NCBI GenBank assembly: GCA_947561395.2
Contig: OX387182.1
Span: 41,099,949 to 41,163,948, forward strand
DNA length: 64,000 bases
Reading direction: 5' to 3'
DNA from: Buxus sempervirens
Lineage: Eukaryota; Streptophyta; Magnoliopsida; Buxales; Buxaceae
Position numbers and translations under genes: made by a program. Of this stretch, positions 1-64,000 are shown one piece after another. Positions within the stretch are counted from its first letter, which is position 1, and the number at the start of each line of letters is the position of its first letter. The notes under the pieces were generated by a model that was not told the DNA's origin, ran no database searches, and worked only from the letters and a program-made list of their open reading frames with translations.

Positions 1-470
1 AAATGCAGAAAATGAAATTTTAATTGAAAAGTCAAATCTGAGAAATTCAAAAAGTTGACTTTTTTATCTGGTGAAAATCAGTCACCATACTTCTCACCAT
101 TGGAAAGAGGATTCCGATACGATTCTAATGGAATAGAGTTTGCTCAAATCGGAGTCCAAATGAAGAAGTTATGGACTAGTCAAATTTGAGAGAGCATGTC
201 ATTTGATACCCCATTTGATACCAGCAGAAAGAGCATCTCGACACGATTCCAACACAACTTAGTTTGCTGGAATTGGAGTCCCGGATAAGGAAATATGAGC
301 AAAATTGGCTCCGGGACGCGACTTGGCACTTCTGCTAAAAAAACTCGAATTTGCTACTAAACTCTAGCTCAGTGGATAGAGGATGTCGACCTGGTTTCAA
401 CGCAACTGAGTTTGCTAGAATCAGAGCTCAAATGAGAGAGTTATGGGCAATCCTTGGTCAAAAATAAACT

Positions 471-499
471 GTCCACGTGGCAAACTGCGCCATGTGGAC
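471..499 (+). repeat. Palindrome upstream of LTR TATA box
   Basis: Inverted repeat with arms GTCCACGTGGC and GCCATGTGGAC around a short spacer, 205 bp before the TATA box of the group B LTR. It occupies the position where other Tat-type LTRs in this window carry differently sequenced palindromes. Confidence 0.7.
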
Positions 500-703
500 G
501 TCCCCCTTTCTTAACCCTTAAGTAAACAAAAATATTAACAAAAAGAGTCTTTCTTAACCCCTAAGTAGAAAATATTAACAAAAGAGTCTTTCTTAACCAT
601 TAAGTAGAAGTAATAAGTCACAAGTAAGAAATAACAATAAAAAAGTCACTTTTGATAAAAATATTTAAAATTTGGTCTTTTTTAACCCTTAAGCAACCTC
701 TCC

Positions 704-733
704 TATAAAATTGGGGGGGGGGGGGGGGGGGGG
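704..733 (+). promoter_or_regulatory. LTR TATA box followed by a 21-G tract
   Basis: TATAAAA at 704-710 is followed after TT by 21 consecutive G (713-733), where transcription would be expected to start. The related LTR at 27,253-27,260 (minus) has a TATA box next to a C tract on its sense strand. The promoter role is inferred from position and the family layout. Confidence 0.6.
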
Positions 734-1750
734 TGTGGTTGGGATGCATCAAAGGGTTGAGCACATTTTGGTTGGCTCATTTTGTCTTGATCCCATCTCC
801 CATCTCTCCCAAGCTCTCACAACCCCTGCCAAACCCTTCCTAAATCCTTTCCCTCTTCTTGTTCTTCACTTGAAACCAAAGAAGGAGACCTTGGAGGACC
901 TAGGAAGCACACAAAGGAGGTGCTCCAGCAGCCGTCCAAGCCTCAAGGAAGTGCAATCATACCACTCAAAGGTCATTTTGACCCCAAGGTAATGTTCCTT
1001 ATTACATGTTGTTGAACATATGGGAATATGAGTTAATTTGAAACACCCGAAATTTCATACATGTGTTGATATTTCTAGTACATGGTATGTGTGTGTTTTT
1101 CTTGTTTTTATACACCCTTTTTATGTCTCTAAAGATCCCTACTCCCCTAAGGTAAGAAAAAGCAACCGGTTGAACTAAAGAGAGGATGAGTTTTCTGTTA
1201 GTTTGATTCTAAGTGTTTTAAGTCGTTTTCTCCTAATACTACTGCTGTTTTTATTCTTCACTTATTAGGGGAGTGTGTTCCCCTTCATCTCTACCTCATG
1301 TAACCTCCATGTTAACCGCCTCTTTCTCTTCTTTAAATAGGTTTGGTTGGATGGCTTGTTTTTGCTTTTAGCATGAGATTAATGATAGGGCTTGTTGGCA
1401 TGTTTAGGGTAGATAATATGAATGTGTTTTTTAGTTTCACACTCTTTGATGCTTTCATATTAATCCCTTCAAGCTACTTGTAAGTAATATGCATGCTTAC
1501 CTTTTAACACATGCTCACACATGAAGCATGCTCGCTCACACACACACTTTTGTCTCATTTATAAAAATCTGTCAAAATGCATGTAGTTTCATGGTTTAAG
1601 AGCATGCATGCTAGGCTTTGTTGATGAATTTGTGTTATCCTTGTGTGATTATTGACATGTGGAGTATGAGGAACTAGGACAGGGATACTTAGGTCCCTGT
1701 CACAGTGCTGGAACATCCTAAACGACCCAGAATCACAACCCCCTTTGAAA

Positions 1751-1855
1751 GATCCGGCAACTCAGGTCGGATCAACAGAGCCTTATTCATAGCCGGCTAA
1801 AAATACCAGATACACTGAGCCTTGTGTGTAACCGGCATCTCAGGCCGGCTACACT
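1751..1855 (+). repeat. Palindrome cassette downstream of TATA in group B LTR
   Basis: Two clear palindromes: GATCCGGC...CGGATC at 1751-1773 and GTGTAACCGGC...GCCGGCTACAC at 1826-1855, with a degenerate one between. Their cores (CCGGCAACTCAGG and CCGGCATCTCAGGCCGG) nearly match palindromes in the LTRs of the gag-only element at 14,862-14,967 and 26,227-26,372. Confidence 0.75.
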
Positions 1856-2919
1856 ACTAGACAGCATTTTTGCTAATTTTGTGATATTGTGCTAATTCTT
1901 TGGTTTGTTTGATCAATCCGGATGAACCAGAAGGGTTTTCGGGTCACCCGAAAACCCAAGATGGGCCATGGACCGACTCAGTCCAATTTGAATTCCAGTG
2001 GGCCTTCCAACGGAGCCCACCAAGCCCGACAAACCCACTTTTGCTAAATGAAGACAATTAAATTAATTGAGTGGGCCAAACCCATTGAGGCCCACCAAAG
2101 CCCATTTTGGAAGCATGATGCTTAGATTTAGGCATGGTTTAGCTGAGACCAAGGGCAAGGCCTGTCGGGCCCACGAAGCCCATTGAACCCAACCAAGGTT
2201 AGGGTTTCCAAACCCTAACTCAGGAAGCCTTGGGCTTTCAAGCTCAAGCCCAGGTAAAGGGCCCCAAGCCCAAAGCCTGATCCATTTTGGCTTAGTTAAC
2301 CAAGATAATCTCAAAATCACTTGGCAACCAATTGTGTGGCCTATTCAAGGGCCCACAAAGCAATCCCGGTCCGCTTTGGCATGAAATCCACTTAAATAAT
2401 CAAACTTGAATTCGAAAATAAAATCAATCCATTTGAACCAAGCCCAAAGGGCCTCTCAGGCTAGACCGAGGCCCACCAGGGGACACGTGAGCTCAACCAA
2501 GCCCACCAAGGAATCCGCGGGCCTTCCAACGGGGCCCGCCCAATCAGACTCATCTCATATTTAACTAAAAAGATAAAATCAAGTAAAGGGGCCCACACCG
2601 CTTTGGCGGTCCCGCCAGACTTAACCAAATTGAATGCTGGAATAGGAATCGGGTGAGTGAGAGACCAAAGTTGACTCAAACCAAGGAAACCTATGGGACC
2701 TGTCACTTGACGGGGTGGACTGGGGCATCTACAGACTTCCCCGGACCACAACCGAGAACTTACTTAGAATCTCAAGCCGCAGACCAAGCCATAATAGAAA
2801 AACTTAGGCACCCAGGTGTCTGCCTGCACCCCATCAGGCAGTGGCGACTCCAGACAAATCCCTGAGGCACACATCATTTTGCATGCGCCTCGTCGTGCGA
2901 CCGAAATCAGGTGCACACA

Positions 2920-4866
2920 GGTAGGGTGAGATATGAATATCCCAGTAGGTAACACACATGCATGTTTAAACAATTCATATACATAAAAATAACAATTCAT
3001 GCACGATTAAGCAATGTCGACTAATCAGGCTCGCATAACCATTCCTATCGATCATGAATACAAAACAATATAATAAATAGTTCTAAATATAAATTTCAGC
3101 AAGTAATATGATAGAAATTCAATATCATAAATCAATAGGATAATCCATACCTTACTAGGATGCACTAAACAGTCACATCCAACCAATATACCAATTACAT
3201 GCCTCCAGCATGTATGTAACAGTAACAATATGTGTTTGTGATTTTAGTGTCATTGTAGGACTCACAAAGATAGATAAACCTTTTGAGATGATTTTCGACC
3301 AATCGCTATATCATCGTGCGGCTTAAGAGCAGTGCTACTAATGATACTCAAGTCCCATGTAGTGTAGCTTAGATAAGAGCTGTAGTCACTGACTTATTGC
3401 ACACGTACCTATCAGAGTTGGCATGTATCACCAGCATGTAGCACCAGAATCAATACATGGAGATGGTCGCTTATCCACATGTACAGGGAATTACCAGCGG
3501 CTCACCGGGGTGTCCCTCCAGACATAGGACCTTCTTAAATAAACCCACTTGCAAAGGAAGTGCACTCACACAAGGGAGAAACTCAACCCAAATGAAATAT
3601 CCCTTAGCTATCTAGCCACAACTATGGATCCATAGCCAGCTATGCCCACTAGACACAAAAAATCCCTAAAGTCTAATAATTTTATAAGGGTTGGTGCCTA
3701 GCGGCATATAAGAGTAAATCTGACATTTCCTTCAATATTCGGGTTAACTGAGTTGAACTTATGATCTGAAATCTCTTTATTTAATTATCAAGTTTAAAGT
3801 GTAATTTAAAGATGTTCTGGTAATCAAATAATAAGTCAAGTTTTCCAAAGACTATATTTCACAGTTTCATACAAAGTTTGGCAACTAGTGTCCTAAATAT
3901 CTCCCTAATTTATTTTTCTGTAAAACAGGAAATTTGATAAATTATTTTGGTCTTAAAACATCTTAATTAATGATTAAAATTGACTAAAAATAGTTTGGAA
4001 TTGAATCAGGGTTTGAAAATGCGAAATTCTGCATTTTCTGCATAGAGCGCCGAGGATCGCCTAGGATCGCTCAGGTGGTCTAAGGTAGGTGGTAGTTCAT
4101 TTTAGATCGCCGATGATAAGTCATCAAGCGGCCTTGGGTGGTCTCAAAATTTGTACTAGCGCCTAAGAGCGCTGAGGATCGCTGAGCACAGTAAGGTCAG
4201 CGGTCACTAAAAAACGAACAGAAACAGTTCAAAAATGTTATTTTTCCTATTCTAAGCATTCCCATAATACATATAATGATCATATCATGCTTTATACATA
4301 TATCTACGTCACAAAAACATGCTTTGAAGATTAAATACACGTAAATCCAAAAACGAACGTAAAACTGTGTCACCTACCTCTTACGGTTGTCCCCTCTTCT
4401 TCTCTTCTAAAACAATACTATCACACTCCCTTTTGGTTGCAGAAAACCTTGGAACAGTGAAAGACTTGGCCCTTCTCCCCTTCGTTCTTCTTCTTCCTCA
4501 GTCGTTCTCGGTCGTTTCTGTCTTGCGGCTGTCGAATACGAACGAGTATGAGCAAATACAATTAGGTATTCCCAAACGTATTCCTTTATGGTATTTAACT
4601 TGTATATATATATATATATATACTCTTTGATCCCACGCAACCCACACACAAAACTAAACGTACATCGCCCAATAAGAATACATCTAAATTTGCGTATCAA
4701 TCATACCTCAATATCTCACAATCAAACGGTCGGATCTGCACCCAACTCTGGATCTCCACTAATTACGATATCGCTTACAACCATAAATTATTTCCATCAA
4801 TTATAACTCCCAAGGATATTATTTATTAATTTATTATATCATTTAAGGAAAATTCAGGGTTTTACA
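2920..4866 (+). mobile_element. Del/Tekay-like Ty3/gypsy LTR remnant, left part outside window
   Basis: Shares long blocks with the complete Del-like LTR at 42,085-45,115: the stretch from GGACTCACAAAGAT through CACCGGGGTGTCCCTCCAGACATAGG (3250-3530 here, 2650-2930 into the 42-kb window there), then the CTATGGATCCAT...CTATGCCC block. It ends TTCAGGGTTTTACA at 4866, like the other family members. The left part was split off by insertion of the group B LTR at 2919/2920. No coding sequence. A TA microsatellite lies at 4603-4621. Assignment to Del/Tekay chromoviruses is inferred from LTR termini alone. Confidence 0.65.
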
Positions 4867-6039
4867 CCTATTAATTAAGGATTAGTCTTTAATTAATAGA
4901 AATTTTTATTCTGCGATTGTTTACATCTATTCAACCCCTCTAGGTGTAATTAGAGTCTAAACCGTATTTTTTATATAGAATGCAAATCGATCTTATATTA
5001 ACCTCTTTTAAATATGTACCGACATAACATAAATTAATTGAGATTATTATTAAATGATTAACAAATGATAACTAAATATGATTAGAGCTTTACACTAACA
5101 TGCATATAAAGTACTCATCAAATTCAAAAATATAAACATGTCCCCCCAATTTCGATTCATAGTGGATTTTCTTAATACTAAAGTCAATATAGATGTTACA
5201 CATTTTCTCTGCGTTCATGCGCATCACGCGCGCCTTTCCCCAAAATGCTGTTGAAGAGAGAATATTCCCCAAAGGAATCATCACAGTGGATTATATGGTG
5301 CACTTAAAATAAGCTTAAGCAAAGTCAATTAAGAAAGAATCTAGAGAGGCAAGGACTTCTACTTATTAGGTTTTAGTAGCACAAAATATATAGTGACAGA
5401 TAAAAAATGCACCGTCCAAAAGGGTCACAGACCCCGCCTTGAATTGTGAACCTTTTCCGAAAGCATTTCCACTAGAGGCAAAATCCGATGGTTCCATGAA
5501 ACCACCGGCTGGGATGGACTTTGAATGTATGGGGCTCACCCCTAACATGGGCATCCATCCGTGCATTTCATGCTGGCACCACTGACCGCCTCCAGGTGAA
5601 ACGTTCTCCCTTTTTCCATATTATAATATTTGTCTACTTATTCGCACCATTGCCCAAAAGAAAAGGAAAAAAAAAGAAACTTGTGACTCTTATTTTCGAC
5701 TAAAAATGATGGAATCGTCCATTGTGACATATAAAAAATGATAGATTTGAGAATGCTGTAAGAAATGAAATGTCACAATACTTGAAAATAAAAAAAAAAA
5801 GAAAAAAAGAAAAAGAGGTCATAGACCCCACATTGTATTCTCTGATCTGTTTGCTTTGAATGATTCCAACAAAAATTACATTGAAAGGAAGCCAAACTCT
5901 AACCAGGTTCCAACAAAAATTACCTGCAAATAGAGAAAGGAAATATATTTATACCTTCTCCATGTCTCTAGAAATTAGAAAGTAGGTGACTTAATAAATA
6001 CGTTAACGGAAAGCAAAAAGGATAAAGGAGAAAGATGAG
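4867..6039. other. Unassigned AT-rich stretch, no gene seen
   Basis: AT-rich sequence with poly-A runs near 5670 and 5790 and no supportable gene on either strand. The end nearest 6039 would be the 3' untranslated region of the minus-strand host gene whose stop codon lies at 6040-6042. Short open frames at 5090-5284 and 5366-5566 look like chance. Confidence 0.5.
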
Positions 6040-6243
6040 TTACCAAGCACGTATTCTATCTAACCGATCAACACTCTTCCTTGCTCTTTCCAATTGGTGA
6101 TCAATGCTAGCTTTTCCAAGACTTTCAAGGCATTGTTTGCTTCTCCGGGACCTCTCTATTTGGTCAAAAGAGATTCTTAACTTTTTGGCATACTTCAAGC
6201 GTAAGCTACAATTATGGCAAAGCGTAGACTGCCTTGAGGATAA
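6040..6243 (-). CDS. Last exon of an unrecognised host gene
   Basis: An uninterrupted 67-codon frame plus TAA stop (6040-6042), entered on the minus strand through a ...ATCTTAAG acceptor. The peptide opens LSSRQSTLCHNCSLRLKYAK and ends LERARKSVDRLDRIRAW. It is highly charged (Arg/Lys with Glu/Asp) with heptad-like Leu/Ile spacing, so probably helical or coiled coil, and has a C-x2-N-C element near its start. Its phase-0 start fits the donor of the exon at 6405-6456. I do not recognise the family. Upstream exons should lie at higher coordinates but are probably displaced by the LTR at 6587-7543 and what lies beyond. Whether the gene is intact cannot be told from this window. Confidence 0.6.
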   Translation of the reverse strand, partial: LSSRQSTLCHNCSLRLKYAKKLRISFDQIERSRRSKQCLESLGKASIDHQLERARKSVDRLDRIRAW

Positions 6244-6404
6244 CTTAAGATATTAGCATTACTTATAAAGGTTAAACCATATGTATATGAAACTGTTAAA
6301 AGAAGGAAAGGGATCGAATAAGGAGGAGGGAAACAGGCGTATATTCTCCTATTCCCTGCAATGAACTTTTAAAGGTCCAGAAAGACTAAATTTAAAGATA
6401 TTAC

Positions 6405-6456
6405 CTGAACAAGGGCCTCAAATTTACTTCTCAAATGAAAATAATCTTGGTGGATC
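6405..6456 (-). CDS. Penultimate exon of the same host gene
   Basis: On the minus strand: acceptor ...AATTAAATAG, then 52 bases with one leading base plus 17 codons reading IHQDYFHLRSKFEALVQ, then a CAG|GTAATA donor. It ends in phase 0 and joins in frame to the exon at 6040-6243 across a 161-bp intron, so two independently found splice sites agree with one open frame. The intron is AT-rich and plant-like. The next upstream exon was not found between 6457 and 6586. Confidence 0.55.
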
Positions 6457-6586
6457 CTATTTAATTAGGGCCTGAAGGCACTTGAAAGGAAAGGATAACA
6501 TTTTCATCAAAAGAAAGCTCATATTCGACTATTCACACATACACACATTGTAGGTGCCTTTTTTGAATCCATGTCCACGTGTCCAA

Positions 6587-7543
6587 TGTTATCTCCACAG
6601 TGTTGAAATGCCGATGACATGTCTTCAGATCTTGATTCTGAGTAGGAGAGGTATGTCCGACACTGGCCTAAATCGCCGACTCAGCAGCCGTTCTCGCGCC
6701 GTTATTGAACAGAAAAGGGGTTAGAGTCAGTAAGGCGTAAGAGGTAGGCAATGGCTAGAATGAGAAACAAGAGATACTCAAGTGTTCTTCACGTATGCCA
6801 AGCCAGAGAGCTCCTTTCACAGTTCCAAAAAGTGTAGAAGATAGAAATCCAAAGATGGACTTATAGAATTCCTGGTAGACTTGGAGAAGGTTCAGAGGAA
6901 AAGAAGTACTGCTCTCAACATCCAAAGATCCAAGAGGCCCTCAAATGGAAGAGGGTTCTTATATTTATAGAAGGAATGGGTCTCTAGGATTGTGACAAGT
7001 GTCACAATCTGAGGCTTAAGATGTTCTCATATTTATCTTGAATCTGGTCTCATAAATGTCTGGGTTCATGATATGAATGAAATAAGAGATAGTGATGATA
7101 AAAGATATAGCTCTCTGATTTGTATGCCGGGTCCCGCATGTTAAGATGTAGAATTATAAATCACTTGAATTCTTTGTCATTCTAGGTTGACATGCCGTGA
7201 TTCGTCACTGGCTGCCGATGATTCCCACGCCCGTGTTGGCGACACCTTAAGGACTGCCAGAAACCCCCCCTAAGTAGGCTTTCACCCAAGATAGAGATCT
7301 CCAGTCCAATATGCCGGATTAATATAATATAAATAAATCATTTCATATTTTATTATTATTGTTTTTGTCAAGTAACAAATAACTCATGATAGGCTAATTT
7401 GTCAAGTAACAGATGACCCATGACAGGTTGTCTCTGTCGGGTGACAGGTAACCCATAACAAATCTATTTATATCATTTAACAAATCATCCATGCTGAATC
7501 ATTATATAGGTGACGTGTCTAGTTATAAAAATGGTCATCTACA
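6587..7543 (-). mobile_element. Ty3/gypsy 3' LTR of a decayed minus-strand element
   Basis: A 957-bp segment with TG...CA ends (TGTAGATGACC...GGAGATAACA on the minus strand) and a TATA box TATAAATA at 6962-6969 (minus). It is preceded on that strand by a purine-rich tract. It therefore reads as a 3' LTR with internal sequence at higher coordinates, where integrase remnants of the same strand lie. Its 5' partner LTR is not seen in the window. Lineage below Ty3/gypsy is undetermined. Confidence 0.6.
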
Positions 7544-7560
7544 TTAAGCCCCCTTTTGTG
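7544..7560 (-). other. Polypurine tract next to 3' LTR
   Basis: On the minus strand the sequence ACAAAAGGGGGCTTAA immediately precedes the LTR start TGTAGATG, as expected for a plus-strand primer in a retroelement. Confidence 0.6.
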
Positions 7561-8769
7561 TTTTGGCAGTTTTCAAGTGCCAAAAGCAAAACATAAGTAT
7601 ATGGGGGTATTTTGATAATTAGCAATATTGACTAATTTTTAACTTAAAAAGTTTGTCTCAGTTAAATTGATTGTGCCAAGGTCTTACCAAGACTTTGGCA
7701 GGTTAGAGGCAGAGTTGGACTCGAATTCTCATAGCTAAAGCCCAATTACAAGTAAGAGTTGTGTAGAACTCTAATTGCAAGAGTTACACTCTAACTCTAA
7801 TTCATATAAGATTAGATTTAATACTTAAAGATAGAGTTGGATTAAGGAATTAGAGTCCCTATCAAACAATCAACTTTAAATCTATAAATATTTGTCCTTA
7901 TCCTCATCCTCACCTTAAATCTACAAATATTTCTTCTCTCTCTTTTAAGACTCTCTCGTTGCTTCTCTCGGCACACCATCCCCACTCTCTCTCTCTTAAT
8001 CTCCCTTTCTTTTTTTCTCATCCGTTTTTCTTTATTTCTAGATATGACTTGCGTTTTTTTCTCATCTGTTTTTCTCATCCGTTTTTGTATCTCTCTTGTT
8101 TTCACTTGGATTCGGTTTCACCATTTTCGGTCAAAACCCCTTCAATTGATGTCAAAGCCCCTTCGATTGACTTTTTTTTTGGTAATGAAGCCCCATCGAT
8201 TGATGAAACCGCAGCCGATGAGCTTACCAATAAAAAAAACCCATCCGATGAAACAATGTGAAGGTTGCCTCCTTACCAACTGTAACGTGAGTAATTTTTT
8301 TTTCTTTTTTTATGGCAACTCTCCCGTCACATCAAACTTAAATGTAAACAAAGTCCCACCATATCTTGTCCTATTTGAGAAGATCACAACCATCCACTTT
8401 GAAGACTTTTTCCAATTTAGATTTCTAAATCCATTTTTCACTTTAACTTAAAGAAAATATAAATTTACTCTCATACTCCTTAAGTTATATCACAAGGCAA
8501 ATTGTACTAAACTCTCCTCTCTCTTTTTTTTTTCCTTAATCTCATGCATACATAAATTCATATCTCCCTTTTTTTTTCTCACTTTTCGACATACACATTC
8601 TTTTCATAAAAGATTTCATGCACTTTTTTTTTTTAATTCTATGTCTAACATATTTCTCTTTATATTTTACTTTTTTTTTTTAATATAGGTATGCCAGATT
8701 CACACATACGAGGATCTAAACATGCATACTCATGACACTTAAGAAAGCAATCTTAAAGATTCTCTACTT
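7561..8769. other. Non-coding stretch with promoter-like and pyrimidine-rich blocks
   Basis: AT-rich, with TATAAATATTTG at 7880 followed by CT-rich sequence to 8110 resembling a transcript leader, then T runs at 8170-8700. Open frames at 7842-8105, 7959-8261 and 8044-8451 are low-complexity and I do not support them as genes. It probably belongs to the decayed gypsy element. Confidence 0.4.
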
Positions 8770-9310
8770 GTGCCCCTGAAACTCAGCGAACTCGTGACTA
8801 AGTTCGTGCCCAAATCCGTGCCCACAAGGCCACAAGTGGGTTTGGGCCTGGCTTGACCTTACGAATTCGTGCCCGTAGGGCCTAGCATGTTCGTGCCTGG
8901 ATTCGTGCCCACAAGGCCACAAGCGAATCCCGGCTTAGCTTGATATGACGAACTCATGTTCATAGAGCCATACTGGTTCGTGCCCAAATCCGTGCCCGCA
9001 GGGCCACAAGCGGGTTCGGGCTTGGCTTGACTTTGATGAATTTGCGCCCGTTGGAAGCGTATTCGTGCTTGGATCCGTGCCCGCAAGGCCATAAGCGGAT
9101 TCTAGCCTTGCTTGACTTGACGAACTCGTGCTCGCAGGGCCAAGCATGTTTGTGCCTAGAATCGTGCCCTCAAGGCCACAATCGGATTTAGGTTTGGCTT
9201 GCTTAGATGAACTCGTGCCCGCTGGAAGCATGTTCATGTTCGAATTCGTGCCCGCTGGAAGCATGTTCATGTTCGAATTCGTGCCTGCAGGGCCACAAAC
9301 AGATTAGAAC
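8770..9310. repeat. Degenerate tandem array, period about 87 bp, about 6 copies
   Basis: The core TCCGTGCCCGCAGGGCCACAAG recurs in diverged form near 8814, 8903, 8990, 9075, 9162 and 9285, with GACGAACTCGTGCCCGCTGG between copies. A sub-duplication of about 31 bp (GCCCGCTGGAAGCATGTTCA) sits at 9216-9275. Both frames stay open by composition, giving spurious proteins. Confidence 0.8.
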
Positions 9311-10929
9311 TCAACCAATTGAGTGTATTGGACTATACCTGATTTGACGAATCTGCACCCACCAGAGCTAAAGAATCTATCAACGATGATGATGCCGAGC
9401 ACCTTATAGTTTGCCGAATGAAATTGCCCTGGGCTTGGAGATAGATGGGCACAGCCCCCCGTCTTGACATATCACTTTCGTATTTGACATAGAGGCTGGG
9501 TTTGAAGAAGTAGCATACGTGGCCTGAGACAGCCTCATGCCAAGTGATCAAATCTTCTTAGCTATCATCATGCTGTCTTCCATTCATGGATCGTCATGAT
9601 GGATGCTTTATTTTGTCTTCCTATAATCCCCACTGCTCCATCAGACAGCTCGAACTTGTTCAAAAAGTTGCATCTTCTTGGCCCAAATCTTGGCGTATGA
9701 CAGGTAAGTCGACATCTATGTTTTTCTGATATGAACCTTCTAGCGTTTATATTTGTGAACATACATGCATTCAAAGGGCTTCTCATGATTGTCTTAGTGT
9801 ACTCACGAACGTGACAGACCAATCGAAGCTCCTCTCTCATCTTCTACATGTCTTGCGGTCGCATCAGCAACTTTAAGGCTTTCTTCATCATGGAAGAAAG
9901 CAACAAATGGGAAGGAGCCTTCAACGAAAACCAAGCATAGTCTGTCAAAGCTTTTGAAGACAGGTGATAAATCTGCCACTCCATTTTTCTCGTATTGCAT
10001 GCTTTATCACAGTGCTTATAGTTTTATGTCTTGACAGATCACCACTTATTTTGAGGATACGTCTCAGTGCAAGGTATGCCTAAAGACCCTTCTATCTTGT
10101 TCTTCCACTAAAATCAATAGCAGTAACAAGAATTATGATTCTCTTGTATGTCATAATACCTTGTGCCATGAAAAATGTGGCTCTTACTGAGCAGTACCAT
10201 ACACAATCTTCAACTTAGGTCTTCAAATCTTAAATTTGTTGTGACATTCGTTGACAAGCTCCATGGCAGCTTCTGTGCATATCACTTGATAAAGTATTCA
10301 GTAACAACAACAATCCAGAATTGTCTTTCAATAGCTAAGTTAATCAACTGATATAGATTTAGCCCCCAAATATGAAAAGAGCCATGGCTTCACAAAACTT
10401 TTAAGCACTTTGATAAACATAGATGAGATTGCCAGACATAATTTCTCAGCATAAATAGATGTACCCACTTTCATCATAAGCTAATAATACCATTGGCTTT
10501 GTAGATGCTGCAATGATTCTTTGCTTTCTCCATAACTGTCACATTGGTCAAAGTGCTATCAATGTAGAGGTTCTTTGGCTTCATCACTTGATACGCATTC
10601 AATGCCTGTTCATTATTGGCTTGGCGGATTAGCTTCTGTTTTTTTATGAAAAATCTGGCAACTTTCTTCTTTTTTCTAGGATTTGACATCATTCTATGGC
10701 CTTTGCCCAAGGATTTATATTTTGTCACATCACATTCCATCTTTGTCCAACGATAGTTGGTAGGTTGTAGCCATCACTATGATGATATTTCCATAGGCAA
10801 GCTGTCACATGTCTCATACATATTCTTAATTCTTGATCAGAAGAATAAATTGCAATAATATGTTGTAAAAATGTGTTTTCAGAGCCTCCTTTGTCATAAC
10901 TGCACAATCCATATGCCATTATAAGGCTA
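9311..10929 (-). mobile_element. Decayed Ty3/gypsy internal region with integrase-core remnant
   Basis: Minus-strand reading at about 10,285-10,392 gives SFHIWGLNLYQLINLA followed by FWIVVVTEYFIK, matching the gypsy integrase core pattern WPFHxWGIDLIGPI...FILVATDYFTKW. The rest is badly decayed with many breaks. It is probably the internal part of the element whose 3' LTR is at 6587-7543. The open frames at 9333-10,740 match nothing I recognise. Confidence 0.55.
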
Positions 10930-11464
10930 GCCATTAGGAATGTGGCTCTCATCAAGCTTGTCAACGAGATCGGTGCTACGCACAAACCCTTAGTCTTGAA
11001 AACATGCCATAAGGAATGTGGTTCTCGTCAAGCTCGTCAGCAAGATCGATGCCATGCACAAACCCTTGGCATTAATAACCTCGTCCATAGGGAATGTGGC
11101 TCTCGTCAAGTTCGTTAGCAAGATCGGTGCCACACACAAACCCTTAGTCTTGAAAACTTGCCATAAGGAATGTGGCTCCCATCAAGCTTGCCAGCAAAAT
11201 CGGTGACATGCACAAACCCTTGGTGTTAATAATCTGGCCATAAGGAATGTGACTCCTGTCAAGCTCGTCAGTGAGATCGGTGCCATACACAAACCCTTGG
11301 CTAATCTCTTTCATGCCAGGAGGACTATGGCTCCTGTCAAGCTCATCAGCAAGATCGGTGCCATACACAAACCATTGTCATTGATAATGAGACCATAAGG
11401 AATATGGCTCCCGTCAAGCTCATCAGCGAGATCGATGCCATGCACAAACCATTGCATTAATAAT
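10930..11464. repeat. Tandem array, about 60-75 bp units (left part)
   Basis: About eight copies of a unit with the core AAGGAATGTGGCTC, GTCAAGCTCGTCAGC, GAGATCGGTGCCATGCACAA and CCCTTGG. It breaks off at the GAGAC target site of the solo LTR and resumes at 28,072. Confidence 0.85.
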
Positions 11465-12208
11465 GAGACTGTGCGCACCCCATTTCGGGCCGCATGACGA
11501 GGTGCATGTGAAGTGATGCTCACCTCGGGACTGGTTTGGAGTCGCCACTGCCTGAGAGGTGCAGGCAGACACAAAAGGGCACCTATCCGGGCCTAATTTT
11601 CTGGTCTGCGGCTTATTAGAGATCTGAGCAAGTTCTCGGTTACGTGGAGGGAAGTCCGAAGACACCCTAGCCAGCCTCATCAATTGACAGGTCCCATAGG
11701 TCTCCCTGGTTCTGAGTCAACTTATTTCTCACCCAATTTCTAAGCCAGCATGCACACTTATTTGGTCTGAGTGGGGACCATTGAAGGCGTGGGTCCTTTT
11801 TTTATATTGATTTTATCTTTTTATTATTTGGTGAAGTGAGTCGGACTCGGTTCCCGTTGGAAGACCCGTGGGTTGCCATGATTGGGCCTGGGGCCCAGTT
11901 GGGTTATTGGGTAACCCATTTGGTTATTTATTCAAATTTTATTTATTTACACCTTAGATTTGGGTTTAGCGGGCTTGGAATGGGCCCATTAGCCAGAGTC
12001 AAGTGGCCTGGGGCCTGTTTATTGAAAACGGGCCCGGTTTAGGCTGGTCAAAAGTGGGCCCAAGGTGCCTTGGTGGGCCTATTTAGGTCCACAGTCCACA
12101 AATGGGCTTAAAATGGCCCAAAATGTCTAAAAGGTTGTTTCAAGCCGGTTCGGGTCAGGTCAAGTCCAACCGGGCCAAAAATTAGATTTTTTAAGTTATT
12201 TTCATAAC

Positions 12209-12314
12209 TGCCCGTATTTGCTATATGGGCGAGCCTTGCCCGTGAATATAATTCGGTTTAGGCTTGCCCGTATAGTAAATACGGGCATGCCCGAACCGTA
12301 CTGAGTTTACGGGC
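12209..12314 (-). repeat. GCCCGTAT-type palindrome cassette downstream of TATA
   Basis: Palindromes such as GCCCGTATAGTAAATACGGGC (arms GCCCGTAT/ATACGGGC, 12,265-12,285), with partners at 12,209-12,230 and 12,289-12,314. Measured along the LTR they sit at about 1.6-1.7 kb, close to the cassette at 1751-1855 in the other group B LTR. Confidence 0.75.
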
Positions 12315-13016
12315 ACTCTTGATTTTTGTAGGTTTACACTGATTTTAGCCGGGATCACTCCGGCTATCTTCTAAGGGAATCCGGCGACGTCTGTAGAGAT
12401 TTCAGGGCCTTCATATTTCTTCAGTTTCTCATTTTGGCCTAGAAAACCATCTTCTCCCTCTTCCTTTGGTAGTGGTACATAGTCCTTCCTCTCTCCATCT
12501 TTTAATTTTGTAAAATGAGAAAGGAATGAGGGAATAGGAGGGGGTTACATGAGATTATTCAAAAAAGGGCAGTCCCCTCTTGCATTTGCAAAGTGAACCA
12601 AAGAACTTTGTTTCATAAACCTACTTTCTTCTCTTTTCTCAAGGGGATGCTCATTGGTATGGGAGAACACCCACAACAATAAATCAAATAGATTAGTAGT
12701 CAAGGGAGTAAAATAAAGGAAATTCGAAGTTGCTTGAATTGCAAAATCATACTTTTATATTGAAAAGAAAGACATTAGAAGTGTAACCGTGAGACCTGGG
12801 AAAAAATCACCCGGAGATGATCATCCCTCCGTCAACACGCGGGGCTCGACATAAAGAGTGGGAGTCGCCACCATCTATTTGTTTAGGGTGTGAATGGACA
12901 CCAAAAGAATTAAACACAAGCAAAAAGAGATAAAAAGTGCTAAAAGGCAAATTCTAGAGTAAAAATAACCCTACTTGAAAATCAAATCCAGAGATGGGTA
13001 AGGGGATTAGATTATG

Positions 13017-13045
13017 AACGGGGGAAGGTGTTAGGCACCCCCATT
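13017..13045 (-). other. U5 RNA hairpin (conserved loop)
   Basis: Sense strand: AATGGGGG, invariant loop TGCCTAACACCTT, CCCCCGTT, with one T.G wobble. The same structure with different outer base pairs occurs at 24,384-24,412, 34,688-34,720 and 51,018-51,048. Confidence 0.65.
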
Positions 13046-14861
13046 GACCCACACAAGGTGGTTGCCAAGTGTTTATTCATGCTAAAAGAAAATAGAAAGC
13101 TTGCTAAAAAAATCATGAAAACCTTGAAAAAGGACAAATATATGATATCTTCACATGAAAATCCAAATGAATTCCAGATCTTCTTTTATGTTAATATCAC
13201 CTCTGGAATATCACAAAAAGATGGAAATCACAACAAAAGTTGCACAAAACCAAGTTGAGGCAAATCCGAGAAATTTGATAAAAAGTAAGGCCATTTCTCT
13301 TGAAATTAATCAAATCCAATTTTAAATTAAATCAAACCAAATCCATTTGAAAGATTAGGGTAAACAATAGTCTTATGCAAAATTTCAATTAATTCCGGTT
13401 GAAATCCCAAGAGTTATGGCTCTTTTAGGGTTGCTGCCGGAGAAAATCAAAAGTAGCAAGTAGGCAACTTTGGAAAATCACCTAGAAATATCTACTCCAT
13501 AGAAATCCGTACAATTTGGTGGCAATAAAGTTTGTATGGCCATATTTCAACAGAAACTAGCCTCATACAAAAATTCATTTGGATGTGCCTTGGGTGACTT
13601 CCCGAACAGGCCCCGAGGATCACAGATTGACCCAGAAAAATGCTGTTGAGCAGTTCTGAGTACATCTGCTCTTCATGACACAATTTAAATCAAAAAAATA
13701 TGAAACCAATTGGATTTAAAATTAGACTCATAAAGGAGTGCTCAGAAACAAAAACCACTCGAATCGGATTTAAAACGAACACATGGCGCTCCGTCAAAGT
13801 GACAAGTTCTGTATTTAAACCTGAACTGATCAATCAACTTCGACAGAGAGGTGTCAAAAATCTGCTCGATAGAAATTAATGATTTTTGGTAGACATAAAC
13901 TACACAGCCTCACCTTTCCCATCGTTCTAAAATCACTCCAAAATTCATCCGGATGATGAAGTTATGAGTGTCCGAAGTCAGGGTACAGTTGCTGTCAAGT
14001 AAACCCTATTTTGAAATAAACCAATGCAAAAATGTGATAAAGTGTGTGCAATTCGTGCAAGATGAACACAAAACCTTTAAAACTCATTCAAAGATATTCC
14101 AGAATTAATTGAGGCCATTTATTAGAGATTTATCACAATAAATGTAATAAATCCCCAAATGTGAGCCTATCCCGCCAAAATAGTGTTATGTATGTGCAAG
14201 AGTGAAAAACCATACAAGATCAATGGAACAACATAGCATGCATACATATTCATCAAAATAAGGTTCTAAAACAGCCTAGGGTTCCGTTCCATTATCCTTT
14301 CCCTTTGTTCTCTCTCCCCGTTAAACACGGTTCTTCAAGATAATCAAGGGTACTTTGAATATGAAACTGTTTGCATTCAATCAAAAGGCTTATGCAAGTT
14401 GGGTTCTAGTACTAGGGTCAATCCCCAGTCTCGTTTCTCCTAGATCCCGCCTCCACGTTGTACGGCTAGGGGGAGTCTCGAGATACTTTGAGCCGGGGAA
14501 GGATTTCCACACACAAAGAAGGCTTTATTCTACAGAAAGGTAGAAGAAGAGATCTAGATCTAGGAAAGTAAATACAGAAAAATAAATGAGGGTTGAGGCT
14601 TACCTGGGGTTCTGCAAACAATCCGGCAGCGGTTCCCTTCTTCACTCGGAGCTCTTGGATCTTCAACTTCTTGGCCATTTGCTTGAGGAGGAGCCTCCTA
14701 TTTATAGGCAAAGGCTAGGGTTGTTGGTAGACACAACTTAATGTCTAGAACCCCCCAACCTTAACCCTAGGGCTATTTCCGAGATTTCCCCTCATTTTAT
14801 GAGGGATATGATGGTAAAAAGTGATTTCTCTCGGAAAACCCTAATTTTTGAGCAAAACTTA

Positions 14862-14967
14862 TGTATCCGGCATATCAGGCCGGATACACTAAAGCTTTCT
14901 TGTATCCAGCATTTTCCATCGGATACAAAGAAAGGTACTTGTATCCGGCCTGAGTTGCCGGATACAA
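14862..14967 (-). repeat. Three TATCCGGC-type palindromes in U3 (3' LTR)
   Basis: Palindromes with arms TGTATCCGGC/GCCGGATACA at 14,862-14,888, 14,900-14,927 and 14,939-14,967, about 160-270 bp upstream of the minus-strand TATA box. Confidence 0.85.
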
Positions 14968-15536
14968 GGAAAAAAGCCTTTTTTCCAAATTTTAACACAA
15001 GCAATACTTATTTACATGTAATATCGTTTAAGTAAATGTCCTCGTATTTTTTAATCTCCATTTACTTAAGATATTACATGTAAATAAGCAAACACCCCCT
15101 CCATTTGAATCCATTAAAAATAGTTCCAGACCCAAATTCCAAGTGAATAAAAAGTCAACTTTCCAGTTCTAGGCAAAATTCTGATTTTTCAGGTCTGGAA
15201 AAAAGGTTCAATATGTTAAAACCAAGGTATTCGTCAAGATTTAAAATCTCAAAAAATTCTTTTATGCAATAACATGGCTAAAAGCCTGATTATCGGAAAA
15301 AATTATCTTGAAATCTGGCTTTAAAAAATATTTCATTTTCTTGGTCAAAAGTCAACAAAATTCAACCGGAAAAAGCTTGACTTTGCACAAAAGATTGAAT
15401 TCGGGCCTTTTCCTTTTCCGTTTTGGATTCAAATGGGTTAAGTATCTCAAACCCAATGCAAAGAATTGAAAATTCCAATAAAAGAATTCTATCCTTCAAG
15501 ATTTATCAAAAATCGTGCAATTTTGGGGTGTCTACA

Positions 15537-15550
15537 GCTGCCCCTCTTTG
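15537..15550 (-). other. Polypurine tract of gag-only Tat element
   Basis: On the minus strand AAAGAGGGGCAGC directly precedes the 3' LTR start TGTAGACA. Confidence 0.75.
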
Positions 15551-18440
15551 CTGGAGTTGTAGTACAATGAACAGCAAAGAATAGACACAACTCAAAATTG
15601 CACGTTTGAAAGACACCTCATTAATTGAACTTGCTTTGGTCAAACAAATGAGTGATAAAAAACATGGATTTGAAGATAGCCAATGAAACCCCTGCTGTGT
15701 ATAGTCTGACGGGGTGGCGTCTCTTCCTTATCTCAGATTTCTTTGAGCTCTTGTGGCTATGAAAAGAAATCTGAGACAAGCAAATTTTGAAAAGAATGTG
15801 GATTTAAAATTGACATCTGCAAACTCAATTGCTTTTGATGTTTTTCAACAATAAGGAAGGAAATATTTTATTGAATTTTCCTGATTCATTTTCTTATTTG
15901 ATTTACCTGGGTGCCATTTGATGCCCAAACCTGTGCTTGAATATTCTGCAACTTGCTTTTGCTTCTTCATCTTCTTGCTCTCTCAATAAGGATGTATGTG
16001 CCATTGCTGCCCATAGCCTGCCTTCATTCTTTTCAACTGCCCAAGTGAATGCCTCTTCTTGATTGATGGATTTGAAAATCATGATCTGTTGATCTAAACT
16101 CATGCCCTTACAACCCATGACCTCTCATTCATGCCTTCTTACTGCTCCAATAAAATCCTTCTTCAGAATTGGAAACCTTTGTTTAAAGGAGAAAACATGC
16201 AACTGCTTCGAAGATTTTTTTTTTTTTTCAAATCCAAAGACTAAGGCCTGATTGCTTCCTCCAGATGTTGTAACTTATTTCAATGAAAACCCAAAGGGAA
16301 AGATACTGAGCATGCCCCGGTTTTGATTGCTTGAAGAAATATTTGCCCCTTAGCAGAGATAATCCTCTTTTTTTTATTTTTTTTTCTTTTCCTCCCCTTT
16401 TTTTTTATCTTTTGCCAAAAAGAAACCCTAATAAAAGAATGCAAATGCAAAAATCAGAAAATATGTTTTATTCTAGTGGCCTCAGAATTCTCTAATGCTT
16501 GCAAAATCAATGTTTATATGAAAAGACATAGACGCTCATCATAGGCCAAAAATATATTTTTTGCTTTTTTGTGCTTTTTTTTTTTTGAAAAATGATCCAA
16601 TCACTTATTAGCATATAGTCCAAAAGAATTAAAATCAAGTTGAATAATGAGAAGATTATTTCAGAAAATGAAGAAAGACCAAAATAAGCCTTCAGAACCT
16701 TTAGAATCATTCCCATGACCATCGGCTTGTCATTTGATGCTCCAAATATGCTGACTCTTTCAATCTGACTATTTTGCCCCAGTCTAGAAATACATTTTTC
16801 TTCATCCAATTGAAGAGCAATTGTTTCTCCATTGTATCCATGATATGAGAATTTATGACTTCAACTTCAGCAATAATTTCCTAATGGCAATTTTGATGGC
16901 CATCAACTTGTTCACAAATGCTTTATACCATAGCTCTGATTATGTTGCTTCAATCTTGGAAAGAAGATTTTCCTCAATCATTCGAAAAGTGACTGTATCT
17001 CAAAATAACCACCAACATGAGGACTTCACCTGGATTTATGCCAATTCTGGACTTTCCTCTCCGACGATTTCCTTCTTTCTGATTGTTTGCCATGTAGCGC
17101 CCTTTTGGGTTTTCACTATATTTTCTCCATTTTTTCTTCCTTTCTCTTCTTTTTTTTTTTTTTAATCCTTCATCACCAGCAACTATGTAGTCAAAACTGC
17201 CTTAATTCAAAATTTCTTAATCAATGAGGGCTTATGAATGGGACGAAATGAAGGCTTGGTGTTTGTTTAGAAAGAAAAGGAATAAAGCTTCAAATACCAT
17301 ACGATCTAATGGGTTAACTGAAATTGCAATTTTTAAGGCATTTCTTCCCTTGGAATGAATACAAAATTGCCCCCAGTAATGAAGTTCTTCACCCACTTTG
17401 ATTTCTTCATTTAAAACTTATTTCCCATTATTGAACTTCTTTTTCTCTTCACAATTTTGAAAACATTCTCCAAATAACATTTGATGATCTTTCTTTTTCT
17501 TTTGTCATTTATTTGCCCCTTTTTTTCATTTCTTTGCCCCCTTTTTTGAAAACATCTTCAAAATCCCTTTTGAACTTCAATAATGCCCCCCTTCTCTTGT
17601 CCCTTCATTCTTTTTTTTTATTTTATGCCTTAATAAATTTGCCCCAGTGTGGGGTTGCAATTCTCAGTTTAGGTTACTTCGAAAAATTTATCAAGCTCAA
17701 AGAGTCTAACTAGGGATTTCAAAAATTTTGGGGATACAAGAAAGAAAGGCCTCTTATCATTTTAAGAAAAGTTTGAATTTTTAGACTTGACAGAATTGTA
17801 CTACATGACTGGCTCAGGATTTTTCTTTTTCTTTTTTTTTTTTTTATCACCGCCACCTAGGAAGATAAAATTTCAGCCATAAAACATCCTTCTCACTGAA
17901 TCAGCCTCGTAATCCAAATCTTTCCATATTTTCCAATGTAGAGTGTAAATTAGGAGTCATCTTCAAATGCAAAAATTTCATCTTTCAGTTTCTTCTCCAT
18001 CTGCTTTTCCTTGACGAGCAAGCGATGCGATCCTCTCTGTATTTTTATGAAATAAATCTCTGTACTTGCTGCTTTCAAGTGAAAACTTCGGGTCATCTTT
18101 GGTTCTAAAGTCCATAAGATTGGTCACTTCAAAATTTTGCAGGAATATTCTTCTCATGACACTTAAAAAGATTTGAATTTTCATATAAAATGTCTTTTTC
18201 TTCGATTTTGGTCTCAAAAAATTGAGCCAAATGTCGAAGTCATATTCAACTTAATGAAATTCAATAGGAGATATGACTCATCAGTAAAACAAGACCTTGT
18301 TGAAAACTTTTTATTTTATTTTTTTTTTACAAAAATCTTAAAAGGAAAACTCTTTTTTTTTCGTTTTGAAAAAAAAGCCTTTATTGAAATCACCTCCTGA
18401 GAACAAGGCTCCTTAAGATCCTCAGGAAATGTGCATTCTC
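15551..18440 (-). other. Pol-less 3' region of gag-only Tat element
   Basis: About 2.9 kb between the gag region and the polypurine tract, rich in homopolymer T/A runs (plus strand near 16,210, 16,370, 17,150, 17,830 and 18,320). I see no reverse transcriptase, RNase H or integrase motif on either strand. Open frames at 15,903-16,118, 16,507-16,809 and 16,821-17,165 resemble nothing I know and may be chance. In an autonomous relative (48,825 onward) pol lies between the matching landmarks. Confidence 0.6.
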
Positions 18441-18441
18441 C

Positions 18442-18669
18442 TTATGGGGGTTTCTTTTCAGAGAACAAGGGAATTTGAAAATTGCCCCTGTTCTTAAAGG
18501 CAAAAGCTAGCTTTTCTTTCTTTTTCAGAAAATTTCTTTCTTCTGCTGAGTGAGGCAAGTTTATCTTTTCATGATTTGGGATGATCCCCTTCTCTGGGGT
18601 ATTGTGCTCAGTTTCTGAAAGAAGTGACATTCCTTGATACGGAATCTGGATAGTAGCCCAATCAATCAA
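18442..18669 (-). other. Remnant of the gag-pol linker
   Basis: The minus-strand peptide MIDWATIQIPYQGMSLLSE resembles FIDWASIKIPDEVTSELS, encoded at about 58,960-59,030 in the autonomous-type relative, just before its reverse transcriptase. It marks how far the shared coding sequence reaches. Confidence 0.5.
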
Positions 18670-18723
18670 TGGCAGCTTAAACCTGACCTCAATCTTTTCT
18701 TTTGATTCTTCTTCTTTCTTTTC

Positions 18724-20510
18724 CTAGGATTCTCCCTTTTCAATTGCTTCTGCTTCATTTTCTTCTTGTATGAAGAGTGATTCCATACCCTTCAGACAAT
18801 CATTATCGTCCATACTGAATTCTTGTTCAACATCCCGTGCTAGGCCACTTGTTTGCCCAAACTGCTCAAATGGAATTGTTTGCACTTCCTCTGCCCTTTC
18901 ACCTGTCATTTCATTTTCTTTCACCTTCGGCTTAAAATCTGCCCCTGTGTGAGTCTCTTTCTCCACATTGCCCCATTCATCCTCTTTTTCAAAATAAACT
19001 TGGATTGTGGTACCAACTGGGGCAATGAGTTGAGAAGGGTCAAATCTTTTTTTTCCTGAAAAAATTGACCCTATTGCATTTGAGCTGCCTGCCCCATTGT
19101 TGCTGGTGGGAGGAGGAGTGGGTGTGACTGAATTGAATGATAAAGAGTTATTATCCAGCAAGTCCTGAATTGCATGCTTTAAGGCCAAGCAACGATCAGT
19201 GGTATGCCCTGGAGTGCTCATATGATACTCACAAATTGCAGATGGATCATAACCCTTCCCCTTGCTTGCATGAGGATTTGGCAACCTCAAAGTCACATAA
19301 CCCTTTTGAAGTAGGGTAGGCAAAAATTCAGATGGTCTCATAGGCAGTTTTGAAAACTCCCTTCTCTTCCTTACTTCTGTTTCCTCCTTCACAGGATATG
19401 CAAAGGGGACATTAATTTGGATAGGCAGCAAAGGAACTGGATGGGCATTGATTTGAACGTGTCCCTTGGGAAGCTGCACCATATTCACTTCTACTTCTCT
19501 CCTTTCCTCAGATTTTTTCTTTCCATTTCCATTTCCCTTGTTATGAATGGAGTCTTGTTGACTGACCAAGGCGGAATAATCAATTATCTTGCCAGATTTG
19601 ATCCTATCATCAATCCGGTCGGCCACTTGTACCAGGGCAGCAATATTGGTGGTGATCTGACCCACCAAATGGTTGTAGAAGGGCTGCCCCAATGTGCCCA
19701 CAAATGTTGAGATTATTTCAGGTTCCAGCATAGGCGGCCTGACCTGGGAGGCGGCCTCTCTCCACCTCTTGGCATACTGCCGCACAGTCTCTTCTTTTCC
19801 CTTACTCATCCTCATCATGTCGTACCGGTCTGGCACAATCTCCGAGTTAAACTTATATTGGTTTAGGAACGCGTCGGCCAAGTCCTTCCACTTCCTGATC
19901 CTTCCATGGTCCACTGTGGCGAACCACCTAAGAGCTGACCCGGTCAAACTCCTCTGGAAGAGTTGGATCAGTATGCCATCATCCCGGCCAAATTGGCATA
20001 GGGCCCCGCAGTATAGTTTCAAGTGGCTCATAGGACAGCCTGTGCCATCATATTTGTCGAAGTTTGGGCACTTGATCTTGGCCGGTAGGCCTACATCTGG
20101 GTACATGCACAGGTCATCGAAGGTGGTACCTCCATAGCTGTTTCCCCCTTCACCTCCTTCAGTTCTTCCTGGATCCTCTCTATCTTGTGCAGGAGTTTTC
20201 TTTCCATCTCCTCTCTGGCTTTTTCCTTCTCCATTTCTTTCTCAGATTCTATAGTGTTTTCCCTGATCAGGATAGGCTCAGGGACTGGTTCAGAAATGGG
20301 CTCAGGCATGGGTTGAGCCGAAGGCGGAATGTAGGCTTGAGGTGGCGGTGCTTGATGGGAAGTAGAGGCTTGGTTTTGGGCTTGGGCTTGTTGGGCCTGA
20401 GCCGCCAGTAAGTCCCCCAGCATTTTGGCTAGACCAGCAACTTGCTCCTGCAGCTGAGCAAAATCTTGAGCGGGCACAGTGGCTTGAGCCTGATTCTCTT
20501 CAGTATTCAT
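18724..20510 (-). CDS. gag: Tat-lineage gag of the gag-only element (fossil)
   Basis: Codes for a structural polyprotein that forms the cytoplasmic virus-like particle. The start MNTEENQAQA (ATG 20,508-20,510) matches MNPAEEQ of the 55.4-kb relative. It opens with a Gln/Ala- and Pro-rich tail and a charged helical segment. The retrotransposon gag core follows (LYCGALCQFGRDDGILIQLF, LRWFATVDHGRIRKWKDLAD, VRQYAKRWREAASQVRPPM), nearly residue for residue the same as in the relative. A CEYHMSTPGHTTDRC motif of the Tat gag C-terminal type comes next, then an acidic tail. The core contains no breaks; the whole region carries about one. Preservation of the core while pol is absent suggests gag mattered for its spread, but that is inference. 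Confidence 0.88.
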
Positions 20511-20694
20511 TGCTCTGGCTTTGGATCTGGTCACGGGAGCAATGATGGCAATTAAGTGTACCTGGTGAAGGAAAACGAAACATGTTAGCTCCAATTTAAT
20601 CCTAATCACACACCTATAAATGTAGATAAGTGAGTTAGGTGAACACGAGTTTTGACTTTTTTTTTGTTTTGGTTTTTTTTTCACTTGAGCTAAA

Positions 20695-21265
20695 AGAATT
20701 GTTGGAATATTTTAGGGCTTCCAAATTGTCCCACAAGGTATGAAAATGATTGATACAAAAAAGACCAACCATTGAATTGTTGGAATATTTTAGGGCTTCC
20801 AAAGGTCCCAAAGAATGAGAAATATCTAAACTTCAGAGGCTTTTAGACGGCCCAAAAAGGTTGTGTCTAAAATTCAGAAGCTTTTAGATGGCCCAAAGGA
20901 TATATGTCTATAATTCAGAGGCTTATAGACGGCCCAAAAAGTATGTGTCTATAATTCAGAGGCTTATAGGCGGCCCAAAAAAAATTGATGTTTGAAATTC
21001 AGAGGCTTTCAAACGGCCCAAAAAGGTTGTGTCTAAAATTCAGAGGCTTTTAGACGGCCCAAAGGATATGTGTCTATAATTCAGAGGCTTATAGACGGCC
21101 CAAAGGATATGTTTGAAATTCAGAGGCGCTCAAATGGCCCAAGAAGGTTGTTTCTAAAATTCAGAGGCTTTTAGATGGCCCAAAGGATATGTGTCTATAA
21201 TTCAAAGGCTTAGAGACGGCCCAAAACAGTTTGATGTTTGAAATTCAGAGGCTTTCAAATGGCCC
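20695..21265 (-). repeat. Leader tandem array 1, about 41-bp unit
   Basis: About a dozen copies of a unit with core TTCAGAGGCTTTTAGACGGC and CCAAAAAGG (plus-strand reading), with variants in the TCTAAAA/TCTATAA segment. Lies between the primer site and gag. Confidence 0.9.
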
Positions 21266-22215
21266 ACAAAATTCAATTGATTGGTACGAAAAAGACCAAC
21301 CAAAGGTTTTTTGGAATATTCTAGGGATTCCAAGTGTCCCACAAATGTTTTGATTTGATTGATAAAAATAACCAACCAAAGGTTTCTTGGAATATTCTAG
21401 GGCTTCCAAGTGTCCCACAAATGTTTTGATTTGATTAGAGAAAATATCCAACCAAAGGTTTCTTGGAATATTCTAGGGCTTCCAAGTGTCCCACAAATGT
21501 TTTGATTTGATTGATAAAAATAACCAACCAAAGGTTTCTTGGAATATTCTAGGGCTTCCAAGGGTCCCACAATTTTTGATTTGATTGATAAAAATAACCA
21601 ACCAAGGGTTTCATGGAATATTTTAGGGCTTCTAGAGGTCCCACAATTTTTTGATTTGATTGATAAAAATAACCAACCAAGGTTTTCATGGAATATTTTA
21701 GGGCTTCCAGAGGTCCCACAATTTTTGATTTGATTGATAAAAATAACCAACCAAGGGTTTCATGGAATATTTTAGGGCTTCCAGAGGTCCCACTTTTTTT
21801 TGACTTGATTGGTACGAAAAAGACCAACCAAGGGTTCATGGAATATTTTAGGGCTTCCAGAGGTCCCACTTTTTTTGACTTGATTGGTACGAAAAAGACC
21901 AACCAAGGGTTTTTTTATGGAATGTTTTAGGGCTTCCAAAGGTCCCACAATTTTTTGATTTGATTGGTAAAAAGAAGACCAACCAAGGGTTCATGGAATA
22001 TTTTAGGGCTTCCAGAGGTCCCACTTTTTTTTTGACTTGATTGGTAAAAAGAAGACCAACCAAGGGTTCATGGAATATTTTAGGGCTTCCAAAGGTCCCA
22101 TAATTTTTTGATTTGATTGATAAAAATAAAACCAACCAAGGGTTCATGGAATATTTTAGGGCTTCAAGAGGTCCCACTTTTTTTGGATTTGATTGATAAA
22201 AATAATCAATCAAGG
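21266..22215 (-). repeat. Leader tandem array 2, about 62-75-bp unit
   Basis: About 14 copies with core GGAATATTTTAGGGCTTCCA, GGTCCCACAA, TTTGATTTGATTG and ACCAACCAAGGGTT. A single related copy is present in the 48.8-kb element at about 55,125-55,200, where a different segment was amplified. Confidence 0.9.
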
Positions 22216-22495
22216 TTTTTTTTTTTCAAATTTGCTGAATTTTCTCAGTTTTCAAGTTCAAAAGTTGATTGACACATGTTTGAATTGAATTGATATCAAA
22301 AAATATGACACCTTAGCTTGTTCTTTGAGTTTTAACATTATGTTTAATCTTAAAGGAATATATATATTTTTTTATTTTTTTTATTTTTTTGGACATTTTT
22401 ATATTTTCTTTGGGGTGCCTAAGGATTATCCATAGTGTTTAGGCATTTTATTCTGAAAATTCGAGCTGGAAAAGCCAATTTATTCATTTTCTACA

Positions 22496-22637
22496 TGTAT
22501 CCGGTATTAAGTGCCGGATAAGCATATGTCTTATTGTATCCGGCAATAATGACCGGATACACGCATAAGCCTTTGTATCCGGCATTATATACTGGATATG
22601 AAGAGCATTATTCTTAACCGGCCTGAGTTGCCGATTA
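22496..22637 (-). repeat. TATCCGGC-type palindrome cassette in leader
   Basis: Four palindromes at 22,496-22,520, 22,534-22,561, 22,573-22,598 and 22,613-22,637, with the same arms as in this element's U3. The last one has the same CCGGCCTGAGTTGCCG core that ends the U3 cassette. Leader and U3 thus carry the same module in the same order. Confidence 0.85.
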
Positions 22638-22917
22638 ATGCCGAAATGGCCATTTTTGACTCATTTTTTCACCAGATTAGGTTTTTTTCATTCCCACTTG
22701 ATGTTCACCTTAACTTGACCTTCAAAACTTACCCCAAATTGGGCTTAGACATCATACTTGTAAAATTCCCCACATTCATGAAAAGAACATGACTTTACCT
22801 TGCCACCTTGTATTACCTTCATTCAATATGGTATTCACATTATACCTTGGCCTGTAAAACATGTAAACGGCCTTCCCACATTTACACCCAATTCCCCAAA
22901 TGCAATTGTGTGCTTTT

Positions 22918-23160
22918 AGCTGAAAACGTGTTTCTCCACCTTCAAGCGTATGGTTTTTGGGTTTTGGCTTAATTGGCAACTTAGAACTCAAGTCTAGTGA
23001 TGCCCGGAATCGAATCATAGATCCCATTGTCATCACATCATTGACTCAAATTCTAAGGTAAATGTTTTTACTTTCGCTTTCCGAGGTCACGACCTCGATG
23101 CGCCAAGCTACACACATTCATGGTTCAACTTCCTATAGGTAATGGGTAGGCTGTGTAAAT
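22918..23160 (-). other. Conserved leader block, candidate structured RNA
   Basis: About 240 nt closely similar (roughly 85% by eye) to 51,838-52,075 in the otherwise diverged 48.8-kb leader. Contains the self-complementary 8-mer CCTATAGG (23,132-23,139) and a hairpin CGAGGT-CGTG-ACCTCG on the sense strand (23,081-23,098). Position between PBS and gag fits a packaging or dimerisation signal, which is inference. Confidence 0.65.
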
Positions 23161-24134
23161 AGTTTAAAGTGCTCAAGTGCATTTGAAATTGAGGTAACAT
23201 TCACAACGTCCCAGCCCCTTGCCACTCTTTTTCGTAGCAATGCATTCAATTTCAAGCCAAGGTACATATGACAAAATAATGAAGCTAAATACAAGTAAGC
23301 CAGAGCCAAAGCAACCAAATATGCACAAAAATATTACATGCCCAAAAAGTGGTATACAAACATGTTACTTGTGCAAACAACAATTAAACCATGGAAGCAT
23401 GCTTGAAACCCAAAAGCATTCGCTAAAATTCCAGATTTTCATGCTCTTTTTCATGCTCAAAGTGTACAATTTCTACCCAAATTGAAGCCTAAAAATTTAG
23501 CACTTACTTGACATGGTATAAGAAAGGTTTTGATGATTTAAACATGCTTGAAAACCCCCAAAAGATACACTGAAATTTCCAGAATTTTCATGCTCAAAAG
23601 TGCATCCCTTATATCCCAAATTAATGCCTAAAAACTTAGCAACTACTTGACATGGTATATTGGTGAACATGCTAAAAAAATCCACAATGTGCACTAAAAT
23701 TCCAGATTTCATGATCTTGGTTTTCATGCTCAAATCAAGTCCCCCTATACCCCAAATCGAAGGCATGGCATAAAACAAACCTTAAGTACCAAAAAAGCAT
23801 TATTCATGGGAAACATGCTTGAATACCCAAAATTAACACTAAATTTCCAGATTTCAAGTTTTTAAATTTTTTCATGTTCACCTCATGGCATTGAAACCCA
23901 AAAGAACACATGCTCTAACAAAACATAGCAAAGTCTTATTACAACATGGGCTTTCCCTTAAACACATTCATAGACACAATCAAGCAACATACCCATGCTT
24001 TTATCCATGTGAATTTTCTAATCATGCAAATCAGATTTGAGATTTAATATACACAAGCAAAATACACAAAAATAGCAAGCATTCAAAAGTAATGAAAAAG
24101 CATGAATATACACAAAATGGCTTAAATCCACAAG

Positions 24135-24152
24135 TCCCCAGCGGAGTCGCCA
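24135..24152 (-). other. Primer binding site, tRNA-Arg type
   Basis: Sense-strand TGGCGACTCCGCTGGGGA, two bases inside the 5' LTR end. Complementary to the 3' end of a plant tRNA-Arg whose acceptor stem begins GACTCCG; Tat/Ogre elements are known for tRNA-Arg priming. Confidence 0.85.
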
Positions 24153-24383
24153 GTTGTGAGACATGGGAAAAAATCACCCGGAGATGATCATCCCTCCGTC
24201 AACACGCGGGGCTCGACATAAATAGTGGGAGTCGCCACCATCCATTTGTTTAGGGTGTGAATGGACACCAAAAGAATTAAACACAAGCAAAAAGAGATAA
24301 AAAGTGCTAAAAGGCAAATTCTAGAGTAAAAATAACCCTACTTGAAAATCAAATCCAGCGATGGGTAATGGGATTAGATTATG

Positions 24384-24412
24384 AACGGGGGAAGGTGTTA
24401 GGCACCCCCATT
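24384..24412 (-). other. U5 RNA hairpin (5' LTR copy)
   Basis: Same stem and loop as 13,017-13,045; about 230 nt upstream of the primer site in the transcript. Confidence 0.65.
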
Positions 24413-26226
24413 GACCCACACAAGGTGGTTGCCAAGTGTTTATTCATGCTAAAAGAAAATAGAAAGCTTGCTAAAAAATCATGAAAACCTTGAAAAAGGA
24501 CAAATATATGATATCTTCACATGAAAATCCAAATGAATTCCAGATCTTCTTTTATGTTAATATCACCTCTGGAATATCACAAAAAGATGGAAATCACAGC
24601 AAAAGTTGCACAAAACCAAGTTGAGGCAAATCCGAGAAATTTGATAAAAAGTAAGGCCATTTCTCTTGAAATTAATCAAATCCATTTTTAAATTAAATCA
24701 AACCAAATCCATTTGAAAGATTAGGGTAAACAATAGTCTTATGCAAAATTTCAATTAATTCCGGTTGAAATCCCAAGAGTTATGGCTCTTTTAGGGTTGC
24801 TGCCGGAGAAAATCAAAAGTAGCAAGTAGGCAACTTTGGAAAATCACCTAGAAAAATCTACTCCATAGAAATCCGTACAATTTGGTGTCAATGAAGCTTG
24901 TATGGCCATCTTTCAACAGAAACTAGCCTCATACAAAAATTCATTTGGATGTGCCTTGGGTGACTTCCCGAACAGGCCCCGAGGATCACAGATTGACCCA
25001 GAAAAATGCTGTTGAGCAGTTCTGAGTAAATCTGCTCTTCACGACACAATTTAAATCAAAAGAATATGAAACCAATTGGATTTAAAATTAGACTCATAAA
25101 GGAGTGCTCAGAAAAAAAAACCACTCGAATCGGATTTAAAACGAACACATGGCGCTCCGTCGAAGTGACAAGTTCTGCATTTAAACCTGAACTGACCAAT
25201 CAACTTCGACAAAGAGGCGTCAAAAATCTGCTTGATAGAAATTAATGATTTTTGGTAGACATAAACTACACAGCCTCACCTTTCCCATCGTTCTAAAATC
25301 ACTCCAAAATTCATCCGGATGATGAAGTTATGAGTGTCCGAAGTCAGGGTACAGTTGCTGTCAAGTAAACCCTATTTTGAAATAAACCAATGCAAAAATG
25401 TGATAAAGTGTTTGCAATTCGTGCAAGATGAGCACAAAACCTTTAAAACTCATTCAAAGATATTCCAGAATTGATTGAGGCCATTTATTAGAGATTTATC
25501 ACAATAAATGTAATAAATCCCCAAATGTGAGCCTATCCCGCCAAAATAGTGTTATGTATGTGCAAGAGTGAAAAACCATACAAGATCAATGGAACAACAT
25601 AGCATGCATACATATTCATCAAAATAAGGTTCTAAAACAGCCTAGGGTTCCGTTCCATTATCCTTTCCCTTTGTTCTCTCTCCCCGTTAAACACGGTTCT
25701 TCAAGATAATCAAGGGTACTTTGAATATGAAACGGTTTGCATTTAATCAAAAGGCTTATGCAAGTTGGGTTCTAGTACTAGGGTCAATCCCCAGTCTAGT
25801 TCTCCTAGATCCCGCCTCCACGTTGTACGGCTAGGGGGAGTCTCGAGATACTTTGAGCCGGGGAAGGATTTCCACACACAAAGAAGGCTTTATTCTACAG
25901 AAAGGTAGAAGAAGAGATCTAGATCTAGGAAAGTAAATACAGAAAAATAAATGAGGGTTGAGGCTTACCTGGGGTTCTGCAAGCAATCCGGCAGTGGTTC
26001 CCTTCTTCACTCGTAGCTCTTGGATCTTCAACTTCTTGGCCATTTGCTTGAGGAGGAGCCTCCTATTTATAGGCAAAGGCTAGGGTTGTTGGTAGACACA
26101 ACTTAATGTCTAGAACCCCCCAACCTTAACCCTAGGGCTGTTTCCGAGATTTCCCCTCATTTAATGAGGGATATGATGGTAAAAAGTGATTTCTCTCGGA
26201 AAACCCTAATTTTTGAGCAAAACTTA

Positions 26227-26372
26227 TGTATCTGGCATATCAGGCCGGATACACAAGGGCCTTAATGTATCCGGCATTATATGTCGGATACACTAAAGCT
26301 TTCTTGTATCCGGCATTTTCCATCGGATACAAAGAAAGGTACTTGTATTCGGCCTGAGTTGCCGGATACAAG
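26227..26372 (-). repeat. Four TATCCGGC-type palindromes in U3 (5' LTR)
   Basis: Palindromes at 26,227-26,253, 26,266-26,292, 26,305-26,332 and 26,344-26,372. One more than in the 3' LTR, so a whole unit was gained or lost after insertion. Confidence 0.85.
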
Positions 26373-27252
26373 GAAAAAAGCTTTTTTTCCAAATTTTAAC
26401 ACAAGCAATACTTATTTACATGTAATATCGTTTAAGTAAATGTCATCGTATTTTTTAATCTCCATTTACTTAAGATATTACATGTAAATAAGCAAACACC
26501 CCCCCATTTGAATCCATTAAAAATAGTTCCAGACCCAAATTCCAAGTGAATAAAAAGTCAACTTTCCAGTTCTAGGCAAAATTCCGATTTTTCAGGTCTG
26601 GAAAAAAGGTTCAATATGTTAAAACCAAGGTATTTGTCAAGATTTAAAATTTCAAAAAATTCTTTTATGCAATAACATGGCTAAAAACCTGATTACCGGG
26701 AAAAATTATCTTGAAATCTGGCTTTAAAAAATATTTCATTTTCTGGGGTCAAAAGTCAACAAAATTCAACCGGAAAAAGCTTGACTTTGCACAAAAGATT
26801 GAATTCGGGCCTTTTCCTTTTCCGTTTTGGATTCAAATGGGTTAATTATCTCAAACCCAATGCAAAGAATTGAAAATTCCAATAAAATATTTCTCTCCTT
26901 CAAGATTTATCAAAAATCGTGCAATTTTGGGGTGTCTACAGTAACCTACTAGTAACTCCTTGATTTGGTGATGTCGAGGTACTCCGAGAATTTCGGCAGC
27001 GCTTCCGCATCTCCTTGAATTTCCAAAATGAATTTGAAAAGGGGTTTGTTGGGTTCCTATGTTTAAAGGATGAAAGAAAATGTTTGATCAGAGTTTAGGG
27101 ACAGCATAAGGGTATTTTGGGCATTTCTAGAACTAGGAATTGGGATGGCAGCACTTGGGCAGGCTTCAGACATGGAAATGACAAAGTGGGAGAGCAGGGA
27201 GGCTAAGGGGGAAGGCTTACACAAATTGGGGGGGGGGGGGGGGCTGGCCCCC

Positions 27253-27489
27253 TATTTATAGCCAAAATTTTTGTGCCCGTATTTGAAGTATGGGCATGCC
27301 TTGCCCGTACTTCAAATACGGGCGTACCTTGTCCGTAATTCAAATATGGACGAAAAACGCACATTTTCAAATCTCGCAAAATCGGCCGCACGGGACGCGT
27401 GTCCCGCCGTACAACGACACGCGTCCCCTTCTAGAAGCTTGCCCGTATTTGAAATACGGGCATGCCTCGTCCGTACTTCAAATACGGGC
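27253..27489 (-). promoter_or_regulatory. Group B LTR TATA box with upstream GCCCGTAT palindromes
   Basis: TATAAATA on the minus strand at 27,253-27,260. Five palindromes of the GCCCGTAT/ATACGGGC type lie directly upstream on that strand, at 27,274-27,296, 27,303-27,323, 27,331-27,351, 27,441-27,461 and 27,469-27,489. A 16-base C tract (sense) lies just downstream at 27,228-27,243. Confidence 0.75.
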
Positions 27490-28071
27490 GTGCACGTTTT
27501 TAAAATGCTGGATTTCAAATGTTTTATTAAATTTGATTTATTTAAAGATTTTTATCCGATTTTTGATTATTTTATCATAAAAAACAAGATTCTTTTATTA
27601 AAATATTATTAAAAAATAAAGATATTTCTATTAAATGATTATTTTATTTATTTAATTCATTTATTCTGCTTTTTGCTGCTGTTTTGCCACATGGGCAGCT
27701 TTCTTGAAACTTGAACTGTCCATAACTTTTCTGTCTGATGTCCGATTTTAGCAAATTTGGTGTCGTTAGAATCGGCTCGGAACCCACTATCCACTAGGAT
27801 CAAATTGGGTAGTTGAATTGGGGTTGAGCAAAAATTCAACTTTTGCTCCCCCAAAAGTTTGATCAGCTCATAACTTCCTCATCCAGACTCCGATTCTGGC
27901 AAACTCAGTTGCGTTGGAACCGTATTGAAATGCTCTTTTCAATGAGAGGAAATTTGATGGCCAATTCTCTTTGGATCAAAAAGTCAAATTTTGGCCCCCT
28001 TAGGGTTTGACTTTTTAATTGAAATTTTCATTTTCTTCATTTTTTTGGGGTGCAAAAATCAGGTGCTAACA

Positions 28072-28216
28072 GAGACCATAAGGAATGTGGCTTCCGTCAA
28101 GCTCATTAGCGAGATCGGTGCCATGCACAAACCTTTGGTCTATAGGACTGATCTCTTTCGACATAAAGAATGTGGCTCCCATCTAGATCGCTAGCCAGAT
28201 TGGTGCCATACACAAT
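28072..28216. repeat. Tandem array (right part)
   Basis: Continuation of the array at 10,930-11,464, beginning GAGACCATAAGGAATGTGGC. Two copies, then a diverged one ending GTGCCATACACAATCTTTTG. Confidence 0.8.
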
Positions 28217-28611
28217 CTTTTGCCTCAGAAGATTTAGATCTCATACATCATCTCGTGTAGTTTCTCGTTCAACATTGTATACTCCATCTCATGTAGCATC
28301 ACATTCATATTGCTCTATCTGGCACTCTGATGGTTGCTTGTCTTGTAAAAAGTTATTTGGACTAGCAATTTGAGTTAGGCAGTATTATGATGTCATGTCG
28401 AAGTCTCTGAGAAAGTGACTTGGATAGAGAGTCAGGTTGATCTTACGAAGATGCATCTGTTTGACCTCTTCAGATGTGTTCTTTCAGCATATCTCATTTT
28501 CTTTGCGTTTGAAATCCATGTCATCAAGCTTGACAAGATCCAGCCCCCAAATGTAAGATGGCCAGTCATGTTATAATGATCTCCAGCATTTACTTGATAA
28601 TGAATTTGTCA
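28217..28611 (-). mobile_element. Decayed gypsy fragment with second integrase-like motif
   Basis: Minus-strand reading near 28,530-28,565 gives WPSYIWGLDLVK, again like the start of a gypsy integrase core (WPFHxWGLDLV). It is badly decayed. Together with 9311-10,929 it brackets the tandem array. Confidence 0.4.
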
Positions 28612-29626
28612 TGTATGCGTGCGTCGGAAACGCGGCACGGGAAAATTCGGAGTCGCCACCGCCTGATGGGGTGCAGGCGGACACCTGGGTGCCTAATTTT
28701 GTCTATTAAGGCTTAGTCTGCGGATTTGAGATTCTAAGTAGGGTCTCGGTTGTGGTCCGGGGAAGTCCGTAGACACCCCGGTCCACCCCGTCGGGTGACG
28801 GGTCCTTTAGGTTTATCCTGGTTTGAGTCGACTCACTTATTTTCTCACCCGATTCCTAATTCCGCATGCAAACTGGTTAAGTCTGGTGGGACCTCCTGAG
28901 TGGTGTGGATCTCTTTAATTGCTTTTATCTTGATTAATTAGGTAATCTGAGTCTGGTTGGGTGGGCCCCATTGGAAGGCCCACGGTGTCTTAGGTGGGCT
29001 TAGTCAAGCCCATGTACCCTTGTGGGCCTCTATCTAGCTTAGGAGGCCCTTTGGGCTTTTGGTTAAGTGAATTGATTTCATATTAGGGTTCAGATTTTGA
29101 AGCTTAAGTGATTTACATGCAAAAAGGTGGGCCTGCATTGGTTTGCGGACCCCTGGATGGGCCCCCATGATGGTTGCCAAAGGTGCTTTAGATTTATCTT
29201 GTTAAGTTTGCCAAAAAATGGGTTAGACATTGGGCTTGGGGCCCGTAGTCCTGATTTGGGCTTGAAAGCCCAAGTTATGTGAAGTTAGGGTTTTGAACCC
29301 TTACTTGGTGGGTTCGTGGGCTTTGGCGGGCCCGGTAGGCCCTTGCCCTTAGCCTCGGCCAAACCATACATTTCAAACATCATTTCACAAGTTTGGTTCG
29401 GGTGGGCCTCTTTGGGTTTGGCCCACCTTGATTGATCAATTAATTCATTTATTTTGCTTAGGTCACATACATACATTCCATTGTGTTCATTGGGCTTAGT
29501 GGGCCCCATTGGAAGGCCCACTAGAAATCAAATTGGACCGGGGGTCCAAGTCCCATGTCGGGTTTCCGAGTGACCCGGGAACCCTATTGGTTCATTTGGT
29601 TCAGTTTGGAAATGCCATCCACATCC
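28612..29626 (-). mobile_element. Group B LTR fragment (3' half)
   Basis: Matches 1900-2919 in inverted orientation: GGAGTCGCCACCGCCTGATGG, the GGTCCGGGGAAGTC block, GGGCCCATTGGAAGGCCCAC blocks and the GGTGACCCGGGAACC block. Its left edge starts TGTATGCGTGCG. It is truncated before the A-run at 29,627-29,641. Confidence 0.7.
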
Positions 29627-29640
29627 AAAAAAAAAAAAAA

Positions 29641-29894
29641 CACAGAATATACAAAACAGAAAATATACAAAACTGACATTTATTAGGGGAGATCGCCCAA
29701 TCATAACACAGCAACTTTAAAATATTTATTTTACCTCGATAACTCACGATCGAACGGCCTGATCTGCGCCAAACTCCTGATCTCCACTAATAATAATATC
29801 ATCTACAATTATAAATTATTTCCATCAATAAAATCTCGAGGAATAATAATTATTAATTTATTTTTAATATTTAAGAAAAATTCGGGGTCTTACA
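29641..29894 (+). mobile_element. Del-like LTR 3' end fragment
   Basis: Closely matches 4690-4866: the CTCACGATCGAACGG, CTCCACTAATAATAATATC and AAATTATTTCCATCAAT blocks, ending TTCGGGGTCTTACA at 29,894. Confidence 0.7.
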
Positions 29895-31193
29895 GAAGGC
29901 CTCTCCATCATAGAGGAAATGCATAAAGGAACTACACTTAATCCTAACGAAGATAGACACATTTCACTACTAGCTAAATTATGGATCCATAATAGGCTAT
30001 GCCCGCTAAGACACAAGCCAAACAAAACCTAAACCATAACATGTGAATATCAGTCCTCATGACAAAAAATATAGGTGTAATGCCCTCATGGCAAAATAAT
30101 CAGCATTTATAGCCCTCATGGCCAATTATAAATAAACATGACCCTCATGCCCAATATCAATGTCAATAGTGCTCTCTTGGCAAATCCACTCTCTTATAGA
30201 GATAATTTTATGTTTATTGCCCTCATGGCAAGATATCAATAAACATGACCTTCACGATCAATATTAATGTCAATAATGCCCCTTGGCAAGACTAATTGGC
30301 CCAAAAGTTACGGCCATTAATTGGCTAAAGACATGGTTGATAATAGCTCACGTGTTCGCCATTAATTGGCTTAAAACATGGTCGATAACGGCTCATCGGA
30401 CATCGTCTAGTTGAGGTACATGCAAGAATAAGAGAAATACCCTCCCTCATTGGGGAAGAACTTAAGTTATTCAAAACTGTCAAAATCCAAGAAATAAGAT
30501 CAATCTATCCAAAATCTGTAGAAAACATTTTCTTACTGTTCCAGAGCTTTAAACATCTTTAAAACATACTTTTACAAGTGTTAAAACCAACTTGTGGACA
30601 CCCCAAAATTACACGATTTTTGATAAATCTTGAAGGAGGGGAATATCGTATTGAAATTTTCAATTCTTAGCATTGGGTTTGAGATCCTTAACCCATTTGA
30701 ATCCAAAACCACAAAGGAAAAGACCCAAATTTAATCTTTTGCGCAAAGTCAAACTTTTTCGGTTGAATTTTGTTGACTTTTGACCCCAAAAAATGAAATA
30801 TTTTTTAAGGCAAGATTTCAAGATAATTTTTCCCGGTAATCAGGTTTTTAGCAATGTTATTGTATAAATGATTTTTTTTAGCCTTTAAATCTTGACAAAT
30901 ACCTTGGTATTAACAAGTTGAATCTTTTTACTTGATTTGAAAAACCAGAATTTAGCCTTGAACTGGAAAGTTGATTTTTTATTCACTTGGAATTTGGGTC
31001 TAGAAAATTTTTTTAATGGATTCAAATGGAGGGGTGTTTGCTTATTTACCTATAATATCTTAAGTAAATGGAAATTAAAAAATACGAGGACATTTACTTA
31101 AATGATATTACATGTAAATAAGTATTACCTGTGCAAGTAAGGGTCAAGGCTATGCAGAATCTGTGCAAACATGCCATTTTGGTCTTGTCCGCA

Positions 31194-31264
31194 TATGGTA
31201 TGTGGTTTGGACAAAACCGCATATAGTATGTAGTTTGGACAAAACCGCATATTATATGCAGTTA
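31194..31264 (+). repeat. AACCGCATAT-type palindromes in U3
   Basis: Imperfect palindromes such as AACCGCATATTATATGCAGTT, repeated with a TTTGGACAAAACCGCATAT linker, about 200-270 bp upstream of the TATA box. The arms resemble the AACCGCA/TGCGGTT palindromes of the 48.8-kb element. Confidence 0.7.
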
Positions 31265-31798
31265 CGTTCAATTTGCGTAATTTTGCAAATACTCGATTTC
31301 TGAGCCATATTTACCACTCTTACCTCTCTTCAGGAGACTCGACCTCCCTTTTTTACCCTCCATAATTCAAATATTTACTCCAACTCATGTTTAAAAACTG
31401 AGTTGGAAGAATCTAGAACCAAACTTTGGCATACCCTTGTGACCTCCCATGCCCTTGAGTTTGCCTATAAATAGAGGGCCTCTCCTCAAGCAAATGGCTG
31501 AGAATTGAAGCTAGAAGAGCTCCAAGAGAAGAAGAGAACCCATGCCTCTTTGCTTTCTTAAACCCAAGTAAGCCTCTCTCCCTTCTCCCTTTCTGTAGAA
31601 TAAGGCCTGTATGTGGTTGTAACCCCAAACCTACCTCGAGTATCTCAAGAATCCTCTCTAGCCGTAAAATGTGAAGAGAGAGCTAGGGGAAAGGAGAACA
31701 GGAATGGATCCGTAGGATAGAACCTTATTGTGTTATGATCTTTTATATGTCTTTTAATATTCAGTTTGTGGTGTTATTATGATTTTATTTTGAATTTA

Positions 31799-33434
31799 CA
31801 CTACAAAAACAAGCAGAATTAGTGGCGCCTTTTAGCAGTGGGAATCTAATTCCCGCCACTAAAATCACTATTACCGGCGGTAAAAGCACTTCCCGCCCCT
31901 AAAAATTAATCTACCATTTTTTTCGCGTGAAAATTCTATGGCGCACATTTTTTCAGCACGAAATAGCCTTTAGCGGCGGCAGGTACCGCCGCTATAGCAA
32001 GTTTTACCAGCGGTAACATGTCTATCGCCGGCAACAAGTTGGCGGGAAGGTCCCGCCAAAAAAAGCTTTATTCTCATCGGTATCGTCCGTCGGTAATAAC
32101 ACTTTTAGCGGCGGTAAGCCTATTATCGCCCCTAAAAGATGGTTTTCAGAGGCGGTGAGATCCTTCCCGCCCCTAAAAGCCAAATATGAGCAGCGGTACG
32201 TTCATTATCGCCCCTAAAAGTCCCTTTTAGGGGCCGTAAACCCATTATCGCCCCTAAAAACCATATATTAAAAAACAAAAAATTACTTTTAGCGGCGGTA
32301 CTGAAAGTCCCGCCGCTAACAGTCTCTTTTTAGGGGCCGTAAGCTTCCTACCACCCCTAAAAACCATATATTAAAAAAACAAAAATTACTTTTAGCGGCG
32401 GTACATTGATTACCGCCCCTAAAAGTCTCTTTGTAGGGGCCGTAAGCTTTTTACCGCCCCTAAAAGCAATTTATTAAAAAACGAAAAATTAATTTTAGCG
32501 GTGGTACGTTCATTACCCGCCCCTACATGTCTCTTTTTAGAGGCCGTAAGCTTTTTACTGCCCCTAAAAACCATATATTAAAAAAACAAAAAAATTACTT
32601 TTAGCGGCGGTAAGGTTTTTACCGCCCCTAAAAGGCCCTTTTAGGGGCTGTGAGGCGATTACCGCCGTAAAAAAATGTGTTTAGGGAAAAAAATGTGAAT
32701 TTTTTACCGGCGGTTCTAAAAACCGCTGGTAATAACCCAATAAAACGTTATTTACTGGCGGTTAAACCGTCGGTAAAGAACTTTTTCATTTTTTTAAAAG
32801 TCACCTTTTAGGGGCGTAACCCCCGTTACCGCCCCTAAAAGTCACCTTTTAGGGGTCGTAACCCCGTTACCGCCCCTAAAAGACCATTTAGTTAAAAAAT
32901 CAAAATGACTTTTAGGGGCGATAAGCCAATTACCGCCCCTAAAAAAACCCTTTTTAGGGGTCGTAACCCCGTTACCACCCCTAAAAGACATTAATTAAAA
33001 AACCAAAAATTACTTTTAGGGGCCGTACGCTAGTTACCGCCCCTAAAAGACCATTTCTAAAAGTACATGCGGGACGTTTCCCCGCGTTTCAATTTTGTCT
33101 GTATTTTTAGGGGCGGTAATTACCACCGCTAAAAGTTTAAGCGCTATTTTCAAATTTAAATCAGCTCGCGGGCACGCTAAAAGGTAAGGTTTAGGGGCGG
33201 TAATCTACTTGCCGCCGCTAAAACTCGAGTCTATAAATACCCACCGAGTCTCTTCTTTTCTTCAAGGTATGTCTCAATCGCTCTTCTTCTCTTTATATTT
33301 ATGTTTTTCTCTTTCTCTTTTATATCTCTCTTTCTATTTCTCTATCTCTCTCTCTCTCTCCATCTCTATTTCTCTCTCTCTCCATCTCTATTTCTCTCTC
33401 TCTCTCTATCTCTCTTTCGCTCCCTCTCCATCTC

Positions 33435-33513
<79 letters not shown>

Positions 33514-34025
33514 ATGTATGCTGCTGAAGGACAGCAGCAAAGTTTTTTTATTTTTTAATATGATTTTTAGCGGCGGTATTTCCCGCCGCTAAAAATCATG
33601 ATGTCATTTTTTTTTATTTTTTTAAATTATTTTTAGAGGCGGGAAATACCGCCGCTGAAAGAGGGAAATACCGCCGCTAAAAGTCATGATGGCATTTTTA
33701 GTATTTTTTAAAATACAATTTTTAGAGGCGGTGATTCCCGCCGCTAATGAGTGATAACAATAGCGGCGGTAATCTACCGCCGGTAATAAATGGGAAATAG
33801 CAGCGGTAACTTACTGTCGGTAATGAGTGATAACAATAGCGGCGGTAATCTACCGCCGGTAATGAATGGGCAATAGCGGCGGTAAGTTTTTTACCGCCGC
33901 TATAAGCGTTAGTGACGGCATCTTTTACGGCAAGAGGAGTTACCGCCGGAAATGGTTTTAGCGGCGGCAATTGTTGTTTTACCGGCGGTATGCTACCGCC
34001 GGTAAAAGTGTCATTTTTTGTAGTG
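31799..34025 (+). mobile_element. Non-autonomous CACTA (En/Spm-like) DNA transposon
   Basis: A 2227-bp element with terminal inverted repeats CACTACAAAAA...TTTTTTGTAGTG and a perfect 3-bp target duplication TTA (31,796-31,798 and 34,026-34,028). No transposase (TnpA/TnpD) frame is present. Almost the whole length consists of subterminal repeats built from TTTTAGCGGCGGTAA and TTACCGCCCCTAAAA in both orientations, the kind of site CACTA transposase proteins bind. From about 33,230 to 33,540 there is a TATA box and a CT-rich leader, apparently the promoter remnant of an autonomous parent. It lies inside the U3-R part of the group A solo LTR and is therefore younger than it. Confidence 0.95.
33232..33510 (+). 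promoter_or_regulatory. Orphan promoter and leader in CACTA element, with TC microsatellite
   Basis: TATAAATA at 33,232-33,239 is followed by a CT-rich leader, an AAG|GTATGT donor-like site near 33,266 and a TC dinucleotide run at about 33,440-33,510. No transposase gene follows; subterminal repeats resume at about 33,560. Confidence 0.5.
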
Positions 34026-34687
34026 TTAGAGGAATCCTATGGATCTATGTTGTTTATAGCATTAGATCCTCTTTTCCTCCTAAAAGTATTGATTTTTTAC
34101 ACAATAACACTCACTTCACAACTTTCTTTCTTTTGGTTATTATAGGCTAGGATCCTGGATCTACCATAATCAATATGGTAGATCTAAGATCAGAAGCCTT
34201 AAAGTAACTTTTACGGTTTCATGGAAAGATTTTAAAATAATTTTAATCTTTGACAGAGGATCTTATAGTCTAACATCTCCCTTTTTGAGGTTTTTCTATC
34301 AACATGGGTAGATTTGATTTCTATCTCTCAACTAATGAGAGATCTGGACCAGATCTATACCCTAAATAGTTTAGGTTTATTCTTTGATGGTTTGGTCAAA
34401 AGATTTCAACTTGAGTCATATTGATTTTAAAATACTTCAATGATTTAACCTAAGACTAGTTTTCCCATTTTTACTTTAGGTTTGTTTTCTTTGATGTTCA
34501 TCTTGATTTTTACTCAATCATGAAACCTTAGAGATGGCATATTCATATGAAGGGTCCAGAGTTAATTGGGCCATTCATATAAAAAAAGGCATACATCTTT
34601 TTACTCTTTTTCTTTACTTTTAATTTAGTTTTTGTTTGCAAGCCTTTTTCAAAGCATGATCAACACTTGGCAACCACCTTGTGTGGA

Positions 34688-34720
34688 TGAATAGGGGTGC
34701 CTAACACCTTCCCCTATTCA
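34688..34720 (+). other. U5 RNA hairpin, perfect 10-bp stem
   Basis: TGAATAGGGG, loop TGCCTAACACCTT, CCCCTATTCA: all ten pairs form. The outer pairs differ from those at 51,018-51,048 but pairing is kept. Confidence 0.75.
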
Positions 34721-36728
34721 TAACCTAATCTCCTTACCCATCTCTGGATCTAATTTTAAAATAGAATTACTTTTAAATCTGATTTATCTCTTTTTTATAG
34801 ATTTGATTTATTCTGGTGTCCATTCACACCTAAAAAGGAATGGTGGTGACTCCTTCTTTCTTTTAAGCCCGAGTGCTGATAAGGAAGTCATTGGTTGATT
34901 TTCCATGTCTTACACAACCAATTCACAATTAAATCAAATCTAGAGTCAAATTCCCTCTTGGAACCAAACAAAAGCTACTTCTGTTGAACGTAACCAAAAT
35001 CAGGTATAATTTTAATAAAATTATTTGGCCGTTGAAAATAGATTATAAACACCCAAATCTTATTTGTAAATGCGTTGGATTTGCCCAAAAATCATTTTAT
35101 AGTCAAAATCATGGTCAATTTATCAAAAATCAGAATTCTGGGTTGAACGCTCAATAGATCTCTCAACACTTGGTGTCAAGCAGTCTCGCAAGTTAACCTA
35201 TTCAATGGGCACTCTACAGATCGCTCAAGCGGTCTGTCTAGTGGTCTTTAACACGAAACAAAATAAAACATGTGCTCAACATGGGCGTTCGAGCAACGTG
35301 CCTAGTGCTCATGTATTTTCGCAAATTCTGGAAATGTTCAGAAATCCGATTTTTCAATTCTTTCTTCGAAAACTTATTTCCATCAATTAAAATCAATTCT
35401 AATGCATACAAAACCATTCTCTAGGCATGATAAATCAATGAAAATACTTGCAAATTGAAATTCATCATTCTTAACACAATAAATTGATCACAATACTTCT
35501 TTAACATGAATTAAATCAAGAACATAGAACCATAGGCTTTGGATGCTTTTAAAACCACTATATAATCCACAAAGATCATAAACCAACACTCAAGACAATC
35601 CAATAAAGCCACGAACACCATTATTTCTCGACTAAACATAAAACCATGCAAGCTTTTGCCAAAGAAGGGTTGCTATTTACCTCCTTCTGCAAAAATCCTA
35701 CTTTTCCTTAGTAACCTAATGCAGCCATGTTTTGTGAATTTCGCACCACTCTAAAGATCTCTAGACACCATCTCCACTGGTCAGATTGAAGATCTCCATG
35801 TCAGGAACACCTCCTCCAAATTTGAGCTCGATCCAACAGTCCATCATCTCTAGATTGCGTTTTGATGGCAGCGAGTAAGAGGTTTCTACAACAGCTTTTT
35901 CTTCCTTAAAGTTTATCATGTTCTCTCTCTCTAGACTATATTTTATCTCTCTTTTCCTCCATCTTCCCCACGTCCAAAAATTTCTTTTCTTTTTCTTCCA
36001 GCCGTAGAGATCAACCCAAAAACCCTAAATTATTTTATCTTCCGCTTTTATATTTACTCTCAAATAAGACTTTTTGTTTAATTAGAAACCTTTCTACTAA
36101 ACTTACTTTCCTGTTTTACCTCAACTCACTTTCTAATTTCTTTCTCCTAATTCCATATAATTTAAACTTCTATTTTAATCAATTTCGTGCGAATTTAAAA
36201 ATATATTTTTAAATATCACTAAATCACCCCAAAATCTTTCTTATTCCCAAATTTAAGGCCCCTAATTAATTATAATTATAAGTAGGTCCTTTTCTCACCT
36301 ATTATGCTATAAATCATGTTGTTTAAATCCAAATTAATCAAGTCATGTCTAATTAAGTTTTAAGTCTAATAATTATTTCATTACATAATTCAGTAATTTG
36401 CCTAATTAGAAAATTACCAAAATGCCCTTTCTTTAATTAAACCTTATTTAACCATTTGATTTCTTATAAATTCAAATTAAATCTTTGTATTATATCTCCT
36501 TATAATATGATTTTGAATTATTATTTACTTTCATTAATTTCCCAAATAAACATTAGTCTTCCAATTAATTAAAGTTACTATTTAATTCCAATTATTCATT
36601 TATTTAATTATCAATATATTTTGGACTATATTATTAATCCTCCAAATATTTAGAATAAATCTTTATTTCAAAATATTTTTCAGATTTATTTAATTATATT
36701 ATTATATTCAAAAATCCAGAATATTACA

Positions 36729-37583
36729 TACGCTGTAGAAAGAGAGAATTGCACGTTCAATTCTTTAACGTGGGTGTAATCAGTAGACGATTCGCAACTT
36801 TTGTTGCGCGACTTGGATAAGTATAAACTACAAGTATGCTTTATATTTCCAACAAAAAATTGTATTATGCATGTGCATTTCTATTTTTGTGTGTGTGTGT
36901 TTTTTTTTCTTAAATAATTTTTTCTTGATTTTTTTCTGGGGTGGGGGGGTGTTATCAAATATCAATTGGCTTCGTTTAAACCGAGAAGTGAACAAACCCA
37001 AAAAAAAAAAAAAAAAAAATCAGTTTGTTTTGGTTCTTTTCTAATTTGGTTTGGTTATGATCTGAAGAGTGAAGAGGCAAACTAGTTTGTTTTGGTTCAT
37101 GGTGAAGATTAAGTAGAACCAAACCTGAAACTGGACTGAATTATATTAAATATGTATAAACCAATAACCAATACAAAAACAAAATTAAAATCCAAACAGA
37201 GTCGAAACACATATATATAAAACCAAAACCAATTTTAACAACCCGGATTATATACAAGCATGCATCATTGAATGCTTTTAATTAGTCCCACATTGGTTCG
37301 GGGAGAATGCCTCGTCCAACTGGTGCCCTCTATAAGGAGGGAGCCTCCTTTGCTTGACTTAAATGAAATAGAAACCAACCCAAGCTAAATTGAAGTTATA
37401 AATTCAGATTTCTTTTTGTTTGCAGTTACAGTACCAGTTAATTTTTGGTTTGGTAATTTTATTTCTATTTCGGTTTTGGGTCTGGCCTGCTATAAATTGG
37501 TTTGGTCTTGGTTTGACCAAATGAGAACCAAATTTCAAACCTAGTTTCTAGGTTTTCTTGTTTTGGTGGGAGATGGGGTGCAG

Positions 37584-37626
<43 letters not shown>

Positions 37627-38013
37627 GGTTTGGGTTGCACTTTATTTTGGTTCTTTATGTTCCCAAAATATTATCTTAATTCTTTTTTTGAAATTAAAAT
37701 TTCATGGATATAATTTTGTGTTTAATTAAAAAAAAAAGAACTCATTGTAAACAGAAAATATTTTCTAAATTATATTTAAGCCAGATGGAAACCCTAATAT
37801 TGTTTTAAGAGCACTAGTTGTATAGAACTACTAATCTGTTGTGGCATCACTGAATTGTTCATTTGGTTATTTAATTCTCCCTTTAACCATTTGCCTTTTT
37901 GGATCCTAATGAGTTACTGTCCGAATTTTGTTGAGGTTGTTGATGGTATGTTTTGCTTATTGATAACTTATTTCTTTGTGTGGACTAATTGAATTGGTTT
38001 TTCAAATTTTCAG
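36729..38013 (+). other. Intron-like or intergenic stretch upstream of host exons
   Basis: AT-rich with GT and T runs at 36,885-36,915, repeated TTTGGTTTGGTT-like simple sequence (37,020-37,560) and a CT microsatellite at 37,587-37,620. I could not support an exon. It precedes the acceptor at 38,011-38,013 and is probably intronic, at least toward its right end. Confidence 0.45.
37286..37338 (+). promoter_or_regulatory. snRNA-promoter-like USE plus TATA pair
   Basis: AGTCCCACATTGG resembles the plant snRNA upstream sequence element RTCCCACATCG and is followed about 40 bp later by CTCTATAAGG. No snRNA-like sequence follows, so this is probably part of a dispersed repeat or a chance match. Confidence 0.25.
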
Positions 38014-38084
38014 TACTCAAGGTACTTCCTATATTCCAGTATCCAGCTCAACCTCTGGGCCGGGAGGAGCTCACTTGGAGAATG
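38014..38084 (+). CDS. Internal exon of an unrecognised host gene
   Basis: Acceptor TTTTTCAAATTTTCAG at 38,011-38,013, then 71 bp, then donor AATG|GTTAGT. One frame is open and reads TQGTSYIPVSSSTSGPGG then AHLEN, a Ser/Gly-rich, probably disordered segment. Its end phase fits the next exon at 38,502. I do not recognise the protein. Earlier exons were not found in the 1.3 kb upstream. Confidence 0.45.
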
Positions 38085-38501
38085 GTTAGTGATTCTCTTT
38101 CTTTCAGTAAAATATCCTTGGATATATTTTAATCAGTTGCATAATTTGTGAAACTGTTTATGGAATTCCTGCTGAGAATAAGTGCTGCCCTGTAGTACTA
38201 AAGAGCGGTTGTTATTAGTCGTGTTGCCCCTTGTATTATATTCTGAAGGGGTATAATTTTGATACAATAGGAGTGGCCTTGATTTCTAATATGGAAATAT
38301 TGGTCTTGAGATGCATCTCATGGGTGTTTTTTTTTCTAGGCTTGTTCTGTTTGACTTGCATATTTACCTACTGCGAAAAAGCTAAGATATCCTTTGCTAA
38401 GTCAAAGTAATTTTGATTTGAATACAGATTTTATTTTAGGAGCTGGTTTTCATTTCTGGCATTAATCCACTTCATTTCCTTTAAAATGACTCAACCTGCA
38501 G

Positions 38502-38558
38502 CTGTGAAGGAGACAGAAGAGGCTCTGATGTCCTCATCTCTGCTTGAGCTTGTAAACC
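38502..38558 (+). CDS. Next internal exon of the same host gene
   Basis: Strong acceptor CTCAACCTGCAG and consensus donor ACC|GTGAGT bracket 57 bp that read AVKETEEALMSSSLLELVN in the phase set by the previous exon. Acidic and probably helical. The following intron would contain the LINE and Copia insertions, since no further exon is seen before 48.4 kb. Alternatively the gene may be broken here. Confidence 0.5.
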
Positions 38559-39519
38559 GTGAGTGCAACGCAGACTCCTGCTCCCTTAGGATTAGGCTTG
38601 TTGGATATTTTTGTCCTTAGTCTTGGCACAGGATTGAAAACCTTTTTGAGGCATGGTTTGGCTCATTACATGAATGTTATTTGGCAGCACAAGTCTAAAA
38701 GTCAATTAAATACAATTATATGAGAGTTCATGTATTTGCGTATGTATGTATATCTTATATAAAAGTTAACTTATCTGAACTTTAATTGTGTTAGCACACC
38801 CAATTTAGTCTCCCACTTCAGGCTGTTGGCTTGGGAGAGTAGTTATTGTGCTTAAGGCATAATTATTCAGCACAAGTGCGGCTTATGTCAGCCAAGTCAG
38901 AGTCTCAGCCCTCAGTTTTTTGACAGCCCTGTCAAAATCCAATGCCTTAGCGTGGTTTTGGACTTCAATGGAGATTGTTGGTAGCCATAAATTGAATAAA
39001 CTCAAAGAGAGACTTTTTGGATCATTAAAATCACGGATACGATCAATATATTGAGATTAAATATAGAAAACAAAATTATTTTTTCTGTCTTTTTAAACAT
39101 ATCTAATAAATTCTTACAGATTTCTCATAATTAATTGTAGAGAATTTAATAAAAAAAATAAAATTAAAGTGGGATCCTTCCATTCATGAAATTAATTAAG
39201 ACTGATAGGCCTAAGAGTTTATCATAGAAAGGATAAAAATTGTTGGTTGACACGTATTTCTAGATCTAGAACTTTGACAGACAACAGATTTGTAGGTATA
39301 TCTACAATACGTAATGAGAATTAAGTACTAAAATCAAACGAAAACATAGAAGCAACCAAAATACTTTGTTACAATATCTGCCCCTGAGCATTCAATTGAA
39401 GCTTTGGTAGAACGGGAGGGAAAGAATGGCCGACGATACTTTGTAAGTTAATGTAAGGTTGAAAAGTTTCCATTTTGAAAGATCCAACTCTTATCTGTTT
39501 CTCTCTTTCTTTATTTTTA
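38559..39519 (+). other. Probable intron, no gene seen
   Basis: AT-rich sequence after a consensus GTGAGT donor. No acceptor-donor pair with an open frame stands out and no motif is recognised. Confidence 0.4.
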
Positions 39520-39905
39520 TTTTAATTTTTTTAAATGTTTTTGGTAAAAAGATAATACTTTTATTCAACAGAAGTCTAGAAACAGCTCTCCCACTTACAT
39601 CAGCAAATAGCAAAGGTGTTACAGGAAGAGGTGGATTTTGTAACCGGGGAATAGTTGCTTAGAGCAAAATTTGCCAAATAATCCAACAATTTTATTGGCT
39701 TCTCTATAGACATGTGAAACTTGAACATCTTCAAAAATAGAGAGAATCAACTCTGTGTGATTGACCATGTTTGAGATTCCTATGGAGGTTGTTTATGATG
39801 TGCATTAATGATCTGTCTCACAGCTTTTGTGTGTCCTTCAAGCCAGATTCTTCTATATCCCATCTTGTGTGCAAGTTGAAGTCCTTCCAATGCTGCATGT
39901 GTTTC
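39520..39905 (-). mobile_element. LINE 3' end with RNase H domain (part 1)
   Basis: Minus-strand translation reads ETHAALEGLQLAHKMGYRRI, then WLEGHTKAVRQIINAHH and SHVYREANK, the C-terminal RNase H pattern of plant L1-type LINEs. It is followed by a tail resembling CTTTTTACCAAAAA and A-rich sequence at 39,520-39,550. The frame shifts within this part and has stops, so it is dead. It is continued at 47,464-47,760 after removing the Copia element, whose GTTTC duplication marks the cut. Confidence 0.75.
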
Positions 39906-40154
39906 TGTTGGAAAAACGAGAGGGAAAACATGGAAAAACAGAGAAGCTTGAGAGAAACTTCAACCAACAATTGTTTGGTTGATTCTTAGTGTTCTGTCTC
40001 TTACAATTCCAGGAGTACATGTTTGTAGTGATACCTTGTAAATGACATTGCAGTAATGAAAACAACTTCCAAGATAAATCAAATACCAGCATAGTCAAAG
40101 CACAACTAACTACACTATTAATAGTGTTTCTGGAAAACTACATTAGCTTTAATA

Positions 40155-42075
40155 CTCCTCCTTGATGTATTTTTCTGAAACTCCAAGCATCGTTCTTAAG
40201 AGCTGAAACTTATCTCTAGGAAGAGCTTTTGTAAAAATGTCTGCAACTTGCTCTTTAGAGCTGCAAAATTTGAGTTCAATTTCTCCCTTCGCTGCAACTT
40301 CTCTTAAGAAATGGTACTTGATTGCAATGTGCTTAGTACGACTATGATGAACTGGATTCTTAGCCATAGCAATGGCAGATTTATTATCACAATAAATCTC
40401 CACTGGACCTTGCTGTTTTTCTCCCATGTCTTCAAGAATTCTGTTCAGCCAAATAGCTTGATTTACAGCTCCAGCTGCTGCCATGTACTCAGCTTCTGCA
40501 GTTGACTGAGCAACAGTAGCTTGCTTCTTTGATCCCCAAGAAAACACTCCTGATCCTAAATTAAAACAATACCCTGAAGTGCTTCTCATGTCATCAACTG
40601 AACTAGCCCAATCACTGTCAGTAAAGCCGGTTAATTTTAAGTGGGAACATGACTTGAACCATATGCCAAAATCCATAGTACCCTGCACATATCTAAGAAC
40701 TCTTTTAGCAGCACCAAAATGAACTTGGCTTGGACTTTGCATAAACCTGGACAGCAAACTAGCAGCATACATAATGTCAGGTTGAGTGGCAGTTAAGTAC
40801 AGCAAACTGCCAACCAAACTCCTGTAAACTTCAGCATCTACTTTCTTAGCCCCATCTTCTTTTTTTAGCTTTTCATTTGCTACTACAGGTGTTGCTACTG
40901 TTTTGCAACCAAGCATTTTGAATTTCTTCAACAAGTCTTCTGCATATTTCCTCTGTGATATGAAGAAGCCTTCTTCTTGACAAGCCTCCATTCCAAGAAA
41001 GTAATGCATTAACCCCAAGTCACTCATTTCGAAGGTTTTCATCATATCTTGCTTGAACTCTTCAATCATTTCTGGATTATTTCCAGTAAAGATCAGATCA
41101 TCAACATACAATGAAACTATAAGCAAATCTTTACCCTTGAATTTCACATAGAGTGTAGGCTCACTCATGCTCCTGCTGAAACCTTGATCACTAAAATAGC
41201 CATCAATTTTTCCATACCAAGCTCGGGGTGCCTGTTTGAGCCCATATAGAGCCTTTTTCAATCGTAGAACTTTCCCTTCTTCCCTTATAAAGCCCTCTGG
41301 TTGCTCAACATAGACTTCTTCTTCTAGAACACCATTGATAAATGCTGACTTGACATCAAGTTGAAAAATCTTCCAACTTTTCTGAGCTGCAAGTGCAATA
41401 AGCGTTCGGATTGTGTCTAACCGAGCAACAGGTGCAAAAGTCTCATTGTAATCAATCCCTGGCCGTTGTGAATAGCCTTTAACAACAAGCCTTGCTTTGC
41501 ATTTTTTTAAGGAACCATCAGAGTTAAGTTTTATTTTGAAGATCCACTTAACCCCAATAACTTCTTTGCTGTCAGGACATGAAACCAGCTCCCATGTTTC
41601 ATTTTTTTTCTATCATTCTGAGCTCCTCCTCAATTGCATCTACCCAAATCTTTTCTTTTACAACTGCTGCAAAATTTTCAGGCTCTACAGAGGAGTAATT
41701 GCAAGATTCAAAAATCTCACTTAAGGACCTTACCCTTCTAGGTGGAGATTCTGGTGAAGAAGTTTCTTCCAATATGCCTTCAGATCCAAGCGATGAACTT
41801 GGAGTCATTGGTAGATTTCCATGCCCTTCATTTCCTTCATTTTCAGTCTCAAAAATAGGTAGATGAGATTCTCTTCTTGCTGGTGTAAGGACAATTTGTT
41901 TTGACATGCTTTCTTCATCCCAATTCCAAGTGGCTTGTTCATCAAACTCTACATATCTACTTGTGACAAGCTGTTTTGACTCTAAGTTATAGAGTCTATA
42001 TCCCTTGGATTGAGTGCTATATCCAAGAAAAACTCCTTTCTCAGATTGTCCTTCAAGCTTGTGCCTTTTTTGTGA
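40155..42075 (-). CDS. pol: Copia reverse transcriptase and RNase H region (fossil)
   Basis: The reverse transcriptase copies element RNA to cDNA and the RNase H removes the template. Visible motifs are KKALYGLKQAPRAWY, LIVSLYVDDLIFTGN (catalytic YVDD) and the connection region LVGSLLYLTATQPDIMYA. The RNase H follows with FTDSDWASSVDDMRSTSGY and IYCDNKSAIAMA...HHSRTKHI. The linker between integrase and reverse transcriptase (KGVFLGYSTQSKGYRLYNL) lies at the upstream end. Carries some breaks. Confidence 0.9.
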
Positions 42076-42084
42076 AGGAACATG

Positions 42085-45050
42085 TGTAACGCCCAGAACC
42101 CGGGTCAATGCAAACCGGCACCTAACCCGAACCCGGTTCGCTACTGTAACAACCCAAGTCCGGTTCAACAACCAAACTCGAGGTGTTACCACGAAGCTAG
42201 GGTCCGATACAAACCAAGATTCACAATAATTTTAAAATTTACAAATTAATTACATCAGAGTTATGGTGGCCAATAACAACAATTCTTTATTCAATAATAT
42301 CAATTCTGTTTACAATAAAGTTTATCTAATCAACATGTGGCATTAATACCAATTATATTTCTACCCATCAAATTAAAACCCCATCTTTGCGATCTCTCCA
42401 AGCAACCTAAAAAATAGGGGAAAACGGAGTGAGATTTACATCTCAGCAAGTAGCAGGTGCATGCAATTTGAAACAGTCCAATATAAGCAAATAGTCATGA
42501 GGTATTCGATTAATCAACGATAAGACGAGAAATCCAAGTTATTCATGGCAATTACAAATAAGGCAATGAAACATATGATAATGCATAAATACCAGTCTCT
42601 TGATGTTAAAGAGGTAAAACCGACAAAAGCGATAAAACACGTGCCATTGCAGGACTCACAAAGATGATAAGTATTTGAGATGACACTCGACTAAATGCTG
42701 TTCCACCGTGCGGCTTAGGGGCAGTGCTACTTAATGATACTCAAGCCCCCATGCAGCGCAGCTTAGGCAAGAGCCGTAGTCACTGACTTATTGCGCACGA
42801 ACCCCGCAGAGTTGGACGTACCACCAGAATGCAGCACCAGAATCAATACATGGAGTGTGGTCGCTTATCCACATGTACAGGGAATCACCAGCGGCTCACC
42901 GGGGTGTCCCTCCAGACATAGGACCCTCCCAGAGCAAACTAACTTGCAAAGGGAAGCGCGCTCGCAATATAGGAGTAAATCAACCCAAACTAAATACCAC
43001 TTAGCTAACCAGCCAAAACTATGGATCCATATACAGCTAAGCCCACTGACACAAACCACGATAAAACCACATACGGGAGGACACGCTAATGTAGGAGGCA
43101 TACACACTTTTACCCGTAAAGGATTACACATCTCTACACAGAGGATTACCCATCTCTGCCGTAAAAGATAGTATCAAACTCCACCATAGAAGCCGTATCA
43201 CCCAACCGTAAAATTAAAGAGAACAACATCATACCACATACCAATCCATACCAAAGTATTCCATTCCGTGTGAAATCCATGATTCAATCATAACAAATCC
43301 AATTATAGGCATTTTCAGAATAACATATGCAATTCTTCCAATTATATTCAAAATAAAACTCAAGTATCATAAATCCGATAAAATCAGAGTTTATGAAATT
43401 CTAGCAGCCAATATTCCTATTTAAAGCTCAAAATAAAGTAAATCCAATCTTACTTAGAGTTTTCTTTATTAATCCCTTTTATTAGAATCCAATTTCCTAC
43501 CTTAGCACCTAAGCTAGTTTCTATTTGAATTTTCTGTATTTTATTTTTCCAGCATGTTCTACAGACCTAGAATGAAGTTTAAAAGATGTTTATAAGCTAT
43601 AAATTTCAGTAGTATTATTTCTAGCAATATCCATACCCTTTGACTCTTTTATAAACAATCCTTTCATCATAACCTTCAATTTATTGCTTAATCTTTAAAA
43701 ATTAATTTTATAATTTTTATAGCTTAATTAGGTCGTTATAAAGATGCTAACATGCTTAACTAATCATAAGAATTATTGGATAGTTATTCGAATTACAAAA
43801 TCCCCAAAATCTACAAATTTTACTTAGAGTGCTTACCTCTACAAGGCTGGGCAATCCTAGGCGATCCTAGGCGCTCGTGCAATTTTTATCAGAATTTTCC
43901 AGATTTTCCAATTTCGGATTCTTATGCTTTTGCTTTATGTTTTCTTGGTCTAAATTAATCTACAAACTTTCTGAAACTTACCTAGAGCCTTCTAGAGTAA
44001 TTTTTATGAATTAAATACCCTCCTACCGTTATTTACATAATCCAACTAAACTTTCTTCTTTAATTTGATAAATCCATCAAGAATACAAATCATGAAAATA
44101 TAAGCAACTTGATTCCATGTAAATACAGTTCCGTCTAATCCATTCTAACCATATGAAATCACAGAAATCAAAATCATGCAGTTCCTCAAGTTTTCTAAGA
44201 GTTACTATTCGCCTTATACGCTAAATCCTTCTTCTATTGCACCTTCTAATTCTGGACCAGAATGTTGCTCCCAACCGCACTAAGCTAGACTCTTCCAATT
44301 CAAATCTCCACCGTACAAAATATAGTTCCATCAGTGAAGAACAAAACCTCCAAATTTGAAGACGATCCACCGTACGGATTGTCCCCGATCGCGTTTTGAT
44401 GGTGGCTGGTCAGACACCTCCATTAGAAACCTCCTTCCTTTCTCTCCCTCTTTTCTCTCCATAAGAAACCCACGAAAATTCCCTCTTGTCTAACCTTAGT
44501 CTCCTATTTATACTAGGCTTTAGAAATCCTAAACCAACCCTAATTGGCTAATTTAATTTGGGCTAACCCAACCATGGTCTAGTTAATGTCTAATCCTTCT
44601 AATTTAATTCCTACTTTTTCTCCACCTTCTATTTTCCACTTAAACAATACTAATTAAGTTTCTTATTATCTAAACTCATGAAAATAACCTATTTTCGTGC
44701 AAAATATTTAATTAAACATTTTTATCACTTAAAACCTTATTTTCTCCAAATTAAGACGTGAAATCTCCTAATTACCCTTTTTCCCACTTTTAGGCTTTTA
44801 TTAATTTCTTTTAATTTCTAACTTGTCAAAATAATTTGTTTTCTTCTATTTTCTAATTCTAATTATTATTTGATGATCTATTTACTAATTACCCTTTTCT
44901 GGAAATTACCAAAATACCCTTTTTATTCTTTTAGGCTAATTTCATTAAAATTCTTTCTTTATTTTTAACTTAGAACTTATTTGGATTAATTATCCTCTAA
45001 ATCTTCACTTTTTATTTTAATTAGGACTTAACTCATATTTTATTTTATTT

Positions 45051-45090
<40 letters not shown>

Positions 45091-45115
45091 TTAGGTGAAA
45101 ATTCGGGGTTTTACA
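42085..45115 (+). mobile_element. Del/Tekay-like solo LTR inserted in the Copia element
   Basis: A 3031-bp segment TGTAACGCCCAGAAC...TTCGGGGTTTTACA with a perfect 5-bp target duplication ACATG (42,080-42,084 and 45,116-45,120). No coding, primer site or second LTR, so a solo LTR. The ends form an extended imperfect inverted repeat (TGTAAxxCCCxGAA). A TTTA microsatellite lies at about 45,046-45,092 near its 3' end. Other copies of the family occur at 2920-4866, 29,641-29,894, 29,895-36,728 and 48,420-48,824. Del/Tekay is inferred from LTR ends and length. Confidence 0.85.
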
Positions 45116-45120
45116 ACATG

Positions 45121-47180
45121 AATATAGCATATGCAGCCAAAAACCTTCAGATGACTTGCAGTAGGCTTTTGACCACACCAGGCCTCAATAGGAGTTTGAT
45201 TTGGGACTGATTTTGTTGGACATCTATTGAGCAAATAGATTGCTGTGTTAACAGCCTCTGCCCAAAACAATTTTGGAAGACCTTTCTCCAACAACATTGA
45301 TCTGGCCATCTCCATAACTGTCCTATTTTTTCGCTCAGAAACTCCATTTTGCTGTGGAGTGTAAGCTACTGTTAATTGATGTTCCATCCCCTCTTCTTCA
45401 CAGAATTTATCAAATTGCCTTGAGTTATACTTAGTACCTCTATCACTTCTCAAAGTCTTGATCTTGCAACCACTTTGATTCTCAACTAGTAGCTTATACT
45501 TCTTGAAAATCCCAAAAACTTCAGATTTTTCTTTGAAAAAATAAACCCATATCATCCTTGAATAGTCATCTATAAACAAGATGAAATATTTGTTTTGGCT
45601 TAGAGAAAGTGTTCTCATTGGGCCACACACATTAGTATGAACAAGTTCCAAAACATTTTTTGCTCTCCAAGCTTTTTCTGTAGGAAAAGACTGTCTATGC
45701 TGTTTTCCTAGCATACACTCTTCACATATTGGCATATTCTGGTCTAAGAGAGGTAAATCTCTTATCATGCCCTTTTGATCCAACAATCTTAGTGCATTAA
45801 GGTTGTAGTGTCCAAACCTTTGATGCCAAAGAGTTGTATCATCAAATTTAGCCATCATAGCTTTTGGACAGTGCCACTTAATGGGAAAATTTCTGCCATT
45901 TCCCATTTTCACTTCAGCCACTTCTTGATTATTGTTCTTTAGATCATAAATAGTGCATAACTCCCCTAAAAAGTGTAGAGAGTACCCATTCTGCATCATT
46001 TGACCAACACTTAGAAGACCTTGATCGAGACTTGGAACAAATAGAACATCCTTGATGAATCTGGTTCCTTTCTTGGTTTCCATAGTGATTGTGCCTTTTC
46101 CTTTTGCTGCTACTAATTCATCATTCCCCAATTTGACCTTTACATTTACAGACCTATCAATTTCTGAAAACATACCTTCATCTGGAGTCATATGATTGCT
46201 GCACCCACTGTCTAGAAACCATTCTTTATTCTTCTGATCAACAGTGGCTTGACATGCAAAGAATAAGTGCTCCTCCTTGTCTTCTGTATAATTGGCCTGT
46301 TGATTCTTGTTTTTGAACCGACAGTCCTTCTCAACGTGGCCAAACTTCTTGCAGTTTGTACACTGAGGCTTTCCAAGATGAAAACAATCCTTTTCCAAGT
46401 GATTTGTCTTCTTGCAAACACTACATGGTGGAAATGCTCCTTTTGGAGTTCCCTTGTTCTGAGAATACTCTCCTCCTTTTGGTGTGCCTTTAGACTTCTT
46501 CTTGAAATCTTTTTGTTTCTGGTTTTTCAGATTAACTTTCAGCTGAAATGCATTTTCTAGAGGGACTTCACATCTTCTGTCAATTCTTTGCTCATGAGAT
46601 TGTAATGATCCCATCAACTCAGTGACTGTTAAGGTTGAAAGATCCCTGGATTCTTCGATTGCAGCAACCACGTGATCATATTTTTCTGTCAAGCTAATCA
46701 AGATCTTCTAAATAACTCTCACATCAGGTACCTCTTCTCCATAAGCACGCATCTGATTTACAACCTCAATGAGTCTGGAGCAATAGTCTTTTGCATTCTC
46801 AGATTCCCTCATTTTGAGATTTTCAAGTTCTCTTCTTAGACCTTGAAGCTTGATTGTCTTAACTTTATTATTTCCTTGAAACTCTTGTTGTAGAATCTCC
46901 CAGGCCTATTTTGAAGTTGTTGCTCTCATCAATCTTGGAAAGATTGCTTCAGTCACAGTTTGTTGTAAAGTAAACAAGGCTTTAGAATCTCTTTGCTTGT
47001 CAATCTTGTTTTGGGTTAAATCTGAAGTGTCTTCTGCTGGAACAGAAACTCCACTTTCAACAACATCCCAAAGATCAAGTGACAGGAAGAGAGTCTTCAT
47101 CTTGATACTCCAATAATCATAGTTCTCACCACCAAATATAGGAATAGTGGTAGAAGAACCAAGAGCAGCCATAACGCCCT
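45121..47180 (-). CDS. gag-pol: Copia gag, protease and integrase region (fossil)
   Basis: Minus-strand order: gag start MAALGSSTTIPIFGGENYDY (near 47,170), zinc knuckles CSVCKKTNHLEKDC and CTNCKKFGHVEKDC (46,310-46,430), then the aspartic protease motif WFLDSGCSNHMTP (near 46,200). Integrase follows with its HHCC zinc site (LWHQRFGHYN...CEECMLGKQH) and DDE core (FIDDYSRMIWVYFFKEKSEV and TPQQNGVSERKN). Residue patterns are those of TNT1-like plant Copia. It carries some breaks. Confidence 0.9.
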
Positions 47181-47463
47181 TCACAGATCGAAGATGCTCC
47201 GATACCAATTGTTGGAAAAACGAGAGGGAAAACAGGGAAAAACAGAGAAGCTTGAGAGAAACTTCAACCAACAATTGTTTGGTTGATTCTTAGTGTTCTG
47301 TCTCTTACAATTCCAGGAGTACATGTTTGTAGAGATACCTTGTAAATGACATTGCAGTAATGAAAACAACTTCCAAGATAAATCAAATACCAGCATAGTC
47401 AAAGCACAACTAACTACACTATTAATAGTGTTTCTGGAAAACTACATCAGCTTTAATAGTTTC

Positions 47464-47760
47464 TGCTTCTAGCGCTGTGGTTGTTCCCATTTGTGCTACA
47501 AATCCACAAAGAAATCTGACTCTCATCTCTACAAATCTCTCCAGCTACTGCCATTTCTAACCATGATAATATATCGATTGAGTACTTTGGTGAATCATCA
47601 ACACTGATCCTCCACTATGGGTGCTTTTCCTTTGAAGAAAGCAACGTTTCTTGTTTTCTAAATTGCCCAAATATAATTTGCTTACTTGTAAGAGGAGCCA
47701 CATGATTGTCATTAAGCATTTGAGACATGATCTTCCCCTCTCCACATACTTGTTTTGTGG
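47464..47760 (-). mobile_element. LINE RNase H region (part 2)
   Basis: Continues the LINE of 39,520-39,905 on the other side of the Copia element. Reads QMGTTTALEAE next to the GTTTC junction, the residues that normally precede HAALEGLQLA in plant LINE RNase H. Upstream sequence contains frameshifts and stops and fades out near 47,760, so the LINE is 5'-truncated. Confidence 0.6.
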
Positions 47761-47929
47761 TCTATCAGATCATTGACCTCGGAGAGATTATTCAAATAAA
47801 TGGTCGAACCTAGGTGCCAATTTTCTGGTTTGTGTGTAATCTATGAGTCCAACAGTGTGATCATTTTGTTAGATATGATTTAGGTCTCTCTAGAAGAGCT
47901 CCACCTAAAGACATAATCCTAAACAGTGA

Positions 47930-48215
47930 ATTGAACCCACCCAGAGCTAGCTCCACGGATCTTCAGGAAAGTTGGGAGAATCTTGAATCACTTATCAAAA
48001 CTAGACGCTATTAGAGAGGATATAATGGAATGGAAATAGGCAAAATTCACTATTAGAAGCTGCTATGAAGTAATAAAATCAAAGGGAGAACAAGCAGTTT
48101 GGTCGAGATTAGATGGGTTTCCATGGTGCATAAATATATAAGCTTTCATTCTTTGGCATAGTGTTAAATACCGTTGCACCTAAATTCTTAAGCTGATAAG
48201 AGGGAGGGCCTAAAT
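47930..48215 (+). mobile_element. Second LINE fragment, zinc-binding (zf-RVT) region
   Basis: Plus-strand reading AKFTIRSCYEVIKSKGEQAV, then WSRLDGFPWCINI, AFILWHSVKYRCT and LIRGRA, separated by three in-frame stops. This matches the zf-RVT pattern of plant LINEs (FSVKSAYxLL...W..IW...P.K..FLW....R..T...L..RG). Opposite in orientation to the LINE at 47,464-47,760, so a separate fragment. 47,761-47,929 and 48,216-48,419 show nothing recognisable. Confidence 0.6.
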
Positions 48216-48419
48216 AAAATATCTCAACACTTCCTCACATGTGTGATTTCGTATAGGAATATGCATGGGGAGGACAAACACATATGGGGCACATACATCC
48301 TGGATACAAATAGATGTCAACTTATCCTTGGTAGTTGAACACAAGACGTCCCGCTTTGGTACCATGTCCACTTATCTTTGGTACCAAGTGCATTTTTTGA
48401 TTGAAGATATTATTATTGT

Positions 48420-48824
48420 TGTAACACCCCGAATCCGGGTCATTTTTTTTTCCAAAAATACTCGGATCAAGGCATTAACTTGTGGTACATTACAATCAGT
48501 TCAAATATAAGGAAATAAAGAACTAAAATTTATCAGAGTGCTAGGAAGCTTAAATCATTTATTAGAAACTGAATCTCCCTATTACATCAATTAATCAAAT
48601 GGAAGGCAACTACAAATTAACTAACTCTTAATATCCTACCAAATCATCTATTATGATTCCAATAAAATAAATACAACTATATAAAATTATCCTACTCTTT
48701 TCATATGGAATTTCTAGACTTCAACCCACTATCTGTCTAACCCGTGGCGTCCTCTCCAAGATGACCTGAAAAATAGAATATAAAGTAGGGGTGAGATACG
48801 AATATCTCAGTAGGTAACACATGC
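48420..48824 (+). mobile_element. Del-like LTR start, interrupted by the Tat element
   Basis: Begins TGTAACACCCCGAATCCGGG and follows the LTR at 42,085 and 2920 through GTGAGATACGAATATCTCAG and TAGGTAAC (48,791-48,818). It stops at the Tat element start, 48,825. The remainder is beyond the window. Confidence 0.75.
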
Positions 48825-48937
48825 TGTAGACACCCCAAATTGCACCCCGATGTAAGAGATTAACTAAGAAAGGCTCCTAAGGTCTTATTTGAGCCTTGAC
48901 ATGTGTCAAACTTTCAAAAACAATCAAAATCAGTGCC

Positions 48938-49204
48938 AACCGCATTGTGTATGCGGTTTTTATAATTTCGGTTTCAACCGCTCTGTATGTGCGGTTGCAA
49001 CCGCACAGACAGCACGGTTTAGGTCCTTGCTTGTTGCGCTGGCGGCCACGTGGCTTCGCGAAGCTTCGGCCGTTAAGCCGCGTGGACAGCACTCAATTAA
49101 AGCATAACTGAATTGAACCGTTCTGTATATGCGGTTTGGTCGAATTGGTATTGAACCGCACTTTGAGTGGCGGTTCTGTGGAAACCGCACTGAGTATACG
49201 GTTT
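48938..49204 (+). repeat. AACCGCA/TGCGGTT palindromes in U3
   Basis: Six palindromes of about 22 bp: 48,938-48,959, 48,975-48,997, 48,998-49,020, 49,116-49,137, 49,153-49,176 and 49,182-49,204. All have AACCG arms and CGGTT partners with variable centres, 200-470 bp upstream of the TATA box. The type recurs in the leader and in the 3' region. Confidence 0.85.
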
Positions 49205-51017
49205 TGGCTGTTTTGGGGATTTGCGAAATGGCTCGATCTCTGAGCCTTATTTACGCATATTACCTCTCTCTCAAAGACCTAAACTCCCTATTTCACCCTC
49301 TGAAACTTGCTGAATTACACCAATTCATGCCTTGGAGGAGAATTGGAATAATCTAGAAGGCCTTTTTGGCCTACCCTTGGGACTCTTCTACCCTTGGCTT
49401 GGCCTATAAATAGAGAGGCCCTCCTCTTGCAAAGGGCTGACAATTTGAAGCTTAGAAGCTCTGCAAGAAGAAGGAGAAACTCTGCTGGATTGTCTACTGA
49501 AGGCTCAAGCTACCAAGGTAAAGCTCTCTTTCATTTCCAGTCTTCCCTTTTAAGTTCTAGCAAATCTCTCATCTTCTACCTTTCTGTAGTGTAAGGCCTT
49601 TGTGCATTTTTGTAACCCCAAACCCCTTCTAAAGTACCTGGGAATCCTCTCTAGCCGTAAAATGTGAAGAGAGAGCCTGGGGAAAAGGAAGGTGGAATGG
49701 ATCCTCTAGGTTTAGAACCTACAAGTGATGAAAAACATGCTATATGGTTATTTTGAACCCTTGAATGCTTCTCTGATTTTATTTTATATTTGGAGAAGAT
49801 GTGAATCCATGCTCTCAATAGCCATGGATTCCAAGCTTCTCATAGAAATGAAATTTTCCACACTTTCACACTCACTTTTCACTATTTTCATCAAATGGGC
49901 TAGATCTTGGGCCTTCCATGTTCAATATGGAAAATCTGAGGTCCTAGGCCTCAAAATGAGTTTTATAACTTCATGAGAGGATTTCTTGTTGATTTTGAGG
50001 TTTTGGTCGAATCCACATGCACACATGCACTGGTTTCTATATTTCCTCCTCAAAAAACCTCAAAACAGGACAGATCTGTGGCCTGTCTTGGAAGACTCAT
50101 AACTTCATCCTCCGGATGAATTTTTGAGTGATTCCAAAGACATGTGATAGATTGGAAGGTCTATTTAATATCTGGAAATTTTCGTCCACTTCCATGTAGC
50201 CAATTTTTGACACCATCTCTTCAAAGTTTGTAGGACAGTTCAGCCCAGAATGCTGAACTTGTCGCTTTGATGGTGCACTATTTGCTCAGTTTTAATCCGT
50301 TTCCTATGATTCTAGTTTCTGAGTTTTCTTTAAGAAGTCTACTTTCATTTCCAACTAGTTTCAACAGATTTCAATCTGTTTTGTGCCTTGGGTGCTCAGT
50401 TGACTCAGAGGTGCTCGCTGGCATAGTCCAGAGCTCATCTGTGGTCTTCTAGGCCTGTTCCAGAGAGCACACAAGTCACATCCGGATAGAGATTGATGTG
50501 AGGTTTTTTTCTTTGGAAAGATGGCACTACATACTTCTCCCATACCAATTTTTATGGATTTTTATTGAGCCAAACTCCACGAATAGAGCTTTGAAAATAC
50601 CTACTTAACACCTTTTCTGAGTTATAGCAGCAGATTTCATATGTGGATTTCTCTCTACTTTTGAATCGGATCGAGCTGAACTTTTTACTGTATATTCTAA
50701 TATATACCAGTTTTCAAATGGCTTTGGTTTCATTTGATTTAGATTTAAATTGAATGAGTTATGGTTTATCAAAGCTTTCAAGCTCTTTTGACCGAATTTC
50801 TCCAGATTTGCCTTGGCTTGATTTTCTTCATTTTTACTTTGATTTCACTTCACTCATGAAGTTTTAGAAGTGATGAATCCATAAAGAGAGTCTAAACTCA
50901 TGAGACTTCTCATGTGGAATGGTCACACACATTGTGCTTGTTAAGCACCTTTTTGTTTATTTTACTAGCAAACAATTTATAGCATAAGCAAACCTGTGGT
51001 AACCGTCTTAGACGGAT

Positions 51018-51048
51018 GAGTGGGGGTGCCTAACACCTTCCCCCGCTC
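51018..51048 (+). other. U5 RNA hairpin
   Basis: GAGTGGGGG, loop TGCCTAACACCTT, CCCCCGCTC: nine pairs with one T.G wobble, about 190 nt upstream of the PBS. Confidence 0.7.
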
Positions 51049-51239
51049 ATAAATAATTCCCCGTACCCAATCTCTGGATTTTTCCTCATCTTAGAGCTAC
51101 TTTGGCTCTATTTGACATCTATGAACCTTTTGGTGTCCATTCACACCCTAAGATGGATGGTTGCGACTCTTTACATTTTATTGATCCCCGCGTGACGATA
51201 TCGGAAGTCATCCGAGATGACGAATCCATGTCTCACAAC

Positions 51240-51257
51240 TGGCGACTCTGCTGGGGA
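51240..51257 (+). other. Primer binding site, tRNA-Arg type
   Basis: TGGCGACTCTGCTGGGGA two bases after the LTR end; one base different from the PBS at 24,135-24,152. Confidence 0.85.
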
Positions 51258-51837
51258 AAGCTAGTGGAATTGAGCCATGTTTTGATTGCTTGAGCATGAT
51301 CGATTGATTTCCATGAATTGTTTGCTGTTTTACCATTTGTGATAAACATGTTTGATCTGAGTGTTATTATTTTTAGAATACCTGAGACCTTAGACAAGAG
51401 GCCATGTGATGGGTGTATGCTTTGATTATATTCAAAACCATGTTAGTGGACCTAGATAGTCTTACCATGCTAGGTTGCCATTTTTGTTATGATAAGCATG
51501 CTTTGATTAGAACTTTAATGTGGTAAGCATGAGATCAGAATTTTGGAGAGATGTTTACTTTGTATCAAGCATGCTCACCATGATTTATTTGCTTTTTTGT
51601 ACAACATGATAACATGCTTGCATGATGCTTGTGTGAATACATGTTTAGTATGAGCATGCTAGGTGTTTTTTTTTAATTACTTTGTTTTACTCATGATTGT
51701 TTACTTCAAATATGATTTCCATATCATGCCTTGGTGAATGTGATTGCGCTTGCATGAATAAGAAAAAAGAGTGGCAAGGGTGGGACGTTGTGTTGAATGT
51801 GACCCTCTTTTTCAAATGCACTTGAGCACTTTTTTTT

Positions 51838-52075
51838 ATTTTTTACACAGCCTACCTATCACCTATAGGAAGTTGAACAGGAATGTGTGTAGCTTGGCGC
51901 ACCGAGGTCGTTACTTCGGAAAGCGAAAGTGAAAACATTCACCTTAGAGACTTTGAGCCAATGATGTGATGACATGGTGGATCTAGAATTCTGGTCATAC
52001 ACTAGGCTTGAGCTCTAAGTTGCCAATAAGCCAAAACCCAAAACCCCTACGCGAAGGTGGAGAAACACCCTTTTG
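51838..52075 (+). other. Conserved leader block, candidate structured RNA
   Basis: Counterpart of 22,918-23,160. Contains CCTATAGG (51,862-51,869) in the context ACCTATAGGAAGTTGAAC, and the hairpin CCGAGGT-CGTT-ACTTCGG (51,902-51,919). A base change relative to the other element is tolerated there as a G.U pair. Confidence 0.65.
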
Positions 52076-52851
52076 GCCAAAATAAACCAAATGCGATGGG
52101 GAAAGGGTTTGTAATTGAGGGAAGGCCGTCTTGCATGGCTCAGGTGGTCCAAGGCATGATATGGACGCCATTTGGAAGGTAAACATGAGGTAACAAGGTA
52201 ATGTAAGCCTATTATTTGTGGTAACATCTTTACTTTGTAAATATCATGCTCATGTTGGCCATTTGTGGGGATTTTGTTATTCCCAGAAATTTGTTGTTAT
52301 CCTAGGATTGGTGTAGCCCTTAGAGAGAGTTTTTACTCTTCTTAGGTGTCGTTCTACCCCAAATGTCCATAGGAGGCACCTAAAAGTCCCAAAATCCATG
52401 CATTGGGTGTCTATTTTGGGGGGGGAGCCTACGCCCTCCTATGTATGAATATTACTAATCCTTTGTTTTGCAGGAAATTTGTGTGGAGAACACCCTGGAG
52501 CTGCTGGTACAAAGGGTTTTTTTTTTCCTTTTTTAGTTTAAAAATTCTCATTCTCAAGCCTGAGGAGGCTAAAATTGTAATTTTATTTTGATTCATGCCC
52601 TTGAAGGCCAATTTGTATTGTAACATGTTTCTTTTATCATAAGAAATCTGTTTGTGCATGTGTTTGGTATCCCCATGCAATTTCATGAAATTCAAGGTTT
52701 AAGCGGGCCTTTAATGCCATTTGATATGTCAAGTGCCCAACTTGGGGCAGTCCAGAAGCCACCCAGTGGTGAACAGTGTGTTTGGGCAAGTAACCAAGCT
52801 AATAAAACCAATTGGAAAAGGAAACAATTCGAAAATCTGTTTTTCAGCTGA

Positions 52852-52940
52852 AAACCGTCCTGAGTATGCGGTTGTCTGCATTTTCGCTGCAACCGCATGT
52901 ATCATACGGTTTGAGCCAAACCGTCCTGAGTGTGCGGTTT
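52852..52940 (+). repeat. AACCG palindromes in leader
   Basis: Three palindromes (52,852-52,873, 52,891-52,912 and 52,918-52,940) of the same type as the U3 set, between PBS and tandem repeats. This is the same relative position as the leader cassette of the gag-only element. Confidence 0.8.
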
Positions 52941-53667
52941 TAAGCCGAAATCCCATTCTGGCCATGCTAATTAAACGTTTCTGGGTCCTTTCATCCCTAA
53001 GTTATATAAGCAAATGGGCAGTGACTCCAAATAAGATAAATGGCATTTAAACCATTCCAAATCCACCCGGATCAAGAGATTAAGGTCATTTTGAACATAT
53101 TCACCTAAATTGAGCAAATTAATCCAACTCAAAAGTGAAAATGATGAAATAAAGTTGGCTCAAACCAAAAGTCGGGTCAAGCACCAAATTTTGCGGTTTA
53201 AGCTCATGTTAGGCTCTTTTTACCTAATTTGAACACTTAACCCATCTTAAGTGAAGTAAATGAGTAAAAGAAAATTGGTTCAAATAACCAACCTAATCAT
53301 ACTTCAACCTCAAGAATTAAACTTGGAAATCACAATAAGTTCCCAAAACATGTTAAGCTTAAAGTGTAATGCAATTCATGAAAGGAAGCTCAACTCTTTT
53401 AAAATGGGGCAAATTCCAATCAAAAATCAATCTTTAAGAAATCTTTAAACATAAAGTGTTCAAACTTTTAAGATTTCTTCCAAAGAGCAATTGGGTCACT
53501 TGGAAACCTTTGAATTCCAAGCAAATAATCATTTAAAAATCAAATGAAAGGAAAATTTTAAGTAAATCATCTCCTTGAAAGCAATTTGAGTCTCTTTTTA
53601 ACTCAAAAACACCTAAGGGGAAATCAAAAATATTTTAGGCATCTGAAAGCCTTGGAATTTCAGAAAA

Positions 53668-54998
53668 TCAACTCATAGGACTCCTGGAAGCCTGAAATTC
53701 CAGACTTTTTCAAAATCTTCATAGGCCTTCTAAAGCCTGAATTTAGAAACTCATAGGACCCTGGAAGCCTGAAATTCCAGACTTTTTCAAAATCTTCATA
53801 GCCCTTCTAAAGCCTGAATTTAGAAACTCATAGGACTCCTGGAAGCCTGAAATTCCAGACTTTTTCAAAATCTTCATAGGCCTTCTAAAGCCTGAATTTA
53901 GAAACTCATAGGACTCCTGGAAGCCTGAAATTCCAGACTTTTTCAAAATCTTCATAGGCCTTCTAAAGCCTGAATTTAGAAACTCATAGGACCCTGGAAG
54001 CCTGAAATTCCAGACTTTTTCAAAATCTTCATAGGCCTTCTAAAGCCTGAATTTAGAAACTCATAGGACCCTGGAAGCCTGAAATTCCAGACTTTTTCAA
54101 AATCTTCATAGGCCTTCTAAAGCCTGAATTTAGAAACTCATAGGACTCCTGGAAGCCTGAAATTCCATACTTTTTCAAAATCTTCATAGGCCTTCTAAAG
54201 CCTGAATTTAGAAACTCATAGGACTCCTGGAAGCCTGAAATTCCAGACTTTTTCAAAATCTTCATAGGCCTTCTAAAGCCTGAATTTAGAAACTCATAGG
54301 ACCCTGGAAGCCTGAAATTCCAGACTTTTTCAAAATCTTCATAGGCCTTCTAAAGCCTGAATTTAGAAACTCATAGGACCCTGGAAGCCTGAAATTCCAG
54401 ACTTTTTCAAAATCTTCATAGGCCTTCTAAAGCCTGAATTTAGAAACTCATAGGACCCTGGAAGCCTGAAATTCCAGACTTTTTCAAAATCTTCATAGGC
54501 CTTCTAAAGCCTGAATTTAGAAACTCATAGGACTCCTGGAAGCCTGAAATTCCAGACTTTTTCAAAATCTTCATAGGCCTTCTAAAGCCTGAATTTAGAA
54601 ACTCATAGGACCCTGGAAGCCTGAAATTCCAGACTTTTTCAAAATCTTCATAGGCCTTCTAAAGCCTGAATTTAGAAACTCATAGGACTCCTGGAAGCCT
54701 GAAATTCCAGAATTTTTCAAAATCTTCATAGGCCTTCTAAAGCCTGAATTTAGAAACTCATAGGACTCCTGGAAGCCTGAAATTCCAGACTTTTTCAAAA
54801 TCTTCATAGGCCTTCTAAAGCCTGAATTTAGAAACTCATAGGACCCTGGAAGCCTGAAATTCCAGAATTTTTCAAAATCTTCATAGGCCTTCTAAAGCCT
54901 GAATTTAGAAACTCATAGGACCCTGGAAGCCTGAAATTCCAGACTTTTTCAAAATCTCCATAGGCCTTCTAAAGCCTGAATTTAGAAAATCATAGGCC
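53668..54998 (+). repeat. Leader tandem array, about 77-79-bp unit, about 17 copies
   Basis: Near-identical units containing GGACTCCTGGAAGCCTGAAA, TTCCAGACTTTTTCAAAATC, TTCATAGGCCTTCTAAAGCC and TGAATTTAGAAACTCATA. Units alternate between CATAGGACTCCTGG and CATAGGACCCTGG forms, a 1-2 bp difference. High uniformity implies recent amplification. Confidence 0.95.
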
Positions 54999-55437
54999 CC
55001 TGAAAGCCTGCGTAATTTCGGGAGGTTGTGGAAGCCTTAATTCCAAAGCATAAGCCCTTGGAAGCTTGCGTGATTCCAAGTCTTGATTTGTCTACAGGCT
55101 TTTACTGTAGGCACATCATCTTTTGTGTGGGACATGTTGGAGGCCCTAGAATACTCCTACAAAATTTCTGAGGTTTGATCTTTTTCGTATCAATCACCTC
55201 ATCTTAATAAGGTTATGTTAACCATAAATACAAAAATCAAAAAAAATATATATATGAATGCAAAGAGACCCCCAGACTCATGTTCAGCAAGTCTACATGC
55301 ATGCATGCATAGGTGTGTAAAGTTGGTTTGATGGGATACTAACATTTTTCTCTTTTGTCTTTTTCTTTTAACCATGGTACTAAGTTCCTACTGCAACCAT
55401 TGCTCCCCGACGTTCTCAGAGATTAAAAGCTGCTACC

Positions 55438-57110
55438 ATGAACCCTGCTGAAGAACAATCCACTGTTTCGGCTGAGGCCTTTGCTCAACTGCAAGAGCAG
55501 GTGGCAGGGATGACCAAACTATTGGAGAATTTGCTGGCCAACCAAGCCGCTCAGGCTCAAGTGCAGGCGCAACAGGCGCAGGCTCAGGTTCACCAAGCTT
55601 CATCATCCCACAATGCACCACCACAGGCTCCACCCCAGACTGAACTTCCACCACCAATCCAACCTATCCCACCTCAACCTGAACTCTCTCATCCAAACCC
55701 CGAGCCTATCCTGATCCAGGAGGAGGAATCTGAATCTGAAAGGGAAAAGGAAAAAGAAAAAGAGAGACTGAGGGTAGAAGTGGAGAGGAAATTTTTGGAC
55801 AAACTGGAGTCCATTCAGGAGGAATTGAAAGAAGTGAGGGGGATCAACACGTTGGGTGGTACCAACTTTCAAGATCTCTGCCTGTACCCCGACGCATGCT
55901 TACCGGCCAAATTTAAGTGCCCGGACTTTGAGAAATATGACGGCACCGGATGCCCAATGAGCCATCTGAAGCTCTACTGTGGGGCGTTATGTCAATTTGG
56001 CCGGGATGATGGCATCCTGATCCAGCTATTCCAGAGAAGCCTAACTGGGGCAGCCTTGAGATGGTTCGCAACTGTGGACCACGGCAGAATCAGAAAGTGG
56101 AAGGACCTAGCTGATGCTTTCCTTGCTCAGTACCGTTTCAATGCTGACATCGTGCCAGATAGGTACGATATGATGAAAATGAGTAAGGGAAGAGATGAGA
56201 CAGTTAGGCAGTATGCCAAAAGGTGGAGAGAAGCCGCCTCTCAAGTCAGGCCTCCCATGATGGAGCCAGAGATGGTTACCACCTTCATTGGCACATTGGG
56301 GCATCCATTTTACAATCACTTGGTGGGTCAGGTTACCACCAGTTTTGCTGCCCTAGTGTTAGTCGCGGACCGGATTGAAGATGGGATCAGATCCGGGCGA
56401 ATCCAAGACCATTCTGCCACGGCTCGTCAGCAGGAGCCAACTTTTGATCCTTCTGCCCAGAAGCAGAAAAATGGGGCAAGAAGGAATGGAGGAAAGAAAG
56501 AAGGGGAAGTAAACATGGTACAACCCCAACCACCACAAAAAACCCATCCAAATCAATATTGCTGCACCTCCACCCAGTCCGGTGCAGCCACAATCGACCT
56601 ATCAAAACCCTCTCAACATTAATGTTCCTCAGGCAGCAATGCCCAACCAAAAAAGGGTATTCTCAAAAGAGGAGACGCTTGGATGGCGTCCAGAAGGAGC
56701 AGGGTCCTTTCCCCTCTTCCTGTGACTCCATCCCAACTTTTGCCATCTTTGTTAAACGCAGGGTATGTCACCCTGAAAGAACCAAATCCGAATGCTTCAA
56801 AGGGAAAGAATTTCGAACCCTCCACCACCTGTGAATACCATATGGGTGCACCAGGACACCCTACAGACAGGTGTTGGCCATTAAAACACGCCATCCAGGA
56901 TTTGATCGATCAGGGAACCCTGTTGTTTAACACAGCTGCACCCTCTCCTGCCAGGACTGACATTGGTCAGAATCCTTTGCCCCAGCATAATGGGGCTGGT
57001 CCTTCCAATTTCGTAGGGACCATCTCTTCTAGACCTAGGACGTTTGATCCCTCGCAGTTAATTGCGCCAATAGGGACGTCCGTTAAGGTCTATTTTGACC
57101 AGGAAGAAAT
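55438..57110 (+). CDS. gag: Tat-lineage gag region (fossil)
   Basis: Structural polyprotein region. It starts MNPAEEQSTVSAEAFAQ, then a Gln/Ala repeat, a Pro-rich stretch and a charged helix (about residues 100-135). The retrotransposon gag core follows (LYCGALCQFGRDDGILIQLF, LRWFATVDHGRIRKWKDLAD, VRQYAKRWREAASQVRPPM). The C-terminal CEYHMGAPGHPTDRC motif and the SQLIAPIGTSVKVYF segment mirror the gag-only element. The whole carries at least one break. The core is almost identical to that at 18,724-20,510. Confidence 0.9.
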
Positions 57111-57499
57111 AGAGGAACAAATCAATGTCATTTCTGGAAATAATGGAAATGGCAAGACTGCAGAGGACATTAATGCCTCTCTAAACCGGGCCGCTTCTCT
57201 TATGGCCCAGCTTAATGTAGCCAAACCCCCTCTCATTATTAATTGCAACCAGGCTGTTGCTTCCCCACCTACTTCATCATCCAAACCATCTTTGGTCATT
57301 AATTATGACCCCACCACTGCTTCAATTACGTCTGTTTCTTCCCAGACCTTAAAATCCTCTCAACCCAAGGCACCAAGGCAATCTTCGCCTCTAGTTATTG
57401 AGGTGCCTTCTTCTAACCTTATTCCCACATCAGCTCCTGCACCAAGGTCTCATCTCCAACCCTTGGTATTTAACGTTCCTAAACCCTCTTATTCAGAAA

Positions 57500-59100
57500 C
57501 CGCTGTACCTTGGAACTACAGCGAGGGTTATACGACCACTATCCCAGTGGCCAGGAATCAGGGTCAGGAGGAGGTAAACCTCATGACAAGATCCGGGAGG
57601 TGTGTGGAAGGAAAAGAACAAGAAAGGAAAGAGGCAGAGCAAGTCCAGAAGGGGAAGGCCAAAATAGGGGAAGACACCCCTCAGGTCGACAATAAGGAGG
57701 CAGAGGACCTCTTAAGGATACTGAAAAAGAGTGAATTCAATATTGTTGACCAATTAACCAAGGTCCCTGCCCAGATATCAATACTGGGATTATTGCTTAA
57801 TTCAGAAAAGCATAGGGACTCATTAATGAAAGTACTCCAGAGCGCCCATGTGCCCAAAACAATTGAGCCAGACCAGCTCGGCACGATGATCGGCCAGATC
57901 CTATCTCACAATGTAATAAGCTTTTCAGAAAGCGAGATAAGCCCTGGTGGAGGCTATCACATGGACCCTTTGCACATCACTGTGCTCTGTAAGGGTAGCA
58001 TGATAGCCAGGGTCCTAATTGACAATGGGTCAGCCTTAAACGTCTGCCCCCTTGTAACATGTGTGAGGCTTGGTCTGGACCAATCCAAGATAAAGCATAA
58101 CGGGAGGGTTGTAAGAGCTTTCGATAGCTCCAAAACACACTCCCTGGGAGAGATTGAACTACCGATTACCATCGGACCGAATATCTTTAATATCACATTC
58201 GAAGTGATAGATATTCCGGCTGCCTTCAATCTACTTCTGGGAAGGCCGTGGATCCACTCAGCTAAGGCTATACCCTCTACTCTTCATCAAAGAGTAAAAT
58301 TTATAAAAGGCCAAAGGGTAATAACGGTCCTAGCCGAGAACCTAGTCCCTCCCGTCATATCACCTGACGTACCTTTCATTAATGTGGAATTAACGGCAGA
58401 CAAAATTGCCTTTCACTCTTTTCAGTTTGAAACAGTCAACTTCATACCTGGGGGGTGTCTAAAAAAGAAAGAAAGGTTGACCTGCGCCAATAAGATGGTG
58501 GAGAAAGTCTTAAAGGATTGCAATTTCCACCCAGGAAAGGGGTTGGGCATTAACCTGCAAGGAAGGGTGACGCCCATAGAGGCACAGAGGCTAGTCCCAC
58601 GAGTAGGACTAGGGATGAAAATGAGAAGATGGAAGAGGGGACCACAGAAAGAAAATGAGAGGGAAAAGAATCAAGGAAAGTTCCCTCACTTAAGGGAAAC
58701 TTTCCCGAGGCCCTCTCATACCATTCAATTGGCTCCTCCTACAGATTCCTCCAAGCCTCCGTATTTCAATGACAACCCTTTTAGAAAACCTTTTACCTCA
58801 ACCCTTCAACCTTTTATCCCCCTCTCATCCACTTTGGCGCCTAAAGCCACGGGTGAGCCTGAGCTACTGCCACAAGAGCAGCAGGATTTCACAGAAGAGA
58901 CAGGGGCATTCTTTGCGATGGCAGAGGATGAAGGAAGAGAGAAAGCAGAAGAGGAGGTTCCTTTTATCGACTGGGCATCAATTAAGATTCCTGATGAAGT
59001 CACCTCCGAACTCAGCCCCGAAGCAGAAAAGGGCAGTTTTTCAAATCCGGTAATGATGGTATCGGATCAAGAGTTTGAGGAAGAACAGGTTTGCACTATA
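57500..59100 (+). CDS. pro: Tat protease region and linker (fossil)
   Basis: Aspartic protease with the active-site motif VLIDNGSALNVCP (near 58,010-58,050) and the flap-distal LLLGRPWIH motif (near 58,230), as in retropepsins. It is followed by KGLGINLQGRVTPIEAQ, resembling the G-patch-like segment found after protease in some retroelements, and an acidic linker FIDWASIKIPDE. Confidence 0.85.
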
Positions 59101-59649
59101 CCACCTGTTCCAGAGGGCTTTGTACTGAAAAATTGGGAAGAGACCCCTTTGACGTTTGAGGCTGCATATGGTTGGCAATCAGCTGCGGCCTCCAAAAAAA
59201 AACTCCATTAGTGGATTGCCCTTTTCCTGAAGGTTTTAATGAACCTTCATCTTCAGGAAAAGCCTCCCTAGAAGGTTCTAAAAAAAACCAAAAAGATTTT
59301 TCCATTTTTTCTAGAAAATCTAAAGCTTTCAAAATGGTCCAGACTGCTTATGAGCCATATATACAGACTGAATTAGAGCAAGTTGAATACGACTTCGACC
59401 TCGAGCTCGACTTCGACCTAATGGGGATCGAAGAGGAGATCGAGGCCGAAGACGATGACCTTCCAAGAGAAATATCATATCAATTGGAACGTCACGAAAA
59501 GGGTATTCAACCTAATATTGAAGAAACCATTTCCACAAACCTGGGAACTGAAGAGGACCCAAAAATTGTAAAGATTGGTGCATGCTTGTCTGAAATGCAG
59601 CAGAAAGAAATGTCCCAATTCTTGGCCGATTACAAGGACGTGTTCGCAT

Positions 59650-61450
59650 GGTCTTATCGGGATATTCCAGGGTTGGATACAGACATGGTTGTACACAGGC
59701 TGCCAATCCTGCCAGGAGTAAAGCCTATTAAGCAGAAATTGAGAAGGTTGAAACCGGAATGGACTTTGAAAGTCAAAGATGAAGTAGTAAAGCAGTTTCA
59801 AGCCGGGTTTTTGGCGGTGTCCACATACCCTGATTGGCTAGCCAATATAGTCCCAGTTCCAAAGAAGGATGGAAAAGTCAGGATGTGTGTGGATTACAGA
59901 GATTTGAACAAAGCAAGCCCGAAGGATGATTTTCCATTGTCACACATCGACATCTTGGTTGATAATACGGCAGTGCACAGCTTGTTCTCTTTTATGGATG
60001 GCTTTTCCGGATACAACCAAATCAAAATGGCAAAGGAGGATCAAGAGAAAACCGCTTTTATTACTCCTTGGGGAACCTTCCACTACACAGTCATGCCTTT
60101 TGGATTAAGGAATGCCGGGGCAACATATCAGCGAGCCATGACAGCCCTTTTCCATGATATGATCCACAAAGAGATGGAGGTCTATGTGGATGATATGATT
60201 GCCAAATCATGTGAAGAGGAAGACCACTTAATCAATCTAAAGAGGGTATTTGACCGTCTAAGGAAGTACAGCTTAAGGCTTAATCCAGCAAAGTGTGTCT
60301 TTGGAGCCACATCCGGGAAATTGTTAGGCTTCATTGTAAGCAGAAGAGGGATTGAGATAGACCCGTCTAAAGCCAAGGCAATCATTGAGATGCCAGCTCC
60401 TAAGACTGAAAAAGAAGTTAGGGGCTTTCTGGGAAGAATTCAGTATATCAACCGGTTCATAGCACAACTCACTGCTATTTGCGAGCCGATCTTTAAACTT
60501 CTAAGGAAGAATAACCCAACTATATGGAATGAAGATTGCCAACAAGCATTCGACAAAATAAAGGATTATCTGTCAAATCCTCCTGTTCTAGTACCGCCAA
60601 TTCCAGGAAAACCACTGATTCTGTATCTATCAGTTCTAGAAACATCAATGGGATGCGTATTGGGGCAGCACGATGAAACAGGTAGAAAAGAAAAGGCTAT
60701 CTACTATCTGAGCAAGAAATTCACAGATTATGAGACAAGATATTCGCCTTTGGAAAAGACTTGTTGCGCTTTGGTCTGGGCGACTCAAAGGCTTAGGCAC
60801 TATTTCTTAAGCTATTCGACTTTGCTGATCTCAAGGATGGATCAGCTAAAATATCTGTTTGAGAAGCCGGCTTTAACTGGTAGAACAGCAAAGTGGCAGC
60901 TTTTGCTTTCAGAATTCGACCTGACATATGTCACTCAGAAAGCAATCAAGGGTCAGGCAATTGCTGACCACCTAGCTGAGCACCCATTGCCAGATTATCA
61001 ACCTCTTAAAACGAATTTCCCGGATGAGGCTATCTTATTTGCTGAAGAGGAAGAAAGTGAAGACTCCTGGCAGATGTTCTTTGATGGGGCTGCAAATATG
61101 AATGGAAATGGGATCGGCGCAGTATTAGTAAAGCCAGATGGTTCACATATCCCAATCGCAGTGAAATTGAGGTTTCAGTGCACGAACAACATAGCAGAGT
61201 ATGAGGCATGTATAATCGGATTACAAGCTGCTCTGGACCATGATGTTCAAGAACTTGACGTATATGGAGATTCGAGTCTTATCATCTTCCAAACAATTGG
61301 GGAATGGAAAACCAAAGATCATAAATTGATCCCATATCACCAATATTTGGAAGAGATAAGTACCAAATTTACTCGAATTTCTTTTAGCTATATGCCAAGG
61401 GCTAAGAATCAGTTTGCGGATGCCTTGACGACATTAGCCTCAATGGTTAG
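59650..61450 (+). CDS. pol: Tat reverse transcriptase, RNase H and second RNase H (fossil)
   Basis: Reverse transcriptase motifs VRMCVDYRDLNKASPKDDFP, FSFMDGFSGYNQIKMA, FHYTVMPFGLRNAGATYQRA and MEVYVDDMIAKS (catalytic YVDD), then LGFIVSRRGIEIDPSKA. The gypsy RNase H follows around LILYLSVLETSMGCVLGQHD and YYLSKKFTDYETRY. A second RNase H comes next: WQMFFDGAANMNGNGIGAVL, NIAEYEACIIGLQAAL, DVYGDSSLIIFQTIGEW and NQFADALTTLAS, with the D-E-D pattern of an archaeal-type RNase H. That extra domain is the diagnostic trait of Tat elements. Confidence 0.93.
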
Positions 61451-61669
61451 TATTCCAGAAGGGGTAGACATACAACCACTTGAAATTGAAGTCAGAGACG
61501 AACCAGCTTACTGTCTTGTTTTGGAAGAAGCGCAAGAAACAGAAATACCATGGTTCCAAGATATCAAGAATTTCTTGGATAATCGGAATTTTCCAGAAGC
61601 GCTAGTCCCACTGAAAAAAGAACAATACAGAAGTTAGCAGGACAGTTTCTTCTAAGTGGTGGGCAGTTG

Positions 61670-62797
61670 TATAAAAGATCTTACAATAATGTTCTACTCA
61701 GATGCGTCACCAAGGTTGAAGCAGAAAGGTTGATTGAAACAGTACACGGGGGAGTCTGTGAGCCGCACATGAATGGACACATGCTCGCAAGGAAAATATT
61801 GCGATTGGGATATTATTGGTCTACAATGGAGCACGATTGCTGCCTACATGTTAAGAGATGCCATTTGTGCCAAATATATGCTGATAATAAGCATGCACCA
61901 CCAAGTGAACTGCACAGCATGACCTCTCCATGGCCATTCTCTATGTGGGGTATTGATGTCATTGGGATGATTTCTCCAAAAGCATCTAATGGACACCGGT
62001 TCATTCTAGTGGCAATTGATTATTTCACAAAATGGGTTGAAGCTGCTTCATATGCAAATATCACAGGAAACCATGTTCTTAAGTTTCTGAAGCACAACAT
62101 AATTTGTCGCTACGGGTTGCCAAAAGCCATAGTTTCAGACAATGCTTCAAATATTAAGAACAAGGATATGAAGGAGATGTGTGAGCAGTTTCAGATAACT
62201 CATCACAAATCCACCCTTTACAGGCCAAAGATGAATAGAGCAGTAGAAGCGGCAAATAAGAATATAAAGAAAATAATCCAGAAGATGGTGGTAAGCTATA
62301 GAGATTGGCACGAGATGTTGCCATTTGCTCTCCATGCTTACAGAACCTCGATCCGAACTTCTACTGGGGCAACGCCGTATTCCTTGGTTTATGGAACAGA
62401 GGCCGTCTTACCTGTTGAGGTAGAAATCCCTTCATTAAGAGTGCTTATGGAAACAGAGCTTGAAGAGGCTGAATGGGTTCAGTCTAGATATGAGCAACTT
62501 AATCTGATAGAAGAAAAGCGGTTGAATGCGCTTTGCCACGGTCAACTGTATCAGAGGAGAATGGCCAGAGCCTACAACAAGAAAGTAAAGCCCAGAGCTT
62601 TCCAAGTGGGTAATCTAGTCTTAAAGAAGATATTACCATTTCTGGAAGACCCTCGTGGAAAGTTTAAGCCAAATTGGGAGGGACCTTATGTAGTAAAGAA
62701 GATCTTGTCAGGAGGCGCTCTTATCTTGACAGAAATGGATGGGACAGATTTTCCTGAGCCAATCAACTCCGATGCGGTCAAACAATATTTCCCTTGA
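61670..62797 (+). CDS. int: Tat integrase (fossil)
   Basis: Inserts element cDNA into the genome. Zinc site: ETVHGGVCEPHMNGHMLARK then CCLHVKRCHLCQ. Catalytic core: SPWPFSMWGIDVIGMI, RFILVAIDYFTKWVEA (first Asp in WGIDVIG), AIVSDNASNIKN (second Asp) and the region around NRAVEAANKNIKK that should hold the Glu. C-terminal region FQVGNLVLKKILPF...GKFKPNWEGPYVV is the typical gypsy integrase tail. Ends TDFPEPINSDAVKQYFP. Confidence 0.92.
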   Translation, partial: YKRSYNNVLLRCVTKVEAERLIETVHGGVCEPHMNGHMLARKILRLGYYWSTMEHDCCLHVKRCHLCQIYADNKHAPPSELHSMTSPWPFSMWGIDVIGMISPKASNGHRFILVAIDYFTKWVEAASYANITGNHVLKFLKHNIICRYGLPKAIVSDNASNIKNKDMKEMCEQFQITHHKSTLYRPKMNRAVEAANKNIKKIIQKMVVSYRDWHEMLPFALHAYRTSIRTSTGATPYSLVYGTEAVLPVEVEIPSLRVLMETELEEAEWVQSRYEQLNLIEEKRLNALCHGQLYQRRMARAYNKKVKPRAFQVGNLVLKKILPFLEDPRGKFKPNWEGPYVVKKILSGGALILTEMDGTDFPEPINSDAVKQYFP

Positions 62798-63853
62798 AGG
62801 AATATCACAAAGAAATGATCCGAGGCCATTTTTCTTCCTCCCTCACAAATTCTAATATCCCTAGATTAAACCAAGTTGAGCCTGTTCGTGTTTTAAAGAA
62901 CCCAAACTGGAGCTTACAGTCGCGATTGGGGCAGGGTTAATAGAAAAACAAAAAGGGAAATAGAAAAGAAAGGCCAAAAGAAAAAAAAAAAAAAAAAGAA
63001 GGCCAATATTGGGAATGGGGGGTCGCATCCATTATGACTGTAAGCCCAGTTGTCCCATTTTCAAGATGTTAAAATGTTGAGCCTATAATAACCTTTTTTT
63101 CATAAACCCAACCCAGCCTTCATTTCGTCCTATCGATCAAGTCCTCGGTGATCTGGGTGTATCCCTTCAAGCTCGGGATGTTGAAAGGGCAATGACGGAA
63201 TAAACAAGCCGGTCCTAGTGAAAACCGTAACAGGCACTAGGGGCAATATTGGCAGAAAGAAGGCGAAAGAAAAAAAAAGAGAATAAAAGAAAAGGAAGAA
63301 ACAGGAAAAAGGTCACCAACCGTACTTGGGATACAGATTGAACTAAACCGCCCTTTTTCTACGGTTTTGGCAGAAGGGCTATGCAACTGCATATTGAAGA
63401 CGGTTTTGGCTAAACCGTTCTGAATGCGCGGTTTTGCGCAGCAGAAGTGAATTGAGCAGATTTTATGCACAGGACTGAACCAGTAGGCTGGGGCAGGCCC
63501 CCTGAAAGTGGGAAGGAAACTTGGGGATGAGTCTAAGGGTTCCAAGGGGGACGGATTGGCTTCCTCCTCATTAACTGAAACACCCTTTTTGCCCAAACTT
63601 TCTTCAATTCATCCAACTATATGGGATTAAAGCATGATGGACCAATTTACAATAAAAACACACAAAAATGAAAACTATATTTTGGCCGATGATGAGAAAT
63701 CAGTGACTTTTCATTAAAACTGTCAGTTTTTACAAGCATATGAGAGTTCTGAGGCCAATAGTATAAAAACCTACTTTGTATTCTCTATCTTTCCACTAGT
63801 GGAGTTTCTCTTTGTACAGAGGTATAAAAAAGAAAAAAATACAATAAAAGGGG
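62798..63853 (+). other. Tat 3' non-coding region with palindromes
   Basis: Contains the LKxQYF-type stop context, an A-run near 62,980, GA-rich blocks at 63,255-63,310 and AACCG palindromes at 63,345-63,368 and 63,412-63,434 of the U3 type. The polypurine tract and 3' LTR must lie beyond 64,000. The minus-strand open frame 63,237-63,596 runs through the palindromes and is not supported. Confidence 0.6.
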
Positions 63854-64000
63854 CTAATCTCTATCCCCTAGCCTTTCCTCAAGCTCTCTGATCCGGGCCG
63901 CCCGAACCGCCACAAGCCTTTCAGCCCCCTCTGCATCTGGGTCACTGAGGAATGAGATGACGTCATCTGAGAGGGTCTGCCTAGTCCTCATATCTCGGAG
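63854..64000 (-). CDS. C-terminal end of an antisense reading frame in the Tat 3' region
   Basis: Open on the minus strand from the window edge to a TAG at 63,854-63,856 (48 codons seen). It reads RTRQTLSDDVISFLSDPDAE, then GAERLVAVRAARIRELEERL and GDRD: charged, helical, compositionally like real protein and GC-richer than its surroundings. Several Tat-lineage elements are known to carry an extra antisense reading frame between integrase and 3' LTR, and the position fits. The N-terminal part lies outside the window. I do not know its function. Confidence 0.55.
   Translation of the reverse strand, partial: LRDMRTRQTLSDDVISFLSDPDAEGAERLVAVRAARIRELEERLGDRD

Follow-up and report, generated by a model that had tools for sequence, protein, structure and literature searches.

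Results

Palindrome arrays in the LTRs and interiors of the window elements

The LTRs in the window (the whole 64,000-nucleotide stretch of Buxus sempervirens DNA that was analyzed) raise the question of whether the short palindromes near their promoters are unrelated sequences or variants of one site, and what kind of site that might be. A first-pass annotation had described palindromes of different types upstream of the TATA box in five Tat-type LTRs. All of the palindromes that it named are present, with coordinates about as given there, and the following features were delimited.

471 to 499, plus strand: G-box-like inverted repeat of group B, GTCCACGTGGC...GCCATGTGGAC, without the CCG-N11-CGG core and a different kind of site
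703 to 711, plus strand: TATA box of the group B LTR
1745 to 1860, plus strand: group B downstream array, with exact dyads at 1754 and 1832; centre of dyad d1, AACTCAG
12203 to 12320, minus strand: downstream array of the B'' LTR, CCCGTA type, with exact dyads at 12240, 12268, and 12296
12789 to 15537, minus strand: group A LTR, 96.7% identical to 24156 to 26941
14855 to 14975, minus strand: group A U3 array, TATCC type, with exact dyads at 14867 and 14945; TATA at 14707
18724 to 20241, minus strand: group A gag ORF (Pfam Retrotrans_gag, 1.1e-10)
22471 to 22640, minus strand: leader array of element A, with exact dyads at 22501 and 22540 carrying the ATCCG word of its LTR
24156 to 26941, minus strand: other group A LTR
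26220 to 26380, minus strand: group A U3 array of four dyads, two with the exact core and two with one mismatch; TATA at 26072
27268 to 27495, minus strand: B'' U3 array, CCCGTA type; TATA at 27261
30593 to 31133, plus strand: long 5' flank of the C LTR, common to group A despite a different cassette (88.8% over 543 aligned positions)
31185 to 31270, plus strand: C array, CCGCA type; TATA at 31465
48825 to 51239, plus strand: LTR of element D, its start taken from the terminal motif and its end set by a primer-site match at 51240
48930 to 49212, plus strand: D U3 array, AACCG type, with five N11 dyads and one N12 dyad; TATA at 49404
52848 to 52945, plus strand: D leader array of three dyads, all AACCG-N11-CGGTT (0 of 200 shuffles)
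55384 to 62797, plus strand: D gag-pol in several ORFs, with Retrotrans_gag, RVT_1, RT_RNaseH, RVT_3, and rve
63340 to 63440, plus strand: D post-pol array of two dyads, both AACCG-N11-CGGTT

In element D, the RVT_1, RT_RNaseH, and RVT_3 domains fall within 59160-61637 and rve within 61583-62797, which places the integrase after the reverse transcriptase and a second RNase H (RVT_3, which we take to be a marker of the Tat lineage) after the RT-RNase H. The gag ORF was the only one of at least 250 aa between the LTRs of element A, where no reverse transcriptase with a dual RNase H was found; we placed this element with Tat because its gag region matches that of D (75.8% over 712 aligned positions) and its primer site is similar. 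Element A is nested in a single minus-strand B'' LTR, and, as a correction to the first-pass annotation, the palindromes at 12,209-12,314 and 27,274-27,489 belong to that one split LTR. Five dyads were recognized by eye in the B'' U3 array, of which three are exact (27305, 27443, and 27471), and they surround a central palindrome containing GGGACGCGTGTC and GACACGCGTCCC; a G-box-like palindrome is likewise central in the D U3 array.

Inverted repeats were counted and compared with 500 dinucleotide shuffles of the same stretch. No shuffle reached the counts of the two group A U3 cassettes, of B'' at 27,274-27,489, or of D at 48,938-49,204; the palindromes at 471-499 and 31,194-31,264 were weak when taken alone (reached by 9 and 27 of 500 shuffles, respectively). 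The downstream stretches 1751-1855 and 12,209-12,314 were also weak alone, being equalled in 25 and 29 of 500. For comparison with other copies, 30 of 40 scored matches were cut as loci for group A, including both window LTRs, and 30 of 40 for C, including the window copy; the fetched places numbered 20 of 40 for D, 20 of 40 for B'', and 12 of 40 for B. The A and C copies, taken as the top scorers among 1809 and 2721 candidates, respectively, are not independent; their use as independent samples was dropped for that reason. No exact core is present in the window C copy; exact dyads were seen in 24 of the other 29 that were fetched. In group B, each of the 12 fetched relatives retains one or more exact dyads of the 1745-1860 array. 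The TATA-side U3 bearing the 471-499 repeat aligned in 3 of the 12 (L115, L116, and L118); GTCCACGTGGC had 381+398 matches in the genome versus 41+39 for its backward control.

A common CCG-N11-CGG core with family-specific half-sites

The TATCC, CCCGTA, and AACCGCA palindromes share the core CCG-N11-CGG, which rules out the view that the types are unrelated; only the repeat at 471-499, lacking the core, is distinct. To this core each family adds a half-site word, as the annotation's claim of family-specific sequence at a fixed place would have it: AACCG in 20 of 20 half-sites of exact D dyads in three arrays, ATCCG in 12 of 12 half-sites of exact A dyads (two LTRs and leader), and mostly CCCGTA in B''. 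Dyads without the exact core were removed before the core, pairing, step-length, word, and per-copy counts.

We then used 16 LTRs chosen via their 5' ends with palindrome content ignored, the starts being every fifth of the first 80 among 100 listed of 10,467 matches. All 16 contained the core, with 49 occurrences in total compared to a mean of 0.43 and a maximum of 2 in shuffles, and the neighboring spacings N10 and N12 occurred zero times and once. A generic inverted-repeat caller was rejected as the sole test, as with the thresholds used it scored nothing in L141 and L149 despite their 4 and 2 exact dyads, and the spacing test was added on this account. Across the one plant genome analyzed, 163,369 N11 sites were counted versus 43,280 for N10 and 40,613 for N12, an excess of about 120,000 over the adjoining spacings; the direct-repeat control CCG-N11-CCG gave 34,845 and 35,448 on the two strands. 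This excess would be due to Tat elements, to judge from the sampled sites that were placed in LTRs. The N11 spacing could have been inherited from a single ancestral array, indels being rarer than substitutions.

Enrichment at the U3 position was borne out in the sampled LTRs, with 36 inverted repeats versus 1.48 expected from shuffles upstream of TATA and 0 versus 1.92 downstream, the full 900 bp of L134 and L149 (no TATA match) being taken as upstream in the inverted-repeat and core counts. Fourteen of the sampled LTRs had a TATA match, and in 13 of these the last exact dyad lay 159-210 bp from it; the exception was L139, at 371 bp. The cassette does keep its place between LTR start and TATA, as had been proposed, but at two spacings, 159-210 bp and, in B'', about 15 bp. 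Steps of 39 bp separated the dyads in 60 of 66 A intervals, 16 of 19 group B downstream intervals, and 19 of 20 intervals from 13 AACTCAG-dyad loci (picked from 100 listed of 6,604 matches by a pattern that itself contains N11), and steps of 28 bp made up 12 of 16 C intervals and were the commonest in B''. By type, the step was mostly 39 bp for TATCC and 28 bp for CCCGTA and CCGCA, and D deviated.

Within LTRs, arrays lie on both sides of TATA, the upstream ones in U3; within element interiors, they lie in leaders and after pol. Those at 22,471-22,640, 52,848-52,945, and 63,340-63,440 are additional to the first-pass annotation. The leader and post-pol arrays of D and the leader array of A use the half-site word of their own LTR; a further A leader dyad, at 22618, has one core mismatch and different flanks. 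For the post-pol array, the full word was matched in 0 of 200 shuffles and the core alone in 1 of 200. The core is absent within D gag-pol, where shuffles average 0.3; the lack of it in coding stretches is not significant. The A leader and U3 arrays were identical at 105 of 135 positions and the D arrays, aligned pairwise, at 71 of 90, 66 of 96, and 42 of 54, all above shuffles. The common word within A and within D is perhaps the result of array duplication; that the word arose separately in each array of an element is unsupported, as the arrays align with one another.

Exchange of arrays and promoter blocks between LTRs

The downstream array of group B resembles the U3 arrays of group A. The dyad CCGGCATCTCAGGCCGG at 1832 is similar to CCGGCATATCAGGCCGG at 14,867, and an AACTCAG-centred dyad is common to group B (1754) and group A (14,945). 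The 1745-1860 array was identical to the two A arrays at 76 of 102 and 73 of 99 aligned positions, with scores of 50 and 44 against shuffle maxima of 26 and 21, and none of eight comparisons between the 300-bp flanks on either side exceeded the shuffle maxima. Similarity between the arrays thus exceeds that of their flanks, as the check proposed in the first-pass annotation required.

The LTRs themselves are mosaic. A long 5' flank (567-614 bp) is common to LTRs with TATCC, CCGCA, and CCCGTA cassettes (scores of 68-96), and the promoter of the long-flank A LTRs resembles that of the short-flank L145 (64-68), unlike that of the long-flank C LTR (7-15). Promoter matches were weaker for CCCGTA (7-24 with L149) and for C against the AACCGC type (17-32). 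On the basis of this module matrix, in which cassette borders were set by hand for 7 of 19 representatives, the palindrome alone is ruled out as the exchanged unit. The exchanged block is the cassette with its core promoter, as opposed to a separate 5' flank; the pattern is clear for the TATCC type and weaker for the others. The LTR mosaics thus agree with the modular, exchangeable element of the first-pass annotation, but with a larger unit. Such mosaics might form when reverse transcriptase switches templates between RNAs packaged together.

Discussion

Dimeric protein site, RNA hairpin, or passive repeat

We consider the arrays to be, with reasonable probability, two-fold symmetric DNA sites for a putative dimeric sequence-specific DNA-binding factor. 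The first-pass annotation had offered a dimeric site or transcript hairpins; the former is favored by the spacing, the arm pairing, the dyad centre, and the mismatches, and the latter are a less probable reading of the U3 arrays but may apply to the downstream ones. In the U3 arrays of A, D, B'', and the sampled LTRs, arms paired with other dyads of the LTR about as well as within their own dyad, as expected from a common word. Of 36 distinct sampled dyads, 5 and 6 carried the centre CTGAGT/ACTCAG in its two orientations, as is allowed for a double-stranded site and not for a one-strand RNA loop. Distinct mismatches in LTR orientation over six sets comprised 49 G.T and 83 A.C (10 and 10 in B''), giving no excess of G.U over A.C in the transcript strand. 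Several observations count against the dimeric site: an N12 dyad occurs 18 times in 20 fetched D copies; D intervals have no 28-bp steps and few 39-bp steps; the C arms pair only partially; no centre preference is seen in B'', nor one above the control in C; two of six half-sites in the B'' downstream array deviate by reading AACCG; and the core is missing upstream of TATA in the first group B LTR. The possible inheritance of N11 from one array, the possible array duplication within A and D, and the dyad-specific pairing in the downstream arrays weigh against it as well.

Dyads acting as hairpins in the transcript, for packaging, stability, or small-RNA processing that feeds silencing, seem unlikely to us overall, yet part of the evidence points that way. 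The element RNA would contain every array save the 5' U3 copy, and LTR palindromes of maize Sireviruses are reportedly tied to small RNAs. Among 24 distinct pattern-picked d1 sequences, both sides had changed at 6 of 11 pairs, four of the remaining pairs being fixed by the search pattern; double-changed cells numbered 42 versus 16.9 in shuffles (0 of 500 as high), and 94.3% of cells were paired. Within-dyad pairing also exceeded cross-dyad pairing in the downstream arrays (0.96 versus 0.25 at outer position 3 of group B), a difference that a single word per array leaves unaccounted for. Set against these are the deficit of the G.U-type mismatches that stems tolerate, the spacing constant at N11 where loops may vary, the two-way centre, the similar match of U3 arms to their own and to other dyads, and the poor pairing of the D inner positions (0.53 and 0.38). 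The paired changes in d1 and the dyad-specific pairing downstream would equally follow if template switching, by reverse transcriptase or in replication, copied arm onto arm and the palindromes spread passively without function, and the d1 centre, which appears flipped in L144 relative to L137, would be an expected by-product. A core held constant across several flank types, and a word common to dyads with different centres in one array, are not predicted by such upkeep, which we regard as quite improbable.

It is possible, if doubtful, that the arrays are ordinary stress or hormone promoter boxes, read by known host transcription factors and varying by drift; this is the host-factor version of the dimeric site, and our estimates for the two overlap and are not exclusive. 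The position upstream of TATA and the G-box-like palindromes in B and D fit such boxes, and the consulted parts of work on Tnt1 relatives and Rider describe U3 regulatory boxes as precedents (PMC1838419, PMC3316501, PMC6762207). Arrays in leaders and after pol do not fit. LOB/LBD factors are a candidate lead as readers; narrow literature searches aimed at them gave nothing on spacing and brought up no plant factor with a CCG-N11-CGG site.

If the arrays are dimeric protein sites, the dimer would read the constant core together with the family word, each family might have a factor, or a variant of one, dedicated to it, and the factor may set promoter activity or shield the element from silencing. 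An improbable extension is a Tat family address system, in which the CCG-N11-CGG frame plus family word in U3, LTR, leader, and post-pol positions would be recognized by a co-evolving reader, encoded by element or host, that selectively activates or protects its family in a VANC-like manner while promoter blocks are traded between families. In this genome, one dimer-like site has undergone large-scale amplification. Should a protein read it, abundant plant repeats could have in that protein a major regulator or a means of escape, and would themselves supply it with a large pool of binding sites.

Comparison with known systems

Searches of open-licence PMC text brought up no paper recognized as describing palindromes in Tat LTRs. 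Gal4-type sites, CGG-N11-CCG, have trinucleotide half-sites 11 bp apart and are bound by dimers. They share the 11-bp gap with CCG-N11-CGG at the opposite polarity, and the likeness is an analogy only; to our knowledge, plants are not expected to have this fungal class of protein. Tnt1, Retrolyc1, and Retrosol are Ty1/copia elements. These families differ chiefly in the U3 regulatory region, a pattern termed "modular evolution", and, unlike the Tat LTRs, no common spaced core is described for them in the consulted part of that report (PMC1838419).

In VANDAL anti-silencing, short motifs are amassed as arrays in non-coding regions with family-specific variants, according to the sections consulted (PMC5735166, PMC10398659), and both properties recur here. 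The VANDAL motifs are arrayed in one orientation, whereas the half-sites here alternate as dyads. Anti-silencing of the VANC type also involves loss of DNA methylation upon binding. VANDALs are DNA transposons that, in those sections, encode the binding protein; no such protein was found here among the two small D ORFs scanned, namely a 111-aa leader ORF (the longest of the unspliced D leader ORFs of at least 90 aa within the window) and one post-pol ORF, neither of which had a Pfam match.

The closest likeness is to the RM boxes of Sireviruses, which are Ty1/copia elements, whereas element D is Ty3/gypsy Tat by domain order. In the consulted parts of that work, RM boxes are dyad-symmetric palindromes in many copies clustered upstream of the LTR TATA box, as are the palindromic boxes here, with further boxes upstream of env in env-bearing Sireviruses; their sequence is element-specific, with a common CGG/CCG signature and divergent flanks, and the motif is termed Sirevirus-specific, being absent from the paper's classic Ty1/copia set (PMC2829016; Bousios et al. 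2010). Clusters of RM boxes also delimit CpG islands in Sireviruses. As counted from Table 3 of the Sirevirus paper, the signature is CGG-CCG with 4-6 bp between (PMC2829016), whereas CCG-N11-CGG has a near-fixed spacing. When checked for this signature, the dyads had the same trinucleotides in outward order, and CGG-Nk-CCG also occurred between dyads and inside the CCGG types. Related boxes are already known from another retrotransposon group, the spaced core of the present ones being different, and, taken together, the two sets suggest promoter-proximal use of CCG/CGG dyads by distantly related retrotransposon lineages.

Tat-type LTRs in the window

Several Tat-type LTRs are present in the window (C1:41,099,949-41,163,948; genome total 676.5 Mb), with the following positions.

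703, TATA box of the first group B LTR, the start of which may lie outside the window
12,789-15,537 and 24,156-26,941, minus strand, LTRs of element A, a gag-only relative nested in the group B LTR B''
about 30,593, start of the C LTR
48,825-51,239, plus strand, LTR of element D, with a primer-site match at 51,240

Because element A is nested inside B'', the CCCGTA-type cassettes at 12,203-12,320 and 27,268-27,495 represent one interrupted LTR. Element D encodes gag, RT, two RNase H domains, and integrase, and its ORF between gag and RT (56,623-59,211, plus strand) contains a G-patch domain (Pfam, 1.8e-6). A tandem repeat of ∼77 bp in the D leader (53,627-55,010) yields repetitive minus-strand ORFs. 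Copia-type polyprotein pieces, assigned by eye from ORFs, occupy 40,149-46,707 on the minus strand and are flanked by repeats at 39,906-40,154 and 47,210-47,458 (98.8%).

Most palindrome types upstream of the TATA box share a CCG-N11-CGG core

The first-pass annotation had placed family-specific palindrome cassettes upstream of the TATA box. The inverted repeats of both A cassettes, the B'' upstream cassette, and the D cassette were each matched by 0 of 500 dinucleotide shuffles; the other four cassettes were weak when taken singly (471-499, 1751-1855, 12,209-12,314, and 31,194-31,264 were matched by 9, 25, 29, and 27 of 500 shuffles, respectively). The enrichment was borne out in an independent sample, for which the genome was searched with the LTR 5' terminus (10,467 matches; backward control, 0) and every fifth locus among the first 80 listed was taken, giving 16 LTR starts, all from a single contig and confined to its first 8.3 Mb. 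Upstream of the TATA box (the whole 900 bp for two loci lacking a TATA match), these LTRs contained 36 inverted repeats versus 1.48 expected, and downstream of it they contained none versus 1.92 expected. At least one upstream repeat was found in 14 of the 16, with none at that threshold in L141 and L149. Apart from these LTR starts, our samples are skewed to the most similar matches; copies are not independent, and all derive from one genome.

The TATCCGG, TATCCGAC, CCCGTA, CCGCA, and AACCGC types have one core in common, CCG-N11-CGG, which pairs two half-sites into a dyad. The 16 sampled LTRs contain 49 such sites (shuffle mean 0.43, maximum 2), at least one in every LTR, versus none at a spacing of 10 and one each at 9 and 12. 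Among spacings of 7 to 15, 11 was also foremost in fetched copies of A (96), C (40), D (95), B'' (73), and the group B downstream array (31); the D copies have 18 additional sites at a spacing of 12, all from one dyad. Genome-wide, N11 sites number 163,369, compared with 43,280 for N10 and 40,613 for N12, and the direct repeat CCG-N11-CCG occurs 34,845 and 35,448 times on the two strands. Reversed-letter controls had no genome-wide peak at 11 (N11, 126,325; N10, 143,005; N12, 105,655). Larger spacings (24, 37, and 39) are a product of array periodicity. The step from dyad to dyad is mostly 39 bp in A, the group B downstream array, and the sampled TATCC types, mostly 28 bp in C, B'', and the CCCGTA types, and different in D (mostly 117, 23, 67, and 38). 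The fixed N11 spacing may partly reflect inheritance.

The palindrome at 471-499, previously counted among the cassette types, must be withdrawn from them: it lacks the core, as does the upstream region of the first group B LTR, and is a G-box-like repeat. One G-box-like palindrome also occurs in the D array. Of 12 group B relatives fetched, 3 have a U3 that can be aligned around the 471-499 repeat, and no such U3 is present in the stretch fetched for the other 9; the downstream array is kept in all 12. In the group B relatives L109-L120, the downstream array is conserved and the fetched upstream sequence is variable; in L109, TATCC-type dyads flank a CG-rich palindrome immediately before a TATA-like box.

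Additional arrays carry the word of their element

The whole window contains 26 exact core sites, 17 in reported cassettes, 7 in unreported arrays, and 2 isolated.

22,471-22,640, array in the A leader
52,848-52,945, array in the D leader
63,340-63,440, array in D after pol
28,778 and 51,188, isolated exact sites

The word, that is, the bases flanking each CCG, is AACCG in all three D arrays (20/20 half-sites of exact dyads) and ATCCG in both LTRs and the leader of A (12/12); one further A leader dyad has a core mismatch and other flanks. The B'' word is less strict (4/6 downstream half-sites). For the D leader, D post-pol, and A leader stretches, the observed full-word count was matched by 0 of 200 shuffles each. 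No core site occurs in the D gag-pol, A gag, or Copia-type coding stretches, which is not significant (0.04-0.3 in shuffles). Alignments exceeding 200 shuffles join the A leader and A U3 arrays (105/135 positions identical), the D U3 array with the D leader (71/90) and post-pol (66/96) arrays, and the latter two with each other (42/54). Since the arrays of one element align mutually, their common word may stem from array duplication, and convergence would not be required.

The array and core promoter as a recombining block

We divided 19 representative LTRs into 5' flank, cassette, and promoter, 7 of them with hand-set borders. Flank scores were 68 to 96 among eight long-flank LTRs irrespective of cassette (TATCC, CCGCA, or CCCGTA) and 7 to 36 when a long flank was compared with a short one. 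The value of 36 was that of L149 against L138, whose final portion ahead of the cassette is already part of the other module. Promoter scores were 64 to 68 for A versus L145, whose flanks differ, and 7 to 15 for A versus C, whose flank is the same. L134 diverges from the other TATCC members (promoter 25-35, cassette 9-25). Between L149 and the remaining CCCGTA LTRs, similarity is moderate for the cassette (14-47) and weak for the promoter (7-24), and C is only weakly similar to the AACCGC type (cassette 12-22, promoter 17-32). Because flank and promoter scores group the LTRs differently, the array and core promoter behave as one block, most clearly in the TATCC type and with uneven support elsewhere. 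The proposal of an exchangeable cassette thus survives in that modules recombine against the flank, but the exchanged unit is the array plus core promoter. Sharing between families beyond their flanks was confirmed: the group B downstream array is identical to the two A arrays at 76/102 and 73/99 positions, whereas their 300-bp flanks exceeded the shuffle maxima in none of eight comparisons.

Several other arrangements were observed. An imperfect palindrome of ∼82 bp (∼75% identity with its reverse complement) ends the long U3 flank directly before the cassette, at 15,007-15,088 and 26,411-26,492 in the minus-strand LTRs of A and at ∼31,041-31,122 in C; similar sequence occurs in L134 and L149. 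In L049, a Tat LTR of the short-flank kind (word TGTATCCGAC) is inserted into a C-type cassette, directly at one of its dyads. A tandem array at G000:C1:8464677-8557139 contains Tat LTRs: two LTR 5' ends separated by 508 bp recur seven times, with a period of ∼15.3 kb. GATC-type and TATCC-type stems often lie ∼0.85 to 1.3 kb apart, mostly in opposite orientation (e.g. L121/L122); as a TATA match adjoins one of the two L121/L122 dyads, such pairs resemble the upstream array and the downstream array of a single LTR type.

Dimer site or hairpin

Both a dimeric protein site and transcript hairpins had been envisaged. In the U3 arrays (A, D, B'', and the sample), pairing of an arm with that of a different dyad in the same LTR is about as good as pairing with its own partner (A o1-o3, 1.00 and 1.00; D o1, 0.99 and 0.99; LTR-start sample o1, 0.84 and 0.78, and i2, 0.69 and 0.55, where o and i denote outer and inner arm positions), so the arms obey a common word and not solely their partner. 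A hairpin would fit a conserved center with paired arm changes, and such changes were found. A fixed-center genome search with DNNNNNCCGNCAACTCAGGNCGGNNNNNH gave 6,604 matches (control, 0). The 100 listed matches comprise 24 distinct sequences, in which both partners vary at 6 of 11 pairs and 4 others are fixed by the pattern; double-changed cells numbered 42 versus 16.9 in shuffles, an effect that disappeared when the partner was slid. Pairing is also better within than across dyads in the downstream arrays (group B o3, 0.96 versus 0.25; i1, 0.96 versus 0.36), and o3-o5 in 13 pattern-picked loci behave likewise.

The conserved center of the fixed-center set, however, is imposed by the search pattern itself. 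In the LTR-start sample, the center tends toward CTGAGT (on average, 3.50 of 6 positions match; control maximum, 2.58), and the preferred center occurs in both orientations (5 and 6); B'' lacks this preference, and C does not exceed the control. Mismatches in LTR orientation are more often A.C than G.T (83 versus 49 distinct, 62 others), also against a hairpin. Pairing across dyads, the two-way center, and the mismatch bias together favor reading the U3 arrays as putative dimer sites in double-stranded DNA; in the downstream arrays, pairing is dyad-specific. In L137 and L144, otherwise close relatives, the center of the first dyad is seemingly flipped (ACTCA versus TGAGT), as expected from inversion between palindromic arms.

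Comparison with known systems

Evolution of U3 modules is known from Tnt1 relatives (PMC1838419). PMC2829016 describes Sirevirus LTRs with palindromic repeated motifs that have a CGG-CCG signature, are element-specific in sequence, and cluster upstream of the TATA box, with further copies upstream of env in envelope-bearing Sireviruses. These motifs are the same kind of thing as the Tat arrays in another superfamily, but the Tat arrays have the other polarity and a longer, fixed spacing. In function, the analogy is with the VANC-bound motif arrays of VANDAL transposons (PMC5735166, PMC10398659).
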